Source of the DNA: Meiothermus sp. Pnk-1
GTDB lineage: Bacteria > Deinococcota > Deinococci > Deinococcales > Thermaceae
Reading direction: 5' to 3'
DNA: 64,000 nucleotides
Assembly: GCF_003226535.1 (NCBI RefSeq)
Contig: NZ_QKOB01000002.1
Coordinates: 1-64,000, forward strand
The number at the start of each line of letters is the position of its first letter. Positions within the stretch are counted from its first letter, which is position 1. Shown piece after piece: positions 1-64,000 of the stretch. The notes under the pieces are model-generated. The model ran no database searches and had not been told where the DNA came from. It saw nothing but the letters and a program-made list of their open reading frames with translations. Made by a program: the position numbers and the translations under genes.

Positions 1-168
<168 letters not shown>

Positions 169-281
169 TGAACGCGGTTTTTAAACCGCATTGGTTACCC
201 AAAGGATTGGGATTGTGGCTTTGGTGGTTCCTAACCTGTGCTTTCAAGATTCCCGCATCACCCTTAGGCGACGCAAAGAAG

Positions 282-310
282 AGGGTATCAAAGGGGAGAG
301 TCTATGTCAA
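282..310 (-). promoter_or_regulatory. 16S rRNA promoter
   Basis: On the minus strand a perfect -35 TTGACA (310-305) is followed by a 17-base spacer and -10 TACCCT (287-282), about 115 bases upstream of the 16S 5' end. The ten-mer CTCTCCCCTT occurs twice 18 bases apart (318-309 and 300-291), once overlapping the -35 and once in the spacer. Spacing and position fit a strong housekeeping-sigma rRNA promoter with a leader. Confidence 0.8.
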
Positions 311-396
311 GGGGAGAGCTCGAGCGGGGAAGCCTACAGCGGCTTTTGAGGCCTGCTACGGGCTCTCGAGCTTCGCCGTCGCCCTCAAGGAGTAGG

Positions 397-1128
397 ATGG
401 ACGCCATGGACTTGTTGGTTATCGTGCCGCACCCCGACGACGAAGTCTTCGGGGCTGGAGGGACCCTCATTCAGTACGCTGAGCGGGGCCTCGAGACCGG
501 TCTGATCACCCTGACCAAAGGCGAAGCTGGTCGCACTCTAGGGCTTTGTGCACCGGAGGAACTCGCCGCGGTTCGCGCGGAGGAGCTGCGTCGGTCGGCG
601 GAAGTGCTTAAGGTGAGCCACTTGGAACTCTACGACTTCCCCAACGCCCGGCCCCCGATCACCCGAGAGGGAGAGGCGCGGGGAGTAGGGTTCGCCACCA
701 CCGCTGGGGTAGGGGACCACCCCGAGATCGCCGATCTTCTGCTGTGGCGCCTGGAGGTGCTGCGTCCTCGCGCTATCATCACCTTTGCGCCCAACGGCTC
801 CAATCGTCACCCCGATCACGTGGCGACCCACCGCTGGGTCAAACGGGCGGTGGAGCGCTCGGGCCGAAGGATCTCCCTCTTCTACTACGCCCCGCTCAGA
901 CCTTTACCCGAGTTCGCCGAGGGCTGGCTGCCTCCCACCCATATCCGCCGTATTCCTCTTGAGGTACTCGCTCAGAAGCTGCGCGCGATGGCCCAACACA
1001 AGACCCAAGCGCTTTCGGTGCTTCAGTTTATGGACCGCTTCGCCGAACGCCTTTACCTCGAGAGCTTTCACCTGGCTGGCTACGAGGGACCTATCCAGGA
1101 CGAGCTACTGTGGTACGCCAGGCCTTGA
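397..1128 (+). CDS. PIG-L family deacetylase (BshB-like)
   Basis: A 243-residue protein of the PIG-L / LmbE zinc deacetylase family, which removes acetyl groups from N-acetylglucosaminyl compounds. The N-terminal signature HPDDE is at residues 12-16 and the second metal motif HPDH follows in NRHPDHVATHR; these supply the zinc ligands and catalytic Asp. Length and the IITFAPNG...HPDH layout resemble BshB2 of bacillithiol synthesis, a thiol pathway known in Deinococcus-Thermus, so bacillithiol deacetylation is a reasonable but unproven role. The ATG at 397 has AAGGAG at 387-392; ATG 406 is an alternative. It diverges from the rRNA promoter. Confidence 0.85.
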   Translation: MDAMDLLVIVPHPDDEVFGAGGTLIQYAERGLETGLITLTKGEAGRTLGLCAPEELAAVRAEELRRSAEVLKVSHLELYDFPNARPPITREGEARGVGFATTAGVGDHPEIADLLLWRLEVLRPRAIITFAPNGSNRHPDHVATHRWVKRAVERSGRRISLFYYAPLRPLPEFAEGWLPPTHIRRIPLEVLAQKLRAMAQHKTQALSVLQFMDRFAERLYLESFHLAGYEGPIQDELLWYARP

Positions 1129-1145
1129 GCGCATTAAACTGGAGC

Positions 1146-1808
1146 ATGCGCCGATGGGCTATCCTGCTGGGGACGCTGCTGGGCTCGGCCTTAGGCCAAG
1201 GCTTCGGCTTTGTGTACTACATGGGGTTCACCTGGACCCTACCCACCGACCTCACCGTGGTGCAGCGAGGGTATCCTGATGCGGTGGTAAAGGGGGCTGA
1301 ATTCTCGGGGCGGGACTTTACCTACCCCTGGTACTACGGGGTGCGGCTATGGTACGGCGAAGCGGCGGGGCTTCGCTACGAGCTCGAGCTGATCCACCAC
1401 AAGCTTTACTTCGAGGGTGCTGTGGAAAACGCCGACCTCTTCGAACGTTTCACCGTCACCGATGGGTTTAATTACTTGCTGTTCAACCTGGCTTACCCGC
1501 TGAGCGATGGCCCTTTGCGGGCGGTAGGCCGGGTAGGGGTGGGGGTGATGCTGCCCCACCCCGAGACCGAGGTGCGCGGACAAGCCTACGGTGTGGATGG
1601 GGACTGGCGCTACTACCAGTTTGGCGGATTTGGGGCCCAGGTGGGAGTATCGGTAGAGCCGGTGGGCAGCGGGCCGATCGGTCTGACCGGAAACCTCGAG
1701 GGTAAGCTCACCCTCGCCTCGAGCCGCTTCACCATCGCCAACGGCTATGCCCAGGGATTCTTCTTTAGCCTCCACGGGGTTTTGGGCGTAGGGTTGCGTA
1801 GCCCCTAA
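1146..1808 (+). CDS. exported beta-barrel-like protein, unknown function
   Basis: A 220-residue protein not assigned to a family. It starts with a short signal peptide (MRRWAILLGTLLGSALG), and the rest is rich in alternating aromatic and glycine residues (FGFVYYMGFTW, RYYQFGGFGAQVGVSV) and ends GVLGVGLRSP, the look of a small outer-membrane beta-barrel; this is inference from composition. It follows the PIG-L gene by 17 bases and may share its transcript. The ATG at 1146 is chosen because it starts the signal peptide; an upstream GTG at 1110 would overlap the preceding gene. It converges on trmL with only 3 bases between stops. Confidence 0.7.
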   Translation: MRRWAILLGTLLGSALGQGFGFVYYMGFTWTLPTDLTVVQRGYPDAVVKGAEFSGRDFTYPWYYGVRLWYGEAAGLRYELELIHHKLYFEGAVENADLFERFTVTDGFNYLLFNLAYPLSDGPLRAVGRVGVGVMLPHPETEVRGQAYGVDGDWRYYQFGGFGAQVGVSVEPVGSGPIGLTGNLEGKLTLASSRFTIANGYAQGFFFSLHGVLGVGLRSP

Positions 1809-1811
1809 TCC

Positions 1812-2180
1812 CTATCCGTTGGCCCGGAGCTGACGCAGCGCTTCAAACAACTGGGGCAGCCCCCGGGTTTCGGGCCCGAAAAGCAGATAATCGCCCGGTT
1901 GGTAGTGCACCTGGGTGTACTCCTGAACGGCTTTGCTGCTGAAGGCCCAGATCCTGGGGTGCCCCGCTCCCAAAGTCTCGTTGAAGGCTTCCCACGAGTC
2001 GTGCAGCACGTAACGCACGTGATCCCAGTAGTCGAGCCCGGCCCGCTTGAGCTTGGGATCTCCCCAGCGAAAACCCAAAGGGCGGATCAGGTGGAGCTCG
2101 GCTCCGGCTGCCGCGCAAGTGCGGGCAATGTTGCCCGCGTTCTGGGGAATTTCGGGTTGGTACAAGACGACCTTGAGCAC
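1812..2180 (-). CDS. trmL: TrmL-like tRNA 2'-O-methyltransferase, C-terminally short
   Basis: SPOUT-class methyltransferase similar to TrmL, which 2'-O-methylates wobble C34/U34 in tRNA-Leu. Motif 1 (PQNAGNIARTCAAAGAELH) and motif 2 (LLFGPETRGLP) are clear. Family members are ~150-160 residues and end with a third motif (RSLNLSNAVAVVLYE-like) that completes the SAM-binding trefoil knot; this one stops after 122 residues (LRQLRANG), and no reading frame downstream restores the motif. It may be inactive. GTG start with TAAGTT six bases upstream (2192-2187), a leaderless arrangement. It converges on the exported protein gene. Confidence 0.75.
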   Translation of the reverse strand: MLKVVLYQPEIPQNAGNIARTCAAAGAELHLIRPLGFRWGDPKLKRAGLDYWDHVRYVLHDSWEAFNETLGAGHPRIWAFSSKAVQEYTQVHYQPGDYLLFGPETRGLPQLFEALRQLRANG

Positions 2181-2209
2181 CCCCCTAACTTACCCCGGGC
2201 GCCGGCGAT

Positions 2210-2560
2210 TTACGATACCGGGGTGACAGCGGCGGTGTCCTCTTCGCCGGTGCGGATCCGGTAGACTTTTTCCACCGGCAGGACGAAGATTTTACCGTCT
2301 CCCACCTCCCCAGTGCGGGCCGCCGCCATAATGGCCCGCACCGTGGGTCCTACGAAGGCGTCCGAGACCCCGATCTCCAACCGCACCTTCTCGTGCAGTT
2401 CCATCTTGACGGTGGTGCCCCGGTAGGTTTGTACCTCGTCGGTCTCTCCTCCATGGCCCTGTACCCGGCTGATGGAAAGCCCCCGCACTTCGGCTTTGAA
2501 CAGGGCCTCGAGTACCTCGTTGATCTTCTCCGGACGAACGATTGCGACCACCAGTTTCAT
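2210..2560 (-). CDS. glnK: PII nitrogen regulatory protein
   Basis: A 116-residue PII signal protein that binds ATP/ADP and 2-oxoglutarate and gates AmtB. The C-terminal signature GDGKIFVLPVEKVYRIRTGE is complete and the T-loop reads TYRGTTVKM. Tyr46 is present, but position 51, the tyrosine uridylylated in enteric GlnB/GlnK, is valine, and position 49 is Thr rather than the Ser phosphorylated in cyanobacteria. The ATG at 2560 has AGGAGG six bases upstream. It lies 14 bases downstream of amtB on the same strand, so the order is amtB-glnK, the reverse of the usual glnK-amtB. Confidence 0.95.
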   Translation of the reverse strand: MKLVVAIVRPEKINEVLEALFKAEVRGLSISRVQGHGGETDEVQTYRGTTVKMELHEKVRLEIGVSDAFVGPTVRAIMAAARTGEVGDGKIFVLPVEKVYRIRTGEEDTAAVTPVS

Positions 2561-2574
2561 GGGCCCTCCTATGG

Positions 2575-3936
2575 TCAAGCTTGGGGTTTGGGCTTGAGGG
2601 CAGCTTGCGGAAGCTCAGCTACCAAGATGGCCCCCTCCCCGCTGGTATAAGCCTCTTCCCCGTGCTGGGTCACGTCCATCCCAGTGGCCTCCTCCTTGGG
2701 GCTCGCCCTGAGCGGGGTGAGCAGTCCGATCAGCTTGAGCAGCACAAAGGTGCCCAAGGCGCTTACCATCACCGCGGTCCCGGCGGCCAGAGCTTGTACC
2801 AGCACCTGGTTGAGGTTACCTGCCACTAGCCCGTCGAACACCCCGTTGACCGACTTCTGGGCGAAGACCCCGGTCAGGATGGCCCCGGTGATTCCCCCTA
2901 CTCCGTGCCCGGCGAACACATCCAGCGAATCGTCGAGCTTGCTCCGCGCCCGCCATAGCAGCACGAAGTAGCTGGGAAAAGCAGCGATAGCCCCCAGCAC
3001 GATGGCAAATCCCGGAGCAATAAAGCCCGCCGCCGGGGTGATGGCGACCAACCCCACCACGATGGCGGTTGCCGCCCCCACCGCGGTGACCTTACCGCTG
3101 CGGCTCAAGTCCAGCAGGGCCCACGCCACCAAGGTAGCCATCGGGGCGAGCATAGTGTTGACGAAAGCCAAACTCCCGATCCCATTAGCGGCCAGAGCGC
3201 TTCCCCCGTTGAAGCCGAACCAACCGAACCACAGCAGGGCTGCTCCTAGAAGGGCAAAGGGAACGTTATGGGGCAGCATGGCCTGCCGGCCAAAATCCCG
3301 GCGCGGCCCCAACACCAGGGCAGCGATCAGGGCCGCCACCCCGGCGTTGATGTGCACCACTGTACCCCCGGCAAAATCCCAGGCTCCTAGCTGGGCCAGA
3401 AGACCCCCGCCCCAGACCATCTTGGCCATCACCGCGTAGACCGTGAAGCTCCATACGGTGATGAAGAGCAGATAAGCCGGGAAGCGCATACGGTCGATGA
3501 TGGCTCCCGAGATGAGCGCCGCGGTGATAATACAGAAGGTCATCTGGAAGCCCATGTAGAGCAGATGAGGTATGGTGAGGACGCTATCCACCACCGAGCC
3601 TTTGTTCTCCAGCCCTACGTTATGCAAAAGGGCCAGCGACAGGTCGCCGATGAATTTATTTCCCCCGGGCGATAGGGCCAGCGAGTAACCCAGGAGGGCC
3701 CAAGCGATGCCCACGAAGCCCAGAGCGGCGAAGCTCATCATCATGGTGTTGAGGGCGCTTTTGGCCCGCACCAAACCTCCATAGAAAAAGGCCAGCCCCG
3801 GGGTCATCAGCAACACCAGCGCGGTGGATATGAGCATCCAGGCGGTGTCGGCACCCGAAAGCTGCGGAGCTTCGGCGGCAAACGCCAGTGAGCCCAGCGC
3901 AAGGGCTGCGAGTAGAGCTGTACTCCAAACGGCCAT
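2575..3936 (-). CDS. amtB: ammonium transporter AmtB
   Basis: A 453-residue Amt/MEP/Rh family channel for ammonium uptake across the inner membrane. It begins with a signal-like segment (MAVWSTALLAALALGSLAFAAEA), followed by 11 predicted membrane helices. Family motifs include the MTPGLAFFYGGLVR stretch, the first pore histidine in FAGGTVVHINAGVAALIAAL and the second in FAGHGVGGITGAILTG. The ATG at 3936 is preferred over the upstream in-frame TTG because GGGAGGGG sits just before it. It is cotranscribed with the PII gene, fitting nitrogen-controlled uptake gated by PII. Confidence 0.96.
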   Translation of the reverse strand: MAVWSTALLAALALGSLAFAAEAPQLSGADTAWMLISTALVLLMTPGLAFFYGGLVRAKSALNTMMMSFAALGFVGIAWALLGYSLALSPGGNKFIGDLSLALLHNVGLENKGSVVDSVLTIPHLLYMGFQMTFCIITAALISGAIIDRMRFPAYLLFITVWSFTVYAVMAKMVWGGGLLAQLGAWDFAGGTVVHINAGVAALIAALVLGPRRDFGRQAMLPHNVPFALLGAALLWFGWFGFNGGSALAANGIGSLAFVNTMLAPMATLVAWALLDLSRSGKVTAVGAATAIVVGLVAITPAAGFIAPGFAIVLGAIAAFPSYFVLLWRARSKLDDSLDVFAGHGVGGITGAILTGVFAQKSVNGVFDGLVAGNLNQVLVQALAAGTAVMVSALGTFVLLKLIGLLTPLRASPKEEATGMDVTQHGEEAYTSGEGAILVAELPQAALKPKPQA

Positions 3937-3956
3937 TCCATCCCCTCCCAAGATCG

Positions 3957-3985
3957 AGCGTACAGGAGGGGGTGCATATTGTCAA
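3957..3985 (-). promoter_or_regulatory. amtB-glnK promoter
   Basis: Minus strand: -35 TTGACA (3985-3980), 17-base spacer, -10 TACGCT (3962-3957). The predicted start of transcription is only about 15 bases from the ATG, just ahead of the Shine-Dalgarno. Confidence 0.6.
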
Positions 3986-4155
3986 CACATTTTTGCTCAA
4001 GCGTTCGATTTTTGCTTGACGATATGCAAATAGAGACGGCTAAAACTGTAGATGATATTAGAGAACTTGCTAACTGAAAACTTTTCGCCGGACAACTTGT
4101 TAAACGTAACAGCTTCTACCCTATACCCTGGCAGGGGCTCTAGACTTAAGGAGAG

Positions 4156-5070
4156 ATGACCTCGAGGCAGCGCCGACTGCTTTACTTGCTGGCGGAGACC
4201 TACATCCGCACCCAGACCCCCGTGCCCTCAGGGATGCTGGCCGAGCGGATGGGGCTTTCCCCGGCGATGGCGCGCTACGAACTGATCGAGCTGGAACAGG
4301 CGGGACTCATCACCAAGCCGCACGCTTCGGCGGGGCGAATTCCAACCCGACAGGGGTTTCAGAGCTACGCCCTCTCGCTCTTACCCCCCAACCCCTTGCC
4401 GCAGACCACCCAGGATCAACTGGCGCAGGTGATCGAGGGGGCCGGGGCCCGACGCGAGGTGCTGCTGGTGCAGGTAGCGGCCCGGCTGTCACGCTACCCG
4501 GCGGTGTTGAGGCTCAAACCCCGCCGCGCCCCCCGCTTGCTCCAGGTCCACCTCTCCCTCCTGGGGACAGGGCAGGTGCTGGCGGTGGCAGTGCTCGAGG
4601 GGGGTCGGGTGCGTGAAGCCCGCCTAGAGGTTTCGTTCTCCCCCAGCGAAGCTCAGCTCGCCGAAGCTGAAGGGTTGCTCAAAGGGATTTTTGCGGCCGA
4701 AGCTCTTCCCACCCCATCCAATCCGGCGCTGCGCGACCTATTCGCGGCCTTGAGCCGAGCGTTCGCGCGGGGCGGCCTGGAGGAGTACCGGGAGGGCATG
4801 GGCCTTATCCTGAGTGAACCCGAGGCTCAAAATCCCGCTTTCGTGCGACAGGCTATCGAACTCTTTGAGGCCCCTAAAGACGAGCCGCTTACCCCGCCAG
4901 GTGGGGTGAACCTGCGGGTAGGGGAGGGCGGGGGGTTCTCGCTGGTGCAGGCGGGGATTGGGGTAGGCGAAGTGGTGGGCGAGCTGACCCTGCTCGGCCC
5001 GCTGCGGATGCGCTACGGGGAGGCCCTCTCGGTGGCCCACACCTTGGGCCGGGCCTACATGCGGGGTTAG
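4156..5070 (+). CDS. hrcA: heat-inducible transcription repressor HrcA
   Basis: A 304-residue HrcA-family repressor, which normally silences groE/dnaK operons at CIRCE sites. The N-terminal winged helix is typical (TSRQRRLLYLLAETYIRTQTP, then LSPAMARYELIELEQAGLI and PHASAGRIPT). The inserted dimerisation and GAF-like regions are shorter than in the ~340-residue Bacillus protein. AAGGAGAG precedes the ATG. It stands alone here: no chaperone gene is adjacent, and no CIRCE inverted repeat (TTAGCACTC/GAGTGCTAA) is found in the 4,000-4,155 region. It converges on the polyprenyl synthetase gene. Confidence 0.9.
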   Translation: MTSRQRRLLYLLAETYIRTQTPVPSGMLAERMGLSPAMARYELIELEQAGLITKPHASAGRIPTRQGFQSYALSLLPPNPLPQTTQDQLAQVIEGAGARREVLLVQVAARLSRYPAVLRLKPRRAPRLLQVHLSLLGTGQVLAVAVLEGGRVREARLEVSFSPSEAQLAEAEGLLKGIFAAEALPTPSNPALRDLFAALSRAFARGGLEEYREGMGLILSEPEAQNPAFVRQAIELFEAPKDEPLTPPGGVNLRVGEGGGFSLVQAGIGVGEVVGELTLLGPLRMRYGEALSVAHTLGRAYMRG

Positions 5071-5080
5071 TCCGACGAGG

Positions 5081-6079
5081 TCACGCTTCCCGGCGAACCA
5101 AGCGTTCCAGCAGCTGTAGGGTGGTTTGGGCGGCGTCCTGTTCGGGAAGCTCCGCCAAAATCGGGCGCAGGGCCTCGAGCCCTGCGGAGAGCCGGCGTTC
5201 GGCCTCCTCTCGAGCATAAGCTACCGCTCCGCTCTCCTGGAGGCGACGGTGCAGCCAGGCTACCTCCTGGGGGTTTTTGGCCTCGCGGGGGGTACGCAGC
5301 AACGTTTCCGCCCGGATGCGCTCTGGCTCGCTGGCCCGGGATAGCCAGTGCAGTAAAATCAGGGTGCGTTTTCCCTCCCAAAGGTCTCCGGCGATCTCTT
5401 TGCCGTACTTGGCGGGGTCGCCCTCGAGGTTGAGCACGTCGTCCATGATCTGAAAGCCAATCCCCAGGTTCAACCCGGCCTCGGTGTATACCTCCGGCGG
5501 CTCTTCCCCGGCGCTGAGGGCTCCCAGCCGCAAGGGGGCTACGGCGGTGTAGTAAGCGGCTTTCTGGGAGCACATCAGCAAGTAGTCTTGCTCGGTGAGG
5601 TCGAAGCGCTGCCCCTGCATCCAGCTCATCTCCAGGTGCTGCCCCTGGGCAGTGAGGTCTACCACCCGCACAAATTCGTCCAGCACCGAATAGGGAGCCC
5701 GCGCCTCGATCAGCATGGCCCACATCCGGGCGTGGAGGGCGTCTCCCGCGTTGAGGGCCAGCGGTACCCCGTAGAGGCGGTGCAGCGCGGGGCGGCCCCG
5801 GCGCTCTTCGGAGGCATCTTCGATGTCGTCGTGGATCAGGGCCCAGTTTTGGAACAGCTCAAGCGCAGCGGCTACCGGCAAAAGCCGCTCAAACTTGGCC
5901 CCAAAGGCCAACCCGGAATACACCAGGAGCATACCCCGCAGCATCTTGCCGCCGCGCTCGGGGTAATCGCGCAGCATCCGAGCATACTCCGCCAGCTCCG
6001 CCCGCTCGGCTTGTGTGGGATGAGGTAGGGCCGCAAGCATCCGGGCCTGGATTTGGGCGCGGAGGTCGTGGGGGTTCAC
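5081..6079 (-). CDS. polyprenyl (farnesyl/geranylgeranyl) diphosphate synthase
   Basis: A 332-residue trans-isoprenyl diphosphate synthase that condenses isopentenyl diphosphate with allylic diphosphates. The first aspartate-rich motif is DDIED (residues 84-88), followed by RRGRPALHRLYG; the second is IMDDVLNLEGD, with the GKRTLILL segment after it. Chain length cannot be read with certainty; a C20 or C15 product for carotenoid or quinone synthesis fits. It could use precursors from dxs, found elsewhere in this window. GTG start with TAGCAT six bases upstream (6091-6086), so probably leaderless. Confidence 0.9.
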   Translation of the reverse strand: MNPHDLRAQIQARMLAALPHPTQAERAELAEYARMLRDYPERGGKMLRGMLLVYSGLAFGAKFERLLPVAAALELFQNWALIHDDIEDASEERRGRPALHRLYGVPLALNAGDALHARMWAMLIEARAPYSVLDEFVRVVDLTAQGQHLEMSWMQGQRFDLTEQDYLLMCSQKAAYYTAVAPLRLGALSAGEEPPEVYTEAGLNLGIGFQIMDDVLNLEGDPAKYGKEIAGDLWEGKRTLILLHWLSRASEPERIRAETLLRTPREAKNPQEVAWLHRRLQESGAVAYAREEAERRLSAGLEALRPILAELPEQDAAQTTLQLLERLVRREA

Positions 6080-6156
6080 GCATCTATGCTACAAGGAGGG
6101 TGTCGCACACCATAAACGCGGGGAATCACCAGGTGGTATAGACGCTTTTGCGGGCC

Positions 6157-6162
6157 TATACT
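6157..6162 (+). promoter_or_regulatory. -10 box of a leaderless transcript
   Basis: TATACT lies seven bases before the ATG at 6170 and there is no Shine-Dalgarno, the leaderless layout seen repeatedly in this window. Confidence 0.6.
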
Positions 6163-6169
6163 TGGCTCC

Positions 6170-6871
6170 ATGACCCGTAATGCCTATGGCTGGCTTTACG
6201 ACAGGATCTATAGCTATAAGGATTACCGGGCCGAGGCCGGGGCTGTCCATGCGCTGATCCAGCGGGTAAATCCGGGGGCAAAAAGCTTGCTCGAGGTGGC
6301 CTGTGGCACCGGGAAGCACCTCGAGCACCTAAAAGCCCACTACCAGGCGGTCGGGCTCGACCTCGAGACAGAACAGCTCGAGGAGGCCCGCCGGCGCAAC
6401 CCCGAGGTTCCCTTCTACCAAGGGGATATGCGGACGTTCGACCTGGGGCGCACCTTCGACGCGGTGACCTGTTTGTTCAGCGCCATTGGATACGCAGGTG
6501 GCGTGGAGGGGCTCGAGGCGGCGGTATGCACGATGGCCCGCCACTTGAACCCCGGTGGGGTATTGTTGCTGGAGCCCTGGCTCTTGCCCGAAGTATGGCA
6601 GAATAACCGCCCCCACGCACTTTTTGTCGATGAACCCGACCTCAAGGTGGCCCGGATGAACGTGAGCCGCCAGGAGGGGCGCGAGAGCGTGCTCGAGTTC
6701 CATTACTTGATCGCCACCCCCCAAGGCGTCGAGAGCTTCACCGAGGAGTTGCGCCTGTTTTTGTTCACCCAGGAGGAGTACCTGGAGGCGTTTAGAAGGG
6801 CGGGGCTCGAGGTCGAACACGACCCCCAGGGGCTTACCGGGCGGGGGCTATATGTGGGGAAGAAAGCGTAG
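6170..6871 (+). CDS. class I SAM-dependent methyltransferase
   Basis: A 233-residue Rossmann-fold methyltransferase. Motif I is SLLEVACGTGKHLEHL (near residues 39-54), the ribose-binding acidic residue is in AVGLDLE, and motif II/III follow as FDAVTCLFSAIGY and LNPGGVLLLEPW. Overall it resembles the small-molecule N-methyltransferases of the DesVI/TylM1 type, but no sugar or antibiotic genes are nearby, so the substrate is unknown. It is flanked by a divergent prenyl synthase and the GNAT cluster leader and is probably a single-gene transcript. Confidence 0.85.
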   Translation: MTRNAYGWLYDRIYSYKDYRAEAGAVHALIQRVNPGAKSLLEVACGTGKHLEHLKAHYQAVGLDLETEQLEEARRRNPEVPFYQGDMRTFDLGRTFDAVTCLFSAIGYAGGVEGLEAAVCTMARHLNPGGVLLLEPWLLPEVWQNNRPHALFVDEPDLKVARMNVSRQEGRESVLEFHYLIATPQGVESFTEELRLFLFTQEEYLEAFRRAGLEVEHDPQGLTGRGLYVGKKA

Positions 6872-6937
6872 ATACCCCCGGCTTGCCAAGGGGGCAGCCT
6901 GTATGCGACTATGAGGGACCGAGGAGGTAAACCGCAG

Positions 6938-7024
6938 ATGATGATCCCGCATTGCTACCTATCTGCCGAAGCCTTGGGCGTCGTCGAAGCGGTATCCCTT
7001 CGGGTTGTTACGCTATCAACATAA
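6938..7024 (+). CDS. possible 28-residue leader peptide
   Basis: A short ORF (begins MMIPHCYLSAEALG, ends VVTLST, TAA stop) with a strong Shine-Dalgarno GAGGAGG at 6921-6927, ten bases upstream. It ends 16 bases before two competing hairpins and ~100 bases before the first GNAT gene. That arrangement suggests a regulatory leader. Against this, bases 6990-7002 (GTATCCCTTCGG) recur in the repeat-rich region near 39,180, so part of the ORF may be repeat debris. No similarity to known leader peptides is recognised. Confidence 0.35.
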   Translation: MMIPHCYLSAEALGVVEAVSLRVVTLST

Positions 7025-7040
7025 CGAAGTACGCGTATAT

Positions 7041-7081
7041 GTCCGGGGGGATACCAAAACCCCCGGACGTTGTTTTGGTAT
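7041..7081 (+). promoter_or_regulatory. two mutually exclusive hairpins before the GNAT operon
   Basis: Hairpin A pairs GTCCGGGGG (7041-7049) with CCCCCGGAC (7060-7068). Hairpin B pairs ATACCAAAAC (7051-7060) with GTTTTGGTAT (7072-7081). Both are perfect (9 and 10 bp), but the arms are interleaved in the order A5-B5-A3-B3, so they must either exclude each other or form a very tight pseudoknot. The GNAT Shine-Dalgarno lies 27 bases further on. An attenuation or translation switch is inferred. Confidence 0.5.
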
Positions 7082-7121
7082 GACCGAGCCACCCTGGACT
7101 CGAGCCCAAAGGAGCCCCCGC

Positions 7122-8096
7122 ATGAACCCCAACCTCAAAATTCGCCCCTTCGACTTCAGCGAAGCTGATTACGCCGCTTATGTGGCAATCTACAACGCCG
7201 CCCATCCCGAGGCGAACCGTACCGTGGAGAACCTGCGCTTTCTGGACCGGACGCGCAAACCCGAAGACCTGCCGACCCGTTTCCTGGCCGAAGACCAGGG
7301 CCGGGCGGTAGGGCTCGTCTCCTATGAGCGCCCCTTCTACAACCCAGGGCCAGACCGCCACCCCTCGCTCCGCTCGGCGAAACCACGCCTCGAGGTGCAT
7401 TACCGGGTGCGTCCCGGCTACGAGGCCCTCGCCGAGCCCTTGTGGGGTTTCCTGATGGAGCAGCTCAGGCCCCACACGCCGACCCTCCTGATGACCCAGG
7501 GCCGCGAGGACTGGCCCGAGGTGGCTTTTTACCTGCGCCAAGGGTTCCGCGAGCTAGACCGGATGTGGGCTTCCACCCTCGACCTCGAGACCTTCGACCC
7601 CAAGCCGCTCGAGCGCCCCCTAGCCCAAGGCATTACCCTCAGCACCCTGAGCGAGTTGCCCTACCGGGACAAGGCCTGGCTGCGCCAGCACTACGAACTC
7701 ATCATCGAACTGTTGCAAGGCGTGCCCTCCGCCGAACCGGTGGTGCCCTGGGACTTCGAGACCTGGCTCGAGCGGACCCTACAGAGTCCGGATTTACTCC
7801 CTGAGGGCTACTTCATCGCTGTGGAGGGGGAACGGCAGGTGGGAGTGTCCCAGCTCTGGAAGTCGAGCCGCCCGCAGACCCTCCAGACTGGGTTAACCGG
7901 GGTGCTGGCCTCCTACCGCCGCCGGGGAATCGCCTTGGCCCTCAAGCTCCAGGCCGCCCGCTTCGCCAAAGCCTATGGGGTGCGCTACCTCCGCACCAAT
8001 AACCACTCGGTCAATCGGCCCATGCTCGCTATCAACGAGGCGATGGGCTTTGTCAAGGAACCGGCCTTCGTCACCTTGGTGAAGGAGATGACATGA
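7122..8096 (+). CDS. GNAT acetyltransferase 1 (two-domain)
   Basis: A 324-residue protein with two GNAT folds in tandem, of which the C-terminal one is better conserved: the acetyl-CoA loop reads TGVLASYRRRGIALALKL and is followed by RTNNHSVNRPMLAINEAMGF. The N-terminal half has a weaker GNAT trace. The ATG at 7122 has AAAGGAG at 7108-7114. The gene is first of an overlapping trio (ATGA overlap with the next). It is a paralogue of GNAT 2, sharing GVSQLWK, TGLTGV and NRPMLAINEA blocks. Substrate unknown; a detoxifying small-molecule acetylase (mycothiol synthase-like architecture) is one possibility. Confidence 0.82.
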   Translation: MNPNLKIRPFDFSEADYAAYVAIYNAAHPEANRTVENLRFLDRTRKPEDLPTRFLAEDQGRAVGLVSYERPFYNPGPDRHPSLRSAKPRLEVHYRVRPGYEALAEPLWGFLMEQLRPHTPTLLMTQGREDWPEVAFYLRQGFRELDRMWASTLDLETFDPKPLERPLAQGITLSTLSELPYRDKAWLRQHYELIIELLQGVPSAEPVVPWDFETWLERTLQSPDLLPEGYFIAVEGERQVGVSQLWKSSRPQTLQTGLTGVLASYRRRGIALALKLQAARFAKAYGVRYLRTNNHSVNRPMLAINEAMGFVKEPAFVTLVKEMT

Positions 8097-9067
8097 CCGC
8101 CCAGCTGATGATTCGATTTTTCACCCAAGACGACTACCCGGCTATTGCCGAACTGCTCACTGCCGTTTGGCCCGAGTACCCCACCACCGCCGAGGCCATG
8201 GCCCACGATGACGGCACGAACCCCCAGTATATCCGCTGGAACCGCCTGGTGGCCCTGGAAGACGGCAAGATCGTCGGGCAGGCTGAGTATACCCAGTTTC
8301 TCGGCATGTACCACCCGCAGAAGTTTGGGCTGTGGGTCTCGGTGCACCCCCTGCACCGCCAACGCGGGATCGGAAAGCTGCTCTACGCCGCGGCGCTGAA
8401 GGCCCTCGAGCCCTACGACCCGATCTCGCTGCTCACTTCTACCCGCGAAGATCAAACCGGCGCGATTCACTGGCTCCACTTCCTCGGCTTCCAGGAGGTC
8501 AAACGCTACTGGGAATCGCGGCTGGAGGTGAATAGCTTCGACCCCGTGCCCTTCGCCGGGGCCGAGGAGAAGGTACGGCAGCACGGCCTGGAGATCACCA
8601 CGCTGGCCGAACTCGCCGCGCTCGAGCCGGAAACCTATCAGCGGAAGTTTTATGACCTATGGTGCGAGGTTCGAGAGGACGTCCCACGCCCCGAACCCGC
8701 CACCCCGGTGAGCTTCGAGGAGTTCCACAAGTGGACCTTCGAGAGCCCTCGGCTGTTGCCGAAAGGGACGTTTGTTGCGGTGGACCCCCGCACGGGAGCC
8801 TACGTGGGCCTGAGCCAGCTCTGGAAGCCAGCGGGCGGCGAGCACCTCGAGACCGGCCTAACCGGCGTCCGCCGAGCCTATCGCCGTAAGGGGCTGGCCT
8901 TGGCGATGAAGCTCCGCGCGGTGGAGTACGCCAAGCACGTAGGAGCCCCGGAGATCCGCACCGGGAACGAGTCCAACAACCGCCCGATGCTGGCCATCAA
9001 CGAGGCCCTGGGCTTCAAGAAACAGCCGGCCTGGATTGATTTTGTCAAGGTGCTGAAAGAAAAATGA
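8093..9067 (+). CDS. GNAT acetyltransferase 2 (two-domain)
   Basis: A 324-residue tandem-GNAT protein, same length as its upstream paralogue. Here both halves keep an acetyl-CoA loop: N-terminal VHPLHRQRGIGKLLYAAAL near residues 84-102, and C-terminal TGVRRAYRRKGLALAMKL followed by RTGNESNNRPMLAINEALGF. It overlaps the previous gene by ATGA, so translation is coupled. Its intact N-terminal CoA loop suggests it may be closer to the ancestral form than GNAT 1, in which that loop has decayed. Substrate not identifiable from sequence. Confidence 0.85.
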   Translation: MTAQLMIRFFTQDDYPAIAELLTAVWPEYPTTAEAMAHDDGTNPQYIRWNRLVALEDGKIVGQAEYTQFLGMYHPQKFGLWVSVHPLHRQRGIGKLLYAAALKALEPYDPISLLTSTREDQTGAIHWLHFLGFQEVKRYWESRLEVNSFDPVPFAGAEEKVRQHGLEITTLAELAALEPETYQRKFYDLWCEVREDVPRPEPATPVSFEEFHKWTFESPRLLPKGTFVAVDPRTGAYVGLSQLWKPAGGEHLETGLTGVRRAYRRKGLALAMKLRAVEYAKHVGAPEIRTGNESNNRPMLAINEALGFKKQPAWIDFVKVLKEK

Positions 9068-9951
9068 TGTTCACCTCGAGACCTTACCAACCCCCCGACC
9101 TCGAGCGCCTCTGCGCTTTCCTGGCGCGGTGCCACCAGATGTCAGCCGTGCCCGATGCGTTCATCCACCCCGGAGACCTGGTCTGGCGCACGCTCCAAGA
9201 CGCCCACTACCGGCCCGAGCGGGGGATGCGCGTCTGGGAAACGGGGGGTGAGACCGCGGGCTTTGTCTGGCAGAAACAGCTGAGCTTGGACTTCGCCGCA
9301 GCCCCTTGGCTGGCCCGGGAACAGCGGCGAGCGCTGATGGCCGCCATGCTGGCCTACGCCGAGCGGCAAGCGCGCGCCTGGGGCCTTGAGGGAAGGCTCT
9401 TCACCAGCGTCTCGGAGAACGACCGGGAGTCCGCCTCCGTCTTGGAGAGCGCCGGGTACGCGCGTGACGACGACGTCATGTACTCCCTCGAGCGTTCCCT
9501 GCGCGAAGAGATTCCCGCCCCTCAACTGGCCGAGGGCTTTGGGGTGCGCCACCCCGAAGCGCACGAACTCGCGGAGCGGGTGGAGCTACACCGCGAGGTC
9601 TGGCACCCCTCGAGGTTCACCCTGGAGAGCTATCTGAATATCCGCTCAGCCCCTGTTTACCGCCCTGACCTCGACCTGGTGACGCTGACCCCCGAGGGTC
9701 GGTTCGCCTCGTACTGCGTCGTCTGGTACGACCCCCTCAACCGGGTGGGCGAGTTCGAGCCGGTGGGAACCCGCAAAGCCTGGGAGCGCAGGGGGTTGGG
9801 CAAGGCCGTGCTCATGGAGGGCTTCCGGCGGCTGCGAAAGCTGGGGGCCAAGAAGGCCGTCGTCTATTGCTACGAGGACAACCTGGCCTTTTACCGATCG
9901 GCTGGGTTTGAGGAGTTCAACCGCTGGTGGGGGTTCAGCAAGCCGTTGTGA
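9064..9951 (+). CDS. GNAT acetyltransferase 3 (two-domain)
   Basis: A 295-residue protein with a more divergent tandem GNAT layout. The C-terminal domain is clear (GEFEPVGTRKAWERRGLGKAV, then KKAVVYCYEDNLAFYRSAGF). The N-terminal domain carries ENDRESASVLESAGY, typical of the end of a GNAT fold. The start overlaps GNAT 2 (ATGATG at 9064). Three consecutive overlapping acetyltransferases imply one transcript and possibly related substrates. No Shine-Dalgarno is needed given the overlap. Confidence 0.8.
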   Translation: MMFTSRPYQPPDLERLCAFLARCHQMSAVPDAFIHPGDLVWRTLQDAHYRPERGMRVWETGGETAGFVWQKQLSLDFAAAPWLAREQRRALMAAMLAYAERQARAWGLEGRLFTSVSENDRESASVLESAGYARDDDVMYSLERSLREEIPAPQLAEGFGVRHPEAHELAERVELHREVWHPSRFTLESYLNIRSAPVYRPDLDLVTLTPEGRFASYCVVWYDPLNRVGEFEPVGTRKAWERRGLGKAVLMEGFRRLRKLGAKKAVVYCYEDNLAFYRSAGFEEFNRWWGFSKPL

Positions 9952-10004
9952 GCCTCGCGCCCGCCCTGGTCAAAGAAGGGGCGTAGGCCAGAGTTCAGAG
10001 CAGG

Positions 10005-10010
10005 CATAAT
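10005..10010 (+). promoter_or_regulatory. -10 box of a leaderless transcript
   Basis: CATAAT sits seven bases before the ATG at 10018, suggesting that the C45 gene starts its own leaderless message although it follows the GNAT trio. Confidence 0.45.
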
Positions 10011-10017
10011 AAAGACC

Positions 10018-11082
10018 ATGAGCTTTCCCTATCTCCAACTCGAGGGTGACCCCTACACCCAGGGGCTCACCCAAGGCCAACGGCTCGGGCCGCAGATCGG
10101 GCACAATCTGGAGGTCTACTTCCGCCGCTTTGAGGTGGAGGGAAAGCTGCACCGCAGGGCTGTACTCGAGCGCTCGGAGCGCTATCTGAAAGCCCTCGGC
10201 CGCCAAAACCCCGACTACTTCGCCGGAATGAAGGGCCTCGCCGACGGGGCGGGCTTCGACCTGCTGGAGATCGGAGCTCTGAATTTCCGCTACGAGATCC
10301 TCTATCACCAGTTCGCCCATGAGCCCCCCCAGGGCTGCACCGCCTTTGCCGTGCTGCCGAGCGCGAGCGCCGATGGGGCTTTGTGGATGGGGCAAAACTG
10401 GGACTGGATGATAGGCGTGAAGGGGGCCCTGCTCCACACCCGCCACCCCGACGGCCTCGAGACCCTCTCCTTCACCGAGGCGGGGATCTTCGGCGGGAAG
10501 ATCGGGATGAACTCTGCCGGGCTAGGGCTGTGCATCAACGGCCTGGTCTCCGCGGACGACGACTGGTCTCGGCTGGGCAAGCCCTTTCACCTGCGTACCT
10601 ACGAGGTGCTGCGTTCGCGCACCCTCGAAGAGGCCATCGCCAAGGCTACCGAGGAACCCCGTTCGGGCTCGGCCAATTTTCTCCTCGGTCAGGGCGAAAA
10701 GGCGGTGAACTTAGAGACTGCCCCCCATGCGCTGATCCGGCTCGAGGGGGAGCGCCTGGTCCACGCCAACCACTTCCTCGACCCCCAGCGGTACGGAGTC
10801 CGGCTCTCGCCGGTGGAGTGGTTGGACCGCTCCCATCACCGCCACCGCCGGCTAGAGGCGCTGATTGCCCAGAAGAAGCCGGGGCTCGAGGACTTCAAAG
10901 CGGCCCTCGCCGACGGCGAGGGCCACCCCTACGCGGTCTGCCGCTACCCCAGCCCGGAGGAGTTTGAGCTGGGCGAGCCCTACCAGACGGTGGCCTCAGT
11001 GATCATGAACCTGAACACGCGCGAGATGTGGATCTCGGACGGGCCGCCGGACCGGAACCCATACGAGCGGTACCGCTTCTGA
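10018..11082 (+). CDS. C45-family autoproteolytic acyltransferase/hydrolase
   Basis: A 354-residue Ntn-hydrolase of the peptidase C45 (isopenicillin N acyltransferase-like) family. The signature PQGCTAFAV holds the Gly-Cys bond where self-cleavage exposes the nucleophilic cysteine, and downstream are GQNWDWM, GGKIGMNSAGLGLCING and GSANFLLG, all typical. Family members hydrolyse or transfer acyl groups on amides; substrate unknown. Its neighbours on both sides are acetyltransferases, so an acyl-amide metabolism cluster is plausible. No signal peptide, hence cytoplasmic. Confidence 0.88.
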   Translation: MSFPYLQLEGDPYTQGLTQGQRLGPQIGHNLEVYFRRFEVEGKLHRRAVLERSERYLKALGRQNPDYFAGMKGLADGAGFDLLEIGALNFRYEILYHQFAHEPPQGCTAFAVLPSASADGALWMGQNWDWMIGVKGALLHTRHPDGLETLSFTEAGIFGGKIGMNSAGLGLCINGLVSADDDWSRLGKPFHLRTYEVLRSRTLEEAIAKATEEPRSGSANFLLGQGEKAVNLETAPHALIRLEGERLVHANHFLDPQRYGVRLSPVEWLDRSHHRHRRLEALIAQKKPGLEDFKAALADGEGHPYAVCRYPSPEEFELGEPYQTVASVIMNLNTREMWISDGPPDRNPYERYRF

Positions 11083-11085
11083 ATT

Positions 11086-11613
11086 ATGATCGTCGCCCAA
11101 ACCGACCGGCTCCTCCTGCGCCACTTTCACCTTCTCGATGCCCAGGCCCTATACGGGGTCTTCGGCGACCCCGAGGTGATGCGCTTTAGCCAGGGCGGCC
11201 CCCAGACTGCGGAGTGGGTGCAGGGCTGGCTCGAGCGCCAACTGGAAAACTACGCCCGGTGGGGCTTTGGCCGGTACGCCGTGCTCGAGCGCGACCGCCG
11301 GGAAGTGATCGGGTACTGTGGCCTGGCCTTCCACCCCGACCTGGGGGGGCGGCCCGAAGTGGATCTGGGCTACCGCTTGCTGCGCCGGAGCTGGGGGCAC
11401 GGCTACGCCACCGAAGCGGCCCGCGCGGTGGTCGCTTACGCCTTCAACACCCTGGCCCTAGGCCGCCTGGTCGCCACCATAGACCCCCAGAACCTGGCCT
11501 CGCTGCGGGTGGCGGAGAACATCGGGATGCGCTACGAAAAAGATCTAATGCTCGAGGGCTATACCCATCCCGATCGCCTTTACGTAATCACGCCCCAGGA
11601 CTTTGCCCCGTAG
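11086..11613 (+). CDS. GNAT acetyltransferase 4 (RimJ/RimL type)
   Basis: A 175-residue single-domain GNAT of the Acetyltransf_3 (RimJ/RimL) group: starts TDRLLLRHFHLLDA, has the CoA loop YRLLRRSWGHGYATEA and ends NLASLRVAENIGMRYEK. Members acetylate protein N-termini or small molecules such as antibiotics. It follows the C45 gene by three bases, with no Shine-Dalgarno, so it is likely coupled to it. Confidence 0.87.
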   Translation: MIVAQTDRLLLRHFHLLDAQALYGVFGDPEVMRFSQGGPQTAEWVQGWLERQLENYARWGFGRYAVLERDRREVIGYCGLAFHPDLGGRPEVDLGYRLLRRSWGHGYATEAARAVVAYAFNTLALGRLVATIDPQNLASLRVAENIGMRYEKDLMLEGYTHPDRLYVITPQDFAP

Positions 11614-11637
11614 CCCTGGGGAAAGATGTCCGCGGGC

Positions 11638-11643
11638 TACAAT
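11638..11643 (+). promoter_or_regulatory. -10 box of a leaderless transcript
   Basis: TACAAT lies six bases before the ATG at 11650 of the macrodomain gene. Confidence 0.55.
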
Positions 11644-11649
11644 GGGGGC

Positions 11650-12129
11650 ATGGCGCTCATCAAGATAGCCCAGGGCGACCTCACCGAGTTCACCGGGGAT
11701 GCTATCGTGAACGCGGCCAACAACTATCTCCAGCTCGGTGCGGGGGTAGCGGGGGCCATCCGTCGCAAGGGGGGGCCGCGGATCCAGGAGGAGTGCGACC
11801 GCATCGGCAAGATCGGGGTAGGCGAGGCCGCCGTGACCGGGGCTGGAAATCTGCCGGTCAGGTATGTCATCCACGCCGCCGTGCTGGGGGACCAACCCGC
11901 GACCCTCGAGACGGTTCGTCAGGCCACCCGTAGCGCTCTGCGGCTGGCCCAGGCCAAGGGCCTCGAGACCCTGGCCTTTCCCTTGTTGGGAACTGGGGTG
12001 GGAGGGTTGCCGGTGGAAGCGGTGGCCAAGGTGATGCTCGAGGAGATCAAAGCCGCCCCCGACACGCTCACCGTCACCCTCTACGGCTTCCGCCCCGAGG
12101 ACGCGGAGGCCATCCGCCGGGCGCTGTAG
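11650..12129 (+). CDS. macro domain (ADP-ribose binding) protein
   Basis: A 159-residue stand-alone macrodomain. The ADP-ribose pocket motifs are present: [22 protein letters not shown] and, later, [20 protein letters not shown]. Such proteins bind ADP-ribose, O-acetyl-ADP-ribose or remove ADP-ribose from proteins or nucleic acids. The ATG at 11650 follows a -10-like TACAAT at six bases and lacks a Shine-Dalgarno. It sits between GNAT 4 and recF; no toxin such as DarT is adjacent, so an antitoxin role is not indicated. Confidence 0.9.
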
Positions 12130-12151
12130 TGCCAGCTTGTTAGCTTACGCG

Positions 12152-12180
12152 TTGAGCCTGGGGCGGTTTGCGTATAGCCT
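12152..12180 (+). promoter_or_regulatory. recF promoter (leaderless)
   Basis: -35 TTGAGC (12152-12157), 17-base spacer, -10 TAGCCT (12175-12180), then seven bases to the GTG start. This is the clearest case in the window where both boxes accompany a leaderless start. Confidence 0.65.
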
Positions 12181-12187
12181 AGGGGCT

Positions 12188-13231
12188 GTGCGCCTTTTGC
12201 GCTTGCGGCAGACCCATTTTCGCAACCTGAAGTCCCCGGAGTTCGCCCCTCCGCCGGGGCTTACCACGGTGGTGGGCGGCAACGCGCAGGGCAAGAGCAA
12301 CCTGCTCGAGGCCATCTACCTAGCCTTGGGCGGCGAGCTCAAAAACGGCCTCTCCGAGCGGATCGCCTTCGGGCAGACCGAGGCTTGGGTCTATGCCGAG
12401 ATCGAGACCCAGTTTGGCCTGAGCCGCCTGGAGAACAAGCTCTCCTTGCCCCGCTCCGGCTCATCGGGCGGACGTGAACTGTGGCTCAACGAGGCGAGCG
12501 CTAGCCTCAAGGAGTTCGCCCAGTTGCCGGGGGCGGTGTTGCTGGGGCCAGACGACTTGGATCTGGTGCTGGGCCCCCCGGAGGAGCGCCGCCGCTTTCT
12601 CGACTTGCTGTTGTCGCGCTTCTCGGCCCGCTACCGCGCGGTGCTCTCGGCGTACTCGCGGGCGTTACAACAGCGCAACGCCCTGCTCAAGATGGGGGGC
12701 AAGGGGCTCGCGGTGTGGAACGCCGAGCTGGCCAAGTATGGCGCCGAGATCCTCAGCCTGCGGCGGCGGATGCTGAGAAAGCTCTCTCCGTTGGCCCGTG
12801 AGGCGTACCGCGAGCTGGCTCCCGGCGAACTCCACCTCGAGCTGCTGGAAACCACCCCCCCCGAGGAGTTTTTACCCGCCCTCGAGGACACCATGCAGCA
12901 AGACCTCGAGCGCGGGGCGACCAGCATCGGCCCCCACCGCGACGATCTGGCGATGCGCTTGGATGGGCGCGACGCTTTGAAGTTCGCCAGCCGCGGCGAA
13001 GCCCGTTCGATCGCCTTGGCCTTGCGCCTGGGCGAGCACCGCCTCTTGTGGCAGCACTACGACGAGGCTCCGCTCTTGCTGGTGGATGAGTGGCATACCG
13101 AACTCGACCCGCGCCGCCGAGGGGCCTTGCTCAGCTATGCCCAGAGCCTGCCCCAGGCCATCCTGGCCGGGCTCGAGGCTCCCGAAAACGGCGGAGCGGT
13201 GGTCTGGATCGAGGCGGGGGTGTGGGGCTAG
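12188..13231 (+). CDS. recF: DNA replication and repair protein RecF
   Basis: A 347-residue SMC-like ATPase that loads RecA at single-strand gaps. Walker A is GGNAQGKSN, the ABC signature region is ASRGEARSIALALRLGEH, and Walker B is LLLVDEWHTELD; the family block LLLSRFSARYRAVLSAYSRALQQRNALL is complete. The GTG start at 12188 begins the canonical LRLRQTHFRNL strand; earlier in-frame starts would extend it through the promoter. dciA is close by downstream (one gene between), echoing recF-DUF721 gene order in other bacteria. Confidence 0.95.
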   Translation: MRLLRLRQTHFRNLKSPEFAPPPGLTTVVGGNAQGKSNLLEAIYLALGGELKNGLSERIAFGQTEAWVYAEIETQFGLSRLENKLSLPRSGSSGGRELWLNEASASLKEFAQLPGAVLLGPDDLDLVLGPPEERRRFLDLLLSRFSARYRAVLSAYSRALQQRNALLKMGGKGLAVWNAELAKYGAEILSLRRRMLRKLSPLAREAYRELAPGELHLELLETTPPEEFLPALEDTMQQDLERGATSIGPHRDDLAMRLDGRDALKFASRGEARSIALALRLGEHRLLWQHYDEAPLLLVDEWHTELDPRRRGALLSYAQSLPQAILAGLEAPENGGAVVWIEAGVWG

Positions 13232-13234
13232 ACC

Positions 13235-14008
13235 TCAAAACAGCAGCCGTAGCCCGCCTAGGAGGGCCAGCCCCAGCACCAACCGCTCAAAGAGCGCCTG
13301 GTCCATCTGGCGAAGCATCCAGCGCCCCCACAAGGCCCCCACCCCCACCGCGGGGGCCAGCAGCAAGTCGACCTGCAAGGTCTGCCAGCTGATCAGGCCG
13401 AGCCCCACCGCGAACGGTAGCTTGAAGAGGTTGACGGCCAGAAAAAACCAGGCGGTGGTGCCTACGAACTCGAGCTTGTCTAGCCGCATGGCCAACAGAT
13501 AGAGGGTGGTGAACGGCCCGGCGGCGTTGGCTACCATCGTGGTGACGCCGGCCGATAGGCCCATGCCGAGGGTGAACACCCAAGAGGCCGAAGGTAGATT
13601 CCCTGTCGGGACGGCGTACCGCCGTACACCTACAAGTGGGGGGCGATCCCGGAAACGCTGCGCGAGCTGGTAGACCGTCATCGCCACGATCAACCCCCCG
13701 ATCACCCCCCGAAGCTCGGCGTCGTCGATCACGGCCAGCACTCCCACCCCCAGCAGGATGCCTGCAGCGGTCCAAGGGAAAAGCCGCCAAAGCCGCGGCC
13801 AGTTGACGTGCTGGCGCAGCAATGTCACCGCCAGGAGGTCACCTACGATCAGCACCGGGAGCAGCGCCCCGGTGGACTCCCTGGCCGGGAAGATCTGGGC
13901 GAAAAGGGCAACCGCCAGGATTCCTCCGCCGGGCACCCCCGACTTCGAGGCTCCTACAATTAAGGCCGCAAGGACGGCTACAGACCAAGATGCTGGGGTC
14001 AGTTCCAC
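13235..14008 (-). CDS. TauE/SafE-type sulfite/anion permease with repeat insertion
   Basis: A 257-residue multi-helix permease of the TauE/SafE (DUF81) family, members of which export sulfite, sulfoacetate or related anions. Family traits are the N-terminal VGASKSGVPGGGILAVALFAQIFPARESTGALLPVLIVGDL and the repeated half GLSAGVTTMVANAAGP. Residues ~120-138 (GVRRYAVPTGNLP) are encoded by an interspersed palindromic repeat (13593-13630) inserted in-frame in the cytoplasmic loop between the halves. GTG start with GGGGAGG nine bases upstream. The gene lies antisense between recF and dciA. Confidence 0.85.
   Translation of the reverse strand: MELTPASWSVAVLAALIVGASKSGVPGGGILAVALFAQIFPARESTGALLPVLIVGDLLAVTLLRQHVNWPRLWRLFPWTAAGILLGVGVLAVIDDAELRGVIGGLIVAMTVYQLAQRFRDRPPLVGVRRYAVPTGNLPSASWVFTLGMGLSAGVTTMVANAAGPFTTLYLLAMRLDKLEFVGTTAWFFLAVNLFKLPFAVGLGLISWQTLQVDLLLAPAVGVGALWGRWMLRQMDQALFERLVLGLALLGGLRLLF
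13593..13630 (-). repeat. palindromic repeat unit inside the TauE gene
   Basis: Minus-strand unit GGTGTACGGCGGTACGCCGT then CCCGACAGGGAATCTACC, matching the tandem units at 21185-21305. It is read in-frame within the permease gene without a stop. Confidence 0.8.
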
Positions 14009-14092
14009 CGAGCTTGACCTCCCCGCTTTGCGGCGAAAGCGGCGTCTCGGCTCTCAACATACCGCCTCCCCCTCCCAGTAGACTAAGCCCCG

Positions 14093-14908
14093 ATGGTTAG
14101 GCGCAGCTCCAACGTCCACCGGCCCGCCGAACTTCTGGGAAAAATTCTCAAGACCCATGGCCTCGAGCACGGCTTCAGGCGGGGCAAGGCGCTGGCCCTT
14201 TGGCCCAAGGTGGCGGGGGAGATGCTGGCCCAGATGAGCGAGGCAGCCGCACTCGAGGACGGCGTGTTGATGGTCTATGTTCCTGATTCGGCGGCGGCCT
14301 TTCACCTCAAATTCCAGCGCGAGGAATTCCTCAGGCGCTATGAAAAGCACCTGCCTGGCACCGTAACCGATATCCGCTTTCGGGAAAGGCGCTTGGTGGG
14401 CAAAGCGGCGGACAAGGCCCAGCCCGCCCCTCCACCCCCCCTCTCCCCCGAGGAGGAGGCGCGGTTGCGGGCTTTGGCCGACAAGACCCCCGGGGAACTC
14501 AAGGCTGCCGTGTACCGGGCCGCCCGGGCGGTCTTGCAGCGGCAAAAGCTCTCTCCGCATCCTCCCTGCGTGATCTGTGGCTCGCCTGAGCCGGAAAACC
14601 CCTGTAAAAACTGCCAGCGGCTCCTGGGAGACCCCGCCGTAAAGCGCGAGGCCAGTCGGCTCATCCGCAAGCCGCTCCACCCCCGGCTCGAGGGGGAACC
14701 CCTCCAGGCGGCCAAATATCTGGCTCAGATGCGCCTCGAGGCCCAGCTTCGCGAGTTGCTCCCGCAGGTGGTCAAGGAGCCCCATCTGGTAGCGGTTTTG
14801 CAGGATACGGCCCGCCGCTACTTGCAACTTCGCGCGGGACAGCCCGAGGTCAGACCCTATCTCCACCTCCTCCCCGAGACCTTGCGCCAGTTCCTCAAAG
14901 AGCTCTAG
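14093..14908 (+). CDS. dciA: DciA-like protein (DUF721) with zinc ribbon
   Basis: A 271-residue protein with an N-terminal DUF721/DciA KH-like domain (ELLGKILKTHGLEHGFRRG, ALWPKVAGEMLAQ, then LMVYVPDSAAAFHLKFQREEFL). DciA loads the replicative helicase in bacteria lacking DnaC. A second part holds a CVIC...CKNC four-cysteine motif near residues 160-178, likely a zinc ribbon, and a helical C-terminus. TAGACT lies eight bases before the ATG. Proximity to recF supports the assignment; the zinc-ribbon extension is not in the standard DciA. Confidence 0.8.
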   Translation: MVRRSSNVHRPAELLGKILKTHGLEHGFRRGKALALWPKVAGEMLAQMSEAAALEDGVLMVYVPDSAAAFHLKFQREEFLRRYEKHLPGTVTDIRFRERRLVGKAADKAQPAPPPPLSPEEEARLRALADKTPGELKAAVYRAARAVLQRQKLSPHPPCVICGSPEPENPCKNCQRLLGDPAVKREASRLIRKPLHPRLEGEPLQAAKYLAQMRLEAQLRELLPQVVKEPHLVAVLQDTARRYLQLRAGQPEVRPYLHLLPETLRQFLKEL

Positions 14909-14911
14909 GCG

Positions 14912-15637
14912 CTACAGCTCATACTGGTGTGCGGTGAGGGCCAGACGGCGGCGGCGCTCCTCGTAGTCGGGCATGATTTGGCCCAGCAGACGCCAGAAAG
15001 CGGGAGAGTGGTCGAAGATGAGCAAATGGCATACCTCGTGGGCTACCACGTAATCGAGGAGGAGCGAAGGGGCCATCATGAGCCGCCAGTTGAAGCGCAG
15101 CTCGCCCTTGAGGTTGCAGCTACCCCACCGCGAGCGCTGGTCGCGGATATACACCGCTTGGGGGGTGCGGCCGAGCTGTCGGCTGTAAAACTCCACCCGC
15201 GCGGGAATGCGCTCGAGGGCTCGGCCTTCATACCAGACCTCGAGGAGTTTGCGGGCGGTGCTGGCGGTGTTGGCCCAAACCTGAAAGCTACCGCCCCATA
15301 GCCGTATGGCAGGCCCCTCTTCCTCCGGTAAGCGCTCGAGGGTATAGCGCCGCCCCAGGTATAAAAGCGGTTCCCCGGTCGTGAATTTGCGCCTTGGCGG
15401 CAAGCCCATCTTGGCGAACTCGTTCTGCTTTTTCACGATCCAGGGGGCTTTGGAGAGCACGAAATCCTGCAAGGTTTCTAGGCGAACTCGATGAGGAGCG
15501 CTTACCAGTACCCGCTCGGCGTCCACCTGCAGGCCCACGGTGCGCCGCCTGGAACTGCGCCGGATCTCAAAGACGATCCGGCGCTGCCCAAACTTGACCT
15601 GGCCCCGCTCTTTATCCACTGCCCGCACCGTTTTCAC
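14912..15637 (-). CDS. YgjP/SprT-like zinc metalloprotease
   Basis: A 241-residue protein of the YgjP (DUF45, M48-related) family. The zinc motif HEVCHLLIFDHSPAFW gives HExxH plus a third histidine, and upstream is the family's SRWGSCNLKGELRFNWRL. Members are cytoplasmic, and one homologue clips nucleic-acid-associated substrates, but function here is open. GTG start; no strong Shine-Dalgarno. It converges with dciA (3 bases between stops). Confidence 0.88.
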   Translation of the reverse strand: MKTVRAVDKERGQVKFGQRRIVFEIRRSSRRRTVGLQVDAERVLVSAPHRVRLETLQDFVLSKAPWIVKKQNEFAKMGLPPRRKFTTGEPLLYLGRRYTLERLPEEEGPAIRLWGGSFQVWANTASTARKLLEVWYEGRALERIPARVEFYSRQLGRTPQAVYIRDQRSRWGSCNLKGELRFNWRLMMAPSLLLDYVVAHEVCHLLIFDHSPAFWRLLGQIMPDYEERRRRLALTAHQYEL

Positions 15638-15911
15638 CCCTTTGGGTTCCAGCGTGGGTAAACCCGGATGCCCCGGTGAGCCGAGGTGCTTTTTGTTCTA
15701 CATCCTCCGACTCCCTGGGGCCAGAGGGGGGGCACAATTAAGATCGCTGCGGCGAACATTACGCCCACGGCATAACCCCCCTCCGGCTGGGAGGGCGTAG
15801 GGGTGGACCTCGAGCCAAAACCCTCTCGGTCTTAAGACCTAGGCTGCCCTCCGCCCAGGGCATGAGGTGTTCCGAGGGCCGCTTTTCTAGGCTAGGGCCA
15901 AGGAGGAGAGC
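15638..15911. other. intergenic stretch, no gene recognised
   Basis: Between the divergent metalloprotease and the SDR operon. It holds GC-rich imperfect inverted repeats (CCCTCC/GGGAGGG around 15,777-15,795) but no clear promoter with both boxes, no tRNA and no long ORF. Confidence 0.5.
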
Positions 15912-16028
15912 ATGCCATACCCCCTCACCCCGCTAATCCGAACTGCCCGGAAGGGTACCGGCGAACCGACCTGGCTTGATGGGGCGCGTGTTCACGGTAA
16001 AGGTCAGGTGGAACCATGCCCCGCGTAG
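15912..16028 (+). CDS. possible 38-residue upstream ORF overlapping the SDR start
   Basis: ATG with a strong AAGGAGGAG directly upstream (15900-15908); the peptide begins MPYPLTPLIRTARKG and ends GQVEPCPA. Its stop (16026-16028) lies inside the next gene, overlapping the SDR ATG (16016) in another frame. The SDR itself has only a weak Shine-Dalgarno, so the ORF may couple translation. The peptide is unlike anything recognised and codon choice is unremarkable; it could be chance. Confidence 0.35.
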   Translation: MPYPLTPLIRTARKGTGEPTWLDGARVHGKGQVEPCPA

Positions 16029-17110
16029 CCCTCATCACCGGAGCCAGCCGGGGGCTGGGGCTGGCGCTCGCCCGAGCCCTGGCCGAGAAAGGCTGGGCGC
16101 TGGTTATCGACGCCCGGGGGGCCGAAGCGCTGGAATATGCTCGAGCCGAACTCGCCGGAAAGGCGCAGGTGGTGTCGATCCCCGGTGACGTGTCGAATGA
16201 CTGGCACCTCCAAGCCCTGGTCGAAGCCGCACAGGAGCTCGGCGGCCTCGACGCCGTGGTCAACAACGCCTCGATCCTGGGGCCGAGCCCCCAGCCTCGC
16301 CTCGCCGAGTATCCCCTCGAGGGGCTCGAGCAGGTCTACCGGGTCAACGTTCTGGCCCCCTTGCGGCTGATCCAGCTTGCCCTGCCGCTGCTGAAGCCGG
16401 GAGGCTGCATCCTCAACATCACCTCCGACGCGGCGGTGGAGGGCTACGCGGGCTGGGGTGGGTACGGCTCGAGCAAAGCTGCGCTCGAGCAGCTTTCGAA
16501 GGTCCTCGCTGCCGAGCACCCCGAGTTCCGGGTCTACTGGGTGGACCCCGGGGACATAAACACTCGGATGCACCAAGAAGCTTTTCCCGGGGAGGATATC
16601 TCGGACCGGCCTCCCCCCGAGACCAGCGTCCCCGGGCTGTTGAAGCTGATCGAAGGCAAGCTGCCCAGCGGGCGCTACAAGGCCCGCGAGATCGGACAAA
16701 AACGGCAGGAGATCCAGGGGTTGCGCATCGCCCTCGCCGTGAATGATTTTGAGCGGGCGGCTCACTTCTACCGAGACGGGCTGGGCCTCGCAGCGCTCGA
16801 GGAGTGGAACCGCCCCGAGGGCCGGGGGCTGATCTTGGACGCTGGGCGGGCCACGCTCGAGCTGCTCGATGTTTCCCAGGTCGAGACGGTGGACCGGATC
16901 GAAGCCGGGAGGCGGGTCTCGGGGCCGGTGCGCCTTGCCTTTGAGGTGGAACACCTAGAGGCGGTGGCGCAGGCCCTGCAAGAAGCTGGAGCCGAGGCGA
17001 TCCATCCGCCCGTTCGCACCCCTTGGGGTGACCGTAACCAGCGCTTGCGGGCTCCGGACGGGATGCAGATCACCCTCTTCCGAGCAAAAGCCAAGGAGCC
17101 GATTTCATGA
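16016..17110 (+). CDS. short-chain dehydrogenase fused to a VOC/glyoxalase domain
   Basis: A 364-residue two-domain protein. Residues 1-~225 form an SDR: cofactor loop TGASRGLGLAL, NNAS motif, catalytic Ser region NITSDAAVEG, and active site YGSSKAALEQL (YxxxK intact). Residues ~238-358 form a vicinal-oxygen-chelate domain (LRIALAVNDFERAAHFYRDGLGL ... WGDRNQRLRAPDGMQITLF). This fusion is unusual. The stop overlaps the following QueA-like gene by ATGA, so the two are translationally coupled and may act together on an unknown substrate. Confidence 0.85.
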   Translation: MPRVALITGASRGLGLALARALAEKGWALVIDARGAEALEYARAELAGKAQVVSIPGDVSNDWHLQALVEAAQELGGLDAVVNNASILGPSPQPRLAEYPLEGLEQVYRVNVLAPLRLIQLALPLLKPGGCILNITSDAAVEGYAGWGGYGSSKAALEQLSKVLAAEHPEFRVYWVDPGDINTRMHQEAFPGEDISDRPPPETSVPGLLKLIEGKLPSGRYKAREIGQKRQEIQGLRIALAVNDFERAAHFYRDGLGLAALEEWNRPEGRGLILDAGRATLELLDVSQVETVDRIEAGRRVSGPVRLAFEVEHLEAVAQALQEAGAEAIHPPVRTPWGDRNQRLRAPDGMQITLFRAKAKEPIS

Positions 17111-18243
17111 GGCTGAGGGAGACTTCTCTGGATTTCGTGTTGCCCGCCGAACTGGAGGCCCACGAACCCCCCGAGGCCCGTGGCCTGGAGCGCGACCAGG
17201 TTCGGCTGATGGTCTCGTACCGCTCGAGCGATCGCTTGGTGCACACCCGCTTCCGCGAGATTCCCCAATACCTCGGGGCTGGGGACGTGCTGGTCATCAA
17301 CACCTCGGGCACCTTGCCCGCCGCGCTCCCGGCGACCGCGGAAGATGGGAGGGAGCTGCGGCTGCACCTCTCGAGCCGGCTTCCGGGTGGAGTGTGGACG
17401 GTGGAGTTGCGAACCCCTGTCTCCGCTACCGAGGGAGGGGAGCAAGCCCTGACCACCAAGCCGTTCTTCGGGGGGCGGGTGGGGGAGACTTTGGGCCTGC
17501 CGGGCGGGGCCTCGGCCACGCTGCTGGCGCGGTATCGGCTAGGGCTAGAGGGGGCTACAGAGACGCCAGGCCCGGAGCGCTTCACTCCGCTACATAGCGG
17601 GGAATCCCGTCTGTGGATCGCCGCCCTCGAGATCCCTCACGGCCTACAACCCACCGCCTACCTCCTCGAGCACGGCCAGCCCATCCGCTACAGCTACGTG
17701 CCGCAGCCCTGGCCCCTCGAGTTCTATCAGACCGTCTACGCCACCGAGCTGGGCAGCGCCGAGATGCCCTCGGCGGGGCGGGCCTTCACCCCGCAGATCA
17801 TCACCCGGCTGGTGGCCCAAGGAGTGCAGGTGGCGCCGCTGCTGCTGCACACCGGGGTGGCCTCACTGGAGGAGCACGAGCCGCCCTACGAGGAGTTCTA
17901 CCGCGTTCCCCCGGAGACCGCCCGCTTGGTCAACCAAGCCCGGGCGGATGGCCGGCGGGTCATAGCGGTCGGTACCACCGTGGTGCGGGCTTTGGAGACC
18001 GTCACCGATGTTTACGGTGTGCTCCACCCCGGCGAGGGCTGGACCAAGCTCGTCATCACCCCCCAGCGCGGGGTGCGGGCGGTGGACGGTATCCTCACCG
18101 GCTGGCACGAGCCCAAGGCCACCCACCTGCTGATGCTCGAGGCGATCGCCGGGAAACGGCACGTGGAAATCGCGTACCGAGCCGCACTGCGCGAACAATA
18201 TCTATGGCACGAGTTTGGCGACCTGCACCTGATTCTGCCCTAG
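17107..18243 (+). CDS. QueA-family protein, divergent paralogue
   Basis: A 378-residue member of the S-adenosylmethionine:tRNA ribosyltransferase-isomerase family. Recognisable blocks are LGAGDVLVINTSGTLPA (QueA: PGDLLVxNDTRVIPA), YQTVYATELGSAEMPSAGRAFT (QueA: YQTVYA..GSVAAPTAGLHFT), LLLHTGVASL and VGTTVVRALET. The AxTAGLHFT motif of true QueA is changed to MPSAGRAFT, and the first block also drifts. Translational coupling to an SDR-VOC fusion is not a queuosine context. A role other than tRNA modification is inferred; a queuosine function cannot be excluded. Confidence 0.8.
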   Translation: MRLRETSLDFVLPAELEAHEPPEARGLERDQVRLMVSYRSSDRLVHTRFREIPQYLGAGDVLVINTSGTLPAALPATAEDGRELRLHLSSRLPGGVWTVELRTPVSATEGGEQALTTKPFFGGRVGETLGLPGGASATLLARYRLGLEGATETPGPERFTPLHSGESRLWIAALEIPHGLQPTAYLLEHGQPIRYSYVPQPWPLEFYQTVYATELGSAEMPSAGRAFTPQIITRLVAQGVQVAPLLLHTGVASLEEHEPPYEEFYRVPPETARLVNQARADGRRVIAVGTTVVRALETVTDVYGVLHPGEGWTKLVITPQRGVRAVDGILTGWHEPKATHLLMLEAIAGKRHVEIAYRAALREQYLWHEFGDLHLILP

Positions 18244-18346
18244 CAATGAGGCAAGGGTCGCGACGGAAATCCGTGGACAGAAGATAGCGGGAAATGCATT
18301 TCAAACCTGCTCGAGGGCGACAAGGCAAGCTATCCAGGAGGTAAAG

Positions 18347-18688
18347 ATGACCTATTACCTGATGCGGGCCAAAGCCAAGGGCAACTTGGCAGAACTCAAA
18401 AGGCGCCTGGACGGGGGCGAAATCCAGGTTATGCGTATGCGGCCCTTCAGGGCCGCGCTGGACGATTCGCTGCAGGGGGCCCGGCTCGAGCCCGACGGAA
18501 CTTGGGTCTGGGAAAGACAAGACTACTGCGTGCCGCCCCTGGCAATGGAGCGGGCAGCGGTGCTCGATACCTACTTCGAGGAAATCGTGGCGTTGTCTCG
18601 TGGCGCTAGCCGGGTGGTCGAGACCGTGCAGAAGGGTCAGGGCCGGAAACGGCTCGAGGGCTTGCCGAGCGCCTGGGGGAAGCAGTGA
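18347..18688 (+). CDS. small conserved-looking protein, unknown
   Basis: A 113-residue soluble protein (begins MTYYLMRAKAKGNLAELKRR) not assigned to a family. It has a good Shine-Dalgarno (AGGAGGTAAAG) and overlaps the following NTF2-like gene by four bases (GTGA), so the pair is coupled. Composition is mixed, with a basic C-terminus (KGQGRKRLEG). Codon choice resembles its neighbours, supporting a real gene. Confidence 0.65.
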   Translation: MTYYLMRAKAKGNLAELKRRLDGGEIQVMRMRPFRAALDDSLQGARLEPDGTWVWERQDYCVPPLAMERAAVLDTYFEEIVALSRGASRVVETVQKGQGRKRLEGLPSAWGKQ

Positions 18689-19053
18689 CCCGCGAAGGGG
18701 TGCAAGCCTGGCTCTCCTTTCTGGGGCAGGCCTGGGAAGAAGCCGATGCCGAGCGGGCAGCTGCGCTGTTTGATCCCCAGGTCAGCTATCAAGAAAACCC
18801 CTTCAACCCACCCATTCAGGGGTTTGAGGCGGTGCGGCGCTACTGGCGGGAGAACTTGGCCACCCAAAGAGCCGTGAAATTCGAGGGGTGGGTTTTAGCG
18901 GTGGATGGCGAGGTCGCAGTGGTGAACTGGAGGGTGGGGTTTGTCCGAGTGCCCGGCGATGAGTATGTCCGGCTGGATGGGGTGAGCGTGGGCCATTTCG
19001 GCGCCGAAGGTAAGCCGGTGCTGTGGCGCGAGTGGTGGCACCGGGAAGAATAA
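18685..19053 (+). CDS. NTF2/SnoaL-like protein
   Basis: A 122-residue protein with the cone-shaped NTF2-like fold signature: LSFLGQAWEEADAERAAALFDPQVSYQENPF, then GFEAVRRYWRENL and a strand-rich end (VAVVNWRVGFVRV ... DGVSVGHFGAEGKPVLWREWW). Such proteins are small isomerases, hydrolases or ligand-binding proteins; the substrate is unknown. The GTG start overlaps the previous stop. Confidence 0.75.
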   Translation: MTREGVQAWLSFLGQAWEEADAERAAALFDPQVSYQENPFNPPIQGFEAVRRYWRENLATQRAVKFEGWVLAVDGEVAVVNWRVGFVRVPGDEYVRLDGVSVGHFGAEGKPVLWREWWHREE

Positions 19054-19057
19054 GGGT

Positions 19058-19141
19058 ATGGCAGAGCGCGTTGTCATCGTTGCCGGAGGCGACACAGGGA
19101 TGGGCCGGGTTGCCCAGGGTTTCGTGCAAGCTAAGAAATAG
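19058..19141 (+). CDS. 27-residue ORF resembling a Rossmann N-terminus
   Basis: Begins MAERVVIVAGGDTGMGR and ends AQGFVQAKK, then TAG. The GGDTGMGR loop looks like the first turn of an SDR cofactor site, as if a gene had been cut off after ~25 codons. It ends six bases before the kinase ATG, which has no Shine-Dalgarno, so it might couple kinase translation. Either a gene relic or a short real ORF. Confidence 0.3.
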   Translation: MAERVVIVAGGDTGMGRVAQGFVQAKK

Positions 19142-19147
19142 CCTGTT

Positions 19148-20308
19148 ATGGTTATCCAGCTGGATCAAAACCGCCTCGAGCGCCGCCTCAAGGAGCTTTC
19201 CACCCTCAACCGCATCCTCGAGGTGCTCAACTCCGAGGCCGATTTCGAGCGGGCGCTCGAGACCGCCTTGCACGAGCTGGTAGAACTGCTGGGCCTTAGC
19301 ACCGGCTGGGTCTTCCTGACCCGGATGGAGCCGGGGGACGCCCACCAGGGCGGCTTCAGCCTGGCCGGGTTTGCCGGGTTGCCTCCCGCGCTCGATCGGG
19401 AAGAGCAGGCCTGCTTGCGCGAAGCCGGTTGCGACTGCCAATGGCTTTTCAAAAAGGGCCGCTTGGATAAGGGAGTGAACATCGTGGAGTGCAGCCGCCT
19501 CGAGAAGGCTAAGGGCGACAAAGGCGGCCTCGAGGTCCACGCTAGCGTGCCGATCCTGGCCGAGTCCGGGCCGGTGGGCATCCTGAACCTGGCCTCGCCC
19601 GGTCCCGACCCCTTCGACCCCGAGACCCTGGAGTTTCTAACCGCGGTAGGCCGGGCGTTGGGGCTGGCCTTCAAACGGGCCCGGCTTCAGGAGCAACGCA
19701 CCCGCGAGCGCGAAGCCCTGGCCACCTTGGAAGAGCGCGCCCGGCTGGCCCGGGAGATGCACGACTCGGTGGCCCAGCTTCTGTTCGCTGCTGACCTCTC
19801 GCTGCGGGTGGCCCGGGAGGGGCCGAGTGGGCCGCGGGAAGTGGCCCTCGAGCGCTCCGCTCTTCTGGTGGCCTCGGCGTTGGACGAACTGCGGGGCCTG
19901 GTCGAGCTGCTGCGCCCCGCCGATCTTTCGCAAGGGCTCGAGGCGGCTTTATGCCGCCTGGCCGAGCGGGTCAGCGGGTCGGTGCGGGTCCACTTTGAAT
20001 CGCTCGCCCACAACCTTCCCGAAGAACTGGCCGAAACCCTCTACCGCATCGCCCAGGAGGGGGTGCATAACGCGCTCAAGCACGCCAAGGCCAAGAACAT
20101 CTGGATTCGTATTGAAAAAAAGCCCCGGCTGGTGCGTTTGCGGGTGGAAGACGATGGCAAGGGTCTACCTCCCAGGTTCAGCCGGGGCCTGGGGCTTTTA
20201 TCGCTGGAGGAGCGGGCCAAGAGCCTTCAGGGAACCCTCCGGCTCGGCAACCGTCCAGGGGGTGGGGCCAAGCTCGAGGTGGTATTCCCGATCTCCTTCA
20301 AGGGTTGA
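19148..20308 (+). CDS. GAF sensor histidine kinase with cysteine cluster
   Basis: A 386-residue NarL-group (HPK7) kinase without membrane segments: an N-terminal helix, a GAF domain (~20-180), HisKA_3 with the phospho-acceptor in REMHDSVAQLLFAADLSLR, and an HATPase domain (N box EGVHNALKHA, G1 VEDDGKGLP, G2 GLGLLSLEERA). The GAF contains C89, C95, C97 and C115 (CX5CXCX17C, ending VNIVECSRL). This resembles the [2Fe-2S]-binding GAF of the AirS oxygen/redox sensor, so redox sensing is inferred. It is followed four bases later by its response regulator. Confidence 0.88.
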   Translation: MVIQLDQNRLERRLKELSTLNRILEVLNSEADFERALETALHELVELLGLSTGWVFLTRMEPGDAHQGGFSLAGFAGLPPALDREEQACLREAGCDCQWLFKKGRLDKGVNIVECSRLEKAKGDKGGLEVHASVPILAESGPVGILNLASPGPDPFDPETLEFLTAVGRALGLAFKRARLQEQRTREREALATLEERARLAREMHDSVAQLLFAADLSLRVAREGPSGPREVALERSALLVASALDELRGLVELLRPADLSQGLEAALCRLAERVSGSVRVHFESLAHNLPEELAETLYRIAQEGVHNALKHAKAKNIWIRIEKKPRLVRLRVEDDGKGLPPRFSRGLGLLSLEERAKSLQGTLRLGNRPGGGAKLEVVFPISFKG

Positions 20309-20312
20309 ACTC

Positions 20313-20927
20313 ATGCCGCTGCGTTTGCTCATCGTGGATGATCATCCCATAGTTCGGGAAGGGCTCAAGGCCTTTTTGGGGCTTTATCCTGACCTCGAGG
20401 TGGTGGGGGAGACCGATAGCGGTGAAGAGGCGCTGAACAAGAGCCGCGCGCTCTCTGCGGATCTGGTCTTGCTCGATCTTCAGCTTTCCGATGGGCACGG
20501 CCTCGGCTTCTTGCCTCGCTTCCTATCTCTTCCCAACCCGCCTAAAGTCTTGATCCTGACCAGCTTTCTCGAGGAGGACAGCCTGCGCCAGGCCCTCAGC
20601 CTGGGGGCCTCGGGCTACCTGGTCAAGCACGCCGGGCCGGTGGCCTTGCTCGAGGGCATCCGCGCAGCAGGCCGGGGTGAGGTACCCCTAGACCCTGCGG
20701 CGGTGCGGCTTCTGACCCGCCCGGCCCCAAACCCGCTCGCCAGCCTGACCCCTAAAGAGCGCGAAGTCCTCTCGCACTTGGCCCAGGGGATGAGCAACAA
20801 AGCCATCGCCCAGGCCCTGGGGGTGAGCGAGAAAACCGTCAAGACCCACGTCAGCAGCCTCCTCGCCAAGCTGAACCTCAAGGGGCGTACCCAGGCGGCA
20901 CTTTTTGCCAAGGAACAGGGGCTCTGA
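20313..20927 (+). CDS. LuxR/NarL-type response regulator
   Basis: A 204-residue two-domain regulator. The receiver has the acidic pair in IVDDHP, the phospho-acceptor Asp in LVLLDLQLSDG, the Thr/Ser switch in LILTS and the Lys in YLVKHAG. The C-terminal LuxR HTH is LTPKEREVLSHLAQGMSNKA then VSEKTVKTHVSSLLAKL. It is cotranscribed with the GAF kinase and is presumed to be its partner. ATG at 20313, four bases after the kinase stop. Targets unknown; no binding sites were identified. Confidence 0.93.
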   Translation: MPLRLLIVDDHPIVREGLKAFLGLYPDLEVVGETDSGEEALNKSRALSADLVLLDLQLSDGHGLGFLPRFLSLPNPPKVLILTSFLEEDSLRQALSLGASGYLVKHAGPVALLEGIRAAGRGEVPLDPAAVRLLTRPAPNPLASLTPKEREVLSHLAQGMSNKAIAQALGVSEKTVKTHVSSLLAKLNLKGRTQAALFAKEQGL

Positions 20928-21064
20928 ATAGACGCCCCGTTCGAAGCGTTTCACTTCCTGCGTGCCTGGCTGGACAGCGCTGGCCCGAAAGGGGTACGGA
21001 TCCGACCACGAGCCGCGTCAGGACCGGAATACAAGACAGAACCCGCATGGCCTTCACATTCCAC

Positions 21065-21094
21065 TTCGTACGCCGTACGCAAAACGCTAAACGC
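21065..21094 (+). repeat. heptamer tandem repeat
   Basis: TTCGTAC, GCCGTAC, GCAAAAC, GCTAAAC, then GC. Same heptamer family as 38927-39003. Confidence 0.7.
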
Positions 21095-21102
21095 GGGGTG
21101 CT

Positions 21103-21123
21103 CCCTCCCCTAGCAGGGGAGGG
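21103..21123. repeat. AGC-loop hairpin repeat
   Basis: CCCTCCCCT (21103-21111), loop AGC, AGGGGAGGG (21115-21123), followed by CTGGGG. The same plan recurs at 39016-39034. Confidence 0.7.
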
Positions 21124-21184
21124 CTGGGGTGGTGTGTTGGTGTACGTCATACGTTGTACGTCGTACGAAGGAGATCGGTCCCTA

Positions 21185-21305
21185 GGTGTACCGGTTCCGC
21201 CGGTCCCGAAGGGAATCTACCTCCGGGTGTACGGAGCTTGCTCCGTCCCGATAGGGGATCGTCCCTTGGGTGTACGGCAGTACGCCGTCCCGTAGGGGAT
21301 CGTCC
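21185..21305 (+). repeat. three tandem palindromic repeat units
   Basis: Units 21185-21221, 21226-21264 and 21269-21305. Shared plan: GGTGTACGG (or CGG variant), a 6-8 base variable loop that closes a stem, CCGTCCCG, then AGGGGATCGTCC (AGGGAATCTACC in the first unit). The arms covary between units (CGGAGC/GCTCCG versus CGGC/GCCG), as expected for a conserved hairpin. Confidence 0.85.
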
Positions 21306-21310
21306 CCCGC

Positions 21311-21359
21311 GTTTAGCGTCTGGCGTTTTGCGTATTGCGTATGACCTACGACGTCTAAG
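21311..21359 (-). repeat. heptamer tandem repeat, inverse orientation
   Basis: Read on the plus strand: GTTTAGC, GTCTGGC, GTTTTGC, GTATTGC, GTATGAC, CTACGAC, GTCTAAG. It is the complement of the heptamers at 21065-21094. Confidence 0.7.
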
Positions 21360-21395
21360 TCAGCACAAATCAAGCTACCAGACCGCTTAGGGCCG

Positions 21396-22583
21396 CTATT
21401 GTTTAGGGCATAACTTTTTCTTGAACCCCTCGAGCGCCGCGTGCACCGCCCCGCTGGGCAGCACCCCCAGCTTGACCAAGGCTCCACCTCCCTTGGCGCC
21501 CAAGGGCTCGAGGACCTCCTTCCAAATCGTTTGCAAGTCCTCCGGGCGGCTAGGGTGCTTGGTCAGGACGCAGCGAGCCTTTCCCTCACCAGGGGCGACC
21601 AGCAGAGCTAGCACCCCTGGCCACTCAGCGAGCCGCTTGCCCACGGCTTCGATCACCACCGCCGGAACCTGGGCAAAGATGGTGTGCTCCGGGAATTCGG
21701 CCAACAGCTCGCGCATGACCCGTTCGGCCAGTTCCTCTTTGAGCGCGTGATTTTCGCCCTTGAGCCTGAAAAATTCGTCGCGGAGGTTGTGGATGGGTTT
21801 TTCGACCTCGAGGTAATGCGCGCTGAACCTCTCGGCCACCCGGGTGAGGATGGCGTGCTCCTGATGGAAGGTCTCGAGGGCCTCCCACCCGGCCATGAAG
21901 TAGACCCGGGTGCCCCCCTTGTAACGCTCGTACTTCACGACCTTGATCGGCCCGGCTTCGCCGGTGCGGGCTACGTGGGTTCCGCCGCAAGCCACCATGT
22001 CCCAGCCCTCGATCTCCACGATGCGAATCCGCCCCGAGACCTTGGGCGCCCGCCGCAGCGGATACGAGCCTACCTCGGAGTCTTCGATCCAGAAGGTCTT
22101 GACCGGGGTGTTGGCGTATACCGCCCAGTTGGCCAGCGCTTCGGCCTGCTGGACGGTGGCCCGGTCAGGCTCGCCGGAGAAGTCAATGGTGCAGACCGGG
22201 CCGCTCATGTTCACCGCCAGGGTCTCCCAGCCCGCCGCTCGCCAGAAGGCTTGGGCTAGGGTGTGCTCGGCGGTATGGCGCTGCATGTGGCGGTAGCGGC
22301 GGGTCCAGTCGAGTTCGCCCTGAACCTCCTGGCCTTCCGGGAGGGGGGCCTCGAGCACGTGGATTACCTCTGCTTTGGCCTTGCCCTCCCCCCGGCCTTC
22401 CGCCTCTTTCACGTCCAGCACCCTTAGTCCGTTCAGGGTGCCGGTGTCGTTGGCCTGCCCTCCAGCGGTAGGGTAAAAAAGGGTCCGATCGAGCACCACA
22501 TAGTGCTTGCCGCCCTCGCTCCAGGCACGGAGCACGCGGGCAGTAAAGCGGCTTTCGTAGGGAAATTCGTGGTACAGGCGCAC
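21396..22583 (-). CDS. alaX: alanyl-tRNA editing protein AlaX (long form)
   Basis: A 395-residue stand-alone editing factor that hydrolyses mischarged Ser- or Gly-tRNA-Ala. The N-terminal AlaRS-like part has the YPTAGGQANDTGTL segment; the zinc site is HTAEH plus CGGTH (MVACGGTHVARTGEAGPIKV). The C-terminal ~130 residues, with a coiled-coil (KGENHALKEELAERVMREL) and a GGGALVKLGVL ending, resemble the DHHA1/C-Ala region, making it the long AlaX type. GTG start with GATAAT six bases upstream (22595-22590). Confidence 0.92.
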   Translation of the reverse strand: MRLYHEFPYESRFTARVLRAWSEGGKHYVVLDRTLFYPTAGGQANDTGTLNGLRVLDVKEAEGRGEGKAKAEVIHVLEAPLPEGQEVQGELDWTRRYRHMQRHTAEHTLAQAFWRAAGWETLAVNMSGPVCTIDFSGEPDRATVQQAEALANWAVYANTPVKTFWIEDSEVGSYPLRRAPKVSGRIRIVEIEGWDMVACGGTHVARTGEAGPIKVVKYERYKGGTRVYFMAGWEALETFHQEHAILTRVAERFSAHYLEVEKPIHNLRDEFFRLKGENHALKEELAERVMRELLAEFPEHTIFAQVPAVVIEAVGKRLAEWPGVLALLVAPGEGKARCVLTKHPSRPEDLQTIWKEVLEPLGAKGGGALVKLGVLPSGAVHAALEGFKKKLCPKQ

Positions 22584-22629
22584 CCCTTAATTATCCGCCT
22601 TCGAGGGCCAATACGCCGCGGGGCATCGG

Positions 22630-23550
22630 CTACTTGGTCAGTCCAAGCTCCCTCGAGAGCCCCCTAAGGGCGTGCACCTGCCGCTCCACCAAGACTTGAA
22701 ACTCCACCCCCAAGGATAAGAACTCGCCTAGGCCGTTCTGCTCACGCACCTTGGCCCATTCCGGGGATCTGGCCACTTTACGCAGGGCCTGTACCCAGAA
22801 GGTGTAGGCCTGGGCAGAAGTGCTCTTGGGCATGTAAAACCCCTGCCAGACTACCCAGTCCACGTCGTAGCCCAGCTCTCTCAGGGTGGGGACGTCGGTG
22901 TACGGACCGGGCAAGCGTTGGGGGGCCATCACCCCCAGGGCCCGCAAGCTGCCCCCCGCGACCTCCTCTCGCAGCACGGAGGCATCTCCAAGGAAGATCT
23001 GGACGAGGTCGTGCTTGAGCGGGGTCGGGTCTTCCGCGGGGGTGTATCGGATCGAGCGGGGATCAATCCCCACCGCTCGGCCCAGCAGGGCCACCCTCAG
23101 GGGGTCTGGCCCGCCCGTCGTAATCCTGCTGGGGTCGGCCTTCCAGGCGGCGAGCAGCTCTTGCAGGGTTTTCCAGGGGGCTTCGGCTTTGACCGCGACC
23201 AACCCAAAATCGGCAGCGATGGCCCCCAGCCAGCGCACGTCGCGTTCGTTGAACGGGCCGTACTGCCCTTGGGCAAGCCGCACAGCGGTGGTCGTGCTCG
23301 CCGCCACGATCAGCTCGGGGTCGTCATCGCGCTGGCTCACCACATGGGCGTAGGCCACCCCACCTCCGGCCCCGGGCAAGTGGCTCAGCGTAAAGGGCTG
23401 GGGGACGATCTTGAGTTGGTACATGAGCTGGGCCACGGCACGGCAGGTGAAGTCCCAGCCGCCCCCGATACACTCCGGGTGCCGCGGGAGGAAGCCTTGC
23501 GCCACCCCCAGGCCAGATATCAGCAAGCCGATCCAAGCCATGCGCCACAT
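22630..23550 (-). CDS. tripartite tricarboxylate transporter solute-binding protein (TctC/Bug)
   Basis: A 306-residue periplasmic binding protein of the Bug/TctC family, starting with a signal peptide (MWRMAWIGLLISGLGVAQG). Typical features are the CIGGGWDFTCR ligand loop, LPGAGGGVAYAHVV, and the C-terminal DVDWVVWQGFYMPK. Ligands are carboxylates or similar acids. It follows gntR by 13 bases on the same strand, but the membrane genes tctA/tctB are not in this window, so it is an orphan binding protein here. Confidence 0.87.
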   Translation of the reverse strand: MWRMAWIGLLISGLGVAQGFLPRHPECIGGGWDFTCRAVAQLMYQLKIVPQPFTLSHLPGAGGGVAYAHVVSQRDDDPELIVAASTTTAVRLAQGQYGPFNERDVRWLGAIAADFGLVAVKAEAPWKTLQELLAAWKADPSRITTGGPDPLRVALLGRAVGIDPRSIRYTPAEDPTPLKHDLVQIFLGDASVLREEVAGGSLRALGVMAPQRLPGPYTDVPTLRELGYDVDWVVWQGFYMPKSTSAQAYTFWVQALRKVARSPEWAKVREQNGLGEFLSLGVEFQVLVERQVHALRGLSRELGLTK

Positions 23551-23563
23551 AGGGTACCTCGCG

Positions 23564-24229
23564 TCAAGGACGAGCCAGCAGCTCTCCTCGAGGGGAACGG
23601 CGGCCTTCCAGCATCCGTTGACGCGAGCGCTCGAGGTGCTCTTCGATCAGACGCGCGGCCTCTTCACCCTGACCCTGTTGTACCAGCTCGAGTAGCCGCT
23701 GGTGGTCCCGGCGGGCCTGGAGGCGGCCCTCGGGGGTCATGACCTCTAGGAAGCGCACCCGGTAAATGCGGGAGAGGACGGTGCCCAGCGCTTCAAGTAA
23801 AAAGCGGTTGCCGCAGAGTCGGGCCAGCTCGAGGTGAAAGTCGGTGGCCTTGGCCAGCTCAGACTCGGGGTCGAGATCCTCTCCTAGCGCAGCCAGCACC
23901 TGTGCCACCCCTTCGGCGCGGGGCTTCCGCGCGGCGGCCATGCGTACGGCGGTGGTCTCCAAGACCTTGCGGAAGGCAAAGGCCTCCTCGAGCTCGTCCC
24001 AGTCCAGCGGGGCCACCCGGTAAGTGCGCCCCTCCCGCCGCACCAGCCCTTCTTGGGCCAACAGCCCTAGCGCCGAGCGGATGGGGGTGCGTGAGACGAT
24101 GAGGCCTTCTCGGTCACGAAAGTATTCCTCGAGCCTGCGCTCCACCAAGGCCTCTCCGGGGGGAAGCTCGAGGGAGAGGATCATCTGCCGCAGGCGGCGG
24201 TAGGCTTCTTGGGTTTGCGGTGCGATCAC
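23564..24229 (-). CDS. GntR-family regulator (FCD type)
   Basis: A 221-residue transcription factor: N-terminal winged helix (QEAYRRLRQMILSLELPPGEAL, LIVSRTPIRSALGLLAQEGLV) and a helical FCD ligand domain (EEAFAFRKVLETTAVRMAA, TDFHLELARLCGNRFL). FadR/VanR-group regulators bind organic acids. The GTG at 24229 is chosen for its AAAGGAG six bases upstream; a longer reading would run through the promoter. It probably controls the downstream tctC. Confidence 0.88.
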   Translation of the reverse strand: MIAPQTQEAYRRLRQMILSLELPPGEALVERRLEEYFRDREGLIVSRTPIRSALGLLAQEGLVRREGRTYRVAPLDWDELEEAFAFRKVLETTAVRMAAARKPRAEGVAQVLAALGEDLDPESELAKATDFHLELARLCGNRFLLEALGTVLSRIYRVRFLEVMTPEGRLQARRDHQRLLELVQQGQGEEAARLIEEHLERSRQRMLEGRRSPRGELLARP

Positions 24230-24263
24230 GTAGGGCTCCTTTGCGGGTTCACGCTGCAAGTAC

Positions 24264-24292
24264 TTGACGAATACTGTATATGTCGGTACACT
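24264..24292 (+). promoter_or_regulatory. promoter of the pseudouridine synthase gene
   Basis: -35 TTGACG (24264-24269), 17-base spacer, -10 TACACT (24287-24292). The spacer holds ATACTGTATATGT, a partly palindromic stretch that could also be the operator of the divergent GntR regulator. Confidence 0.6.
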
Positions 24293-24339
24293 GAAAATAT
24301 CAAGCCCGGAAAGTTCCGGGGTTTTTCGTTTAAAGCACC

Positions 24340-25110
24340 ATGCCCAAGGAGCCCCACCCCTCACCGCGCTCGGCGAAAGAGCGCCTAGACAAGATCCTAG
24401 CCCACCTCGGGGTGGGGAGCCGCAAGGAGATCCACCGGCTGGCTCGAGCCGGGCGCATCACCGTAGACGGCCAGGTCATCACCGACTCGGCCTTCAAGCT
24501 CGACCCCGGACAGGCGCGGATCGCGGTGGATGGAGAAGAGGTCTTCTACCACGAGTTCTTTCACGCAATGCTCCATAAACCCGCCGGTTACGTGACCTCC
24601 ACCCAAGACCGTGACGGACCATCCGTGATCCAATTGCTCAAGGTGGCGCGCAGGGATTGGATGCCGGTGGGTCGCCTCGACAAGGACACCGAGGGGCTTT
24701 TGCTCGTCACCACCGACGGGGAGTTGGCCCACCGCCTCACCCACCCCCGCTGGAAGGTGCCCAAGCGCTACTATGCCGAGCTGGCCAGACCCGCCACCCA
24801 AGACGACGTGGAGGCTTTCGCGGCTGGGCTGGAGATGGACGGGGAGCCGCTCCAACCCGCTGAGCTGACCCTCCTTGCCGATCCCTGCCGGGTCGAGCTG
24901 GTCATCCGCGAGGGCCGCTACCACCAGGTAAAGCGGATGTTCGCGGCCCGGGGAAACCGGGTGCTCTACCTCAAGCGGGTAGCCTTCGGCCCGCTCGAGC
25001 TGCCAGAAGACCTCGAGCCGGGGGAGTCTCGCTCTCTCACGGCCGAAGAGGAGCAGGCCCTGTACGGGGCAGTGGGGCTCGAGCCGCAATCGAAAATCTT
25101 CCGCGGCTAG
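24340..25110 (+). CDS. rRNA pseudouridine synthase (RsuA/RluB family)
   Basis: A 256-residue RsuA-type enzyme. It has an N-terminal S4 RNA-binding domain (RLDKILAHLGVGSRKEIHRL ... GRITVDGQ), then MLHKPAGYVTSTQD and the catalytic Asp motif GRLDKDTEGLLLVTTDG, and YHQVKRMFAARGN near the end. Such enzymes isomerise U516 of 16S or U2605 of 23S rRNA; which one is not decidable here. A 47-base leader separates the promoter from the ATG. Confidence 0.92.
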   Translation: MPKEPHPSPRSAKERLDKILAHLGVGSRKEIHRLARAGRITVDGQVITDSAFKLDPGQARIAVDGEEVFYHEFFHAMLHKPAGYVTSTQDRDGPSVIQLLKVARRDWMPVGRLDKDTEGLLLVTTDGELAHRLTHPRWKVPKRYYAELARPATQDDVEAFAAGLEMDGEPLQPAELTLLADPCRVELVIREGRYHQVKRMFAARGNRVLYLKRVAFGPLELPEDLEPGESRSLTAEEEQALYGAVGLEPQSKIFRG

Positions 25111-25195
25111 CGGCCCGATGACACGAGTTGGATAACCCGCAATAAAAAATGTTAGCAGCCGGGTTGCGTGGCTTGGGGCTGACCGCTAGGGCAGC

Positions 25196-25606
25196 TCAGC
25201 GATCGAGGAAGCGTCGGCGCAGGCTAGGGTTAGGGAGCGTACAGCTTTCCCGCTTGCCGAAGATGCGGTAGCGATGGCGGGCCACCCAGCGATAGACCCG
25301 GTCACGCCAAGGCTTGGGAATCCAGCGAAAGAGGTAAGCCCAGCCCCATACCCCCCCTAGCCGGTGGAGAATCTGTAGCGCGGCGTCGGACTCGAGGTAG
25401 ACCCGCCCGCCCTCGAGGACCACCACGCTTTCGCCCTGGGCTTGCGCAGTCGAGATTCCATGTCTGGCCAGAAGCCGTTGCCCGGCCTCGGACTGCTGCG
25501 CGGCGAACAGAAACCTCTCCTGGGGGTCATGCTGCAGGACGAACTGCACCACCCCGTTGCAAAGGTTACATGCCCCATCGAAGAGGACGATGGTGGCGAC
25601 CTTCAT
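25196..25606 (-). CDS. DCC-family thiol-disulfide oxidoreductase (DUF393)
   Basis: A 136-residue thioredoxin-like protein; the family's DxxCxxC motif is FDGACNLCN at residues 9-17. Downstream come the ESDAALQILHRLGG segment and the WRDRVYRWVARHRYRIFG block. Function in the family is poorly known. TAAGTT is six bases before the ATG (25618-25613), so probably leaderless. 184 bases to its right hold no gene. Confidence 0.9.
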   Translation of the reverse strand: MKVATIVLFDGACNLCNGVVQFVLQHDPQERFLFAAQQSEAGQRLLARHGISTAQAQGESVVVLEGGRVYLESDAALQILHRLGGVWGWAYLFRWIPKPWRDRVYRWVARHRYRIFGKRESCTLPNPSLRRRFLDR

Positions 25607-25790
25607 GGCTCGAACTTAGCCGGTTTTGGCGTCCCGCGCCGTGAGGCGGACGACCGTTATGCCAGGGTTATGGCCACTCCACCTCCGCCCTTCCCTGCTA
25701 GGGCGATTTACGCCAAACGCGCTGGTAGCGCGGGTTCTGGGTCGAAGGCAAAAGTGCGCACATCGCCGCGGGCGCAGCAGAATGCGCCAC

Positions 25791-27380
25791 CTAGCGGGAG
25801 ACCACCCGGCGACGCTCCGAGGGAGCACGCTCCCGCCGGTGCGCCCGGTCTTCGCTCTCGCCGCGCTGGCGCGAGGGGCTTTCCGCCGGGATCTCGTGGG
25901 CACGGGAGAGGTGGAACTCGCTCAGGTTTTTCTGGATGGACTCGAGTTCGTCGGCCTGCACGTCGAGATACGCAGCGTCCTGCGAGAGCACGATCCGCCC
26001 GATCCGGCCCGCTCCGGCCTTCTTGAGCACTGCCACCACCCGCGCAACCGTGAGGCGCGGCCCACTGAGCTTCACCGTGACCAGGCCCTCCTCGCCGGTG
26101 ATGAGGCTCCTGGGGGCCGAGACGGTGCCCAGCATGAAAGCCAACAGCCCGGCGATGGCCTCGCGGTCGTTGACCAACCGATCCGCCAGCTCGCGCCAGG
26201 GGGCGCGTTCGTGAGCGGGTTGACGGGCGAGACGGGCCAACAAGCCCTGCCACTTGGCCTCTTGGACCTCTTCGGGGGTGGGAGGATTGACCCGCTTGAA
26301 GCGGCGCTTGACGGCGGCCTCGAGGTTCTCCAGCTCGCGGCGCTCGCGCGGTCCGTACAACAGGATGACCTGGCCACTCCGCCCTGCCCGGCCGGTGCGC
26401 CCGGAGCGGTGCTGATAGGGTTCGGCCTTCTCGGGAAGCCGAAAGTGTACCACCAAGTCCACTTCAGGGATATCAAGGCCTCTAGCGGCCACGTCGGTGG
26501 CGACCAGCACGGTATCCTTCCCCTCGCGAAAGCGACTCAGCACCCGCTCGCGTTCGCGCTGGCTCATGTCGCCGTGAATGGGCGCCGCCCCGATGCCGCG
26601 GGCTTGCAAGCCCATGGCCAGGTCGTCCACCTCGGCCTTGGTACGGGTGAAGACGATGGCGCGCTCTGGGGCATAGGCAAAGATCACGTCGGCCAGAATG
26701 CTCAAGCGGTTGTGCAAGGGGGCCTGTATGGCCAGCTCCTCGTAGCTCACCCGCTCATCCTTGATCACATTGACGTGGACGGGATCCCGCATGTAGCGCT
26801 CCGCCAGGCGCTTGGCCCAGCTGGGCACGGTGGCCGAGAAGAGGAAAGTCTGGCGGGAAGCCGGGGTCGCCCCCAGCAGCTTTTCCACATCTTCCTCAAA
26901 GCCCATCGAGAGCATCTCGTCCGCCTCGTCGAGCACCGCGATCTCGATACGTGAAAGATCCAGGATCCCCTGATCCAGATAGTCGATGGCCCGCCCCGGG
27001 GTGGCCACCACCACGTCGGCCCCGCGCCGTAGCCCCTCGGCCTGCGCGCCATACCCGGTGCCGCCATAGATGGGCAACACGTGCAGGTGTGGCGCCACCC
27101 AGGCCAGCTCGCCCGCGACCTGGAGGGCCAGCTCACGGGTGGGGGTGAGGATGAGGGCGCGGGGCGCCCGCCCACGTTGGCGGCTGGCCTCGAGCCTATG
27201 GGCGATAGGTAGGGCAAAGGCCAGGGTCTTCCCAGTGCCCGTACGGGCCTGGCCCAACACGTCTCTACCCTCCAAGGCCAGAGGAATAGCCTGCGCCTGA
27301 ATGGCGGTGGGGGTGGTGAAACCTTTGGCCTCGAGGGCCGAGAGCACCTCGGGCCGCAACGCAAAATCTTTGAACTCCAT
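25791..27380 (-). CDS. DEAD-box RNA helicase, Hera-like
   Basis: A 529-residue ATP-dependent RNA helicase. All core motifs are present: Q motif FTTPTAIQAQAIP, ARTGTGKT, PTRELALQ, TPGR, DEAD, SAT, and HRSGRTGRAGRSG. After the core comes a dimerisation-like helical region (~370-420) and an RRM-like domain (VTVKLSGPRLTVARVVAVLKK) with a basic tail (RRERAPSERRRVVSR), the layout of Thermus thermophilus Hera, which acts on 23S rRNA/RNase P RNA. GGAGG sits seven bases before the ATG. A promoter 168 bases upstream implies a long 5' UTR. Confidence 0.93.
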   Translation of the reverse strand: MEFKDFALRPEVLSALEAKGFTTPTAIQAQAIPLALEGRDVLGQARTGTGKTLAFALPIAHRLEASRQRGRAPRALILTPTRELALQVAGELAWVAPHLHVLPIYGGTGYGAQAEGLRRGADVVVATPGRAIDYLDQGILDLSRIEIAVLDEADEMLSMGFEEDVEKLLGATPASRQTFLFSATVPSWAKRLAERYMRDPVHVNVIKDERVSYEELAIQAPLHNRLSILADVIFAYAPERAIVFTRTKAEVDDLAMGLQARGIGAAPIHGDMSQRERERVLSRFREGKDTVLVATDVAARGLDIPEVDLVVHFRLPEKAEPYQHRSGRTGRAGRSGQVILLYGPRERRELENLEAAVKRRFKRVNPPTPEEVQEAKWQGLLARLARQPAHERAPWRELADRLVNDREAIAGLLAFMLGTVSAPRSLITGEEGLVTVKLSGPRLTVARVVAVLKKAGAGRIGRIVLSQDAAYLDVQADELESIQKNLSEFHLSRAHEIPAESPSRQRGESEDRAHRRERAPSERRRVVSR

Positions 27381-27547
27381 GCAAGTCCTCCAGGGCTTTA
27401 CCGCTACCCCGAAAGAACGCGCGCACGCTAACCCTAAGCGGGGAATTCACGGTTTTCAGCCCATCAGTGCACGTTAGCGCACCAATCCCCGTCCGAAAAC
27501 CCGCTGGTTTTGTAAGGGGATGTTCTGCCCGGCGGCAAAACTTCTCC

Positions 27548-27576
27548 AGTATGACCGATGTCGACAGGAAATTCAA
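27548..27576 (-). promoter_or_regulatory. promoter of the helicase gene with long 5' UTR
   Basis: Minus strand: -35 TTGAAT (27576-27571), 17-base spacer, -10 CATACT (27553-27548). Transcription would start near 27541, giving a leader of ~160 bases that includes an inverted pair CGCTAAC/GTTAGCG (27426-27432 and 27473-27479). The rest of 27381-27579 holds no gene. Confidence 0.5.
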
Positions 27577-27579
27577 GAC

Positions 27580-28797
27580 CTAAAGGACGAAGCCCAGGGG
27601 GATCACCCGCACCTTTTGCCCCACCTCTGCGCCGACCCCGGCCTCGAGCACCACCAGGGCGTTCCCCAGCGCCATCGAACGCAGCACGCCGCTGGATTGG
27701 TTGCCGGTGGTGTGGACCCGCAAACCCTCCGGCCCCCAGGAGAGCACCCCGCGCCGGTAGGCGACCTTGCTGGGGTGGGGGCTAAAGGGGGTGGCCGCGA
27801 CCGCCTCGAGCAGGCTGTAGGGCGCATCATTGCGGGAGAGGGTCTTGAACAGGTAAGGCCGCGCGAACAGAAAGAAGGTGACCATGCTCGAGACCGGATT
27901 GCCCGGTAGGGCGAAGATGGGCAGGTCGTTCCACTGGGCAAACAGCAGCGGCCCGCCGGGTTGCAACCGGACTTTCCAGAAGTGGATCCGCCCCTCGCGC
28001 TCGAGGAGCTGCCGCACGATGTCGTACTGGCCCATCGAGACCCCACCGGTAGTGAGCAGGAGATCGAGCCCACCGACTCCCTCCAGCTTTTCCCGCAACC
28101 GCTCGGGCTGGTCGGGGATCTTGCCCATCAGCACCGGCTCGCCTCCGGCCTCGCTGACCAGCGCGGCGAGCGAGTAGTTGTTGGCGTTGTAGACCCCGCC
28201 GTAGGGCAGGGGCTGGCCCGGCTCCACCACCTCGTCCCCGGTGGTGAGGATGCCCACCCTGGGGCGGGCGAACACCGCAACCCTGGGATATCCCATCGCC
28301 GCACATAACCCCAGCCGTCCCGGGGTGAGGAGGTCGCCCTTGTTCAGCAGCACCTCGCCCGCCCGGAAGTCGTCACCCTTGGGGCGGATATCGCCCGGGT
28401 TGGCAGGCCTGAAAAACAGCACCGTGTCCCCCTCGCGCCGGGTGTCCTCCACCCGCAAAACGGCGTCGGCCCCTTTGGGAATGGGGGCTCCGGTGAATAT
28501 CCATACCGCCTCGCCGGGGCCGACCTCGCCGGGAAAGGGCTGGCCCGCCGGAGCCTCTCCGATCACCCGCAAGCGCACCGGGGTTTCCGGGGTAGCGGTG
28601 AGGGTGTCCTGGGCTCGAGCCGCGTACCCATCCAAGGAGGTATCGTCCTGGTCGGGATGGTCAACCTTGGCGGCGAGGTCTTGCGCCAGGATGCGCCCGT
28701 GGGCCTGGGACAAGGGAAGCTCCTCGGTTTTGCAGAAAGACGGGGCCTGCTCGAGGATGACCTCGAGCGCTTCTTCCACCGTGAGGTCGTGCCGCAT
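27580..28797 (-). CDS. moeA: molybdopterin molybdenumtransferase MoeA
   Basis: A 405-residue enzyme that inserts molybdate into adenylylated molybdopterin. Diagnostic segments: DDTSLDGYAARAQD (family SxxDGxA), FTGAPIPKGADAVLRVEDT, RVGILTTGDEVVEPGQPL, TTGGVSMGQYD and FALPGNPVSSMVTFFLF. The C-terminal domain IV is present. A molybdopterin oxidoreductase is encoded in the same window. TAATAT lies six bases before the ATG (28809-28804). It diverges from the threonine ammonia-lyase gene. Confidence 0.96.
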   Translation of the reverse strand: MRHDLTVEEALEVILEQAPSFCKTEELPLSQAHGRILAQDLAAKVDHPDQDDTSLDGYAARAQDTLTATPETPVRLRVIGEAPAGQPFPGEVGPGEAVWIFTGAPIPKGADAVLRVEDTRREGDTVLFFRPANPGDIRPKGDDFRAGEVLLNKGDLLTPGRLGLCAAMGYPRVAVFARPRVGILTTGDEVVEPGQPLPYGGVYNANNYSLAALVSEAGGEPVLMGKIPDQPERLREKLEGVGGLDLLLTTGGVSMGQYDIVRQLLEREGRIHFWKVRLQPGGPLLFAQWNDLPIFALPGNPVSSMVTFFLFARPYLFKTLSRNDAPYSLLEAVAATPFSPHPSKVAYRRGVLSWGPEGLRVHTTGNQSSGVLRSMALGNALVVLEAGVGAEVGQKVRVIPLGFVL

Positions 28798-28844
28798 GGG
28801 TTCATATTAGGCCTTTGCGGGCAGGAAACGCTGGAGGATGGACA

Positions 28845-28850
28845 TACAAT
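28845..28850 (+). promoter_or_regulatory. -10 box of a leaderless transcript
   Basis: TACAAT sits six bases before the GTG at 28857 (threonine ammonia-lyase). Confidence 0.55.
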
Positions 28851-28856
28851 CAAGGG

Positions 28857-30089
28857 GTGAGCCTTAGACTCTCCGACATCCAAGCCGCCCGGAGACGACT
28901 CGCCGGGCTGATCCACGAAACCCCCCTTCTCCACGACGCCGCGCTCTCGCATGAGCTGGGGGTACCCGTCTATGCCAAGGCCGAAAACTTACAAAAAGCC
29001 GGCTCCTTCAAAGTGCGCGGGGCCTACAACAAGATCAGCCAGCTCTCGCCCGAGGAAAAAGCTCGAGGGGTCGTTGCTCCCTCGGCGGGAAACCACGCCC
29101 AGGGGGTGGCCCTTGCCGCCAAGATGCACGGGGTCAAGGCGACCCTCGTGATGCCGACCTTCGCTCCCCTCACCAAGGTGATGGCCACCAAGGGCTACGG
29201 GGCCGAGGTGGTGCTCGAGGGCCACTCCTTCGACGACGCCGCGGCCATCGCCCAAAAGCTACAGCAGAGCAAAGGCTACGTCCCGGTGCACGCCTTCAAC
29301 GACTACCTGATCATGGCCGGGCAGGGCACCATCGGCCTCGAGATCCTCGAGGCTTTGCCCGAGGTCTCGGTGCTGGTGGTTCCCATCGGCGGGGGCGGGC
29401 TCATCGCGGGGATCGCCACCGCGGCCAAGGCCCTCAAGCCGGAGGTACGGGTGGTGGGGGTGCAAGCGGCGGGCTGTGCAGCGGTGAAGCCGAGCCTCGA
29501 GGCCGGACATCCGATCGCGGTACCCGTGGCCCAGACCATTGCCGACGGGATCGCGGTCAAACGTCCCGGCGACCTCACCCTGCCCATCATCCGCGAGCGG
29601 GTAGACGAGGTGGTGGAGGTGACCGACGACGAGATCGCCCGGGGCATCGTCCACTGCGTGCAGAAGAACAAGCTGGTGGTCGAAGGGGCTGGAGCGGCGG
29701 GAGTGGCCGCCTTGCTCGCCGGGAAGATAGCGTTGAAGCCCACCGATACGGTCTGCACCGTGCTGTGCGGCGGGAATATCGACGGAAACCTGCTGGCCAG
29801 GGTCATCGAGCAGGTGCTGGTGCGCCAAGGCCGCTACATCCTGCTCAAGCTCGCCGTGGTAGACCGCCCCGGAGCCCTAGCTGCGGTGGTCGAGAAGGTA
29901 GCCGAAGCCGGGGCTAACATCATCGACATCTTTCACCGCCGGGCTTTGTGGTTGGCCCCCCTGGGCAAGGTAGGGGTGGAGCTGGTGCTGGAGGTGCGCG
30001 ACGAGGCCCACGGGCTCGAGGTGGTGGAGCTGTTGCGCAAAGCCGGATATTCGGTAGAGCGGGAAGGGCCGTTTGCCTGGCCGGAGTGA
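28857..30089 (+). CDS. ilvA: threonine ammonia-lyase with ACT domain
   Basis: A 410-residue PLP enzyme converting threonine to 2-oxobutanoate, the entry to isoleucine synthesis. The PLP lysine is in AGSFKVRGAYNKI and the phosphate-binding glycine loop is PIGGGGLIAG. A single ACT domain occupies ~residues 330-405 (KLAVVDRPGALAAVVEKVAEAGANIIDIFH). The one-ACT architecture matches the ~400-residue biosynthetic/catabolic TdcB-like group rather than the 510-residue E. coli IlvA. An ilvE gene lies elsewhere in the window. GTG start, leaderless layout. Confidence 0.93.
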   Translation: MSLRLSDIQAARRRLAGLIHETPLLHDAALSHELGVPVYAKAENLQKAGSFKVRGAYNKISQLSPEEKARGVVAPSAGNHAQGVALAAKMHGVKATLVMPTFAPLTKVMATKGYGAEVVLEGHSFDDAAAIAQKLQQSKGYVPVHAFNDYLIMAGQGTIGLEILEALPEVSVLVVPIGGGGLIAGIATAAKALKPEVRVVGVQAAGCAAVKPSLEAGHPIAVPVAQTIADGIAVKRPGDLTLPIIRERVDEVVEVTDDEIARGIVHCVQKNKLVVEGAGAAGVAALLAGKIALKPTDTVCTVLCGGNIDGNLLARVIEQVLVRQGRYILLKLAVVDRPGALAAVVEKVAEAGANIIDIFHRRALWLAPLGKVGVELVLEVRDEAHGLEVVELLRKAGYSVEREGPFAWPE

Positions 30090-30246
30090 TATGAACCCCG
30101 TCCGAGGGGTTTGTTTCGCCGACCGTAGGGCGTAGTAGCGTTCCGCCAAGGGCAAGCGGAAAGCAATCCGCTGTAACCGAGGGGCCAACTTGGGGCGGCA
30201 ACGCCGCGAAACCCGTTCGTCAACGGGCTCGCTAGGCGAACCGCTT
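30090..30246. other. intergenic stretch with repeat fragments
   Basis: 157 bases between convergent genes; holds TTTCGCCGACCGT (30114-30126), which recurs near 39,193, and several short inverted repeats such as AACCCGTTCGTCAACGGGCT. No gene recognised. Confidence 0.4.
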
Positions 30247-31086
30247 TCAGCGGTGATTGAGCCGGTGCCGCAGGGCGTCCAAGCGCTCCAGCTGCTCGAG
30301 CCAAACCTCCGGCCCGCCCCGTCCTCCGGTAGAGTTTTTCCCCTGGTACTCCAGGGTCAGCATCTTGAGCCGGGGGGTGCGGCGCACTGCCCACTCGAGC
30401 AGTTCGTAGTCAGGCCCGCTCAACGCCTGGTGGCGATCGCGCAACCCCCGCTCCTCCAGGCGCGGCCCCGAGACGTGGATTTCAACCGCCTGCTCGAGCG
30501 GCATCCGCTCCAGGTACGCCCCTATCTCCTCGCCCCGGTGGTAGGCGGCCACCCGGGCGTGGGCTAGGTCGAGCAGCAATGCGGCCCCGGTGGCCTCCAA
30601 GACCTCTCGGATGTACTCGGGGTCGCTGAGGTAGCGGGGGCGTTTCCCCCAGGGCACGAAAGGGAGGTTCTCCAGCAGCACCTCGAGCCCGGTGAGCCGC
30701 CGGAGCTCCTCCACGCTCTGGCGCATCCGCAACAGCAGGCCCTGAGGGGACAGCTCGCCGTCTTGGCGGGGGTCGTAGCCGATATGCGCAGAGAGGTAGG
30801 GGGTATCGCTCAAGAGGGCAAGCTCTTGCAGCAGAGCGGGCTCGGGAACCTGGGCCATGCTCACCGAGTAGCCGGGCGGACCCCAGCCGTGTAGCAGCAC
30901 CGGGCGATGGGCCCGCGCGGCTCGCACCTCGGCCCTGGAGTTCGGCGAGAGCGGACACTTGAGGTAATCCAGGGGCACCACCGGGCGTTTGAGTAGCTCC
31001 AGCAGTTCCGCAAGGGCGTTGGCGGCGAGCTGCACCACCCCTCTAAGGTGCGCCAGGGTGCGCCCCGATATAGGGTTTGGGCTCAC
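30247..31086 (-). CDS. DUF692/MNIO-family multinuclear iron oxidase, orphan
   Basis: A 279-residue TIM-barrel protein whose ligand-bearing motifs follow the DUF692 family: RPVLLHG, SAHIGYDP, VLLENLPF, LLLDLAHARVAAYHRG, EIHVSGPRL, RDRHQAL and LTLEYQG. Family members such as MbnB, TglH and ChrH use two or three irons to oxidise cysteines in ribosomal peptides. No precursor peptide or DUF2063 partner is recognised nearby. It starts (GTG) six bases after the acyl-CoA dehydrogenase stop, so the two are cotranscribed. The sequence is divergent and the substrate unknown. Confidence 0.72.
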   Translation of the reverse strand: MSPNPISGRTLAHLRGVVQLAANALAELLELLKRPVVPLDYLKCPLSPNSRAEVRAARAHRPVLLHGWGPPGYSVSMAQVPEPALLQELALLSDTPYLSAHIGYDPRQDGELSPQGLLLRMRQSVEELRRLTGLEVLLENLPFVPWGKRPRYLSDPEYIREVLEATGAALLLDLAHARVAAYHRGEEIGAYLERMPLEQAVEIHVSGPRLEERGLRDRHQALSGPDYELLEWAVRRTPRLKMLTLEYQGKNSTGGRGGPEVWLEQLERLDALRHRLNHR

Positions 31087-31091
31087 CGTTG

Positions 31092-32276
31092 CTAGCGGAA
31101 GCGGGCCAGCAGGTTCCGCGCGATGATGACCTTGAGCACCTCGGTGGTCCCCTCGCCGATGCGCATCAGCCGGGCGTCGCGCCAGTAACGCTCGACCGGG
31201 TACTCCTTGATGTAGCCGTAACCACCCAGGATCTGGATGGCCTCGTCGCAGGCCCGCACCGCCACCTCGGAGGCGAACATCTTGGCCTGGGCGGCCTCGC
31301 CGGAGAAGGGTCGGCCAGCGTCTTTGAGCTCGGCAGCCCGCAGGTAGAGGAGCCGGGCCGCTTCCAAGTTGGTGGCCATCTCGGCCAGCTTGAAGGAGAC
31401 CCCCTGGAACTCGGCGATGGGCTTGCCGAATTGTTCCCGCTCGAGGGCGTACTTGGCGGCGAACTCGAGCGCGGCCCGGCCCAGCCCCACCGAGAGCGCG
31501 GCGATCCCGATCCGCCCCCCATCGAGAACCCTCAGCACATCGTAGAAGCCTTTGCCCCGCACCCCCAGCAAGGCGTCTTTCTCTAGGTGTAGCTCCTCGA
31601 AAAGCAGTTGCGCGGTGTCGGAGGAGTGCAGGCCCAGCTTCTCTTCCTTGCGGCCTATGCGCAAGCCCTCCACCGGGCCGTAGAAGACGAAGGCCGAAAG
31701 CCCCAGGTGTTTCTTATCCTCGCTGGGGGCAGGGTCGGTGCGGGCATTGATTACGTAGACCCCAGCCACCGAGCCCTGGGTGATGAACTGCTTGGAACCG
31801 TTCAGGACGAAGCCCTCCGGGGTCTCCCGGGCTCGAGTGCGCATCGCCGCAGCGTCCGAACCGCTGCCGGGCTCGGTGAGGCCCCAGGCCCCCAGCATCT
31901 CGGCGGTGGCCAGTTTGGGTAGGTACTCGCGCTTTTGCGCTTCGTTTCCGGCGATCAGGATGTGTCCGGTGCACAGCGAGTTATGCGAGGCCACGGTCAG
32001 GCCCAACGAACCGTCCACGCTGCCGATCTCCTCGAGCATTCGGGCGAACACTCGGGTAGAGAGTCCGGCCCCCCCGTACTCCTCGGGCACGTTGGCCCCC
32101 ATCACGCCGAGTTCCCCTAGCTTTTTTACGATCGCCCAAGGGAACTCCCCCGTCCGGTCGCGCTCGGCAGCCCCTGGAGCCACCTCGGCCTTAAGAAAGT
32201 CGCTCAGCGCCCCCAGGATCTGCCGTTCTTCGGCGTCTAGCTCCCACCACAGCTCGCGGCTTTTTTCGGTCAACAT
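31092..32276 (-). CDS. acyl-CoA dehydrogenase
   Basis: A 394-residue flavoenzyme that oxidises acyl-CoA at C2-C3. Signatures [17 protein letters not shown] and [33 protein letters not shown] (split over ~350-385) are complete; the catalytic base is the Glu of RIGEGTTEV, as in short/medium-chain enzymes. It is the first gene of a two-gene transcript with the MNIO-like gene. TATATT lies six bases before the ATG (32288-32283), and the AT-rich upstream region could hold a TetR-type operator, though none was identified. Confidence 0.95.
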
Positions 32277-32349
32277 GAAATTAATATAACACTTTCTCGT
32301 TGGTAAATTGTAAAAACGTCATATGATCAGACGCACCCTCGGACTGCCG

Positions 32350-32355
32350 TATAAT
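32350..32355 (+). promoter_or_regulatory. -10 box of a leaderless transcript
   Basis: A consensus TATAAT seven bases before the ATG at 32363. Confidence 0.65.
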
Positions 32356-32362
32356 CGCGGAG

Positions 32363-33865
32363 ATGGCGTTGCTGGACGGGAAATACACCGCGACGGAAGA
32401 TTTGGGCACCCAAGGGTTCCTGCGCACCTACCGGGTGCGGGCGGGGGAGCTCCAGGGTACCTTGTATTGGTTCGAGGTTCATACCCCCGAAGCGAGAAGC
32501 GCCTTTCACCGTTACCGCAACGCCCTCAAACGCCTCGAGGCCCTGGGCGCCACCCCGAGCGCCCTGGAAATATCCGCCAAACCGGGTCGCTACTACGTGT
32601 TCTGGCCAGATCTCGCGGCCCCCTCACCGGGGCGCCTTCCCAAACGCACCCGGCTCGGCCCTTGGCTCGAGGCCCTCTCCCCTTTCGGCTACAGCGAAAG
32701 GGATTTCCAGCTGGGTGAACAAGACGGCAAGCCGGTGCTGGCCGACCTCAACCCGCTGGCGGGGCTGGCCGGTGGTAGCAAAGCCAGCCCCACCCGGTCC
32801 GAGGCTCCTGGCGGACGGGCGGTTACCCCCGCGCCTGCGCCCGGCAGCGATGCGGCCCGAGTCCGCTCGTCGCGCCACTACCGCTTCAACTGGCCGGCCT
32901 GGGTTCCGGGGCTGGTGCTGATGTTCTTGGGTGGGCTGGCGCTATTTCTGGGGGCCGAGCGCTACCTGAACCCACCCCAATACATCCTGCCCGATCTGCA
33001 CGGCAAAACCCCCCGCCAGGCGGTGGAGGCGGTGCGGGGGATGGGGCTGAGGGTAGAGTTCGTAGAGGGCAGCGACCAGAGCCAACCCAAGGAGACCATC
33101 CTCGAGCAAAGCCCCGAGGCGGGCAGCATCGTCAAGCCGGGGCGCCGGCTCGAGCTAGTCCTCAACCGCCCCAAGCTAGGTAGCGTCCCCACCCTGGTAG
33201 GCCGCCCGCTCGAGGACGCCCAGCGGGCCCTGGAGACCGCCGGTTACGTGGTGGGGCCGATAAGCCGGGTCTCCGCCGAAGCCACCGCCGGGACCGTGCT
33301 GGCCAGCCTGCCCGCCCCCGGTACCGAGCTGCGCCAGGGGGAGAGCGTCCGGCTGTTGGTTTCCACCGGGCCCCGGTCATCCCTCGACACCATCCTGCCC
33401 GACCTCACCGGGCTCACCCTGGAGGACGCCCAGTACCTGCTCAACATCGCCGAGCTGAAGCCCCAGGTGTCCCGGGTGGCCTCGGGTGCGCCGGAGGGTC
33501 AGGTGCTCGCCCAGCAGCCCAACCCCGGTACGCTGATGAACAAGAATGCCGTGGTGCGGCTAACCGTGGCGGCCCAGCCCGCCGTTTCCCTCCCGCAAAA
33601 CTCTCCCTTCGCTCCCTCCTCCCGCCCCGAGCCCCAGGCCGAGGTGCGCAACGTCCCCCTCAGCGTTACCCTGCCTTCGGACCAGGAAGGCGCTCAGGTC
33701 CGGCTCACCGTGGACGACGCCAACCCGCCGACACGGGTTCTCTACGAAGGTCCCCTTCCCCCCGGCGGGCGGATCGAGGTGGCGGGAGGGGTCCCGGTAC
33801 AGGGCAACGCTACCTTCCGGCTGTACGTCAACGGCGAACTCTACCAGGAGTGGACCAACCCATAA
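32363..33865 (+). CDS. membrane protein with three PASTA domains and no kinase
   Basis: A 500-residue protein. The N-terminal ~150 residues faintly recall a protein-kinase N-lobe (FEVHTPEARSAFHRYRNALKRLEALG) but lack the catalytic HRD and DFG motifs. A single membrane helix follows (WVPGLVLMFLGGLALFLGAE, ~182-201), then three PASTA repeats (YILPDLHGKTPRQAVEAVRG, SVPTLVGRPLEDAQRALETA, TILPDLTGLTLEDAQYLLNI) and a C-terminal beta-rich domain. PASTA domains bind muropeptides; this looks like a PknB relative reduced to a sensor or scaffold. The thiamin operon follows after its own promoter. Confidence 0.85.
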   Translation: MALLDGKYTATEDLGTQGFLRTYRVRAGELQGTLYWFEVHTPEARSAFHRYRNALKRLEALGATPSALEISAKPGRYYVFWPDLAAPSPGRLPKRTRLGPWLEALSPFGYSERDFQLGEQDGKPVLADLNPLAGLAGGSKASPTRSEAPGGRAVTPAPAPGSDAARVRSSRHYRFNWPAWVPGLVLMFLGGLALFLGAERYLNPPQYILPDLHGKTPRQAVEAVRGMGLRVEFVEGSDQSQPKETILEQSPEAGSIVKPGRRLELVLNRPKLGSVPTLVGRPLEDAQRALETAGYVVGPISRVSAEATAGTVLASLPAPGTELRQGESVRLLVSTGPRSSLDTILPDLTGLTLEDAQYLLNIAELKPQVSRVASGAPEGQVLAQQPNPGTLMNKNAVVRLTVAAQPAVSLPQNSPFAPSSRPEPQAEVRNVPLSVTLPSDQEGAQVRLTVDDANPPTRVLYEGPLPPGGRIEVAGGVPVQGNATFRLYVNGELYQEWTNP

Positions 33866-33868
33866 ACC

Positions 33869-33898
33869 TTGACGCGACCCTCCGCCGTCTAATAGCAT
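33869..33898 (+). promoter_or_regulatory. thiamin operon promoter
   Basis: -35 TTGACG (33869-33874) with -10 TAGCAT (33893-33898, spacer 18) or TAATAG (33890-33895, spacer 15). Transcription would begin just before the TPP riboswitch. Confidence 0.55.
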
Positions 33899-33910
33899 CG
33901 AGGTGATCGG

Positions 33911-33998
33911 CTAGGGGTGCCCCCGCGGGGGCTGAGAACAGGGCGAGCCCTGTAACCCTTGGAACCTGATCCGGTTAGTACCGGCGGAGGGAAGCCCG
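33911..33998 (+). promoter_or_regulatory. TPP riboswitch (THI box)
   Basis: Canonical TPP-binding leader: GGGGTGC (33914-33920), GGCTGAGA (33930-33937), an arm ACAGGGC-GAG-CCCTGT, ACCCTT then GAACCTGATCCGGTTAGTACC and GGCGGAGGGAAGC. It stands directly before thiE and controls the six-gene thi operon, lowering expression when thiamin diphosphate is plentiful. Confidence 0.97.
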
Positions 33999-34032
33999 TG
34001 AAAGTATCCCCACAACCCTACCCATACCCTTT

Positions 34033-34060
34033 CCTCCTGGCCCCTGGCCGGTCCGGGAGG
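34033..34060 (+). promoter_or_regulatory. hairpin hiding the thiE Shine-Dalgarno
   Basis: CCTCCTGG (34033-34040) can pair with CCGGGAGG (34053-34060, one G-U pair), burying the GGGAGG ribosome site of thiE. There is no U-run after it, so it fits a riboswitch acting on translation rather than termination. Confidence 0.6.
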
Positions 34061-34067
34061 TGATTTT

Positions 34068-34724
34068 CTGTTAGGCAAGCTGTACTTGGTGGCCAGCCCC
34101 CGGCCTGGCCAGCCGCAAGCGGAGCTGCTGAACCGCCTCGAGGCCGCCCTGGAGGGCGGGGTCGAGCTGCTGCAGCTGCGGGCCAAGGACCTTGAGGCGG
34201 GTGTTTCGCTGCGCGAAAGCAGCGAGGCCCAAGCCATCCTCGAGCTCGGCGAGAAGCTGCGGGAGCTGTGCGGGCGTTATCGGGTGCCGCTGGTGATCAA
34301 CGACCGCCCCGACCTGGCGGCCTTGCTGGAAGCCGACGGGGTGCACCTGGGGCAGGGGGACCTGAGCGTGGCCCAGGCCCGGCGCTTCTTCGCGGGCTGG
34401 ATCGGCCGCAGCACCCACGAACCCGCACAGGCCCTGCGCGAGCAGGCCGCGCTCGAGGGGGGCGAGGGCTACCTTTCGGTGGGGCCGGTCTGGGAGACCC
34501 CCACCAAGCCCGGACGGCCCGCGACGGGGCTGGATTATGTGCGTTGGGCAGCGCATAACCTTCGGGTTCCCTGGTTCGCCATCGGGGGCATCGACGAGCA
34601 CACCCTGCCCAAGGTGCTGGAGGCCGGGGCCCGCCGGGTGGCGGTGGTGCGGGCCATCCTGGACGCTCCGGACCCCGAGGGGGCGGCCAAGCGCCTGCGG
34701 AGGTGGCTGGATGGTGTGGATTAA
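34068..34724 (+). CDS. thiE: thiamin-phosphate synthase
   Basis: Joins HMP-diphosphate and thiazole phosphate into thiamin phosphate. TIM-barrel motifs: LQLRAKD, PLVINDRPDLAALLEADGVHLGQGDL, IGRSTHEPAQA, YLSVGPVWETPTKPGRPATGL and WFAIGGIDEHTLPKVLEAGARRVAVV. The first beta strand (LYLVASP) lies upstream of every ATG/GTG/TTG candidate except a TTG that would remove it; with GGGAGGTGA at 34055-34063 the likely start is a CTG at 34068, a rare start codon that should lower expression. Overlaps thiS by 14 bases. Confidence 0.9.
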   Translation: MLGKLYLVASPRPGQPQAELLNRLEAALEGGVELLQLRAKDLEAGVSLRESSEAQAILELGEKLRELCGRYRVPLVINDRPDLAALLEADGVHLGQGDLSVAQARRFFAGWIGRSTHEPAQALREQAALEGGEGYLSVGPVWETPTKPGRPATGLDYVRWAAHNLRVPWFAIGGIDEHTLPKVLEAGARRVAVVRAILDAPDPEGAAKRLRRWLDGVD

Positions 34725-34917
34725 CGGCAAGGCCGTGGAGGCCGAGGGGAAGAGCCTGGGCGAGGTGGTCGAGGCGGTGTGCCGCCAGCGGGGGATAAGC
34801 CCCGAGGCGGTCGCGGTGATGCTCAACGACGAGGTCTGGGTCAAAGGCCGCTGGCCGGATCGCCCCCTGGTGGCGGGGGACGTGGTGGAGGTCGTGGCCA
34901 TGATGCAGGGAGGCTAG
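34711..34917 (+). CDS. thiS: sulfur carrier protein ThiS
   Basis: A 68-residue ubiquitin-fold sulfur carrier for thiazole synthesis. It begins [11 protein letters not shown] and ends in the required di-glycine (VVAMMQGG), whose carboxylate becomes the thiocarboxylate. It overlaps the 3' end of thiE; a GGAGG in thiE provides the ribosome site. It precedes thiG, its partner, by two bases. Confidence 0.95.
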
Positions 34918-34919
34918 CC

Positions 34920-35717
34920 GTGAGCGAGCTGGTGATCGCCGGGCAGCGCCTGAGAAGCCGCCTGTTCGTGGGCACGGGCAAGTACCGCGACTTCGCGCTG
35001 ATGCGGGAGGCGCTCGAGGCCTCCGGGGCCGAGGTGGTGACCGTCTCCGTCCGGCGCGTCGAGGCGGGGGCGGCGGGGCATTCGGGCCTGCTGGAGGCGC
35101 TGGAGGGGGGGCGCTACCGGCTCTTGCCCAACACCGCTGGAGCCCGCACGGCCCTCGAGGCCCTGCGCCTGGCCCGGCTGGGGCGGGCCATCACGGGGAG
35201 CGACTGGGTCAAGCTGGAGGTCATCCCCGACCCCGACTACCTGCTGCCCGACCCCCTCGAGACCTACCGCGCCGCCGAAGCCCTGGTGCAGGAGGGCTTC
35301 AGGGTGCTGCCCTACATCGCCCCCGATCCAGTGCTGGCCCAGCGGCTGGCCCGGCTGGGCTGCGCCACCGTGATGCCCCTGGCGGCCCCCATCGGCTCGG
35401 GGCAGGGCCTCAGGAACCGGGCCATGCTAGAAATTTTCGCACGGCAGCGCGCCCAGTTGCCGCCCGTGGTGGTGGACGCCGGGCTGCGCTGGCCCTCGGA
35501 GGCCGCCGGGGCGATGGAGCTGGGGGCCGACGCGGTACTGGTCAACACCGCCATCGCCGAGGCCCAGGACCCCGTGGCCATGGCCGCGGCCTTCGGCCAG
35601 GCGGTCGAGGCGGGACGCAAGGCTTACGAGGCCGGCCCCATGCCCCAGCGCGCCTTCGCCAGCCCCTCCAGCTCGACCCAGGGCGTGCCCCTGCCCCAGC
35701 CGGAGGAGCCTCTATGA
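34920..35717 (+). CDS. thiG: thiazole synthase
   Basis: A 265-residue TIM-barrel enzyme forming the thiazole ring from DXP, dehydroglycine and ThiS thiocarboxylate. Family motifs: [22 protein letters not shown], the Schiff-base lysine in [24 protein letters not shown] and [28 protein letters not shown] (lysine/glycine usage slightly altered from the usual DAGIGTPSDA). GTG start with GGGAGG upstream. Stop overlaps the thiO ATG. The DXP it uses could come from dxs in this window. Confidence 0.96.
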
Positions 35718-36721
35718 GCGAGGTCGTGGTGGTGGGGGGCGGCCTCATCGGCAGCCTCATCGCTTACCGGCTAGGCCAGGCGGGGCTCGAGGTCACCCTG
35801 CTGGAGGCGGGCAAGGCCGGGCAGGCTACCCGGGCCTCGGCGGGCATGCTGGCCCCCCACGCCGAGGGCCTTAGCGGGGAGCTGCTGGAGTGGGCCCGGG
35901 AAGGGCTCGAGGGCTACCCCGAACTCGCCCGCGAGCTCGAGGCCGCCAGCGGGATCGAGGTGCCCGTGGTCCTGAGTGGCGTCTGGAGCGGGGTTCGCTC
36001 CCCGCTCCGGGGCTGGGAGGCCCTGCGGGGCCTCGAGCCCCACCCCGGCGGCTACCTCGACCCGGTGCGGCTGCTGGCCGCCGTGCAGAAAGCCTTCGTG
36101 AGCCTGGGCGGCACCATATGCAGGGAAGAGGCCCTGCACCTCGAGCCCGGCTGGGTGTACACCGCTGCCCAGTACACGGACACCGCCCGTCCCGAGAGGG
36201 GATCGTCCGCCTGGTGTACGGGTGCAACCCGTCCTGCGCCACGCCAAGGCGCGGCGTGGGGATCGTCCACCCGGCGCATCGCGGCCCGCCAGATCGTCAT
36301 CGCCAGCGGGGCCTGGTCGGGCCGCTTCGGCCTGGAGGTGCGCCCGCTCAAGGGGGAGGCCCTGCTGCTGGCCGCCCCGCCGCCCTCCGGCCCGGTGTTC
36401 GCGGGGGCGGGCTACGCCTTGCCGCGCGGGGCGCAGGTCTATTTGGGGGCCACCCAGCGCAAGGGCTGGCCGCCGGGCGTGGAGGCGGAGGGACTGCGCT
36501 GGCTGCAACACTACCGCGACACCCACTTCCCCCACCTTCGCGGCGCCGCGGTCCTCGAGCGCCGCTGGGGTTACCGCCCGGCGGGCCCCCTCACGGTGGG
36601 GCAGCTCGAGCCGGGCATCCTGGCCGCCACCGGGCACGGGCGCAACGGCATCCTGCTGGCCCCGGCCACCGCCCGCCGCATCCGCGAACTGGTGTTGAAG
36701 TCCTGGAAGACACGCCGATAA
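35714..36721 (+). CDS. thiO: glycine oxidase ThiO with repeat-derived insert
   Basis: A 335-residue FAD enzyme supplying dehydroglycine for thiazole synthesis. The FAD loop [20 protein letters not shown] is at the N-terminus; [14 protein letters not shown] and, late, [16 protein letters not shown] are typical. Residues ~147-188 (from [11 protein letters not shown] to WGSSTRR) are encoded by interspersed palindromic repeats (36172-36268) and have replaced or interrupted the strand region that normally precedes VIASGAW. The reading frame stays open. Whether the enzyme is active is not decidable from sequence. Confidence 0.9.
36172..36268 (+). repeat. two palindromic repeat units inside thiO
   Basis: Unit one (36172-36208): GTACACGGACACCGCCCG then TCCCGAGAGGGGATCGTCC. 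Unit two (36213-36268): GGTGTACGGGTGCAACCCG, TCC, an extra hairpin GCCACGCCAAGGCGCGGCG, then TGGGGATCGTCC. A GTGTAC/GTACAC inverted pair at 36154-36177 marks the left side. All in frame with thiO. Confidence 0.85.
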
Positions 36722-36733
36722 AAAGGAGCCAAC

Positions 36734-38071
36734 ATGACCCAACTGGAAGCCGCCCGCAAGGGCATCGTCACCGAAGCCATGGCCTACGTGGCCGAGCAGG
36801 AGGGGCTCGAGCCCCAGTTCGTGCGGGAGCAGGTGGCCGCGGGGCGGGTGGTCATCCCCGCCAACCCCAACCACCGCACCCTGACCCACTTCACCGCCAT
36901 CGGCGAGGGGATGCGGGTCAAGGTCAACGCCAACCTGGGCACCTCCTACGACTTCGCCGACCCCGAACAGGAGGTGCGGAAGGTCCAGGTGGCCATCGAA
37001 GCGAGCGCGGACACCGTGATGGACCTCTCCACCGGGGGCGACCTGGAGCGCATCCGCCAGATGACCCTAAAGGCCAGCACCGTCCCGCTGGGCACGGTAC
37101 CCATCTACGAGGCCGAATTCCAGGCCGCCCGACGCAAGAGCGTCTTCGACATGACCGCCGACGAGCTGCTGGAGGTCATCGAGCGGCATGGCCGCTCGGG
37201 GGTCGATTACATCACCGTGCACGCCGGGGTGACCCAGGAGAGCCTGCGCCGCTACCGCAACGGCTCGAGGGTCACCGGCATCGTCTCGCGGGGGAGCGGG
37301 ATGCTGGCGGCCTGGATGCTGCGCAACGAGCAGGAAAACCCGCTGTGGGAACGCTTCGACGACGTGCTCGAGATCGCCCGTAGCTACGACATGACCCTCT
37401 CGCTGGGCGACGGGCTGCGTCCGGGCTCTCTGGCCGACGCGACCGACCGCGCCCAGATCCAGGAACTGCTGCTGGTGGGCGAGCTGGTCGAGCGCGCGCG
37501 CCGGGCCGGGGTACAGGCCATGGTCGAGGGGCCAGGGCACATCTCGCTGAACGAGATCCAGGCCAACGTGCAGTTGCAGAAGAAGCTCACCGGCCACGCG
37601 CCCTTCTACATCCTGGGCATGCTCCCCATCGATACCGGGGCGGGGTTCGACCACATCGCGGGGGCCATCGGCGGGGCGGTCGCGGGCTGGCACGGGGCCG
37701 ACCTGCTGTGCTACCTCACCCCGGCCGAGCACCTGGCCCTGCCCACGCCCGAGCAGGTGCGCGAGGGGGTGATCGCCTTCAAACTCGCCGCCCACGTCGC
37801 CGACGTGGCCCGGGGCCACCCCGCCGCCCTCCTCCGCAACCGCCAGATGAGCCAGGCCCGCTACGCCCTCGACTGGGAGCGCCAGTTCGAGCTGTGCCTG
37901 TTCCCCCAGGAAGCCCGCAGGCTCTACCAAACCCGCGCCACCCGGACCAAGGCCTGCAGCATGTGCGGCCCCTTCTGCCCGATGAACCTGGTCGAGGCCG
38001 TGCTGCGCGGCCAGGCCCGCCTGAGCGACTACCCGGCTTTCGCCGCGAAAACGCCCCTCGAGCCCGCCTGA
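36734..38071 (+). CDS. thiC: phosphomethylpyrimidine synthase
   Basis: A 445-residue radical-SAM-like enzyme converting AIR to HMP phosphate. Motifs: VNANLGTSYDF, STGGDLERIRQM, DYITVHAGV, SRGSGMLAAWML and VEGPGHISLNEIQANV. The C-terminal iron-sulfur site reads CSMCGPFCPM, i.e. CX2CX3C as read from the DNA, one residue shorter than the CX2CX4C of longer ThiC proteins. Shine-Dalgarno AAAAGGAG before the ATG. Sits fifth in the thi operon. Confidence 0.96.
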   Translation: MTQLEAARKGIVTEAMAYVAEQEGLEPQFVREQVAAGRVVIPANPNHRTLTHFTAIGEGMRVKVNANLGTSYDFADPEQEVRKVQVAIEASADTVMDLSTGGDLERIRQMTLKASTVPLGTVPIYEAEFQAARRKSVFDMTADELLEVIERHGRSGVDYITVHAGVTQESLRRYRNGSRVTGIVSRGSGMLAAWMLRNEQENPLWERFDDVLEIARSYDMTLSLGDGLRPGSLADATDRAQIQELLLVGELVERARRAGVQAMVEGPGHISLNEIQANVQLQKKLTGHAPFYILGMLPIDTGAGFDHIAGAIGGAVAGWHGADLLCYLTPAEHLALPTPEQVREGVIAFKLAAHVADVARGHPAALLRNRQMSQARYALDWERQFELCLFPQEARRLYQTRATRTKACSMCGPFCPMNLVEAVLRGQARLSDYPAFAAKTPLEPA

Positions 38072-38076
38072 ACCCC

Positions 38077-38117
38077 GGTGGACGATCCCCTCTCGGGACG
38101 GGCGGTGCCCGTACACC
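38077..38117 (-). repeat. palindromic repeat unit between thiC and thiD
   Basis: On the minus strand: GGTGTACGGGCACCGCCCG, TCCCGAGAGGGGATCGTCC, ACC. It fills almost the whole thiC-thiD gap and ends just before the AGGAGG ribosome site of thiD. Confidence 0.85.
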
Positions 38118-38128
38118 AGGAGGCCCCG

Positions 38129-38920
38129 ATGCCCTTTCCCATCGCCCTCACCATCGCCGGCAGCGACCCCAGCGGCGGCGCCGGCCTCCAGGCCGACCTC
38201 AAGACCTTCCACCGCTTCGGGGTCTACGGCATGGGCGTGGTCAGCCTGCTGACGGTGCAGAACACCCTGGGGGTGCAGGAGGTGGTGCCCCTCGAGCCCG
38301 CCCTGGTCGCACGCCAGCTAGAAGCCGTGCTGCACGACCCCGGAGCCCACGCCCTCAAGACCGGGGCTTTGGGGGATGCGGCAATTGTGCACAGCATCGC
38401 CCCGCTACTGGCCCAAGCGGCTTTGCCGCTGGTGGTGGACCCCGTGTTGGTCGCCAAAAGCGGCGATTCCCTGCTATCGGCACAAGCCCTCGAGGCCCTC
38501 AAGGCCGACCTGCTCCCCCTGGCCACGCTGCTGACCCCCAACCGGCTCGAGGCCCAGGCCCTGCTGGGCCAGCCCATACGCGACCTGGCTGACGCCCGCG
38601 AAGCCGCCCAATTGCTGGGGAGCCTGGGACCGCGGGCCGTGCTGCTCAAGGGCGGCCACCTCCCCGCAGAGGAGGCCACCGACGTGCTGTGGGACGGCCA
38701 GGCGCTGCACCTCTTCCCCGCCCGCAAAATCCCCTCGGCCCATACCCACGGGACCGGCTGCACCCTCTCGGCGGCGATCACCGCGCTGCTGGCCAAGGGG
38801 ATCCCGCTCTACGAAGCGGTCGCTCGAGCCAAGCGCTACGTGAGCCAGGCCATCACGACGGCCCCAGGCATCGGGCGGGGCATCGGGCCGCTCAACCACT
38901 GGGCGGAGGCGGATGGCTGA
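38129..38920 (+). CDS. thiD: hydroxymethylpyrimidine (phosphate) kinase
   Basis: A 263-residue ribokinase-fold enzyme that phosphorylates HMP and HMP-P. Motifs: ALTIAGSDPSGGAGLQADLKTF, LKTGALGD, VVDPVLVAKSGDSLL, LTPNRLEAQALLG and HTHGTGCTLSAAI. AGGAGG lies seven bases before the ATG at 38129. An in-frame GTG at 38078 would add a repeat-encoded tail ([13 protein letters not shown]) and is not preferred. Last gene of the operon, followed by a repeat-filled gap. Confidence 0.95.
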   Translation: MPFPIALTIAGSDPSGGAGLQADLKTFHRFGVYGMGVVSLLTVQNTLGVQEVVPLEPALVARQLEAVLHDPGAHALKTGALGDAAIVHSIAPLLAQAALPLVVDPVLVAKSGDSLLSAQALEALKADLLPLATLLTPNRLEAQALLGQPIRDLADAREAAQLLGSLGPRAVLLKGGHLPAEEATDVLWDGQALHLFPARKIPSAHTHGTGCTLSAAITALLAKGIPLYEAVARAKRYVSQAITTAPGIGRGIGPLNHWAEADG

Positions 38921-38926
38921 GGGAGG

Positions 38927-39003
38927 GTCGTACGTCGTACGCTATACGCCAAACGCAAGACGCCGAACGCCGAACGCCAAACGCCAAACGCAAGACGCAA
39001 GAT
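38927..39003 (+). repeat. eleven tandem heptamers
   Basis: Phase-perfect run of 7-mers: GTCGTAC x2, GCTATAC, GCCAAAC, GCAAGAC, GCCGAAC x2, GCCAAAC x2, GCAAGAC, GCAAGAT. Positions 1 and 6 (G, A) never change and the last base is C in ten of eleven units; the middle varies mostly by transitions. Confidence 0.85.
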
Positions 39004-39015
39004 GCCCTTTGTTTG

Positions 39016-39034
39016 CCCCCCTTAGCAAGGGGGG
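39016..39034. repeat. AGC-loop hairpin repeat
   Basis: CCCCCCTT (39016-39023), loop AGC, AAGGGGGG (39027-39034), then CTGGGGGGG; same plan as 21103-21123. Confidence 0.7.
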
Positions 39035-39139
39035 CTGGGGGGGATAAACCCTCCCCGCGCGCGGGGAGGGACGGGGAGGGGCAAACCACATGCCACTAGC
39101 CACGAGCCACAGGCCACGAGTCGTTCTTATACCAGATTC

Positions 39140-39173
39140 GGTTGGTTCGCCACCGAACGGTGGCGAACCAACC
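39140..39173. repeat. perfect long hairpin
   Basis: GGTTGGTTCGCCACCG (39140-39155), two-base loop AA, and the exact complement (39158-39173). Flanked by ATACCAGATTC on the left and CCGAAGGGATAC on the right; the latter 12-mer recurs, complemented, at ~6990-7002. Possibly the end of a decayed mobile element. Confidence 0.75.
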
Positions 39174-39224
39174 CGACCGAAGGGATACGCTTTCTTCGCC
39201 GACCGTCAGGGAGGGGTGTGCTCT

Positions 39225-39282
39225 GGATTCAAAAAGATAGCCTCCGGGGCTCTTCGGATCGGATGATTATCTTTTTGAATCC
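39225..39282. terminator. 15-bp inverted repeat after coaBC, possible bidirectional terminator
   Basis: GGATTCAAAAAGATA (39225-39239) and its exact complement (39268-39282), 28-base loop. It lies 5 bases beyond the coaBC stop and downstream of thiD. The U/A runs are inside the stem, so it is not a classical intrinsic terminator. Confidence 0.45.
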
Positions 39283-39286
39283 GGTA

Positions 39287-40510
39287 TTAGCTGCCAGCGA
39301 CTTCTGCGAGGAGTCCGACCACCTGTGCCAGGATGGCTTCCGCGACTTCGCTCTTCGTCATGAGCGGCAGGGGCTCGACCACCCCGCCCGGTAGCAGCAG
39401 GAGGACGCGGTTGGTGTCCACGGCGAAGCCGGCGTCAGGGGCGCTGATGTCGTTGGCGACGATCATGGAGAGCCCCTTGCGCTCGAGCTTGTCCTGGGCG
39501 TTTTCCAGCAGCCGCTCGCTCTCGGCGGCGAAACCCACCACCACCGCCGGGCGGCCCACCCGCCGGCGCTGCTCGGCCACGGCCAGCAGGATGTCCGGGG
39601 TGTGCTCGAGCTCGATCTGGGGCAAAGCCCCCTTCTTGATCTTGTGGGCCTGGACCTGGCGGGGGCGGAAGTCGGCCACCGCGGCGGCCATGATCAACAC
39701 GTCGGCTCCGTGCGAGAGCTCCAGGACGGCCTCGGCCATCTGGGCGGCGGTCTCTACATCGGTGCGCTCGGCCCCGGTGGGGGTGGGTAGGGCAGCAGCG
39801 GTGGCCCCCACCACCAGGCTGACCCTGGCCCCCAGGTCCAGCGCGGCCTGGGCCAGGGCGAAGCCCTGCTTGCCCGAGGAGCGGTTGCTGAGGTAGCGCA
39901 CCGGGTCGAGGGGCTCCTGGGTGCCGCCCGCGCTCACCACCACGTGCTTGCCGGCCAGGGGACCATTCCGGCTCAGGGCCAAGCGGAGGTGCCCCAGGAT
40001 CTCGGCGGGCTCGAGCATCCGCCCCAGCCCCACCAGGCCCGAAGCCATGCGGCCTCTGGCCGGGCCCAGGACCTGCACGCCTCGCTGGCGCAGGGTCTCG
40101 AGGTTGGCCTGGGTGGCGGGGTGCTCGAACATGCCCCCGTCCATGGCGGGAACCACCAGCACCGGGCAGCGCGCGGCCAGGGCGGTCAGGGTGAGCAGGT
40201 TGTCGGCCTGGCCGGTGGCCAGCTTGGCCAGGGTGTTGGCGCTGCAAGGGGCGATCACCAGCAAATCGGCTCCCTCGCCCAGGCCGACGTGGAGCACGTG
40301 GGCCTCGCCCTCCCACAGGCTGGTGTGGGCCTTGCGCCCGGTGAGGGAGGCGAAGGTGAGCGGCGTGACGAAGCGCTCGGCCCCCTCACTCAGCACCACG
40401 TCCACCGAAGCTCCGGCCTGGGTGAGCTTGCTGGCCAGGTCGGCGGCCTTGTAGGCGGCGACGGAGCCGCTGACGCCCAGCACGATGCGCTTGCCCTCTA
40501 GGGGGTTCAC
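39287..40510 (-). CDS. coaBC: bifunctional CoaBC (PPC decarboxylase / PPC synthetase)
   Basis: A 407-residue enzyme making 4'-phosphopantetheine from 4'-phosphopantothenate. The N-terminal flavoprotein (CoaC) has VSGSVAAYKAADLASKL, the catalytic His in VLHVGLG, SANTLAKLATGQADNLLTL and PAMDGGMFEHPATQANL (Asp where many have Asn). The CoaB half carries HVVVSAGGTQEPLDPVRYLSN, SSGKQGFALA and DVLIMAAAVADFRP. The usual ACG cysteine loop reads ASGLVGLGRM, a known variant. The GTG overlaps the coaX stop (GTGA), so the genes are coupled. Confidence 0.95.
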   Translation of the reverse strand: MNPLEGKRIVLGVSGSVAAYKAADLASKLTQAGASVDVVLSEGAERFVTPLTFASLTGRKAHTSLWEGEAHVLHVGLGEGADLLVIAPCSANTLAKLATGQADNLLTLTALAARCPVLVVPAMDGGMFEHPATQANLETLRQRGVQVLGPARGRMASGLVGLGRMLEPAEILGHLRLALSRNGPLAGKHVVVSAGGTQEPLDPVRYLSNRSSGKQGFALAQAALDLGARVSLVVGATAAALPTPTGAERTDVETAAQMAEAVLELSHGADVLIMAAAVADFRPRQVQAHKIKKGALPQIELEHTPDILLAVAEQRRRVGRPAVVVGFAAESERLLENAQDKLERKGLSMIVANDISAPDAGFAVDTNRVLLLLPGGVVEPLPLMTKSEVAEAILAQVVGLLAEVAGS

Positions 40511-41271
40511 CGGTTCATCTCCCAGATGATGCGCAGGCCGTCGAGGGTCAGCCAGGGGGCGATGATCTCGATGACCGGGGTCTCCTGGGCGATGAGTTCG
40601 GCCAGGCCGCCGGTTCCGATGACCTTCATCTGGGGCCCTAGCTCGGCGCGGAAGCGGGCCACCATGCCCTCGACCAAGCCCACGTAGCCGAACAGGAGCC
40701 CCGACTGCATCGAGTGCACGGTGTTGCGCCCGATGGCCGCGGGGGGGCGCCTGAGCTCGACCTTGGGCAGCTTGGCGGCCCGCTGGAACAGGGCTTCGGA
40801 GGCAATCCCGATCCCCGGCGCGATGGCGCCCCCCAGGTAATCCCCTTCGGCGGTGATGGCGTCGAAGGTGGTGGCGGTGCCGAAGTCCACCACGCAGGCC
40901 GGGCCGCCGTAGAGCTTGTGCACCGCGGCGGCGTCGACGATGCGGTCGGCGCCCACCTGCGAGGGGTCGTCGTAGCGCAGGCGCACCCCGGTCTTTACGC
41001 TCGAGTCCACCACCAAAGGCTTCTGCCCCAGATAACTCTGCACGGCCTGGACCAGCGTGCCCGTCAGGGGCGGCACCACCGAGGCCATGACCGCGGCCTC
41101 CACCTGGGCGGGCGCGTGACCGCTGGAAGCCAGCAGGTTGAGCAGGAGGATGCCGTACTCGTCGGGCATCCGCTGGGGATCGCTGGCGATGCGCCAACGC
41201 GGCCCCAGCTCCTCGCCCCGGTACAGGCCCAACGTGATGTTGGTGTTGCCGATGTCGATGGCCAGCAGCAT
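40507..41271 (-). CDS. coaX: type III pantothenate kinase
   Basis: A 254-residue ASKHA-fold kinase for the first step of CoA synthesis. Motifs: [45 protein letters not shown] and [16 protein letters not shown]. Type III enzymes are not feedback-inhibited by CoA. Together with coaBC it covers three of the five CoA steps. The ATG at 41271 is preceded at seven bases by TAACGT (41284-41279), a leaderless start facing that of yraN. Confidence 0.95.
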
Positions 41272-41277
41272 AGACAC

Positions 41278-41284
41278 TACGTTA
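41278..41284. promoter_or_regulatory. overlapping divergent -10 boxes (coaX / yraN)
   Basis: In the 19-base gap, TACGTT (41278-41283, plus strand) is seven bases before the yraN ATG and TAACGT (41284-41279, minus strand) is seven bases before the coaX ATG. The two -10 boxes overlap on opposite strands. Confidence 0.55.
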
Positions 41285-41290
41285 CACCGT

Positions 41291-41629
41291 ATGCTGGAAG
41301 CCGTGAGAGGTGCCTGGGCCGAAACCTTGGCCAAGGAGTACCTGCTAGCCCAAGGCTACGCGCTGCTCGGACAGAACCGGCGCACCCCCTACGGCGAGCT
41401 TGACCTATGGATGCAAGATGGCCCCGTCTACGTAGCGGTGGAGGTCAAGCAGAGGAAGGACGGGCGCTTTGGTACGCCCCTGGAGGCCATCACCCCGGCC
41501 AAGCTCGAGCGGATGCGCCGGTCGGTGCTCTACCTCCTGCGCCGCGACGATGTGATGGTGCGGCTGGAGGCGGTGCTCGTGTACGGTACCCCCCGGCAGT
41601 ACCGCCTCGAGCACCTCAGGCTGGACTAG
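41291..41629 (+). CDS. YraN/UPF0102 endonuclease-like protein
   Basis: A 112-residue restriction-endonuclease-fold protein of the UPF0102 family: [38 protein letters not shown] followed by [15 protein letters not shown], giving the E-x(n)-D-ExK type active site (split motif GELD ... EVK). Function unknown; often near DNA or RNA repair genes. Its TAG stop overlaps the convergent PEBP gene's stop in the palindrome CTAG. Confidence 0.9.
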
Positions 41630-42117
41630 CGCTGGAGCCGGACCTTCTGGATCGCCTCCGCCAGGCGGTGCCGCTGGATCGCCGCTTTAACCTCGCGCAG
41701 CGTGGCCCCAGGGGGCAAACCCAGCGAAGGCACGTCCAAGGCGTACAGGTCGAGCTGGTACACCCCTGGCTGGCACGGGGCGTCGTAGCCGAGCCGCCCC
41801 AAGCCATTTTGGCCTTGCTTGACGCCATGGGCCAGCAAAGCCGTGCGGGGCAGCCCGGGGGAGAGTCGCGCCGCGGGAGGGATGTCGTAGACCAGCCAGC
41901 GGGCGATGAGGGTGCCCCTGAGCGAGTCCCAGAAGATCAAGGCCAAGCTTTGGGTGCGGGCGGGCACCTCGAGCGGGACCACCGCCGGGCTGACATTCCG
42001 CCCCTCGCACACCGAGCGAAGCGGGGCTTGGGGGGCCAAGCCGGGAAGCGCGAGCCGGAACCCCCCCTGGGCCAGGGCCAAGGCCAAAACCCCCAACGTC
42101 ATCACCACGTGGGCCAC
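41626..42117 (-). CDS. PEBP (YbhB/YbcL) family protein, exported
   Basis: A 163-residue phosphatidylethanolamine-binding-protein fold. It starts with a signal sequence ([14 protein letters not shown] after a GTG/GTG/ATG cluster), so the exact start is unsure between 42117 and 42102. PEBP motifs: [18 protein letters not shown] and [24 protein letters not shown]. Ligand unknown. Two cysteines (CEG, APC) could form a disulfide outside the cytoplasm. Confidence 0.85.
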
Positions 42118-42203
42118 TTAACCCGGTATCGGTGAACGGGCCGTGAAAGCAGGGACCGCCGCCCTACAATCGCCCGTGAAATCTCGCGCTAACCTTATAG
42201 GCG

Positions 42204-44021
42204 ATGTATAGGAACCTCCAGGCCTATCTAGCCGACCTCGAGCGCCGCGGCGAACTGGTGCGGGTAAGGGAGCCGGTCTCGGCGGAACTCGAGATCACCG
42301 AGATCGCCGATCGGCTGGTGAAAAGGGAAGGCCCGGCAGTCTTGTTCGAATGCGTAGAGGGAAAGGACTTCCCCCTGGCGATCGGGCTTTACGGAACCGC
42401 TCCGCGCGCCGCCCGCGCGTTGGGGGTGCCCCACCTGGATGCCCTGGCGGAAAAGGTCGCCGAGCTGCTGGAGCTCAACCCCGGCAAGGGCGGCCTGAAG
42501 GCGGCGCTCTCGCTCTTGCCCAAGCTGGGCCAGCTCAAAGGCTTCTTCCCCCGGCGGGTCTCGCGGGCTCCGGTGCAGGAGGTGGTGCTAAGGGGTGAGG
42601 CGGTGGACCTCTCGAGGCTCCCCGTGCTCAAGTGCTGGCCGCTCGACGGCGGGCCTTTCATCACGCTGCCCTTGGTGATCACCAAGGACCCCGGGGGCAG
42701 CGGCGAGCTCAACCTGGGCATGTACCGGATGCAGGTGCTGGACAAGCGAAGCACCGCCATGCACTGGCAGTTGCACAAGGTCGGGCGCAGGCATTTTGAC
42801 GCCGCGAAGCGGCTAGGGAAGCGCCTCGAGGTCGCGGTCGCCCTGGGCGGCGACCCCATCCTGACCTACGCCGCCACCGCCCCCATCCCGCCCATCCCTG
42901 GCGTCAACGAATTCAACCTGGCCGGGTTTTTGCGCGGGGCTCCGCTCGAGCTGGCGCGGGGCGTCACGGTGGACTTGCCCGTCCCCGCCGAGGCCGAGTT
43001 CATCCTCGAGGGCTACGTAGATCCCGCCGAAGACCTCGTGGTGGAAGGGCCTTTTGGCGACCACACCGGGTTTTATACCCTCGAAGACCTCTACCCCCGC
43101 TTTCACGTCACCGCCATCACCCACCGCAGAAACGCCATCTATCCGGCCACCATCGTGGGCCGCCCGCCGATGGAGGATGCCTACCTGATCGAGGCCAGCG
43201 AGCGGCTTTTTTTGCCCGCCGCCCGGCTCATCCTTCCCGAGATCGCCGACTACCACCTGCCCCCGGCGGGCATCGCCCACAACTGGGTCAACGTCGCCAT
43301 CGAAAAGCGCTATCCGGGACAGGCCTACAAGGTCGCGGGCGGCCTGCTGGGGCTGGGGCAGATGATGTTCGCCAAGGTGATGGTGGTGCTGGATAAGGGC
43401 CAAGCGCTCAAACCCGGCTTCCCGGCCCTCCTCGAGGCCCTTCGACACGCCCTGCCGGGGCGGGACACGCTGGTCTTCCGTGGCCCCATGGATGTCCTCG
43501 ATCACTCCTCGCGCGCGGTGGGCTACGGAGGAAAGCTGATCATCGACGGTACGAGGAAGCTCGAGGAAGAAGGAGGGGAAGTGCCCTTTACCCCGCTGGC
43601 CCATCGTGACCTGCCCACCTTGCCGGGGGTGCGGCAGGCCCAGTGGCCGGGGGTGTGGGCCGCGACCCTGGAGAAAACCCGGGCGGGGCAGGCCAAGGCG
43701 CTGGCAGAAACCCTGCTCGCCACCCCCCAAAGCGCAGGGATCCGCCTTCTCCTGCTCACCGACGCCGACACCCGCCTGGAGCCCGACGAGCTCCTCTGGG
43801 CGGTGCTGAACAACATCGACCCCGAGCGGGATAGCTGGGTGATGGAGGGGGCGAGCGGGCCGGTGCTGGTGCTGGACGGCACGCGCAAGCTGGCCGAGGA
43901 GGGATTCGCCCGGGCCTGGCCGCAAAAGATCACCATGAGCCCGGAGGTGGTGCGGCGGGTGGACGAGCGGTGGGAGAAGCTGGGCTTACCCCGGTTTGGG
44001 GATGCAGTCGCCGCCGACTAA
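42204..44021 (+). CDS. ubiD: UbiD family decarboxylase
   Basis: A 605-residue prenylated-FMN-dependent decarboxylase. The family core is clear: LGMYRMQVLDKRSTAMHWQLHK, the catalytic VEGPFGDHTGFY, IVGRPPMEDAYLIEASERLF and KVMVVLDK. In this phylum it likely serves menaquinone synthesis, but aromatic-acid decarboxylation is also possible; the flavin prenyltransferase UbiX is not in this window. TAACCT lies eight bases before the ATG, and a TACAAT 34 bases upstream is an alternative -10. Confidence 0.93.
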   Translation: MYRNLQAYLADLERRGELVRVREPVSAELEITEIADRLVKREGPAVLFECVEGKDFPLAIGLYGTAPRAARALGVPHLDALAEKVAELLELNPGKGGLKAALSLLPKLGQLKGFFPRRVSRAPVQEVVLRGEAVDLSRLPVLKCWPLDGGPFITLPLVITKDPGGSGELNLGMYRMQVLDKRSTAMHWQLHKVGRRHFDAAKRLGKRLEVAVALGGDPILTYAATAPIPPIPGVNEFNLAGFLRGAPLELARGVTVDLPVPAEAEFILEGYVDPAEDLVVEGPFGDHTGFYTLEDLYPRFHVTAITHRRNAIYPATIVGRPPMEDAYLIEASERLFLPAARLILPEIADYHLPPAGIAHNWVNVAIEKRYPGQAYKVAGGLLGLGQMMFAKVMVVLDKGQALKPGFPALLEALRHALPGRDTLVFRGPMDVLDHSSRAVGYGGKLIIDGTRKLEEEGGEVPFTPLAHRDLPTLPGVRQAQWPGVWAATLEKTRAGQAKALAETLLATPQSAGIRLLLLTDADTRLEPDELLWAVLNNIDPERDSWVMEGASGPVLVLDGTRKLAEEGFARAWPQKITMSPEVVRRVDERWEKLGLPRFGDAVAAD

Positions 44022-44136
44022 CGCTAGGAGGGGACGACCTCCTGCGTTTGGCGTACGCCGTCGGTGAAGCCCAATGCTCCGGGGTTGGCGTACGAATCTC
44101 ACCGGCCTAGAGGCCCGCTGGGGATATCCTCGAGCC

Positions 44137-44559
44137 ATGCACAGACTCCTGGTCCTGCTCCTCTTAAGCCTCCCGGCCTTCGCCCAAACCCTGGTGGAAG
44201 TCACCACGGTGGCGGCCATCTCCTCTAGCCTCGACGCCTCGGTGCGGCTCCCCACGGGCTCCTACCGGGCCGGGAAGGGAAGCGAGCTGATCCTGGCCCG
44301 GATGCCCGATGCGGCCAAGTTCAACCTGGAGGTATTCGCCGCCAAAGGGGTAGCGGCCCGATTGCAACCGGCCTTCATCCAGCAAGTCCTGACGAGCTTC
44401 GCCGCCGCCGGGTACCTGCTCGAGGGCCAACAAGAGCGCAGCGTGAACGGCGAGGTGCAGACCCGCTACAACCTGAGCGACGCCAGCGGAAAACCCGCCG
44501 TGCTCTTCGTAGTGCGCAAGGGCGACGAGCTGGTGTATGCCTTCGGGAAAGCCAAGTAA
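44137..44559 (+). CDS. small secreted protein, unknown
   Basis: A 140-residue protein with a clear signal peptide (MHRLLVLLLLSLPAFAQT). The mature part is mixed alpha/beta (VAARLQPAFIQQVLTSFAAAGYLLEGQQ then VNGEVQTRYNLSDASGKPAVLFVVRKGDELVYAFG). No family recognised. TATCCT at 44125-44130 is six bases before the ATG. The 115 bases before it contain repeat-type heptamers (GTTTGGC, GTACGCC at 44046-44059). Confidence 0.7.
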   Translation: MHRLLVLLLLSLPAFAQTLVEVTTVAAISSSLDASVRLPTGSYRAGKGSELILARMPDAAKFNLEVFAAKGVAARLQPAFIQQVLTSFAAAGYLLEGQQERSVNGEVQTRYNLSDASGKPAVLFVVRKGDELVYAFGKAK

Positions 44560-44571
44560 ACGCTAGGGATT

Positions 44572-44841
44572 ATGAGCCGCCGCGTTCGTTGGTCGGAAGT
44601 GGAATCCCGCATTGACCTGAACGAACTGCCGCGCTTTCACCGGGCCTTCCTACGGCTGCACCGGCCCGAGCTACAGGCCGACGCCCTCCCCTTGCGCCGG
44701 GTACAGCAGTACGTCATCCAAACCCTCTTCCAGCTTGCCAAAAGCGGGCGGGCTCAGCCCGAGGAGGATCCACCTTCTCGCGGGGGCAGCGGGGTGGATT
44801 TTCTGGTGGAGGAAGACGCAATCCCTGAGGAGTGGCGCTGA
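44572..44841 (+). CDS. small acidic-tailed protein, unknown
   Basis: An 89-residue soluble protein: a basic helical front (MSRRVRWSEVESRIDLNELPRFHRAFLRLH, given in part) and an acidic end (FLVEEDAIPEEWR). It follows the secreted protein by 12 bases and probably shares its message. No family recognised. No good Shine-Dalgarno. Confidence 0.55.
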   Translation: MSRRVRWSEVESRIDLNELPRFHRAFLRLHRPELQADALPLRRVQQYVIQTLFQLAKSGRAQPEEDPPSRGGSGVDFLVEEDAIPEEWR

Positions 44842-44878
44842 ACGATCCTCGCCGTCCGCTCGATAGGGTTTTCATGAA

Positions 44879-44902
44879 CCCCACCCCAAGCGTTCTGTGG
44901 GG
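44879..44902. terminator. hairpin between convergent genes
   Basis: CCCCAC (44879-44884) and GTGGGG (44897-44902), 12-base loop, between convergent genes; no U-run on either side, so only a weak terminator candidate. Confidence 0.35.
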
Positions 44903-44916
44903 ACAGGCCGTGGCTC

Positions 44917-45912
44917 CTATCCTATCCTTCGCACCGATTGGCGCCCTGCCAGATCGCAAGCCAAGAGCACCCGCTTGGGCGGACTGGTATCCCCTTTGAG
45001 CCTATCCAGCAGGATCTGGGCGGCCTGGAAGCCCAACGCCTCGATGGGTTGAACCACCGCGCTCAGGTAGGGCTCGAGCAGGGTGCTCCACTCGAAATCA
45101 TCAAAGCCCAGCAGGGAGATTTCCTCGGGGAACCCCAGCTTGAGGCGGCGGATGGCCTGGATGGCTAACAGGCTAAGCCGGTTGGTGCTGGCGAAGATGG
45201 CCGTGGGCCGCCGTTGCCGGATGGCCTCGAGCACGGCTTCCAGCGAGGGAGCGTCCTTGCCGCATTCGACGACCCACCGGGGGTCTTGGGGGATCCCTGC
45301 CGCAGCGAGCGCCTGGCGGTATCCTTCGACCCGGTCGCGGATGTTGGAAAGCTCGAGGGTGCTCACCAAGAGCAGGATCTCGCGGTGTCCCTGCCGGATC
45401 AAGAACTCGGTGCCGACCCGCGCTGCTTGGAAGTTATCCACCCCCACCCGGTCTAAGTCGTCTTCCCCACCGATGCGGTCTAGCAGCACCACCGGCAGCC
45501 CATCGGCCTTGAGCTTGCGCAGATACTCGGGGGAGTCCTGGGTGGGAATCACGATAAGGCCGTCCACCTGGCGGCTGGCCAGGGCTAGGGCCAGATCGAA
45601 CTCGAGCTCGGCGTTCTCCTCGCTGTTCGATAGGAGCATCTGGTACCCCCGATCCCGCGCCGAGCGCTCGAGGACCCGCACCAGTCCATTGAAGAAAGGG
45701 TTGGTGATATCCGGGACGATAAGGCCTAGGGTTTGTGTCTTACGGCTGCGCAGGCTTTGGGCGACCCCGTTGGGCACATAGCCGAGGGTGCGGACGGCTT
45801 GCAGCACCGCGCTGCGCAGTTCGGGACTCACATACCGCCTGCCGTTGAGCACATTGGAAACGGTGGCGATGGAAACCCCGGCCAGTTTGGCGACATCCTT
45901 GATCGTGGCCAT
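44917..45912 (-). CDS. LacI-family transcription regulator
   Basis: A 331-residue repressor: HTH (TIKDVAKLAGVSIATVSNVLNG), hinge helix (GVAQSLRSRKTQTLG), and periplasmic-binding-like sugar domain (IVPDITNPFFNGLVRVLE, PVVLLDRIGG, TAIFASTNRLSLLAIQAI). The N-terminal SxxTVSxxLN recognition helix is standard. No sugar operon is adjacent; the gene stands alone downstream of ilvE, so targets are elsewhere. AGGAACC precedes the ATG. Confidence 0.94.
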   Translation of the reverse strand: MATIKDVAKLAGVSIATVSNVLNGRRYVSPELRSAVLQAVRTLGYVPNGVAQSLRSRKTQTLGLIVPDITNPFFNGLVRVLERSARDRGYQMLLSNSEENAELEFDLALALASRQVDGLIVIPTQDSPEYLRKLKADGLPVVLLDRIGGEDDLDRVGVDNFQAARVGTEFLIRQGHREILLLVSTLELSNIRDRVEGYRQALAAAGIPQDPRWVVECGKDAPSLEAVLEAIRQRRPTAIFASTNRLSLLAIQAIRRLKLGFPEEISLLGFDDFEWSTLLEPYLSAVVQPIEALGFQAAQILLDRLKGDTSPPKRVLLACDLAGRQSVRRIG

Positions 45913-45936
45913 GGTTCCTCATCAGGAAGGATAGTT

Positions 45937-45944
45937 AAACGTTT
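45937..45944. promoter_or_regulatory. probable LacI-type operator
   Basis: AAACGTTT, the classical central palindrome of LacI/CcpA-type sites, ~25 bases upstream of the lacI-type gene and close to its presumed -10 (TATCCT on the minus strand). Autoregulation is inferred. Confidence 0.5.
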
Positions 45945-46132
45945 TTATCGGGTGGAGCGGCTACACAATCCGTCGGCGTGACCGGGTTTAGGGGAGCACC
46001 CCCGCCCGTCCGCGGATGGGCGCGCCGTGTAAACCCCACCCGCAGATGGGCTTTTGCCAACAAGCCGGTTTTCGGGGCCCCGGCGCTTTGTCATTCGATG
46101 ATCTTGCCGGCGGGGGCCCCGGGGATGCGATT

Positions 46133-47092
46133 TCAATTGACGTAGCTCAGCCAGGCCTCGTACTTGGAGTTTCGCCCCTGAACGGCCTCGAGGTAAGCCC
46201 TGCGCAGCCGCATGGTGTGCTCCCCAGCCATCCCCTCGCCAATAGCGCGGTGGTCTAAGTAGGAAACCGGGGTAATTTCCGCCGCCGTACCCACCATGAA
46301 TACCTCGTCGGCCATGTAGAGCTGGTCTCGGGTGGCCCTGCACTCGCGCACCTCATAGCCCAGATCGCGGGCGATGACCATCACCGAGTCGCGGGTGATG
46401 CCCATCAGGTTCACCGAGTGTTCGATGGCGTACAAGGTGTTGCCCTTGAAGAAGAAGAGGTTCTCTCCCGAGCCCTCCGCCACGAAACCCTCTTTGTCCA
46501 GCAATAGCGCTTCGTCGGCCCCTCGCTGCTGCGCCTCGATGCGGGCCAAGGCGGAGTTGACGTAGTTCCCCCCGATCTTGGCCTTACCCGGCATCACATT
46601 GGCGGGGAAACGGGCCCAAGAGGAGGTAATCAGGCGGGCCCCCTTCTTCACGGCCTCATCGCCCAAATAAGTACCCCACTCCCAAGCCGCCACCATCACC
46701 TCGGCAGGGTTGTTGGGCAGGGGGTTCACCCCTAGGGTATGGGCCCCCATCCAAGCCAGCGGGCGGATGTAGCAGCTTGTATAGGCGTTTTCCCGCACTA
46801 CCCGTTTGACCGCCTCGGCGATTTCTCGGGGGGTGAAGGGGATCTCCATCATCAGCACCTTGGCCGAGTGGAACAGGCGCTCCACGTGCTCAGGGAGACG
46901 GAAGACGGCCGGCCCCTTGGGGGTGTCGTAAGCCCGGATGCCCTCGAAGACGCTGGTGCCGTAGTGTAGGGCGTGGGTCAACACGCTCACCTTCGCCTCC
47001 TCCTGGGGCACCATCTGGCCGTTCATCCAGATCAGCCCGGCTTTGATCCGGCTGTCTCCGCCGATAGATTTAGCTTTGGGTTCGGTTGCCAT
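46133..47092 (-). CDS. ilvE: branched-chain amino acid aminotransferase
   Basis: A 319-residue fold-type IV PLP enzyme, last step of Leu/Ile/Val synthesis. The PLP lysine lies in MPGKAKIGGNYVNSALARIEA; other family blocks are HYGTSVFEGIRAYDT, CYIRPLAWMG, EALLLDKEGFVAEGSGENLFF and DEVFMVGTAAEITPV. The ATG follows GAGGAGGAT. Downstream to 45,913 there is no gene, only GC-rich hairpins (46073-46121). Confidence 0.96.
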   Translation of the reverse strand: MATEPKAKSIGGDSRIKAGLIWMNGQMVPQEEAKVSVLTHALHYGTSVFEGIRAYDTPKGPAVFRLPEHVERLFHSAKVLMMEIPFTPREIAEAVKRVVRENAYTSCYIRPLAWMGAHTLGVNPLPNNPAEVMVAAWEWGTYLGDEAVKKGARLITSSWARFPANVMPGKAKIGGNYVNSALARIEAQQRGADEALLLDKEGFVAEGSGENLFFFKGNTLYAIEHSVNLMGITRDSVMVIARDLGYEVRECRATRDQLYMADEVFMVGTAAEITPVSYLDHRAIGEGMAGEHTMRLRRAYLEAVQGRNSKYEAWLSYVN

Positions 47093-47276
47093 ATCCTCCT
47101 CGCTTCGCGCGAAACTGCGCTATGTCCCGCTATCATAACGCTTCTGCACGGACAAGACGAAGAACCGAGGGGCGTTGGGTTGGAGGGGGGCCGCCAGGGG
47201 AAGCGAAATGGCGGTGCGCTTCCCCGTTCCGCCGCGTTTTGCGTACGACCTATGACGGGCGCTCAGCCCAATGCCC

Positions 47277-47747
47277 CTAGCGCCTAGCCCCTTGGGATTT
47301 CCTTTTGCGCCGCTCGAGCCGCCGGATCTCGTCGATGAAGTTCTCTACCGAGTCGAACTCGCGGTACACCGAGGCGAAGCGAATGTAGGCCACCGGGTCC
47401 TGTTCGCGCAAAAAGGCCAGCGCCTTGAGGCCGATCTCCTCGGAGGTGATCTCGGCCGCGTCCACGTTATCCTCAAAGCTATAGGCAAATCTCTGCAAGG
47501 CTTCTATGTCTACCGGGCGCTTCTCGCAAGCCAGCAAAAGTCCGCGCAAGAGCTTTTCCGGGTTGAAGGTCTCCTTGCGGCCGGAGCGCTTGACCACCAT
47601 CAAGGGTTCGACCTGGGCGCGTTCGTAAGTGGTGAAGCGCCGCCCGCATTTTTCACACTCGCGGCGGCGGCGAATGGCCCCGCCCTCGCTGGCCGGACGG
47701 GAATCGACCACGCGGGTATCGGGGGCATTGCAGTAGGGACAGGTCAT
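47277..47747 (-). CDS. nrdR: transcriptional repressor NrdR
   Basis: A 156-residue regulator of ribonucleotide reductase genes. The N-terminal zinc ribbon (MTCPYCNAPDTRVVDSR ... CEKCGRRFTTYER) and the ATP-cone (VVKRSGRKETFNPEKLLRGL) are complete; VAYIRFASVYREFDSVENF is typical. No nrd genes or paired NrdR boxes are in this window. The flank at 47236-47256 contains heptamer-type repeats. Confidence 0.97.
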   Translation of the reverse strand: MTCPYCNAPDTRVVDSRPASEGGAIRRRRECEKCGRRFTTYERAQVEPLMVVKRSGRKETFNPEKLLRGLLLACEKRPVDIEALQRFAYSFEDNVDAAEITSEEIGLKALAFLREQDPVAYIRFASVYREFDSVENFIDEIRRLERRKRKSQGARR

Positions 47748-47820
47748 AGGGGCTTTTGTCGAAGGCTATACACCATGTGCCGTGGTTTTTTCGTGTTCGG
47801 CGTATGACATTTTCCGTGAC

Positions 47821-48531
47821 TCAAGGCAGCTCCCGCAACAGGTCGTAGATCTCCGGGGGCTGCGGCGGCTCGGGCAACAACACCTCTATCACCTGACCGC
47901 GGATCCCCTCTGAGACCATCGAGCCTAGCCCAACCGCAGCCCGCACCAGCGGCTGATCGTACTCGCTGCTCGAGGCATCCCGGCTGGGCACGATGCCGTT
48001 GACCCGCACGTTCTCGGGAAAGATCTGGGTAGTGCCCTCGATCAACCCAGCCACCGCACCCCGCACGGAAAGTACGTGCGGCTGATTGCGGCCCGAGGGG
48101 GGCAGTACCACCGTCACAAACCCCCCACCCGAGAGGTAGCGCAACCCGTGCTGCATCACGTAGAGGCTCGATTTCACGTCGGCATTGAGCAGGTCATACC
48201 ACTCGCTTTCCAATAGCTCGAGGAAAGGGGTCTTGCTGTCGGCCCGGGTCACGTGAACGATGCCATCCAGGGTGCCGAATAGCTCCTCCACCTTGTCGAA
48301 GGTGTTCATCACGTCCAGCACCACCGCCATATCCCCCCGGATGGGGATGGCCGTGGCCCCCAGCTCTTCCACCTCGGAGGCTACGCTGGTAGCCAGCTCG
48401 ACATCCGGGTCTACCGCCACCACCGTGGCCCCGTTACGCCCGTAGGCATGAGCCAACGAGCGCCCGTAGCCACGCCCCGCCCCGGTGACCATGACGATTC
48501 GGCCTGATAGACCCAGCAGATCCCTTGTCAT
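47821..48531 (-). CDS. SDR-fold protein lacking the YxxxK active site
   Basis: A 236-residue short-chain-dehydrogenase relative. The cofactor loop is good (IVMVTGAGRGYGRSLAHAYG), but at the active site, where YxASKAAVAGL is expected, it reads VLSVRGAVAGL, so both Tyr and Lys are gone, and the NNAG motif is HVTRAD. It is likely a non-catalytic binding protein or a very altered enzyme. ATG at 48531 with GGAGGGG directly upstream and TAGAAT eight bases before the ATG. The IS element lies ~180 bases upstream. Confidence 0.8.
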   Translation of the reverse strand: MTRDLLGLSGRIVMVTGAGRGYGRSLAHAYGRNGATVVAVDPDVELATSVASEVEELGATAIPIRGDMAVVLDVMNTFDKVEELFGTLDGIVHVTRADSKTPFLELLESEWYDLLNADVKSSLYVMQHGLRYLSGGGFVTVVLPPSGRNQPHVLSVRGAVAGLIEGTTQIFPENVRVNGIVPSRDASSSEYDQPLVRAAVGLGSMVSEGIRGQVIEVLLPEPPQPPEIYDLLRELP

Positions 48532-48700
48532 GCCCCTCCATTCTACGTGAAGAAGTGAACATAATCGCAACAAACTCACCGCTTCCCCAAGCTCCACCAA
48601 CCTTCGGCAGCACACGAGCTACCCTATTCGGTCGCAGGTGGATCATACCTAAGGCGTACGACGGACGACGTACCCGTGTAGCTTTGAGCGGCGGTGGGGC

Positions 48701-48707
48701 AACGATG
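48701..48707. repeat. target-site duplication, left copy
   Basis: AACGATG directly left of the IS end; identical to 49838-49844. Confidence 0.85.
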
Positions 48708-49837
48708 CAGGCTTTTATCACGACCCCTGAATGAGCTGGAGTAGGGGATGGGGATCAACGGAGAACCTCCTCACCGAGCGCAACACCGGCCACCCTTTGA
48801 GGTGCAAGAGGCTCAGGATGACGTCCCGCAAGTACATCAACCCCGCCGCTCCCTTGCGGCTGCGGGAAGCGTCTTCCCCAAAGACCGTGTCCCGCTTGTG
48901 GTGTAGACGGTTCTCCACCCCCCAGTGGCCCCGCCATAGGGCATAAAGCTCCCTCGCCGAAGCCCCCAGGCTGGTCAGGGCATAAGCCGCCTCTTCCCGC
49001 ACCTCCCCGGTGGCCTTGCACACCACCTTCCGCCGCATCCGCAAGGCCAGCCGTGAACCTCGCCAGCCGCTCACCTCCTCGGGCATGGGCAGGGCCTCCA
49101 GGTGCCATGTCCAGAGCGCTCCACCCCGCACCTCATGCCAAAGGTGGCGATCAGTCGCCGCACTCCATAAGCTCCTTGAGCTCCGCTTGATTGGCCTTGA
49201 CGCTCAGCAGGTAACCCCCTTTTGCTCCACCACCGCCCCCGCCACCTCCGGCGCGCACAAACCGGCATCCCCGGTCAGCACCCAAGCCACCTCCAGCCCC
49301 TCCATCCGCACCAAAAGCCCCCGGACTGCCGTGGCCTCCCCGGAAACGACCTCTTGGCCCCCCAGGGAGAGCCCCAGCCCCTGCACCAGGGCCGAGAGGA
49401 AGACCAGGGCTTCCTCCCCCCGTCGGACCCTTCGGGTACCCCGAAGGTGTTTCCCGTCGGCGGCGATGGCCAGGGGACCTTCGTGACCCAGGGCTCGCCC
49501 CACGTCTTGAGCCCAGGAGAGCAAGGCCTGTTGTAGGGGCTCTAGCCCCTCGCTTAGCGCCCAGAAGAAGCGGTAGAGGGTGGCTTGGGCGGGGAGCTGG
49601 CGCTCTCCCTGGCAGGTACGGATACCCACCTGGTCCAGCAAGAAGCTTGCCTGGTCGTTGACCCACTGGCTGATGGCCAGGATGTTGTTCCGTCCTGAAC
49701 CCACGGCGAGTAGGCAGATCAGCAGCAGGTCCTGCCAGCGGTATCGTGTCTTCAGGTGTTCGCGGGGATCGGGGACCTGAGCCAGGTAGGGCAGGGGGCT
49801 AAGTATTGGGGTCATAGGACCTCATGATAAAAGCCTG
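48708..49837 (-). mobile_element. insertion sequence, ISAs1-like, 1130 bp
   Basis: Ends are inverted repeats: CAGGCTTTTATCACGA at 48708-48723 and, complemented, CAGGCTTTTATCATGA at 49837-49822 (15 of 16). A 7-bp target duplication AACGATG flanks it. It carries one DDE transposase gene on the minus strand that fills nearly all of it. The exact duplication suggests fairly recent insertion, between the SDR gene and pspA. Confidence 0.92.
48718..49815 (-). pseudogene. ISAs1-family transposase, frameshifted
   Basis: The first part (49815-49204, 203 residues) has RYRWQDLLLICLLAVGSG, IAADGKHLRG and LTGDAGLCAPEV, then hits a stop at KGVTC. One frame away the sequence reads KGGYLLSVKANQAELKEL, then the original frame resumes as WHLEALPMPEEV and ends with YALWRGHWGVENRLHHKRDT and FGEDASRSRKGAAGLMYLRD. 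So there is a -1 shift at AAAAGGGGG (~49215) and a compensating shift within ~55 bases. DDE residues are recognisable. As written it is not a functional single ORF. Confidence 0.85.
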
Positions 49838-49844
49838 AACGATG
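49838..49844. repeat. target-site duplication, right copy
   Basis: AACGATG directly right of the IS end; identical to 48701-48707. Confidence 0.85.
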
Positions 49845-49851
49845 GGCCATT

Positions 49852-49882
49852 TTGCCCTGGCCCTGGGTTCTAGCGGTATACT
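49852..49882 (+). promoter_or_regulatory. pspA promoter candidate
   Basis: -10 TATACT (49877-49882) with a weak -35 TTGCCC (49852-49857, spacer 19). It begins eight bases right of the IS target duplication. Confidence 0.4.
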
Positions 49883-49904
49883 GAACGCCTAGGGGAGGGA
49901 ACAA

Positions 49905-50567
49905 ATGGGAATTGTCGACCGCCTTTCTCGGCTCATTCGCGCCAACATCAACGATCTGATTCGGCGAGCCGAAGACCCGGAGAAGATCATCGAACAAGCC
50001 CTAGAGGATATGCGCTCGGCCTTGCGTGAGGCCCGGGTAGAAGTCGCCGAGGCCATGGCCGAGCTAAAAAAACTCGAGCGCGACCAGCAAAACTACAACG
50101 AGCAAGTCGCCGCTTGGGAGAGCAAGGCCGCCGAGGCCCTGCGCGCCGGCAGGGAAGACCTGGCCCGCGAAGCCCTCAAGCGCAAGCAGCAAGCCCAGAC
50201 GCTCTCCGATGGCTTCCTCCAGCAGATCACCCAGCAGCGCAACGTGGTGGACCAGCTGATGACCCAGCTCAAAGCGCTGGAGGCCAAGATCCAGGAGGCC
50301 GAGAGCAAAAAAGCCCTGCTGATCGCGCGCAAGAAGGGGGTGGAAGCCGCCGAGGCGGTGCGCCGCATGGACTCCAAAGTGGACGCCCACGCCGCCGTGC
50401 AGGCCTTCGAGGAGATGGAAAACCGCATTCAGGCCATGGAGGACAAGCACGCCGCCCTTACCGAGATGGACAAGAGCGATATCGACAAGCAGCTCGAGGA
50501 GCTGGGCTCCGACAAAGCCGTAGACGAGGACTTGGCCCGCCTTAAGAAGCAGCTGGGAATAAGCTGA
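49905..50567 (+). CDS. pspA: PspA/IM30 family protein
   Basis: A 220-residue, almost wholly helical ESCRT-III-like membrane-stress protein. It starts MGIVDRLSRLIRANINDLIRRAEDPEKIIEQAL, the family's amphipathic helix and first coiled coil, and ends DLARLKKQLGIS. It stabilises damaged inner membrane. Shine-Dalgarno GGGGAGGG five bases from the ATG. It is followed by a membrane coiled-coil gene. No pspF/sigma-54 elements are seen, so regulation differs from the enteric system. Confidence 0.95.
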   Translation: MGIVDRLSRLIRANINDLIRRAEDPEKIIEQALEDMRSALREARVEVAEAMAELKKLERDQQNYNEQVAAWESKAAEALRAGREDLAREALKRKQQAQTLSDGFLQQITQQRNVVDQLMTQLKALEAKIQEAESKKALLIARKKGVEAAEAVRRMDSKVDAHAAVQAFEEMENRIQAMEDKHAALTEMDKSDIDKQLEELGSDKAVDEDLARLKKQLGIS

Positions 50568-50641
50568 GCCTTTTGCAAGGGTCGTGGGGGGCGCCGTAAG
50601 CCCCGAACAGCGGAGGGGGCAGCCACCTTCTCTTCGACCTT

Positions 50642-51091
50642 ATGATCGCGCTTCTCGAGGTGCTGATCCTTATCGCCATAGTGGCAGCGGTGCTGTATTT
50701 CCTATGGCCCGGTGCGTCCTCCACCGAAGCAGAGCGGCTCCACCGGGTGTTGAGCGAACTTCGGCGGCAGCGGCGGGTGTTCAAGGCGGCTCTGGCGAAG
50801 CCCCTCGAGGAGGCTATAGCGTACGGCCTCGAGCTGCGCAAGCTCCTCCCGCGCATCGCAGAGCTGGAGCGGCTGCTGGGCCGAGAGGGCCTCGAGCCGG
50901 CTACGATCCGACGGCTCGAGGCTCACCGGGAGGCCCTTAGACACACCTACGAGGAGGGGGTAGGCTTCCTGGAGAACTTCAGCGCCGAGCTGGTGTTGTG
51001 GCAAGGTCCACAGACGCCAGAGGGCCTCAGCCACCTGCAAGACCTGCGCGCTGCTTTGCGCGAGGCGCTAAACCAGGACTCGCCACAGTAG
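50642..51091 (+). CDS. single-helix membrane protein with coiled coil
   Basis: A 149-residue protein: an N-terminal membrane helix (MIALLEVLILIAIVAAVLYFLW) and a long charged helical part (ERLHRVLSELRRQRRVFKAAL, RRLEAHREALRHTYEEG). No family recognised. It follows pspA by 74 bases on the same strand, so it may be a membrane partner of PspA; this is inference from position only. Confidence 0.65.
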   Translation: MIALLEVLILIAIVAAVLYFLWPGASSTEAERLHRVLSELRRQRRVFKAALAKPLEEAIAYGLELRKLLPRIAELERLLGREGLEPATIRRLEAHREALRHTYEEGVGFLENFSAELVLWQGPQTPEGLSHLQDLRAALREALNQDSPQ

Positions 51092-51167
51092 TCCTCTCGG
51101 CCACCCGGGATGGATTCGTGCGGGTTTCACCCGTTTCAGCAACGGATACAGGTAAACTCAGAAAGCG

Positions 51168-51824
51168 ATGAGACCCTACTGGGCCGTATTCTTGTTGGTC
51201 GCCTTGGCGGCTTGCGCTCCCTCTGCCACCACGCCCTCCACGGTTCAAGCACGAATAGAGGCCCCGGTTAGCTTTTATCCGAGCGAGGTCGGGCTCGAGT
51301 GGACCTATCAGCCCCAAGGGGCCCGCAGCGACGAACCTCCGTACAGGCTCAGCGCGCTGGGAACCGGCAGCTTCGCAGGGGAGGCCGCCCTGCGCTTTCG
51401 CTTTAGCGGGCGGGGCCAGGACCGGATCTACTACCGGCGAATCGGACCGGATGGGGTGCAGCTTTTGGGCTTCGAAGAGAACATCACCCAGACCCGGGTG
51501 CGCTTCAATCCGCCCCTCCAGGAATACCCCCCGGAAAGCAACCTGAAGCTTGGCGCCACCTGGGGCGGGAAGACCAGCTTTGTGACCACCCTCACCGTAC
51601 AGAACAACGCCCGGATCGCCGAGGATAGCCTCGAGTACACCTACACGGTGGCCGGAGAAAGCGAGTTTAGCACCACGGCCGGGAAGTTCAAAGGCTATCG
51701 CATCAACCTCGACCTCAAGGATAGCGCAGGCCACCTAGAGCGTTACGAGATCTGGTTCGTACCCCACGTGGGCGAGGTGCGCACCCGCGAGGGGTTATTG
51801 TTGGTGGAACGGAATTTCAAGTAG
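51168..51824 (+). CDS. lipoprotein, unknown
   Basis: A 218-residue lipoprotein; lipobox LVALAAC at residues 10-16 (MRPYWAVFLLVALAACAPS). The mature part is beta-rich (VGLEWTYQPQG, YTYTVAGESEFSTTAGKFKG, YEIWFVPHVGEVRTREG), reminiscent of outer-membrane-associated DUF3108-like folds, but no firm assignment. It probably has its own promoter (TAAACT nine bases before the ATG). Confidence 0.75.
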   Translation: MRPYWAVFLLVALAACAPSATTPSTVQARIEAPVSFYPSEVGLEWTYQPQGARSDEPPYRLSALGTGSFAGEAALRFRFSGRGQDRIYYRRIGPDGVQLLGFEENITQTRVRFNPPLQEYPPESNLKLGATWGGKTSFVTTLTVQNNARIAEDSLEYTYTVAGESEFSTTAGKFKGYRINLDLKDSAGHLERYEIWFVPHVGEVRTREGLLLVERNFK

Positions 51825-51910
51825 GCCTCACCCGAGTTTGTTGGGGCTAAAACACTTTCACAGCGCGCAAACCGTCTAGAGTCAAGGATAAGTCATCCCG
51901 GAGGCCACAC

Positions 51911-53776
51911 GTGGTTTTAGACAAGGTGGATAGCCCTCGAGACCTCAAGACCCTCAGCGAAGAGGAACTTTTAGCCCTGGCCCAAGAACTCCGCAGCGAG
52001 ATCATCCGGGTGTGCGCCCAAAACGGCGGGCACCTGGCCTCCTCGCTGGGGGCGGTGGAGCTCATCGTGGCGCTGCACCGGGTCTTCGACTCGCCCAAAG
52101 ACCGCATCCTCTTCGACGTGGGTCACCAAGCCTACGCGCACAAGCTCCTCACCGGGCGCAAAGAGCTCTTCCACACCATCCGCCAGGACGGGGGCCTCTC
52201 CGGTTTCACCAAGGTCAGCGAGTCGGAGCACGACGCCATCACCGTGGGCCACGCCAGCACCTCGCTGGCCAATGCCCTGGGTATGGCCATCGCCCGCGAT
52301 ACCCTGGGCCAGGATTATCACATCGTCAGCGTCATCGGCGACGGCGCGCTCACCGGGGGCATGGCCCTGGCTGCGCTCAACGTGATCGGCGAGCAGCGGC
52401 GCAAGATGCTGATCATCCTCAACGACAACGAGATGTCGATCAGCGAGAACGTGGGGGCCCTGAACCGCTATTTCAAGGAGTTTCAGATCAAGAAGTGGGT
52501 GCAGGACACCCAGAAGTGGGGCCGGGACGTTTTGGAGCACATCTCCCCGCGGCTTTTCAACCTCGTCGACCGGGCCAAGGAAGCCGCCAAGCTGGTGCTG
52601 CACCAGGAGAACCCCTTCTATGCCTGGGGCCTGCGCTACGTGGGGCCGGTGGACGGCCACGACCTCAAGGGCCTGGTTCACCTCCTACAGGAGCTCAAGG
52701 AACTCGACGGCCCCACCATCTTGCACATCGCCACCCAGAAGGGCAAAGGCTACAAGGTGGCCGAGGCCGACCCCATCTACTGGCACGGCCCGCCCGGCTT
52801 CAACCCGGAAAAGCCCGAGAAGGTCTCCAAGGGCTACTCCTGGTCGGCGGCCTTCGGGGACGCGGTGACCGAGCTGGCCTACCTCGAGCCCCGCCTCTTC
52901 GTCATCACCCCGGCCATGCGCGAGGGCTCGGGGTTGGTGAGGTATTCCCAAACCCACCCCAGCCGCTACCTCGACACCGGCATCTGCGAGGACGTGGCCG
53001 CCACCACCGCGGCAGGCATGGCCCTGCGGGGCCTCAAGCCGGTGCTGGCGATCTACTCCACCTTCTTGCAGCGGGCCTACGACCAGGTGGTCCACGACAT
53101 CGCCATCGAAAGGCTGGGCGTGGTGCTCGCCATAGACCGCGCGGGCATCGTGGGCGGCGACGGCGCGACCCACAACGGGGTGTTCGACATCGCCTACCTG
53201 CGCACCGTCCCCAACGTGCAGATCGCGGCTCCTAAGGACGCCCTCGAGCTGCGGGCCATGCTCAAAAAAGCCCTCGAGCTCGGCGGCCCCGTGGCCATCC
53301 GCTACGCCCGAGACAACGTGGAAAAAGCCCCCGAGGGGAGCTGGCCCGAGATCGAGTGGGGCCGGTGGGAGGTGCTGAAAGAGGGCTCGAGGGCCTACGT
53401 CCTGGCCTTCGGCAAGACCCTCAAGTACGCCCTCGAGGCCGCGGGCGACCACCCCGAAGTCGGGGTGATCAACGCCCGCTTCCTCAAGCCGCTGGATCGG
53501 GAGATGCTCGAGCGGCTAGCATTAGAGGGCTACAAGCTCGTCACCGTGGAGGACCACCAGAAGATGGGCGGCTTCGGCTCAGCCGTGCTCGAGGCCCTGA
53601 ACGAGCTGGGCCTCAAGCCGGACATCCGGGTGCTGGGCCTGCCCGACCGGTTCTTCGACCACGGCTCGATCGCCCGGTTGCATAAAGAAGCCGGAATTGA
53701 CGCAGGGGCGATTCTCCAGGCCCTGGCGGAGATGGGGGTGGCCCCCAAACCCCCGGCATTGGACAGCAAGCGCTAA
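51911..53776 (+). CDS. dxs: 1-deoxy-D-xylulose-5-phosphate synthase
   Basis: A 621-residue thiamin-diphosphate enzyme condensing pyruvate and glyceraldehyde-3-phosphate, entry point of the MEP isoprenoid pathway and source of DXP for thiamin. The TPP motif is [20 protein letters not shown]...[10 protein letters not shown]; also [21 protein letters not shown] and the transketolase C-terminal block. GTG start with GGAGG six bases upstream. It links functionally to thiG and to the prenyl synthase in this window. Confidence 0.97.
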
Positions 53777-53790
53777 CGGGCGAAGCGCTG

Positions 53791-54431
53791 ATGCGAGTTC
53801 TCCCCCTCGCCGCCAATGCCTATTTGCTCGATACCCCCCAAGGTTCGCTTTTGGTGGATACGGGGATTCCCTGGGAGGGCCGCAAGCTGCTGCGCCTCCT
53901 CGCACCGACCCCGCCCGCCGCGGTGCTGCTTACCCATCACCACCTGGACCACGTGGGGGGGCCTGGAGGCTATGGCAGAAATACCGCATGCCGGTTTATG
54001 CCCATCCCCTCGACATTCCCTACATCAGCGGGGCTCGCCGCCGCCCGCCCTTCCCGCCGCTTCCCTGGTTGGGGGACCGCATCGCCAACAGCGCCGCTCC
54101 CCTACCCGAAGAGGCCCTCACCCCCGTAGAGGAAGGATCGGACGTAATGGGGTGGAAGGTGGTGCACCTACCGGGCCACACCGCGGGCCAGATCGGGCTG
54201 CTCAAAGACCGGGTGCTGATTGCAGCCGACGCCCTGCGGGTGGGAGCCAAAGGGCCGCGCGTTCCGCCGCCTATAGTCAATGCCGACACTGCGCAAGCCA
54301 AGCGGACGGTAGGCAAGATCGCCGCCCTCGAGGCCCGAGAGATCTACGTTGGGCATGGCCCCCCGACCACCCTCGAGGCGGTCATAGACCTGGCCCGAAG
54401 GCTGGGGGTGATCGCTAGCCCATCGCCCTGA
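53791..54431 (+). pseudogene. metallo-beta-lactamase-fold hydrolase, frameshifted at G7
   Basis: The N-terminal part (VLPLAANAYLLDTPQGSLLVDTGIPW ... VLLTHHHLDHVGG) holds the HxHxDH-type zinc motif as HHHLDH. At the seven-G run 53955-53961 the frame breaks; one further G would rejoin it to AWRLWQKYRMPVYAHP and VVHLPGHTAGQIGLL, which continues to YVGHGPPTTLEAV. Joined, it would be a ~213-residue glyoxalase-II-like hydrolase. Either a sequencing or assembly error in the homopolymer or a real (possibly variable) frameshift. It follows dxs by 14 bases. Confidence 0.85.
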
Positions 54432-54459
54432 TCGGCCTCAAGCCGTCGAAGCATATATC

Positions 54460-54487
54460 TTTGCATTTTTGCAAATCGTGCTATAAT
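54460..54487 (+). promoter_or_regulatory. strong promoter just before a terminator
   Basis: -35 TTTGCA (54460-54465), 16-base spacer, consensus -10 TATAAT (54482-54487). A terminator begins 11 bases later. Confidence 0.5.
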
Positions 54488-54497
54488 GCTTTTTGTC

Positions 54498-54521
54498 AGC
54501 GGGCGAGAAGCCCGTTTTTTT
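54498..54521 (+). terminator. intrinsic terminator
   Basis: Stem AGCGGGC (54498-54504), loop GAGAA, GCCCGTT (54510-54516), run of seven T (54515-54521). It can end the dxs transcript, and would also end any RNA begun at the TATAAT just upstream, giving a ~30-base RNA. Confidence 0.85.
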
Positions 54522-54553
54522 GTTGGGATGCGAGGAGAGCGCCGACGACGCCC

Positions 54554-54994
54554 CTAAAACCGCAGCCAAGGCCGCCACCAAGGAATCGCCAGCAGGATCA
54601 AAAGCGTGCTGAGCCCGTAGAAGAGCAGGGCTTGGCGGTGTTTGAGGACATCGGTGGCCGCCCGGCGCACCCGGGCATTCCCGACATGGGCCAGGATCGC
54701 CGCAGCGAGCATGACCACCGGATGCTCGGCCAGGAAGAAGCGGAGTCCGGGGTTTTGCATGGCAGCTCCCAGGTTGGCCCAGGCGTTTTGCATCAGCGGG
54801 CTGAAGGCGAGCAGCAAAATGCCCAGCAGGAGCTGCAGGTCCACCGTGCTGGTGAAGGCTACCCCCGCCATCCGATCCAAGGCCTGGTACCTCCCTGAGC
54901 GCAGGCCCCGCCAGGAGCGCCAGAGGACATACACCGTCGCGATCAGGACCAACCAGCGGGTGAAGTTGTGCAGCGCAAGGATGAGATCGTACAT
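54554..54994 (-). CDS. four-helix membrane protein, unknown
   Basis: A 146-residue integral membrane protein with about four helices (WLVLIATVYVLW; TVDLQLLLGILLLAFSPLM; AEHPVVMLAAAILAHVG; LLFYGLSTLLILLAIPWW). Histidines occur in or near helices (LHNFTRW, AEHPV, LAHVG), which could ligate heme or metal, but no family was recognised. TACATT is six bases before the ATG at 54994 (55006-55001), so the start is well supported. Confidence 0.75.
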   Translation of the reverse strand: MYDLILALHNFTRWLVLIATVYVLWRSWRGLRSGRYQALDRMAGVAFTSTVDLQLLLGILLLAFSPLMQNAWANLGAAMQNPGLRFFLAEHPVVMLAAAILAHVGNARVRRAATDVLKHRQALLFYGLSTLLILLAIPWWRPWLRF

Positions 54995-55031
54995 GGGCTC
55001 AATGTAAGGCATGGCCGGTCCGCCCATTGAG

Positions 55032-56645
55032 CTATCGGCCTCTATAACCCGGCCCGCGCACGAAACGCCCGGGCAGTGCCCCGGTGTGGCTCCCGTCCTC
55101 GATGACCCGCACCCCGTTCACGAAAACCTGATGGATGCCGAGGGGCAGCCGATGGGGCTCTTCGAAGGTGGCGGTGTCGGCTACGGTCATGGGATCAAAG
55201 AGCACCAGGTCGGCGTAGAAGCCGGGAATGATCCTCCCGCGATCGCGGATGCCGAGGCGGCTAGCGACCGCGCCGGTCATCTTGCGAATGGCGTCCTCGA
55301 GGCCTATCAGCCCCTCCTCGCGCACGTACTTGCGCAAGATTCGAGGATAGGTGCCATAGGCCCGGGGGTGAACCGGGGTGGCCGCGGTCGCCGGGTCGAG
55401 CCCGCCGGCATCGGAGGAGAACTTGATCCAGGGCTGCTGTACCTGCAGGCGCAGGTTGTCCTCGGTCATGGTGAAGTAGAGGGTGCTGATGCGTTGGCGC
55501 TCGGACAGGAGCAGATCGATCACGCAGTCTACCCAATCCTGGCCGCGCATCTGGGCGATCTCCGAGAGCCGTTTGCCGATATAGATCCGGTTCTCCGGCC
55601 TGTAGAAGCCCACCGGCATGATGTCTTCGGCCCTGGAGGTGTTCATATCCCCGGTACCCTGTAAGACCTCCTGCTTGGCCCGGGCACGGGTGAGGGGGTT
55701 TTCCAGGTTCTCGAAGAATCTCCCGTCTGCCGCCAACCACGTCGGCAGGATCGCGTCCAACCCGGTCCCCGAGGCCGGGTAGGGGTACATGTTGGCGGTC
55801 ACGTCGAGCCCCTCTGCGCGGGCTCGGTTGATCCGCTCGATCACCTGGGGCATCTTGCTCCAGTTGCGCGAGCCCGAAGCCTTGAGGTGGTAGATCTCGG
55901 CGGGAAGATTGGCCCGCCGGGCGATCTCGAGCGTCTCTTCTACCCCCTCCAAAAGTCGGTCGCCCTCCGAGCGCATATGGGTGATGTAGATCCCACCGTA
56001 GCGAGCCACCACCCGGCATACCTCCACGATCTCATCGGTACCCACGAACTCGTCCGGCGGGTAGATGAGCGCGTAGGCCACCCCCATCGCCCCGTCCTGC
56101 ATGGCCTGGGCCATCACCTGACGCATGAGCTGGAGTTCCTCTGGGCTGGCCTGGCCCATGCGCATCCCACAGGCGTACTCGCGCAACGTCCCCCCCGCCA
56201 GGAAGGAGCCGATGTTGGGGGAGACCCGGCCCTCCATGTCCTCGAGCCAGTCGGAAAAGCGCCTCCAACCCTTGGCCCGTTCGCTCCACTGGTGGGCCTC
56301 GAGGCCGGTCCAACTTTGCGGGAAGGGGCGCTCGAGCTTCCCCCCAAAAGGGGCCGGCGTCCAACCCTCGCCCATGATCTCGGTGGTCACCCCTTGGGCG
56401 AGCTTGGAAAGGCAGCGCCCATCCTTCAATAACGAGAGGATCGAGTGGCTTTGGATGTCGATGAACCCCGGCGCGAGCACCAGGCCCTCAGCCCAGAGGA
56501 TCTCTCGCCCCGAAAGCTGTCCCGGCGGGGTGACGGCTGCGATTTTGTCCCCTATGATCCCTACATCGGCGTAGAACCAGGGGTTGCCGGTCCCGTCCAC
56601 CACACGAGCCCCTCGGATCACCCAATCGGCCTGAAGATGGTTCAT
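55032..56645 (-). CDS. N-acyl-D-amino-acid deacylase-like amidohydrolase
   Basis: A 537-residue amidohydrolase of the D-aminoacylase group: VIRGARVVDGTGNPWFYADVGI, GLVLAPGFIDIQSHS (Gln where the first metal His of DxHxH is common), GVTTEIMGEGWTPAP, YITHMRSEGDRLLEG, EIYHLKASGSRNWSKM and a C-terminal GRIIPGFYADLVLFDP. Likely hydrolyses N-acyl-D-amino acids or related amides; cytoplasmic. TATGCT six bases before the ATG (56657-56652). Confidence 0.9.
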   Translation of the reverse strand: MNHLQADWVIRGARVVDGTGNPWFYADVGIIGDKIAAVTPPGQLSGREILWAEGLVLAPGFIDIQSHSILSLLKDGRCLSKLAQGVTTEIMGEGWTPAPFGGKLERPFPQSWTGLEAHQWSERAKGWRRFSDWLEDMEGRVSPNIGSFLAGGTLREYACGMRMGQASPEELQLMRQVMAQAMQDGAMGVAYALIYPPDEFVGTDEIVEVCRVVARYGGIYITHMRSEGDRLLEGVEETLEIARRANLPAEIYHLKASGSRNWSKMPQVIERINRARAEGLDVTANMYPYPASGTGLDAILPTWLAADGRFFENLENPLTRARAKQEVLQGTGDMNTSRAEDIMPVGFYRPENRIYIGKRLSEIAQMRGQDWVDCVIDLLLSERQRISTLYFTMTEDNLRLQVQQPWIKFSSDAGGLDPATAATPVHPRAYGTYPRILRKYVREEGLIGLEDAIRKMTGAVASRLGIRDRGRIIPGFYADLVLFDPMTVADTATFEEPHRLPLGIHQVFVNGVRVIEDGSHTGALPGRFVRGPGYRGR

Positions 56646-56746
56646 GGGGCTAGCATACCGGCAATCCCCCTACTGACCCTGGCAGGGCGCAGCATTTGGG
56701 GCAGGGCAAGGACGATCTGCTTGTGGGGGTGATGGGATATAGAGCG

Positions 56747-57061
56747 CTACGAGGGATTACGTTGCTCGTTGAGCGTCGCCGCTATGATCCAGGCTTGGGC
56801 TTCTTCCTCGGTTTTGGTGGTATTGACCGGTGTATCGTCGCCTGTGCGCTTGTCCCAGATGCCGTAAGCCCGCCGGTCGAGGAGCAAGCGGTAGCCGTAG
56901 GGGGCCGCCCTGAGAAACTCCTCGAGTTCCACCCCTTCAGGCAAGTGCTCCTTCAGCCAGGCTTGAAACGCGGCCTCCCGTTTGCGGTTTACCCACAGGT
57001 TGACCAGGCCCAGTAGCCCCACCAACACAAAAAACGCCAGAAAAACGCCAACCACCGACAT
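56747..57061 (-). CDS. small membrane-anchored protein, unknown
   Basis: A 104-residue protein with an N-terminal helix (MSVVGVFLAFFVLVGLLGLVNLW) and a soluble domain (EEFLRAAPYGYRLLLDRRAYGIWDKRTGDD). No family recognised. It follows the zinc-ribbon protein gene by four bases on the same strand, implying cotranscription. Confidence 0.7.
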   Translation of the reverse strand: MSVVGVFLAFFVLVGLLGLVNLWVNRKREAAFQAWLKEHLPEGVELEEFLRAAPYGYRLLLDRRAYGIWDKRTGDDTPVNTTKTEEEAQAWIIAATLNEQRNPS

Positions 57062-57065
57062 AACG

Positions 57066-57788
57066 CTACTCGCCCTTCCACAGGATGCGTCCGCAGGCCG
57101 GGCAGCGCACCACCTTGCCAGACTGGATCACCTGCTGGGCCACGTGCATCGGGAGCTGCACGTTACAGGCTCCGCAGCGATACCCCGAACCACCCCGTAG
57201 CATCTTAGCGACCCCGGTTCCCTTGCGGGCTTTGCGGATGGACTCGTATTCGCGCACCAGGGTGGCCGGGATGCCGGCGGCGATTTGGTTGCGCTCGGTG
57301 AGCTTTTCCTGGTAGGTGGCCTCGAGCCTGGCGACGCGGGCCTCGTTGGCGGCCTCGAGCTCCTCCAGCCGGGGCCGCTCGGCCTCGAGCTCCGCCCTGA
57401 CCCGCGCCACCTCCCCCTCCAGCCGCTCGATCTCGTCGAGCAAAGGGAGCATGGCCTCCTCGAGCTCCTCGATCAGCCCTTTGAACTGCTGGATCACGTT
57501 TTCGTACTGGGTCTGTTCACGCGCACTCTGGGCGTTGCGCTGGCTCTCCTGGGCCTTGCTGCGCTTGGCGGTGAGGTCTTTGTGCTGGAGGTCGTTGCGG
57601 CTATATTCGAGGCGGGATTCCTGCAAGCGGTCCTGCAGCCCCTCTAGCTCATCCTGTAGCGCGATCCAGCGTTCACGGGCAGCCACCAGCTCTTCGGGGA
57701 TGCGGTCTTCTTCCTCTTTGATGCGATCCAGCTCGAGGTCCTTATCTTGTAGGTGGAAAAGCTGTGCCAAGGAGTCCGACCCGTTCAC
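57066..57788 (-). CDS. coiled-coil zinc-ribbon protein (CdsZ/DUF164 family)
   Basis: A 240-residue protein: a long coiled coil (~10-175, e.g. LEELEEAMLPLLDEIERLEGEV) capped by a C4 zinc ribbon (YRCGACNVQLP ... VRCPACGRILWKGE). Family members are widespread and implicated in division or nucleic-acid binding. GTG at 57788 with TAGACT seven bases upstream (57801-57796), leaderless. Confidence 0.88.
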   Translation of the reverse strand: MNGSDSLAQLFHLQDKDLELDRIKEEEDRIPEELVAARERWIALQDELEGLQDRLQESRLEYSRNDLQHKDLTAKRSKAQESQRNAQSAREQTQYENVIQQFKGLIEELEEAMLPLLDEIERLEGEVARVRAELEAERPRLEELEAANEARVARLEATYQEKLTERNQIAAGIPATLVREYESIRKARKGTGVAKMLRGGSGYRCGACNVQLPMHVAQQVIQSGKVVRCPACGRILWKGE

Positions 57789-57886
57789 AAACCTTAGTCT
57801 AACATTAGTCCAAGCCCTATCTCGGCCGAAGCGGCTACTTAGCGACGCCCCGGTTCGTTGGCCATCGCAGCGGCCGGCCAGGCTTC

Positions 57887-58801
57887 TCACCGGCTAAGCG
57901 CTCCTACCGCTTCGGCGGTCTGCTCCTCCTCGTGGCCTTGCAGCCGTTTCCACAGCCCCCTCCACCAGTTAAGGGGAGGGCTGTCGGCGAGGGTGAACCG
58001 AGCAGCGGGGCTTTCCTTTTTCCATAGCTTGATTCGCGCCAAAAACAGCTCGAGGAAGGCGTCGCGGTATTCGGCGGTGGCGTGGCGCATGTGCAGGTGG
58101 AAGCGAATCCCTCGGTCGGGAGAGAAGGAGGCCACCATCGGCACCCCCTCCGGCCCCAGCAGGGGGATCTCGATGCGGCTGGGCACCGAGGTCATCAGGG
58201 CGAACTCCTCCTCGTCTTGGATCATCTCCAGCTCGATCAGGATCTGGGCAAAGGCGCTGGTCTCGAGGCCCGCCACCTCGTGGTAGATACGGTCATAGAT
58301 CTCGTAGGTGCGCGAGAGCAAAAAGCGCTCGCCGGGCCGCTCGGCCCACCACATGGCGTACTGGCCTTTGGGAGGGAAAAGCGAAGCGCTCACGTAAAGC
58401 CGGTCGCGCCGGGCTACCGGCTCGGCGGGAGGATCGGGGTAGATGAGGGTGAGGTCGTCGGTACTGTAGAAGATCGGGCGGAAGCGGCGAGTTTTGCGGG
58501 CCAAAGCTTGCAGGGCCTCGTAGTGCCCGGCGGCTTGGGGATCTGGGTCGGCGTAGAAGAAGAGGTCGTATTCGCCCTCTTTATCCCGAACCCGCAGCGG
58601 TACCTGCACCGCCCCTCCCGGCGTGATGCGGATCACATCGGCCTCCAACACCTGGACTTGCGAGCCGCGAAAACTGGTCTCCACCGCGGTGGCGAAGTGG
58701 AGTTGATTGGCTTTGCGGTGCTCGGGGCGGTTGCTAGGGACAAACTCCCTGAGGCGCACCGTCGGCCAGGAAGCAGGGGCGTTGGTGATGAGTTCTTCCA
58801 T
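57887..58801 (-). CDS. unknown protein, paralogue A
   Basis: A 304-residue soluble protein of no recognised family. Shared with paralogue B (59861-60784) are the NAPASWPxVRM-type opening, VPLR..EGE(Y/F)D(L/V)FFY, AAGHYEALQ/AAAHYWALQ, RRFRP/RRLRP, GQYAMWW, YEIYDRIYHEVAGLE, RIEIPLLGPEG(V/L) and a HRDAFLxLF end. The conserved GQYAMWWAxxPGE block may be an active or binding site. No signal peptide. Confidence 0.7.
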   Translation of the reverse strand: MEELITNAPASWPTVRLREFVPSNRPEHRKANQLHFATAVETSFRGSQVQVLEADVIRITPGGAVQVPLRVRDKEGEYDLFFYADPDPQAAGHYEALQALARKTRRFRPIFYSTDDLTLIYPDPPAEPVARRDRLYVSASLFPPKGQYAMWWAERPGERFLLSRTYEIYDRIYHEVAGLETSAFAQILIELEMIQDEEEFALMTSVPSRIEIPLLGPEGVPMVASFSPDRGIRFHLHMRHATAEYRDAFLELFLARIKLWKKESPAARFTLADSPPLNWWRGLWKRLQGHEEEQTAEAVGALSR

Positions 58802-58894
58802 GAAACAGGCGCGGGGCTAAGCCGGCGGCAAAGCCGACAATCCAAGTGTAATGCGGTATTTATATAGGGCTGTGACGTATGGGCCAGGGCGCTT

Positions 58895-59824
58895 TTATCT
58901 ATACTTACCGACGCGCTCCACCAGCAGGTCGAACAGTCCTTCGGCGTCCACCGCAAGCCCCACCTGGGCGTTGGCGGGCCGACCGGTGACCCCCCACCGG
59001 TCGCAGACGGTGCGGCCAAAGTTGAGCCCCTCGTTGGTCTCGATGGCCACGTACATGGCCTGGGTCTTGAAGAGTTCGGGCCGGATCAAGTAGGCCACCG
59101 CGCAAGGGTCATGCAAGGCAGCGCCTTCCCAGCCGTAGCGGTCTACATGGTGCTCGCGGAAGAACTCGAGCAGCTGGGCGGTGAACTCGCCCACCGGGGT
59201 CCCTAGGGCCCGGAAGCGTTCGACCCAGCGGGGCGTAGCAATGACCTGGTGGGTCAAGTTGAGGCCCATCATCACGATGGGGATGCCCGATTCGAAGACG
59301 ATCCGGGCGGCGTGGGGGTCGCAGAGAATGTTGAACTCCGCGGCGGGGGTCCAGTTGCCGGTGTCCAGGGAGCCTCCCATCAGCACGATCTGCGGGATGA
59401 GCCCGGCGATCTGGGGCTCGAGCCTTAGGGCCAAGGCCAGGTTGGTGAGCGGCCCGGTGGGTACCAGCGTGACCTCCCCGGGGTGGGCCTTCACCGTTTC
59501 GATGAGAAAGGCCACGGCGTGCTTTTGTTCCAGGCCCCGCTTGGGTTCTGGCAGGTGGGGTCCGTCTAGCCCCGAGACCCCGTGGACGGCCTCGGCGCTG
59601 ATCCGCTCGCGCACCAAGGGCCGGTCGGCCCCGGCGTAGACGGGCACCTCAGCTCCCAGGATCTCCCGCACCACCAAGGCGTTGCGGGCGGTGCGTGCAA
59701 GGCTCACGTTGCCGTGGACGACCGTCACCCCCAGCACCTCGAGCTCCGGGCTGGCCAGGGCCAGCATCATGGCGATGGCGTCGTCGTGGCCGGGGTCGCA
59801 GTCGTAGATGATCTTTCGGGGCAC
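58895..59824 (-). CDS. inosine-uridine preferring nucleoside hydrolase
   Basis: A 309-residue calcium-dependent N-ribohydrolase. The metal cluster IIYDCDPGHDDAIAMMLAL is complete, with VLMGGSLDTGNWTPAAEFNILCDPHAA and the late HDPCAVAYLI. It cleaves ribonucleosides to base and ribose. TAGACT lies six bases before the GTG (59836-59831). It sits between the two unknown paralogues on the same strand. Confidence 0.95.
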   Translation of the reverse strand: MPRKIIYDCDPGHDDAIAMMLALASPELEVLGVTVVHGNVSLARTARNALVVREILGAEVPVYAGADRPLVRERISAEAVHGVSGLDGPHLPEPKRGLEQKHAVAFLIETVKAHPGEVTLVPTGPLTNLALALRLEPQIAGLIPQIVLMGGSLDTGNWTPAAEFNILCDPHAARIVFESGIPIVMMGLNLTHQVIATPRWVERFRALGTPVGEFTAQLLEFFREHHVDRYGWEGAALHDPCAVAYLIRPELFKTQAMYVAIETNEGLNFGRTVCDRWGVTGRPANAQVGLAVDAEGLFDLLVERVGKYR

Positions 59825-59860
59825 GAGGCTAGTCTACCCCTTTTAGAGGCTGGGCGTGGG

Positions 59861-60784
59861 CTACCGGCTGAGCAGCCCCACCGCCTCGATGCTTCCCTCG
59901 AGCTTTCCTCCCAACGCCTTCCACCAAGCGTAGGCCTGGCTCTCTCCGGAACGGAGGGCGGGGTTTTGCTCCCTCCAGCTTCGCACCCGCCTCAGGAACA
60001 GTGCCAAAAAGGCGTCGCGGTGCTCGGGCGGGGTGACCCAGATAGGAAAGTGAAAGCGCACCCCACGCCCGTCTACGAAGGAGGCTACCAGGGAGAGGCC
60101 CTCGGGGCCTTGCATTGGGATTTCGAGCCGCTGTGGGTGAGGCAGGGCGGTGAAGTCCTGGGGGTGCTCAATCAGGCCCAGCTCGAGCAGGATCAGGGCA
60201 AACCCTTCTGCCTCGAGGCCGGAAAGTTCGCGGTATATCTGCTCGTAGACGCTAAAGGTGGGGCTCTCCCGGAAAGACTCGCCGGGATAGGTGGCCCACC
60301 ACATCGCATACTGGCCGTGCGGCAGCCCCTCTGTGGGGCGGAGGTGAAGCCGATCATGGCGGGCCACCTGTAGGGGGTAAGGTGGGCTGGGGTAGAGGCG
60401 CAGCAGGTTCTCGAAGCAGTAGTAAAGCGGCCGTAGCCGCCGCCAGCGGCTTGCAACTTCTTGCAAGGCCCAGTAGTGGGCCGCGGCCTGAGGGGTGGCC
60501 TGAGGGTAGAAAAACACGTCGAACTCCCCCTCCGGAGAACTGAGGCGTAAAGGCACCTCGATGAGCCCCTCCGGGGTCAGGCGCAGCGCGTCGAGATCGA
60601 GGATTTCGATGCCGCTGCCCTCGAGGCTCTCGCCCAGGGCGTTCAGGAAGGAAAGCCGCGCCACCGACTCGCTGGCGAGCGAGCGTTCGGGCGGAAGCTC
60701 AGCCATACGTACCTTAGGCCAGGAGGCGGGGGCGTTGGAGAAGAGGATCGGCCTGAGGCTTCGGACCGTCCCACGATCAGCCAT
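59861..60784 (-). CDS. unknown protein, paralogue B
   Basis: A 307-residue soluble protein related along its whole length to 57887-58801 (paralogue A). It shares FSNAPASWPKVRM, SSPEGEFDVFFYPQATPQAAAHYWALQ (in part), GQYAMWWATYPGE, the YEQIYRELSGLEAEGFALILLELGLI helix and the HRDAFLALFLRRVRSW end. Family and function unknown. Duplicated genes flanking one nucleoside hydrolase suggest a local duplication or a joint role. Confidence 0.7.
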   Translation of the reverse strand: MADRGTVRSLRPILFSNAPASWPKVRMAELPPERSLASESVARLSFLNALGESLEGSGIEILDLDALRLTPEGLIEVPLRLSSPEGEFDVFFYPQATPQAAAHYWALQEVASRWRRLRPLYYCFENLLRLYPSPPYPLQVARHDRLHLRPTEGLPHGQYAMWWATYPGESFRESPTFSVYEQIYRELSGLEAEGFALILLELGLIEHPQDFTALPHPQRLEIPMQGPEGLSLVASFVDGRGVRFHFPIWVTPPEHRDAFLALFLRRVRSWREQNPALRSGESQAYAWWKALGGKLEGSIEAVGLLSR

Positions 60785-60895
60785 CCTAATCTAGAGGCTA
60801 GGCCAAGCCGCACGCCGAGGCTGTGATCTCTGCGCGCGATCCCGGAACAACCCCGTAAGGATCGGCGTTTTGTAGGGATCCTCGCAAGAGGGCTT

Positions 60896-62935
60896 CTATA
60901 CAGGCTCGAGCCGCACCGGGTTGGAGTGGAAGGTGCTTCCCTCTCCCATATCGGTGAGGTGCTCGCCGGTGAGCCAGTTGATGCCCTTGCCGTCGGGAGC
61001 CGGGGCCTCCCACCAGGTGCCCTCGAGCACCACCGTCCCCGGCATGGGGGCCTGGCTCACACGGGCCTTGCGCACCACCGCGCCGTGGCGGGAGCAGATG
61101 CGCACCCGCCCGCCGTCCTGCACGCCGCAGGCGGCGGCGTCTTCGGGATGCACCAGCAGCACCGGCTCGCCGCCTTCGCCCTGCACCAGCCGCTCGAGGT
61201 GGCCGTAGGTGGAGTTGAGGAAGTGCTTGGCCGGCGGGGTCATGAGGATGAGGGGGAACTCCTCGTCGGGCTCGGTGAGGATCACCGGTGGGGGCGGATC
61301 GAAGCGCACCTTGCCGCTGTCGGTGTTGGCCCCGTCCTTGAAAGGCAGGAAGGGGCGGGGGATGTGGAGCCGCACGAAGCCCTCGGCCTTGAGGCGCTCG
61401 AGGCTGATCCCCTCGAGCCAGGGGTGGCCGCTGGCGAGGAGGCTGCGGGCCAGGTCCTCGGCGCTCCAGTAGAGGGTGGGCTCCTCCAGGGAGAGCCGCC
61501 GGGCCAGCTCGGCGAAGACCCAGGTGTTGGGGCGGGCCTCGCCCTGCGGCCTCATCACCGCCTCGTTCCAGGAGAGGTAGAAGTGGCCGTAGGCGGTGTA
61601 GAGGTCGGGGTGCTCGAGGAAGGTGGTGGCGGGCAGCAGGTAGTCGGCGTAGCGGGCGGTCTCGGTGATGGCCTGCTCGAGCACCACCGTGAAGAGGTCC
61701 TCCCGCGCTAGGCCCTGCTGCACCAGGTCGGAGCGGGGGGCCACCACCGCGGGGTTGGAGTTGAAGACGAAGAGCATGCGGATGGGGGGCTCGAGCCGGG
61801 TCAGGGCGCTGCCGAACTGGGTCATGTTGACGTGGCGCACGGCGGGGTTGGGGCGAAAAAAGCCTTTGTGCTCGTGCTTCTCGGCGAGCAGGTGGGCCCC
61901 GCCCAGGTAGGTGCGCTCCAGCCGGAAGGCCCCCGAGGTGGTGAGCAGGGCCCCCCCGCCCCGGTACTGCCAGGCCCCGATGAGGGCGGGCAGCAGCAGC
62001 ACCGCCCGCTGGGCGCTGGCCCCGCCGGGGTGGCGGGTCATGCCGTAGCTGGTGCGGATGAGGCTGACCCTGGCGCGGGCAAACTCCAGCGCCAGCCGCT
62101 CGATGGTGGCCGCCGGGACGCCGGTGACGGCTTCGGCCCGCTCGGGGGGCCACTCCAGGGCCACCGCCCGGTATTGCTCGAAGCCCTGGGCGGCGCGCCC
62201 CAAGTAGGCCGCGTCGTAGAGCCCCTCGCGCAGGATCACGTGGGCCATCGCGTAGGCCAGCGCCCCATCGCTGCCGGGGCACAACTTGACGTGCTCATCG
62301 GCGAAGCGGGAGGTGAGGTTTTCGTAGGGATCGACGTGGACGATCTTGGCCCCGCGGTGGCGGGCTTCCTTGAGGAAGGGCGTGAGGTGGGTGTTGGTGT
62401 GCAAAGAGTTGATGCCCCACAGGAAGATGAACTTCGCTTCGGGCACGTCCTCGGGGTCTACGCCGTAGCGGGGGGAGCCATAGGTGGCCTCCCAGGCCGC
62501 CGCGCCCGCCGTGGCGCAGATGGTCTCGTCGAGCTCGCAGGCCCCGATGGCGCGGAAGAAGGCCAGGGGATGGGCGTACTGGTGCAGGCCCATGGTCCCG
62601 GCGTAGTGGTAGGGCAGCACCGCCTCGCCGCCGTGCCGCTCGAGCACCTCGCGCAGCCGGCTGGCGATCTCGTCCAGGGCCTCCTCCCAGCTCACCCGCT
62701 CGAACTGGCCCGAGCCCTTGGGGCCCGCGCGGCGCATGGGGTAGAGGGGGCGCAGGGAATGGTGGTTGCGCTCGGGGTAGCGGTAGGTCTTGACGCAGGC
62801 GAAGCCCTGGGTGAAGGGGTGGCGGGGGTCGCCCTCGACCTTCAGCAGCCGGTTCGCCTCCTCGTCGATGGAGAGGATCAGCGAGCAGGCGTCGGGGCAG
62901 TCCAGGGGGCAGGTGGCTCGAGCCGTACGGGTCAT
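60896..62935 (-). CDS. molybdopterin oxidoreductase (bis-MGD family)
   Basis: A 679-residue member of the DMSO-reductase superfamily. The N-terminal [4Fe-4S] site is CPLDCPDACSL ... FACVK; then RVSWEEALDEIASRL, CATAGAAAWEATYG, FIFLWGINSLHTNTHL, YADYLLPATTFLEHPDLYTAYG and the C-terminal cofactor domain HPEDAAACGVQDGGRVRI. No Tat signal, so cytoplasmic; substrate unknown (YoaE-type). moeA in this window helps make its cofactor. The ATG at 62935 has TACGAT seven bases upstream (62948-62943). Confidence 0.92.
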   Translation of the reverse strand: MTRTARATCPLDCPDACSLILSIDEEANRLLKVEGDPRHPFTQGFACVKTYRYPERNHHSLRPLYPMRRAGPKGSGQFERVSWEEALDEIASRLREVLERHGGEAVLPYHYAGTMGLHQYAHPLAFFRAIGACELDETICATAGAAAWEATYGSPRYGVDPEDVPEAKFIFLWGINSLHTNTHLTPFLKEARHRGAKIVHVDPYENLTSRFADEHVKLCPGSDGALAYAMAHVILREGLYDAAYLGRAAQGFEQYRAVALEWPPERAEAVTGVPAATIERLALEFARARVSLIRTSYGMTRHPGGASAQRAVLLLPALIGAWQYRGGGALLTTSGAFRLERTYLGGAHLLAEKHEHKGFFRPNPAVRHVNMTQFGSALTRLEPPIRMLFVFNSNPAVVAPRSDLVQQGLAREDLFTVVLEQAITETARYADYLLPATTFLEHPDLYTAYGHFYLSWNEAVMRPQGEARPNTWVFAELARRLSLEEPTLYWSAEDLARSLLASGHPWLEGISLERLKAEGFVRLHIPRPFLPFKDGANTDSGKVRFDPPPPVILTEPDEEFPLILMTPPAKHFLNSTYGHLERLVQGEGGEPVLLVHPEDAAACGVQDGGRVRICSRHGAVVRKARVSQAPMPGTVVLEGTWWEAPAPDGKGINWLTGEHLTDMGEGSTFHSNPVRLEPV

Positions 62936-62981
62936 GCTCCCTATCGTACCGCGCGGGCCACGCGGCTTTGTCACCTGGTTC

Positions 62982-63443
62982 CTACGGGTCGGGGCGGGCG
63001 TAGCCCAGCGCCAGGAAGCCGCTTTCGTCGGGCTCGAGGCTGTGGGGGGCGAAGCCCAGGGCCTGCAGCGAGCGCAGGCTGGCGTGGTTGTCGGGCTCCA
63101 CCGAGGCCACGAAGCGCCGGTAGCGGGCGAGGCCGGGGTGCTCGAGCATGGCCCGCACGATGCGCTTGCCGTAGCCCCGCCCGCGCAGGTCGGGGCGCAC
63201 CGCGAAGGCGAAGTGGAAGGCGGTGGGGTCGTGCTCGTCGGGCTCGCCCTGCACGTAGCCCACCGCCTCCTGCCCCTGCCAGGCCAGCCAGGGCTCGACG
63301 CCGGGCGCGCGGTGGCGCAACAGCCTCCAGACCGCGTCGGGTGGGGAGAGCCAGCGGGCGAGTTCTGGGTCTTCGAACCAGGCTTCGATCAGCCTTCGCC
63401 CCGCCTCGTCTGCGGGGGCCAGCCGCAGCCGTTGGCGAGCTAT
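62982..63443 (-). CDS. GNAT acetyltransferase 5
   Basis: A ~153-residue GNAT (RimL-like): FHFAFAVRPDLRGRGYGKRIVRAML is the CoA loop, with NHASLRSLQALGFAPH near the end. No ATG/GTG/TTG lies at a sensible place; an ATA at 63443 overlaps the MFS stop as ATAG and has AGGAAGGAG six bases upstream, so a rare ATA start coupled to the transporter is the best reading, otherwise an inner CTG. Substrate unknown. Confidence 0.75.
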   Translation of the reverse strand: MARQRLRLAPADEAGRRLIEAWFEDPELARWLSPPDAVWRLLRHRAPGVEPWLAWQGQEAVGYVQGEPDEHDPTAFHFAFAVRPDLRGRGYGKRIVRAMLEHPGLARYRRFVASVEPDNHASLRSLQALGFAPHSLEPDESGFLALGYARPDP

Positions 63444-64000
63444 GCCGGGCTCCTTCCTGCCCCACCCTCGAGCGCCCTTTTCGCCAGCCCCCACGATAGC
63501 GCAGCTATCAAAGCGGCCAATCCCAGCGCTGGCCCCGCGCCCAAGTGCAAAAAGGGTGGATACACCAGCCCCGCCGCCGTCCCCCCCAGGTAGAACGCGG
63601 CCACATACGTGCTGCTCACCCCGCTGCCTTGCCGACCCGAGGCGCCCCCGCAAATGCCCTGGGCGGTGAAGAGCCCGGCCATCATCCCCACGAACCCCAA
63701 CACGATGGCGAAAGATCGCTCTGGAAGCTGCACCAGCAACCCCAGCACCACAAGCGAGAACGCCAGCCGCACCGCCCTCACCTCGCCCAACCTCCGCACC
63801 AGCGGCCCGGTCAGGGCGCTCCCAGGGATCCCGGCCAGGTAGGCCAGCATCACCCCGCCGATCTGAGCTTTGGAGAGCCCCAACCCCTCGAGCCGGTAGG
63901 GCAACAGGTTGGCGACGAAGAAGTTGATAAACAACAGGGAAAACCCCATCAGGTAGAGCGGCCAAGCCCTGAGGTTATAGCTGGGGGCCGGGAGGGTGAG
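63440..64000 (-). CDS. MFS transporter, C-terminal part (runs off the window)
   Basis: The last ~186 residues of a major-facilitator transporter, open to the right edge. Helices are evident (FSLLFINFFVANLLPYRL, LAFSLVVLGLLVQLP, FAIVLGFVGMMAGLFTAQG, STYVAAFYLGGTAAGLVYPP, LGLAALIAALSWGLAKRAL). The loop after the second shown helix pair, GPLVRRLGEVRAVR, is the MFS GxxxDRxGRR-like motif of the second half. Substrate unknown. Coupled to the downstream GNAT. Confidence 0.85.
   Translation of the reverse strand, partial: LTLPAPSYNLRAWPLYLMGFSLLFINFFVANLLPYRLEGLGLSKAQIGGVMLAYLAGIPGSALTGPLVRRLGEVRAVRLAFSLVVLGLLVQLPERSFAIVLGFVGMMAGLFTAQGICGGASGRQGSGVSSTYVAAFYLGGTAAGLVYPPFLHLGAGPALGLAALIAALSWGLAKRALEGGAGRSPA

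Follow-up and report, generated by a model that had tools for sequence, protein, structure and literature searches.

Three acetyltransferase genes begin at position 7122 of the 64-kb stretch of DNA analysed here (the window), and the short segment in front of them raises the question of whether it controls these genes and, if so, through which RNA structures. In an initial annotation it was proposed that the position of a ribosome on a small open reading frame (ORF) decides which of two mutually exclusive stems is formed before the GNAT genes. The features on which that proposal was based, a 28-codon ORF with a strong Shine-Dalgarno (SD) sequence, followed at a distance of 16 nt by interleaved perfect stems of 9 and 10 bp, were confirmed at 6922–7081. 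Comparison with related genomes, described below, indicates that the interpretation was right in kind and wrong on the competing stem: the conserved competitor is a pairing of leader codons with the 5′ arm and loop of a terminator.

Leader ORF and upstream signals

The ORF occupies 6938–7024 of the plus strand (28 codons and a stop codon; product translated from the window, MMIPHCYLSAEALGVVEAVSLRVVTLST), and the SD sequence AGGAGGT (6922–6928, plus strand) lies nine bases 5′ of its ATG. Its assignment is based on the sequence and on ORFs found in matching places in all 14 copies of the leader recovered from the family. These have 23–28 codons, their SD, start and stop positions match, and the SD is strong throughout (AGGAGGT in 13 copies and AGGAAGT in the remaining one). 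Substitutions among the 14 copies showed no clear excess of synonymous changes, so the case for translation rests on the SD, the frame and the layout; judged from these, the ORF is probably a translated leader.

A putative promoter (6883–6912, plus strand) was located by alignment with relatives. It consists of TTGCCA at 6883–6888, 18 nt of spacer and an extended −10 element TGC-GACTAT, with the −10 at 6907–6912. The relatives carry a much better promoter, TGTGCTACACT, at the aligned place; the window's version is weak by itself and gave no match in a consensus scan. The short ORF lies between this element and the first GNAT gene. The 64-kb window holds a single instance, at the leader, of an SD combined with an ORF of 10–40 codons and, no more than 60 nt away, a GC hairpin with a T-rich tail; Markov-shuffled sequence gives 0.03 such composites on average.

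A repeated 12-mer overlapping the leader, which had been thought to weaken the case, proved trivial, 12–13-mers being shared with unrelated stretches of the window. A dispersed repeat, named at that stage as a finding that would refute the proposal, is ruled out, as is a mobile element: the next best match of the leader region in the genome has E = 0.06, the segment has no second copy in genome or window, and the leader withstood this check. An 18-nt match at G000:C2:408554 was rejected, with no leader in its surroundings. A 91% match to window positions 6965–6997 (33 nt of the leader ORF; E 5e-6), antisense within a protein-coding gene of genome G002, is probably due to chance in GC-rich coding sequence.

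Conservation of the leader in the Thermaceae

The source genome, that of a heat-loving, Meiothermus-like bacterium, shares its family with Meiothermus and Calidithermus, and visual inspection revealed this layout upstream of the Meiothermus orthologues of GNAT1 as well. A pattern scan raised the leaders to seven genomes, the window's included. A covariance model built from these seven, in which only the terminator was entered as structure, was searched over 50 Thermaceae genomes and returned a single strong match in each of 14 (E 1.5e-14 to 2e-38), half of these matches (7/14) independent finds outside the model-building set. Every one of the 14 leaders directly precedes GNAT1 or a RIO1-type kinase gene. 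Among the genomes bearing GNAT1 the leader is present in 13 of 17, with one more (G021) carrying a degenerate leader in which promoter and ORF are kept and the hairpin is lost. Three of the 17 (G004, G009 and G045) showed no leader and keep a TACATT or TACAGT promoter-like element. Genome G019 has the leader and RIO1 and no close GNAT1, and the Thermus genomes in the same search had neither a close GNAT1 nor a leader. The ORF, the terminator, the pairing between them and their place before the same genes are thereby established directly as conserved, and the ORF-plus-terminator module is, on this comparative ground, real.

The only congener (G001) lacks the leader and most of GNAT1: a deletion at L113 (G001:C1:48300-49300), close to locus position 713, has joined the methyltransferase gene to the end of GNAT1, so that it runs into the last 39 GNAT1 codons.

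In the window, too, a methyltransferase gene (6170–6871) stands upstream, ending only 50 nt 5′ of the leader SD, and the full leader RNA folds only moderately better than shuffles (z −1.5). Both points would suit a hairpin that merely serves as the constitutive terminator of that gene, behind an ORF that is a chance frame. This explanation is unlikely, because Meiothermus and G006 carry this promoter, ORF and hairpin with no such methyltransferase gene directly upstream, and because conservation of the leader tracks the GNAT and RIO1 genes. The retention of SD, ORF frame and arm position in 14 genomes likewise argues against a chance ORF.

Terminator, second stem and ORF-terminator pairing

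The 9-bp stem forms a predicted intrinsic terminator before the structural genes. It is a perfect, GC-rich hairpin at 7041–7068 of the plus strand (arms 7041–7049 and 7060–7068, loop 7050–7059), reading GTCCGGGGG-GATACCAAAA-CCCCCGGAC, and is followed by the tail GTTGTTTT (7069–7076, plus strand). This tail is only moderately U-rich in the window, with a modest U-tract, and is T-rich in most copies. The hairpin is conserved with covariation: 88% of cells are paired, and the covariation score was 0.262 as against 0.150 for shuffled alignments (0/500). It is degenerate in G048, besides its loss in G021. A stricter terminator scan, with loops of at most 8 nt, misses the hairpin on account of its 10-nt loop.

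The second stem of the initial annotation (7051–7060/7072–7081, spanning 7051–7081 of the plus strand; ATACCAAAAC/GTTTTGGTAT) is a perfect 10-bp stem interleaved with that of the terminator. Such arrangements are rare in the window: perfect stems of at least 9 bp enclosing no more than 25 nt number just 20, and stems of at least 8 bp interleave in only two pairs. The two stems being perfect and mutually exclusive there, a ribosome might be supposed to choose between them. However, in the alignment of copies the 10-bp stem is absent from the relatives, and its 3′ arm lies beyond the terminator, where polymerase arrives only once the termination point has been passed and the outcome is settled. 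A choice between these two stems is hence hardly credible, and a pseudoknot or switch composed of them was rejected on the same lack of conservation. What the check in relatives upheld was the ORF and the 9-bp stem, kept in 14 Thermaceae genomes, and with them the idea of a leader with exclusive structures before the GNAT genes; the 10-bp stem fell away.

A repeat search brought out a different partner for the terminator, missing from the initial annotation. The leader arm GGTATCCCTTCGG (6991–7003, plus strand; codons 18–22) pairs over 13 bp, two of them G-U, with 7043–7055 of the plus strand, a shared segment made up of the terminator 5′ arm and loop. In the alignment 83% of cells are paired, compared with at most 54% when the arms are slid. 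A shuffle control was moderate (20–59 of 500) because the columns vary little; single-sequence duplex energies were significant in some copies only (mean z −1.6), and RNAalifold supported the antiterminator region weakly. In every one of the 14 copies exactly 31 nt separate the start of the leader arm from the stop codon, despite ORF lengths that range over 23–28 codons. The strongest case is the window itself: GGTTTGCC in the ORF of relatives is replaced there by GGTATCCC, and GGCAAACC in their terminator by GGGATACC, with two positions altered on each side of the pairing; the window leader thereby has Ser in place of Cys and retains the pairing. These compensatory changes, together with the Cys-to-Ser replacement, suggest that the RNA pairing rather than the peptide has been kept.

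When the nascent RNA was folded ribosome-free up to the terminator loop, the antiterminator was predicted with P of at least 0.5 in 10 of the 14 copies, and a ribosome placed six codons before the stop abolished it in all 14. It was not predicted to form in G043 and G019 and was weak in G044 and G047. By the pairing and the folding predictions, a ribosome on the ORF can block the antiterminator, which shares sequence with the terminator. The complete RNA at equilibrium favours the terminator over the antiterminator in most copies; antitermination must therefore work kinetically. Two further structures were considered: 8-bp matches between the SD region and the leader arm, a candidate anti-antiterminator, were seen by eye in some Meiothermus copies and were inconsistent across the whole set, and a stem around the leader stop codon was suggestive in Meiothermus and mostly not significant by shuffles.

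Ribosome position and the proposed attenuation

The segment probably acts as a ribosome-mediated transcription attenuator, a reading that is well supported by comparison. In the model proposed here, in which the start site, in vivo termination, the inducer and the sense of the response are all inferred, transcription from the promoter just 5′ would give a short leader RNA carrying the 28-codon ORF and the intrinsic terminator. Codons 18–22 would pair with the terminator 5′ arm and loop, and this antiterminator could form before the terminator 3′ arm has been synthesised. A ribosome covers about 15 nt on each side of its P site, so the leader arm would be hidden by a ribosome standing anywhere from about codon 14 to the stop codon and left free by one halted earlier. 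A ribosome close behind RNA polymerase would then cover codons 18–22, allowing the terminator to fold and transcription to stop before the GNAT genes. A ribosome stalled within about the first 13 codons, or the failure of any ribosome to load, would leave the arm free for the antiterminator, with read-through into the GNAT operon. Coupled translation would accordingly mean termination, and an early halt or no start of translation would mean read-through. That an antiterminator, lying upstream, can form first is a general point made for vmlR (PMC9226507). Ribosome-targeting inhibitors, or translation stress of another kind, would be the natural inducers; by analogy with known leaders, translation inhibitors are probably the inducer, and induction of the GNAT genes by translation-targeting drugs is plausible.

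The same RNA logic would serve an amino-acid-sensing attenuator of the trp/his/ilv type, and the leader peptides are indeed frequent in Val and commonly contain Cys. That type is nevertheless highly improbable here: none of the 14 leader peptides contains a codon run, the common Cys has given way to another residue in both the window and G019, and the downstream genes are not biosynthetic. Alternatively, the signal could be a drug- or metabolite-dependent arrest of the ribosome by the nascent peptide near its end. The fixed distance from arm to stop codon would make ribosome position near the stop matter, and there is precedent in ToiL and MsrDL, which are thought to arrest near their ends (PMC12121999). 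Against this, the conserved leader residues fall largely within the arm and are explained by RNA pairing, the window swaps Cys for Ser while keeping that pairing, and a ribosome arrested late would tend to cover the arm, which promotes termination; we regard such an arrest as very doubtful. Attenuation relieved by an early halt of the ribosome remains the preferred reading.

Downstream genes and related leaders

The first gene proposed to be controlled, GNAT1 (7122–8096, plus strand), encodes a tandem GNAT acetyltransferase. It is followed on the same strand by GNAT2 (8093–9067), a second tandem GNAT gene overlapping it by 4 nt, and by GNAT3 (9064–9951), an acetyltransferase gene overlapping GNAT2 by 4 nt; an AAT-type acyltransferase gene lies 3′ of these (10018–11082). 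The structure model of GNAT1 is of high confidence (mean pLDDT 91). Among solved structures the best match is the Mycobacterium abscessus tandem GNAT MAB_4324 (7q3a), followed by other tandem GNATs, including a clavulanic-acid cluster protein and MshD, and more remotely by Eis. NCBIfam assigned no family to GNAT1, and the downstream tandem GNATs have no assigned resistance family. MAB_4324c is controlled directly by WhiB7, and its product, when purified, acetylates amikacin only mildly (PMC10727445). The likeness of GNAT1 to MAB_4324, taken with WhiB7 control of the latter, is suggestive, a parallel and not proof of drug modification.

A RIO1-like kinase gene was observed directly 3′ of the leader in five genomes (L030, L039, L076, L081 and L082), as against L079 and L083. 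In G046 the middle of the RIO1 gene is lost, so the ancestral order was probably leader-RIO1-GNAT1, and in G044 seemingly only the end of the gene remains; from these sequences, RIO1 has probably been lost more than once. In Calidithermus chliarophilus (G006:C3:1274575-1284971) about eight tandem-GNAT genes stand in a run, an expansion of the operon 3′ of the leader.

Among known systems, the whiB7 leader of actinobacteria likewise has an upstream ORF (uORF) and then an intrinsic terminator, its antiterminator uses overlapping uORF and terminator sequences as here, and among the members of its regulon are tandem GNATs, including MAB_4324c (PMC10727445), whose structure is the closest solved one to GNAT1. 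whiB7 encodes a transcription activator, whereas here the attenuator stands directly before the GNAT/RIO1 operon, and the likeness drawn here is one of design. The bmrB leader of bmrCD in Bacillus subtilis also controls an intrinsic terminator through a leader peptide and alternative stems; leader translation matters there, and several ribosome-targeting antibiotics induce (PMC4191407). It differs in its 53-codon leader, its place before an ABC exporter and its occurrence in Firmicutes, and also in that induction is abolished when bmrB is untranslated, while the simple model proposed here predicts read-through without translation (PMC4191407). The vmlR leader of B. subtilis shares the uORF, terminator and antiterminator, and is induced by early (start-codon) stalling, in line with the early-stall model; it differs in a 3-codon uORF, an anti-antiterminator hairpin and control of an ABC-F protein (PMC9226507). 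On sequence grounds the Thermaceae leader is probably an added case of this class of ribosome-mediated transcription attenuators (the whiB7, bmrB and vmlR kind), one without an Rfam family: when the window was searched with Rfam, no model matched the leader at the gathering score, and a search of 6870–7130 with E values up to 1 likewise found none. No description of such a leader in Meiothermus or other Thermaceae was found in the open-licence literature. The E. coli gene yjhQ encodes a GNAT-like protein. Its operon topAI-yjhQ is preceded by the uORF toiL, which senses several classes of ribosome-targeting antibiotics (PMC12121999).

Outside the Thermaceae, the phylum-wide search with the covariance model found only two leaders, in genomes G098 and G102 (E 6e-5 and 8e-4), which belong to another family of the order. 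In both, a short ORF and terminator precede an MsbA-type ABC exporter gene, itself followed by a second ABC-like gene. These leaders lie at 2026–2140 of the reverse complement of L106 (reverse strand) and at 1772–1900 of L107, with ORFs encoding MVSHYIIQDTPAALWERSACW and MTGFDHYHRLAPIDDGARGGSACL, each up to its stop codon. The end of the ORF again pairs with the terminator 5′ arm and loop, at about −17 kcal/mol, which points to the same attenuator design. Control of an exporter by such a leader is known from bmrCD of B. subtilis (PMC4191407).

Sensing of ribosome inhibition by leader-peptide attenuators has been described chiefly in Firmicutes, actinobacteria and enterobacteria. A conserved case in the Thermaceae would put the mechanism in another phylum, one from which Thermus ribosomes have become a standard for structural work on drug-stalled leaders. 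Relief of the terminator by a drug or stress would point to the role of the tandem GNATs and bacterial RIO1-like kinases. It can be suggested, tentatively, that in Meiothermus, Calidithermus and Allomeiothermus the leader senses translation stress in general and induces an undescribed stress or resistance module of a RIO1-type kinase and tandem GNATs; with this design also standing before ABC exporters elsewhere in the order, the phylum would then possess ribosome-sensing leaders of its own.

Elsewhere in the window, a cluster of strong perfect hairpins was observed at 39015–39173, including a 15-bp stem at 39140–39173, a TPP riboswitch lies at 33903–34009 of the plus strand, and the first part of a 16S rRNA gene, truncated at the edge of the window, occupies 1–168 of the minus strand.

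Follow-up and report, generated by a model that had tools for sequence, protein, structure and literature searches.

A ~40-bp palindromic element of Thermaceae that probably inserts in 42-bp steps and is tolerated in frame within protein genes

How a short palindromic repeat can settle inside protein genes and leave them open is the question raised by a 64,000-nucleotide stretch of DNA from Meiothermus sp. Pnk-1 (contig NZ_QKOB01000002.1, positions 1 to 64,000), hereafter the window, in which seven copies of such a repeat are found, some of them in genes. The same question has accompanied the Rickettsia palindromic elements (RPEs), mostly reported at about 100–150 bp, since their discovery, and it has stayed open partly because these old elements live in obligate intracellular pathogens. 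The Thermaceae are a free-living, culturable and non-pathogenic group in which clean sites before and after insertion can be compared, the insertion size is exact, a target sequence can be named and frame selection has left a quantitative imprint. The mobilization of the element, its tolerance in enzymes such as TopA, RecJ and ThiO, and the missing enzyme are thereby opened to direct tests. As judged from sequence comparison, the repeat is probably a mobile, non-autonomous element some 40 bp long, borne by this family of bacteria, which is made of two hairpins, inserts in 42-bp steps at CCNC sites, builds direct-repeat arrays and has been selected to be tolerable in proteins. What is new is that pairs of genes before and after the event reveal the exact size of the insertion step; a search of the open literature, not an exhaustive one, found no description of such an element in Thermaceae, as the preliminary description of this locus had supposed.

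The consensus of the element, YN-GGTGTAC-hairpin 1-GTCCC-GNNA-GGGGATCGTCC, spans about 40 bp, and a unit is composed, in this order, of GGTGTAC, a stem-loop of 11 or 12 nt, GTCCC, a linker of 3–4 nt (GATA, GACA, GAGA or GAA), and either GGGGATCGTCC or GGGAATCTACC. Each unit has two hairpins, namely the variable hairpin 1, whose stems start with AC/GT, and the short hairpin 2, with a 3-bp CCC/GGG stem and a loop of 3–4 nt. The motif CGTC occurs 1 nt from the 3′ end (GATCGTCC) and again before hairpin 2, with CTAC instead in variants of the Pnk-1 genome. Terminal inverted repeats were not found, the ends YNGGTGTACGG and GGGGATCGTCC not being inverted repeats of each other. Direct reading of the sequence bore out all seven units first described, with their positions and strands (Table 1), and their stem arms do covary: hairpin 1 has two-sided changes in 29 cells against 8.0 in shuffles, 96% of its cells are paired against 23–46% when the arms are slid, and its outer three pairs are formed in 53 of the 64 distinct hairpins taken from other genomes, the figure for shuffles being 26. 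Some units, genic ones included, have a further palindromic module inserted in the linker (GACGCTTCCTTCGCCGCCGGTAGGCGGGGTA or longer forms; loci L019, L026, L028, L030 and L154).

Table 1. Repeat units of the window and the thiO segment missing from relatives
Feature	Coordinates	Strand	Evidence
Single 38-nt unit in TauE/SafE permease gene (13235–14008, minus)	13593–13630	-	In-frame reading GVRRYAVPTGNLP; model match 59.7 bits
Unit 1 of intergenic tandem array, 37 nt, tail GGGAATCTACC	21185–21221	+	Sequence, covariance model
Unit 2 of intergenic tandem array, 39 nt, tail GGGGATCGTCC	21226–21264	+	Sequence, covariance model
Unit 3 of intergenic tandem array, 37 nt	21269–21305	+	Sequence, covariance model
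First unit in thiO (35714–36721, plus), four changes in 5′ part	36171–36208	+	Sequence, covariance-model match
Second unit in thiO, 56 nt, 18 extra bases in linker between hairpins	36213–36268	+	Sequence, orthologue comparison
102-bp thiO segment (34 codons) missing from orthologues in four other Thermaceae genomes; empty site GTACACCG^CCACCCGG	36167–36268	+	
Single unit between thiC and thiD; thiD frame open through unit	38080–38117	-	Sequence, covariance model, empty site of relatives

The repeat is abundant in its own genome and apparently confined to its own family. Over the whole genome (3.51 Mb), the pattern GTCCCGN{1,3}AGGGGATCGTCC has 45 copies and the reversed pattern none. A covariance model trained on 31 units, with 150 of 2901 candidates scored, recovers no fewer than 141 units, grouped in 68 clusters. 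Within the order, 20 of 111 genomes have the pattern, all from one family and from three genera, Meiothermus, Calidithermus and Allomeiothermus; it is absent from the 27 genomes of a Thermus-like genus, from the one genome of a further genus (g5) and from the 61 genomes of other families. At the same settings, the model returns 5–45 copies in each of five positive genomes and no match at E≤1 in ten genomes of the Thermus-like genus or in two element-free genomes of another genus (g3). When 84,980 species were searched, the pattern recurred in Meiothermus and Calidithermus, and the single scattered matches in about 20 other genomes look like chance. No copy was found in a phage collection or in viral contigs, and a plasmid collection has two records with the repeat, both from Thermaceae. 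The preliminary description had proposed to look for the repeat in the genome and its relatives with a covariance model, and had named shared residues in orthologues of unrelated genera, or a failure of the repeat to recur, as findings that would speak against it; the repeat does recur, genome-wide and across the family, and orthologues lack the residues. Rfam has no family matching the repeat, and its only match nearby is a TPP riboswitch (79 bits) at positions 33903–34009 of the window, just upstream of the unit-bearing thi gene cluster.

Comparison with relatives gives the state of the window sites before insertion. Two Calidithermus and two Meiothermus-type genomes have thiO without the segment, and at the DNA level the insertion amounts to 102 bp, that is, two units, at GTACACCG^CCACCCGG, the flanks of the Calidithermus pair being 85–91% identical. 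By the measure of these orthologous sequences, the thiO insertion is proven, and so is that between thiC and thiD, where the empty site of the relatives, GGCCTCC^GGGG on the minus strand, is 41–42 bp shorter. None of the 16 relatives that give a full-length match has the tauE insert, but the loop there is of variable length, so that the empty site is not clean and the case is consistent with insertion. The alignment of orthologues that had been suggested showed, for ThiO, relatives without the insert and, for TauE, an absence without a clean site. The further claim that both genes stay open through their inserts, in different frames of the repeat, was upheld, the Pfam DAO match spanning the thiO inserts and the Pfam TauE match spanning that of tauE. 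Regarding the thi cluster (window 34086–38920), A. silvanus, a member of the same genus, yielded no homologue of its thiO, and the closest one is in Calidithermus, which suggests that the cluster was horizontally transferred.

The size of one insertion can be read from pairs of filled and empty copies elsewhere in the family. A DDE insertion sequence has a unit in its transposase gene in one genome (G038) and none in near-identical copies of another (G039), the flanks being 99% identical and the difference 42 bp (L184 against L200); the other site in this insertion sequence is at L177. On plasmid pMESIL01 of Allomeiothermus silvanus DSM 9946, identified by a 100% match of the stretch searched, a copy of the insertion sequence carries two units, one per strand, each of them a 42-bp insertion. 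Moreover, 42 bp separate the TnpB locus L086 from L274 and L268, L251 from L255 (97–99% identical), L254 from L221, and L205 from L259, while a variant with a longer hairpin differs by 48 bp (L246 against L071), and two arrays, L189 and L209, differ by 126 bp, i.e., 3 × 42. Tandem arrays have a period of 42, the insertion size. Read from these pairs, single insertions are of exactly 42 bp (14 codons) at targets of CCNC form, with the target bases repeated on both sides over 2 to 4 bp, most simply as CCNC, and later copies adjoin the first at a 42-bp step, giving direct-repeat arrays. The A. silvanus chromosome holds twelve copies of the insertion sequence with identical match scores, all without units; the plasmid copy with its two units is diverged.

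The nature of the target emerges from the flanks. In 75 flanks of other genomes, the left one, before GGTG, has the form CC-N-C-Y-N and the right one, after GATCGT, the form CC-N-Y. The free base N is identical on both sides in 46 of the 75 (25.7 expected), as are the 4-mers in 22 (8.4 expected, with a maximum of 17 in 5000 shuffles); once homologous sites are removed, bases -4 and +0 agree in 32 of the 47 non-redundant clusters that remain, where 17.2 would be expected (p<0.0002). The empty sites are CCNC, namely CCCC, CCTC or CCAC, with one case of CTTC (L261). The simplest reading of these sequences is a CCNC target, a 4-bp duplication and a 38-bp core, yet an element of 40 bp that duplicates 2 bp accounts for them just as well, since the CC on the flank belongs to every unit end, and either model sums to 42. 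The length of the duplication is uncertain, since half of the older empty/filled pairs have at least one mismatch between the target copies. A 5-bp duplication was tried and dropped in favour of CCNC. As the right junction always recreates CCNY, insertion beside an existing copy would build direct-repeat arrays; in every array found, the 2 to 6 units follow one another in direct orientation, with a period of 41–43 or 48.

Of 56 copies in the other genomes, about 50 fall within open reading frames with coding base composition. Their host genes include topA (inside the catalytic domain), recJ, cse1, and the genes for ribonucleotide reductase, acyl-CoA dehydrogenase, phosphoglucomutase, a NuoL-like protein and a protein resembling thymidine/anthranilate phosphoribosyltransferase, and in TopA, RecJ and Cse1 the insertions fall within Pfam domains. 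One and the same DNA appears in unrelated proteins in several reading frames and on both strands. In most genomes the copies are located within protein genes, in frame and free of stops. The lengths of the units bear on how this came about. Outside the Pnk-1 genome, a hairpin of 11 nt goes with a linker of 4 nt (50 against 2) and one of 12 nt with a linker of 3 nt (40 against 2), which keeps the unit at 38 nt in 90 of 94 cases (p ~1e-21); 89 of 102 units have a length of 2 mod 3, which becomes a multiple of three with the 4-nt step. The intergenic arrays of Pnk-1 have no such association between hairpin and linker (27/59 and 5/13, p 1.0), and all six frames are open in 11% of their units, against 62% of the 38-nt units elsewhere. 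On this comparison, the length compensation is an imprint of reading-frame selection, with the qualification that the copies are non-independent and that two ancestral subfamilies could explain part of it.

Several genic copies are of interest in themselves. In the ribonucleotide reductase of Calidithermus roseus (L221, ORF 1–2901), the LAGLIDADG domain of an intein itself holds a unit in frame, so that one mobile element is nested within another. The RES-family gene of a Xre-RES pair bears a unit at an identical position in a Meiothermus-type chromosome (L069) and on an A. silvanus plasmid (L177:3356–3392), and a hydrogenase/complex-I-like operon of Pnk-1 (L154, C6:37700–46200) has in-frame units in at least four genes. 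A unit on the strand opposite to its gene is commoner than one on the same strand.

Two other accounts of the genic copies have to be weighed against insertion of a protein-tolerable element. That the residues are ancient parts of the proteins, alike by chance or through common low complexity, is scarcely credible: the coding sequence is GC-rich and the TauE loop is variable in length, both of which would suit this account, but the 45 exact copies against none in the control, the occurrence of the same DNA in several frames and on both strands of unrelated proteins, and the orthologues without insert all argue against it. It is refuted for thiO, the insertion sequence, TnpB and others, tauE alone being exempt. 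The presence of strong hairpins within essential, conserved genes might instead suggest that the inserts are excised from the transcript or bypassed in translation, as with the mitochondrial byps, and leave the proteins unchanged. This seems very improbable, because skipped or spliced inserts need not keep frame or avoid stops, whereas lengths of 2 mod 3, compensation between hairpin and linker, and frames open on either strand are what the units display.

For the mobile element itself, the following route may be envisaged. An enzyme acting in trans would make a staggered cut and insert the element, and because terminal inverted repeats are lacking it would perhaps recognise the folded single strand; genic insertions that are out of frame or bear stops would be purged, which would leave a family selected to be tolerable in proteins; and in the Pnk-1 genome the element would have expanded into intergenic arrays, with the frame constraint lifted and the modules reshuffled. 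A tentative extension, plausible though short of probable, is that the 42-bp quantum (about 40 bp plus target duplication, with 45- and 48-bp variants) and the stop-poor six-frame sequence were selected to colonise essential genes as 14-codon modules, moved by an undescribed enzyme that would recognise the folded 40-mer, free of inverted repeats, and make CCNC cuts of short stagger.

The mobilizing enzyme was not found among the Y1 transposases, which occur in the tested element-free Thermus-like genome too; of 16 Y1 loci in six genomes one has a unit nearby, and the single Y1 gene of Pnk-1 has none. A single-strand transposase of this kind, of RAYT or IS200/IS605 type, could move the element as for the GTAG-REPs, and the hairpins, asymmetric ends, small size and preferred sequence just 5′ of the element would agree with this, as would the unit adjoining one Y1 locus of C. 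chliarophilus and the strand bias of units between the two halves of the A. silvanus chromosome. We nevertheless consider it improbable, given that 15 of the 16 loci lack units, that the strand bias is not seen in a second genome (G040) and that a target duplication is supported here, while IS200/IS605 transposition is not known to produce any. The strand bias, with 12 of 15 A. silvanus clusters opposite to the replication fork, is not claimed, since it failed in G040.

Among known systems, the element works like the RPEs, a likeness drawn from behaviour: both are short palindromic mobile repeats found in frame in many unrelated protein-coding genes, as well as between genes (RPE-1, RPE-4 and RPE-6), and to this extent the first comparison made for the locus was apt. 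The Thermaceae element differs in its 42 bp per insertion, its readable size and target duplication, its direct-repeat arrays and its phylum; the length of RPEs is given as ~150 bp (PMC10969869). Other families share single traits with it. The GTAG REPs (RAYT/REPINs) are also palindromes of 20–40 bp dispersed in large numbers, but here the intragenic consensus has no GTAG end, 15 of 16 RAYT-type (Y1) loci have no unit beside them, most genomes have it mainly inside genes, and inverted pairs are lacking. Bacterial MITEs (RUP, NEMIS, ERIC) are likewise non-autonomous with a short target duplication, of which the element has one of 2–4 bp (CCNC), but it is of 40 bp against 70–300 bp and lacks terminal inverted repeats of 15–30 bp. 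The SNRs of Deinococcus radiodurans, mosaic intergenic repeats from the same phylum, are described as noncoding (PMC1978522) and are set apart by this description.

The nearest family in the literature is the CGTC-REP group, not reported from Deinococcota, with which the element has in common a hairpin, intragenic copies, intergenic mosaic arrays like those of NIME, and CGTC in the unit tail and before hairpin 2, which may correspond to the terminal unpaired CGTC of that group. The alternative tail GGGAATCTACC, moreover, presumably resembles the end of dRS3. In that group, RPE-4 and RPE-6 are filed together with the Neisseria dRS3, its members are likewise genic, and no transposase is known for them (PMC3733652), so that the element might belong to the same superfamily and spread by the same unknown route. 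We regard membership as unlikely, though less so than movement by a Y1 enzyme. CGTC-REPs are defined by stems of 8–9 bp beginning with AT pairs, a 4–5 nt loop and a CCA tail, and they occur predominantly as head-to-head dimers, head-to-tail ones being negligible (PMC3733652), whereas the units here have a 3-bp CCC/GGG stem in hairpin 2 and a second, variable hairpin, lack the AT-starting stem and the CCA tail, and are arranged head-to-tail in all arrays. Because the defining stem, tail and dimer arrangement are not found, the element is not filed as a CGTC-REP.

In the Pnk-1 genome, most clusters are intergenic modular arrays with common outer sequences and a restricted set of hairpins, while the copies of related genomes are mostly intragenic. 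The hairpin type says almost nothing about the tail type or about the hairpin that follows, and two identical hairpins are neighbours less often than expected (1 against 5.3), which suggests that recombination at the conserved words has reshuffled these arrays. The array near 21.2 kb of the window is flanked, like most arrays of this genome, by ACGTC-type words on its left and GCGTTTAGCG-type words on its right, and in A. silvanus the gene downstream of it is not adjacent at the corresponding place. Word tracts such as ACGTCATACG and GCGTTTAGCGTCTGGCGTTTTGCGTATTGCGTA, which are partly inverted repeats, bracket this array (window 21069–21098 and 21305–21334) and most others of the Pnk-1 genome.
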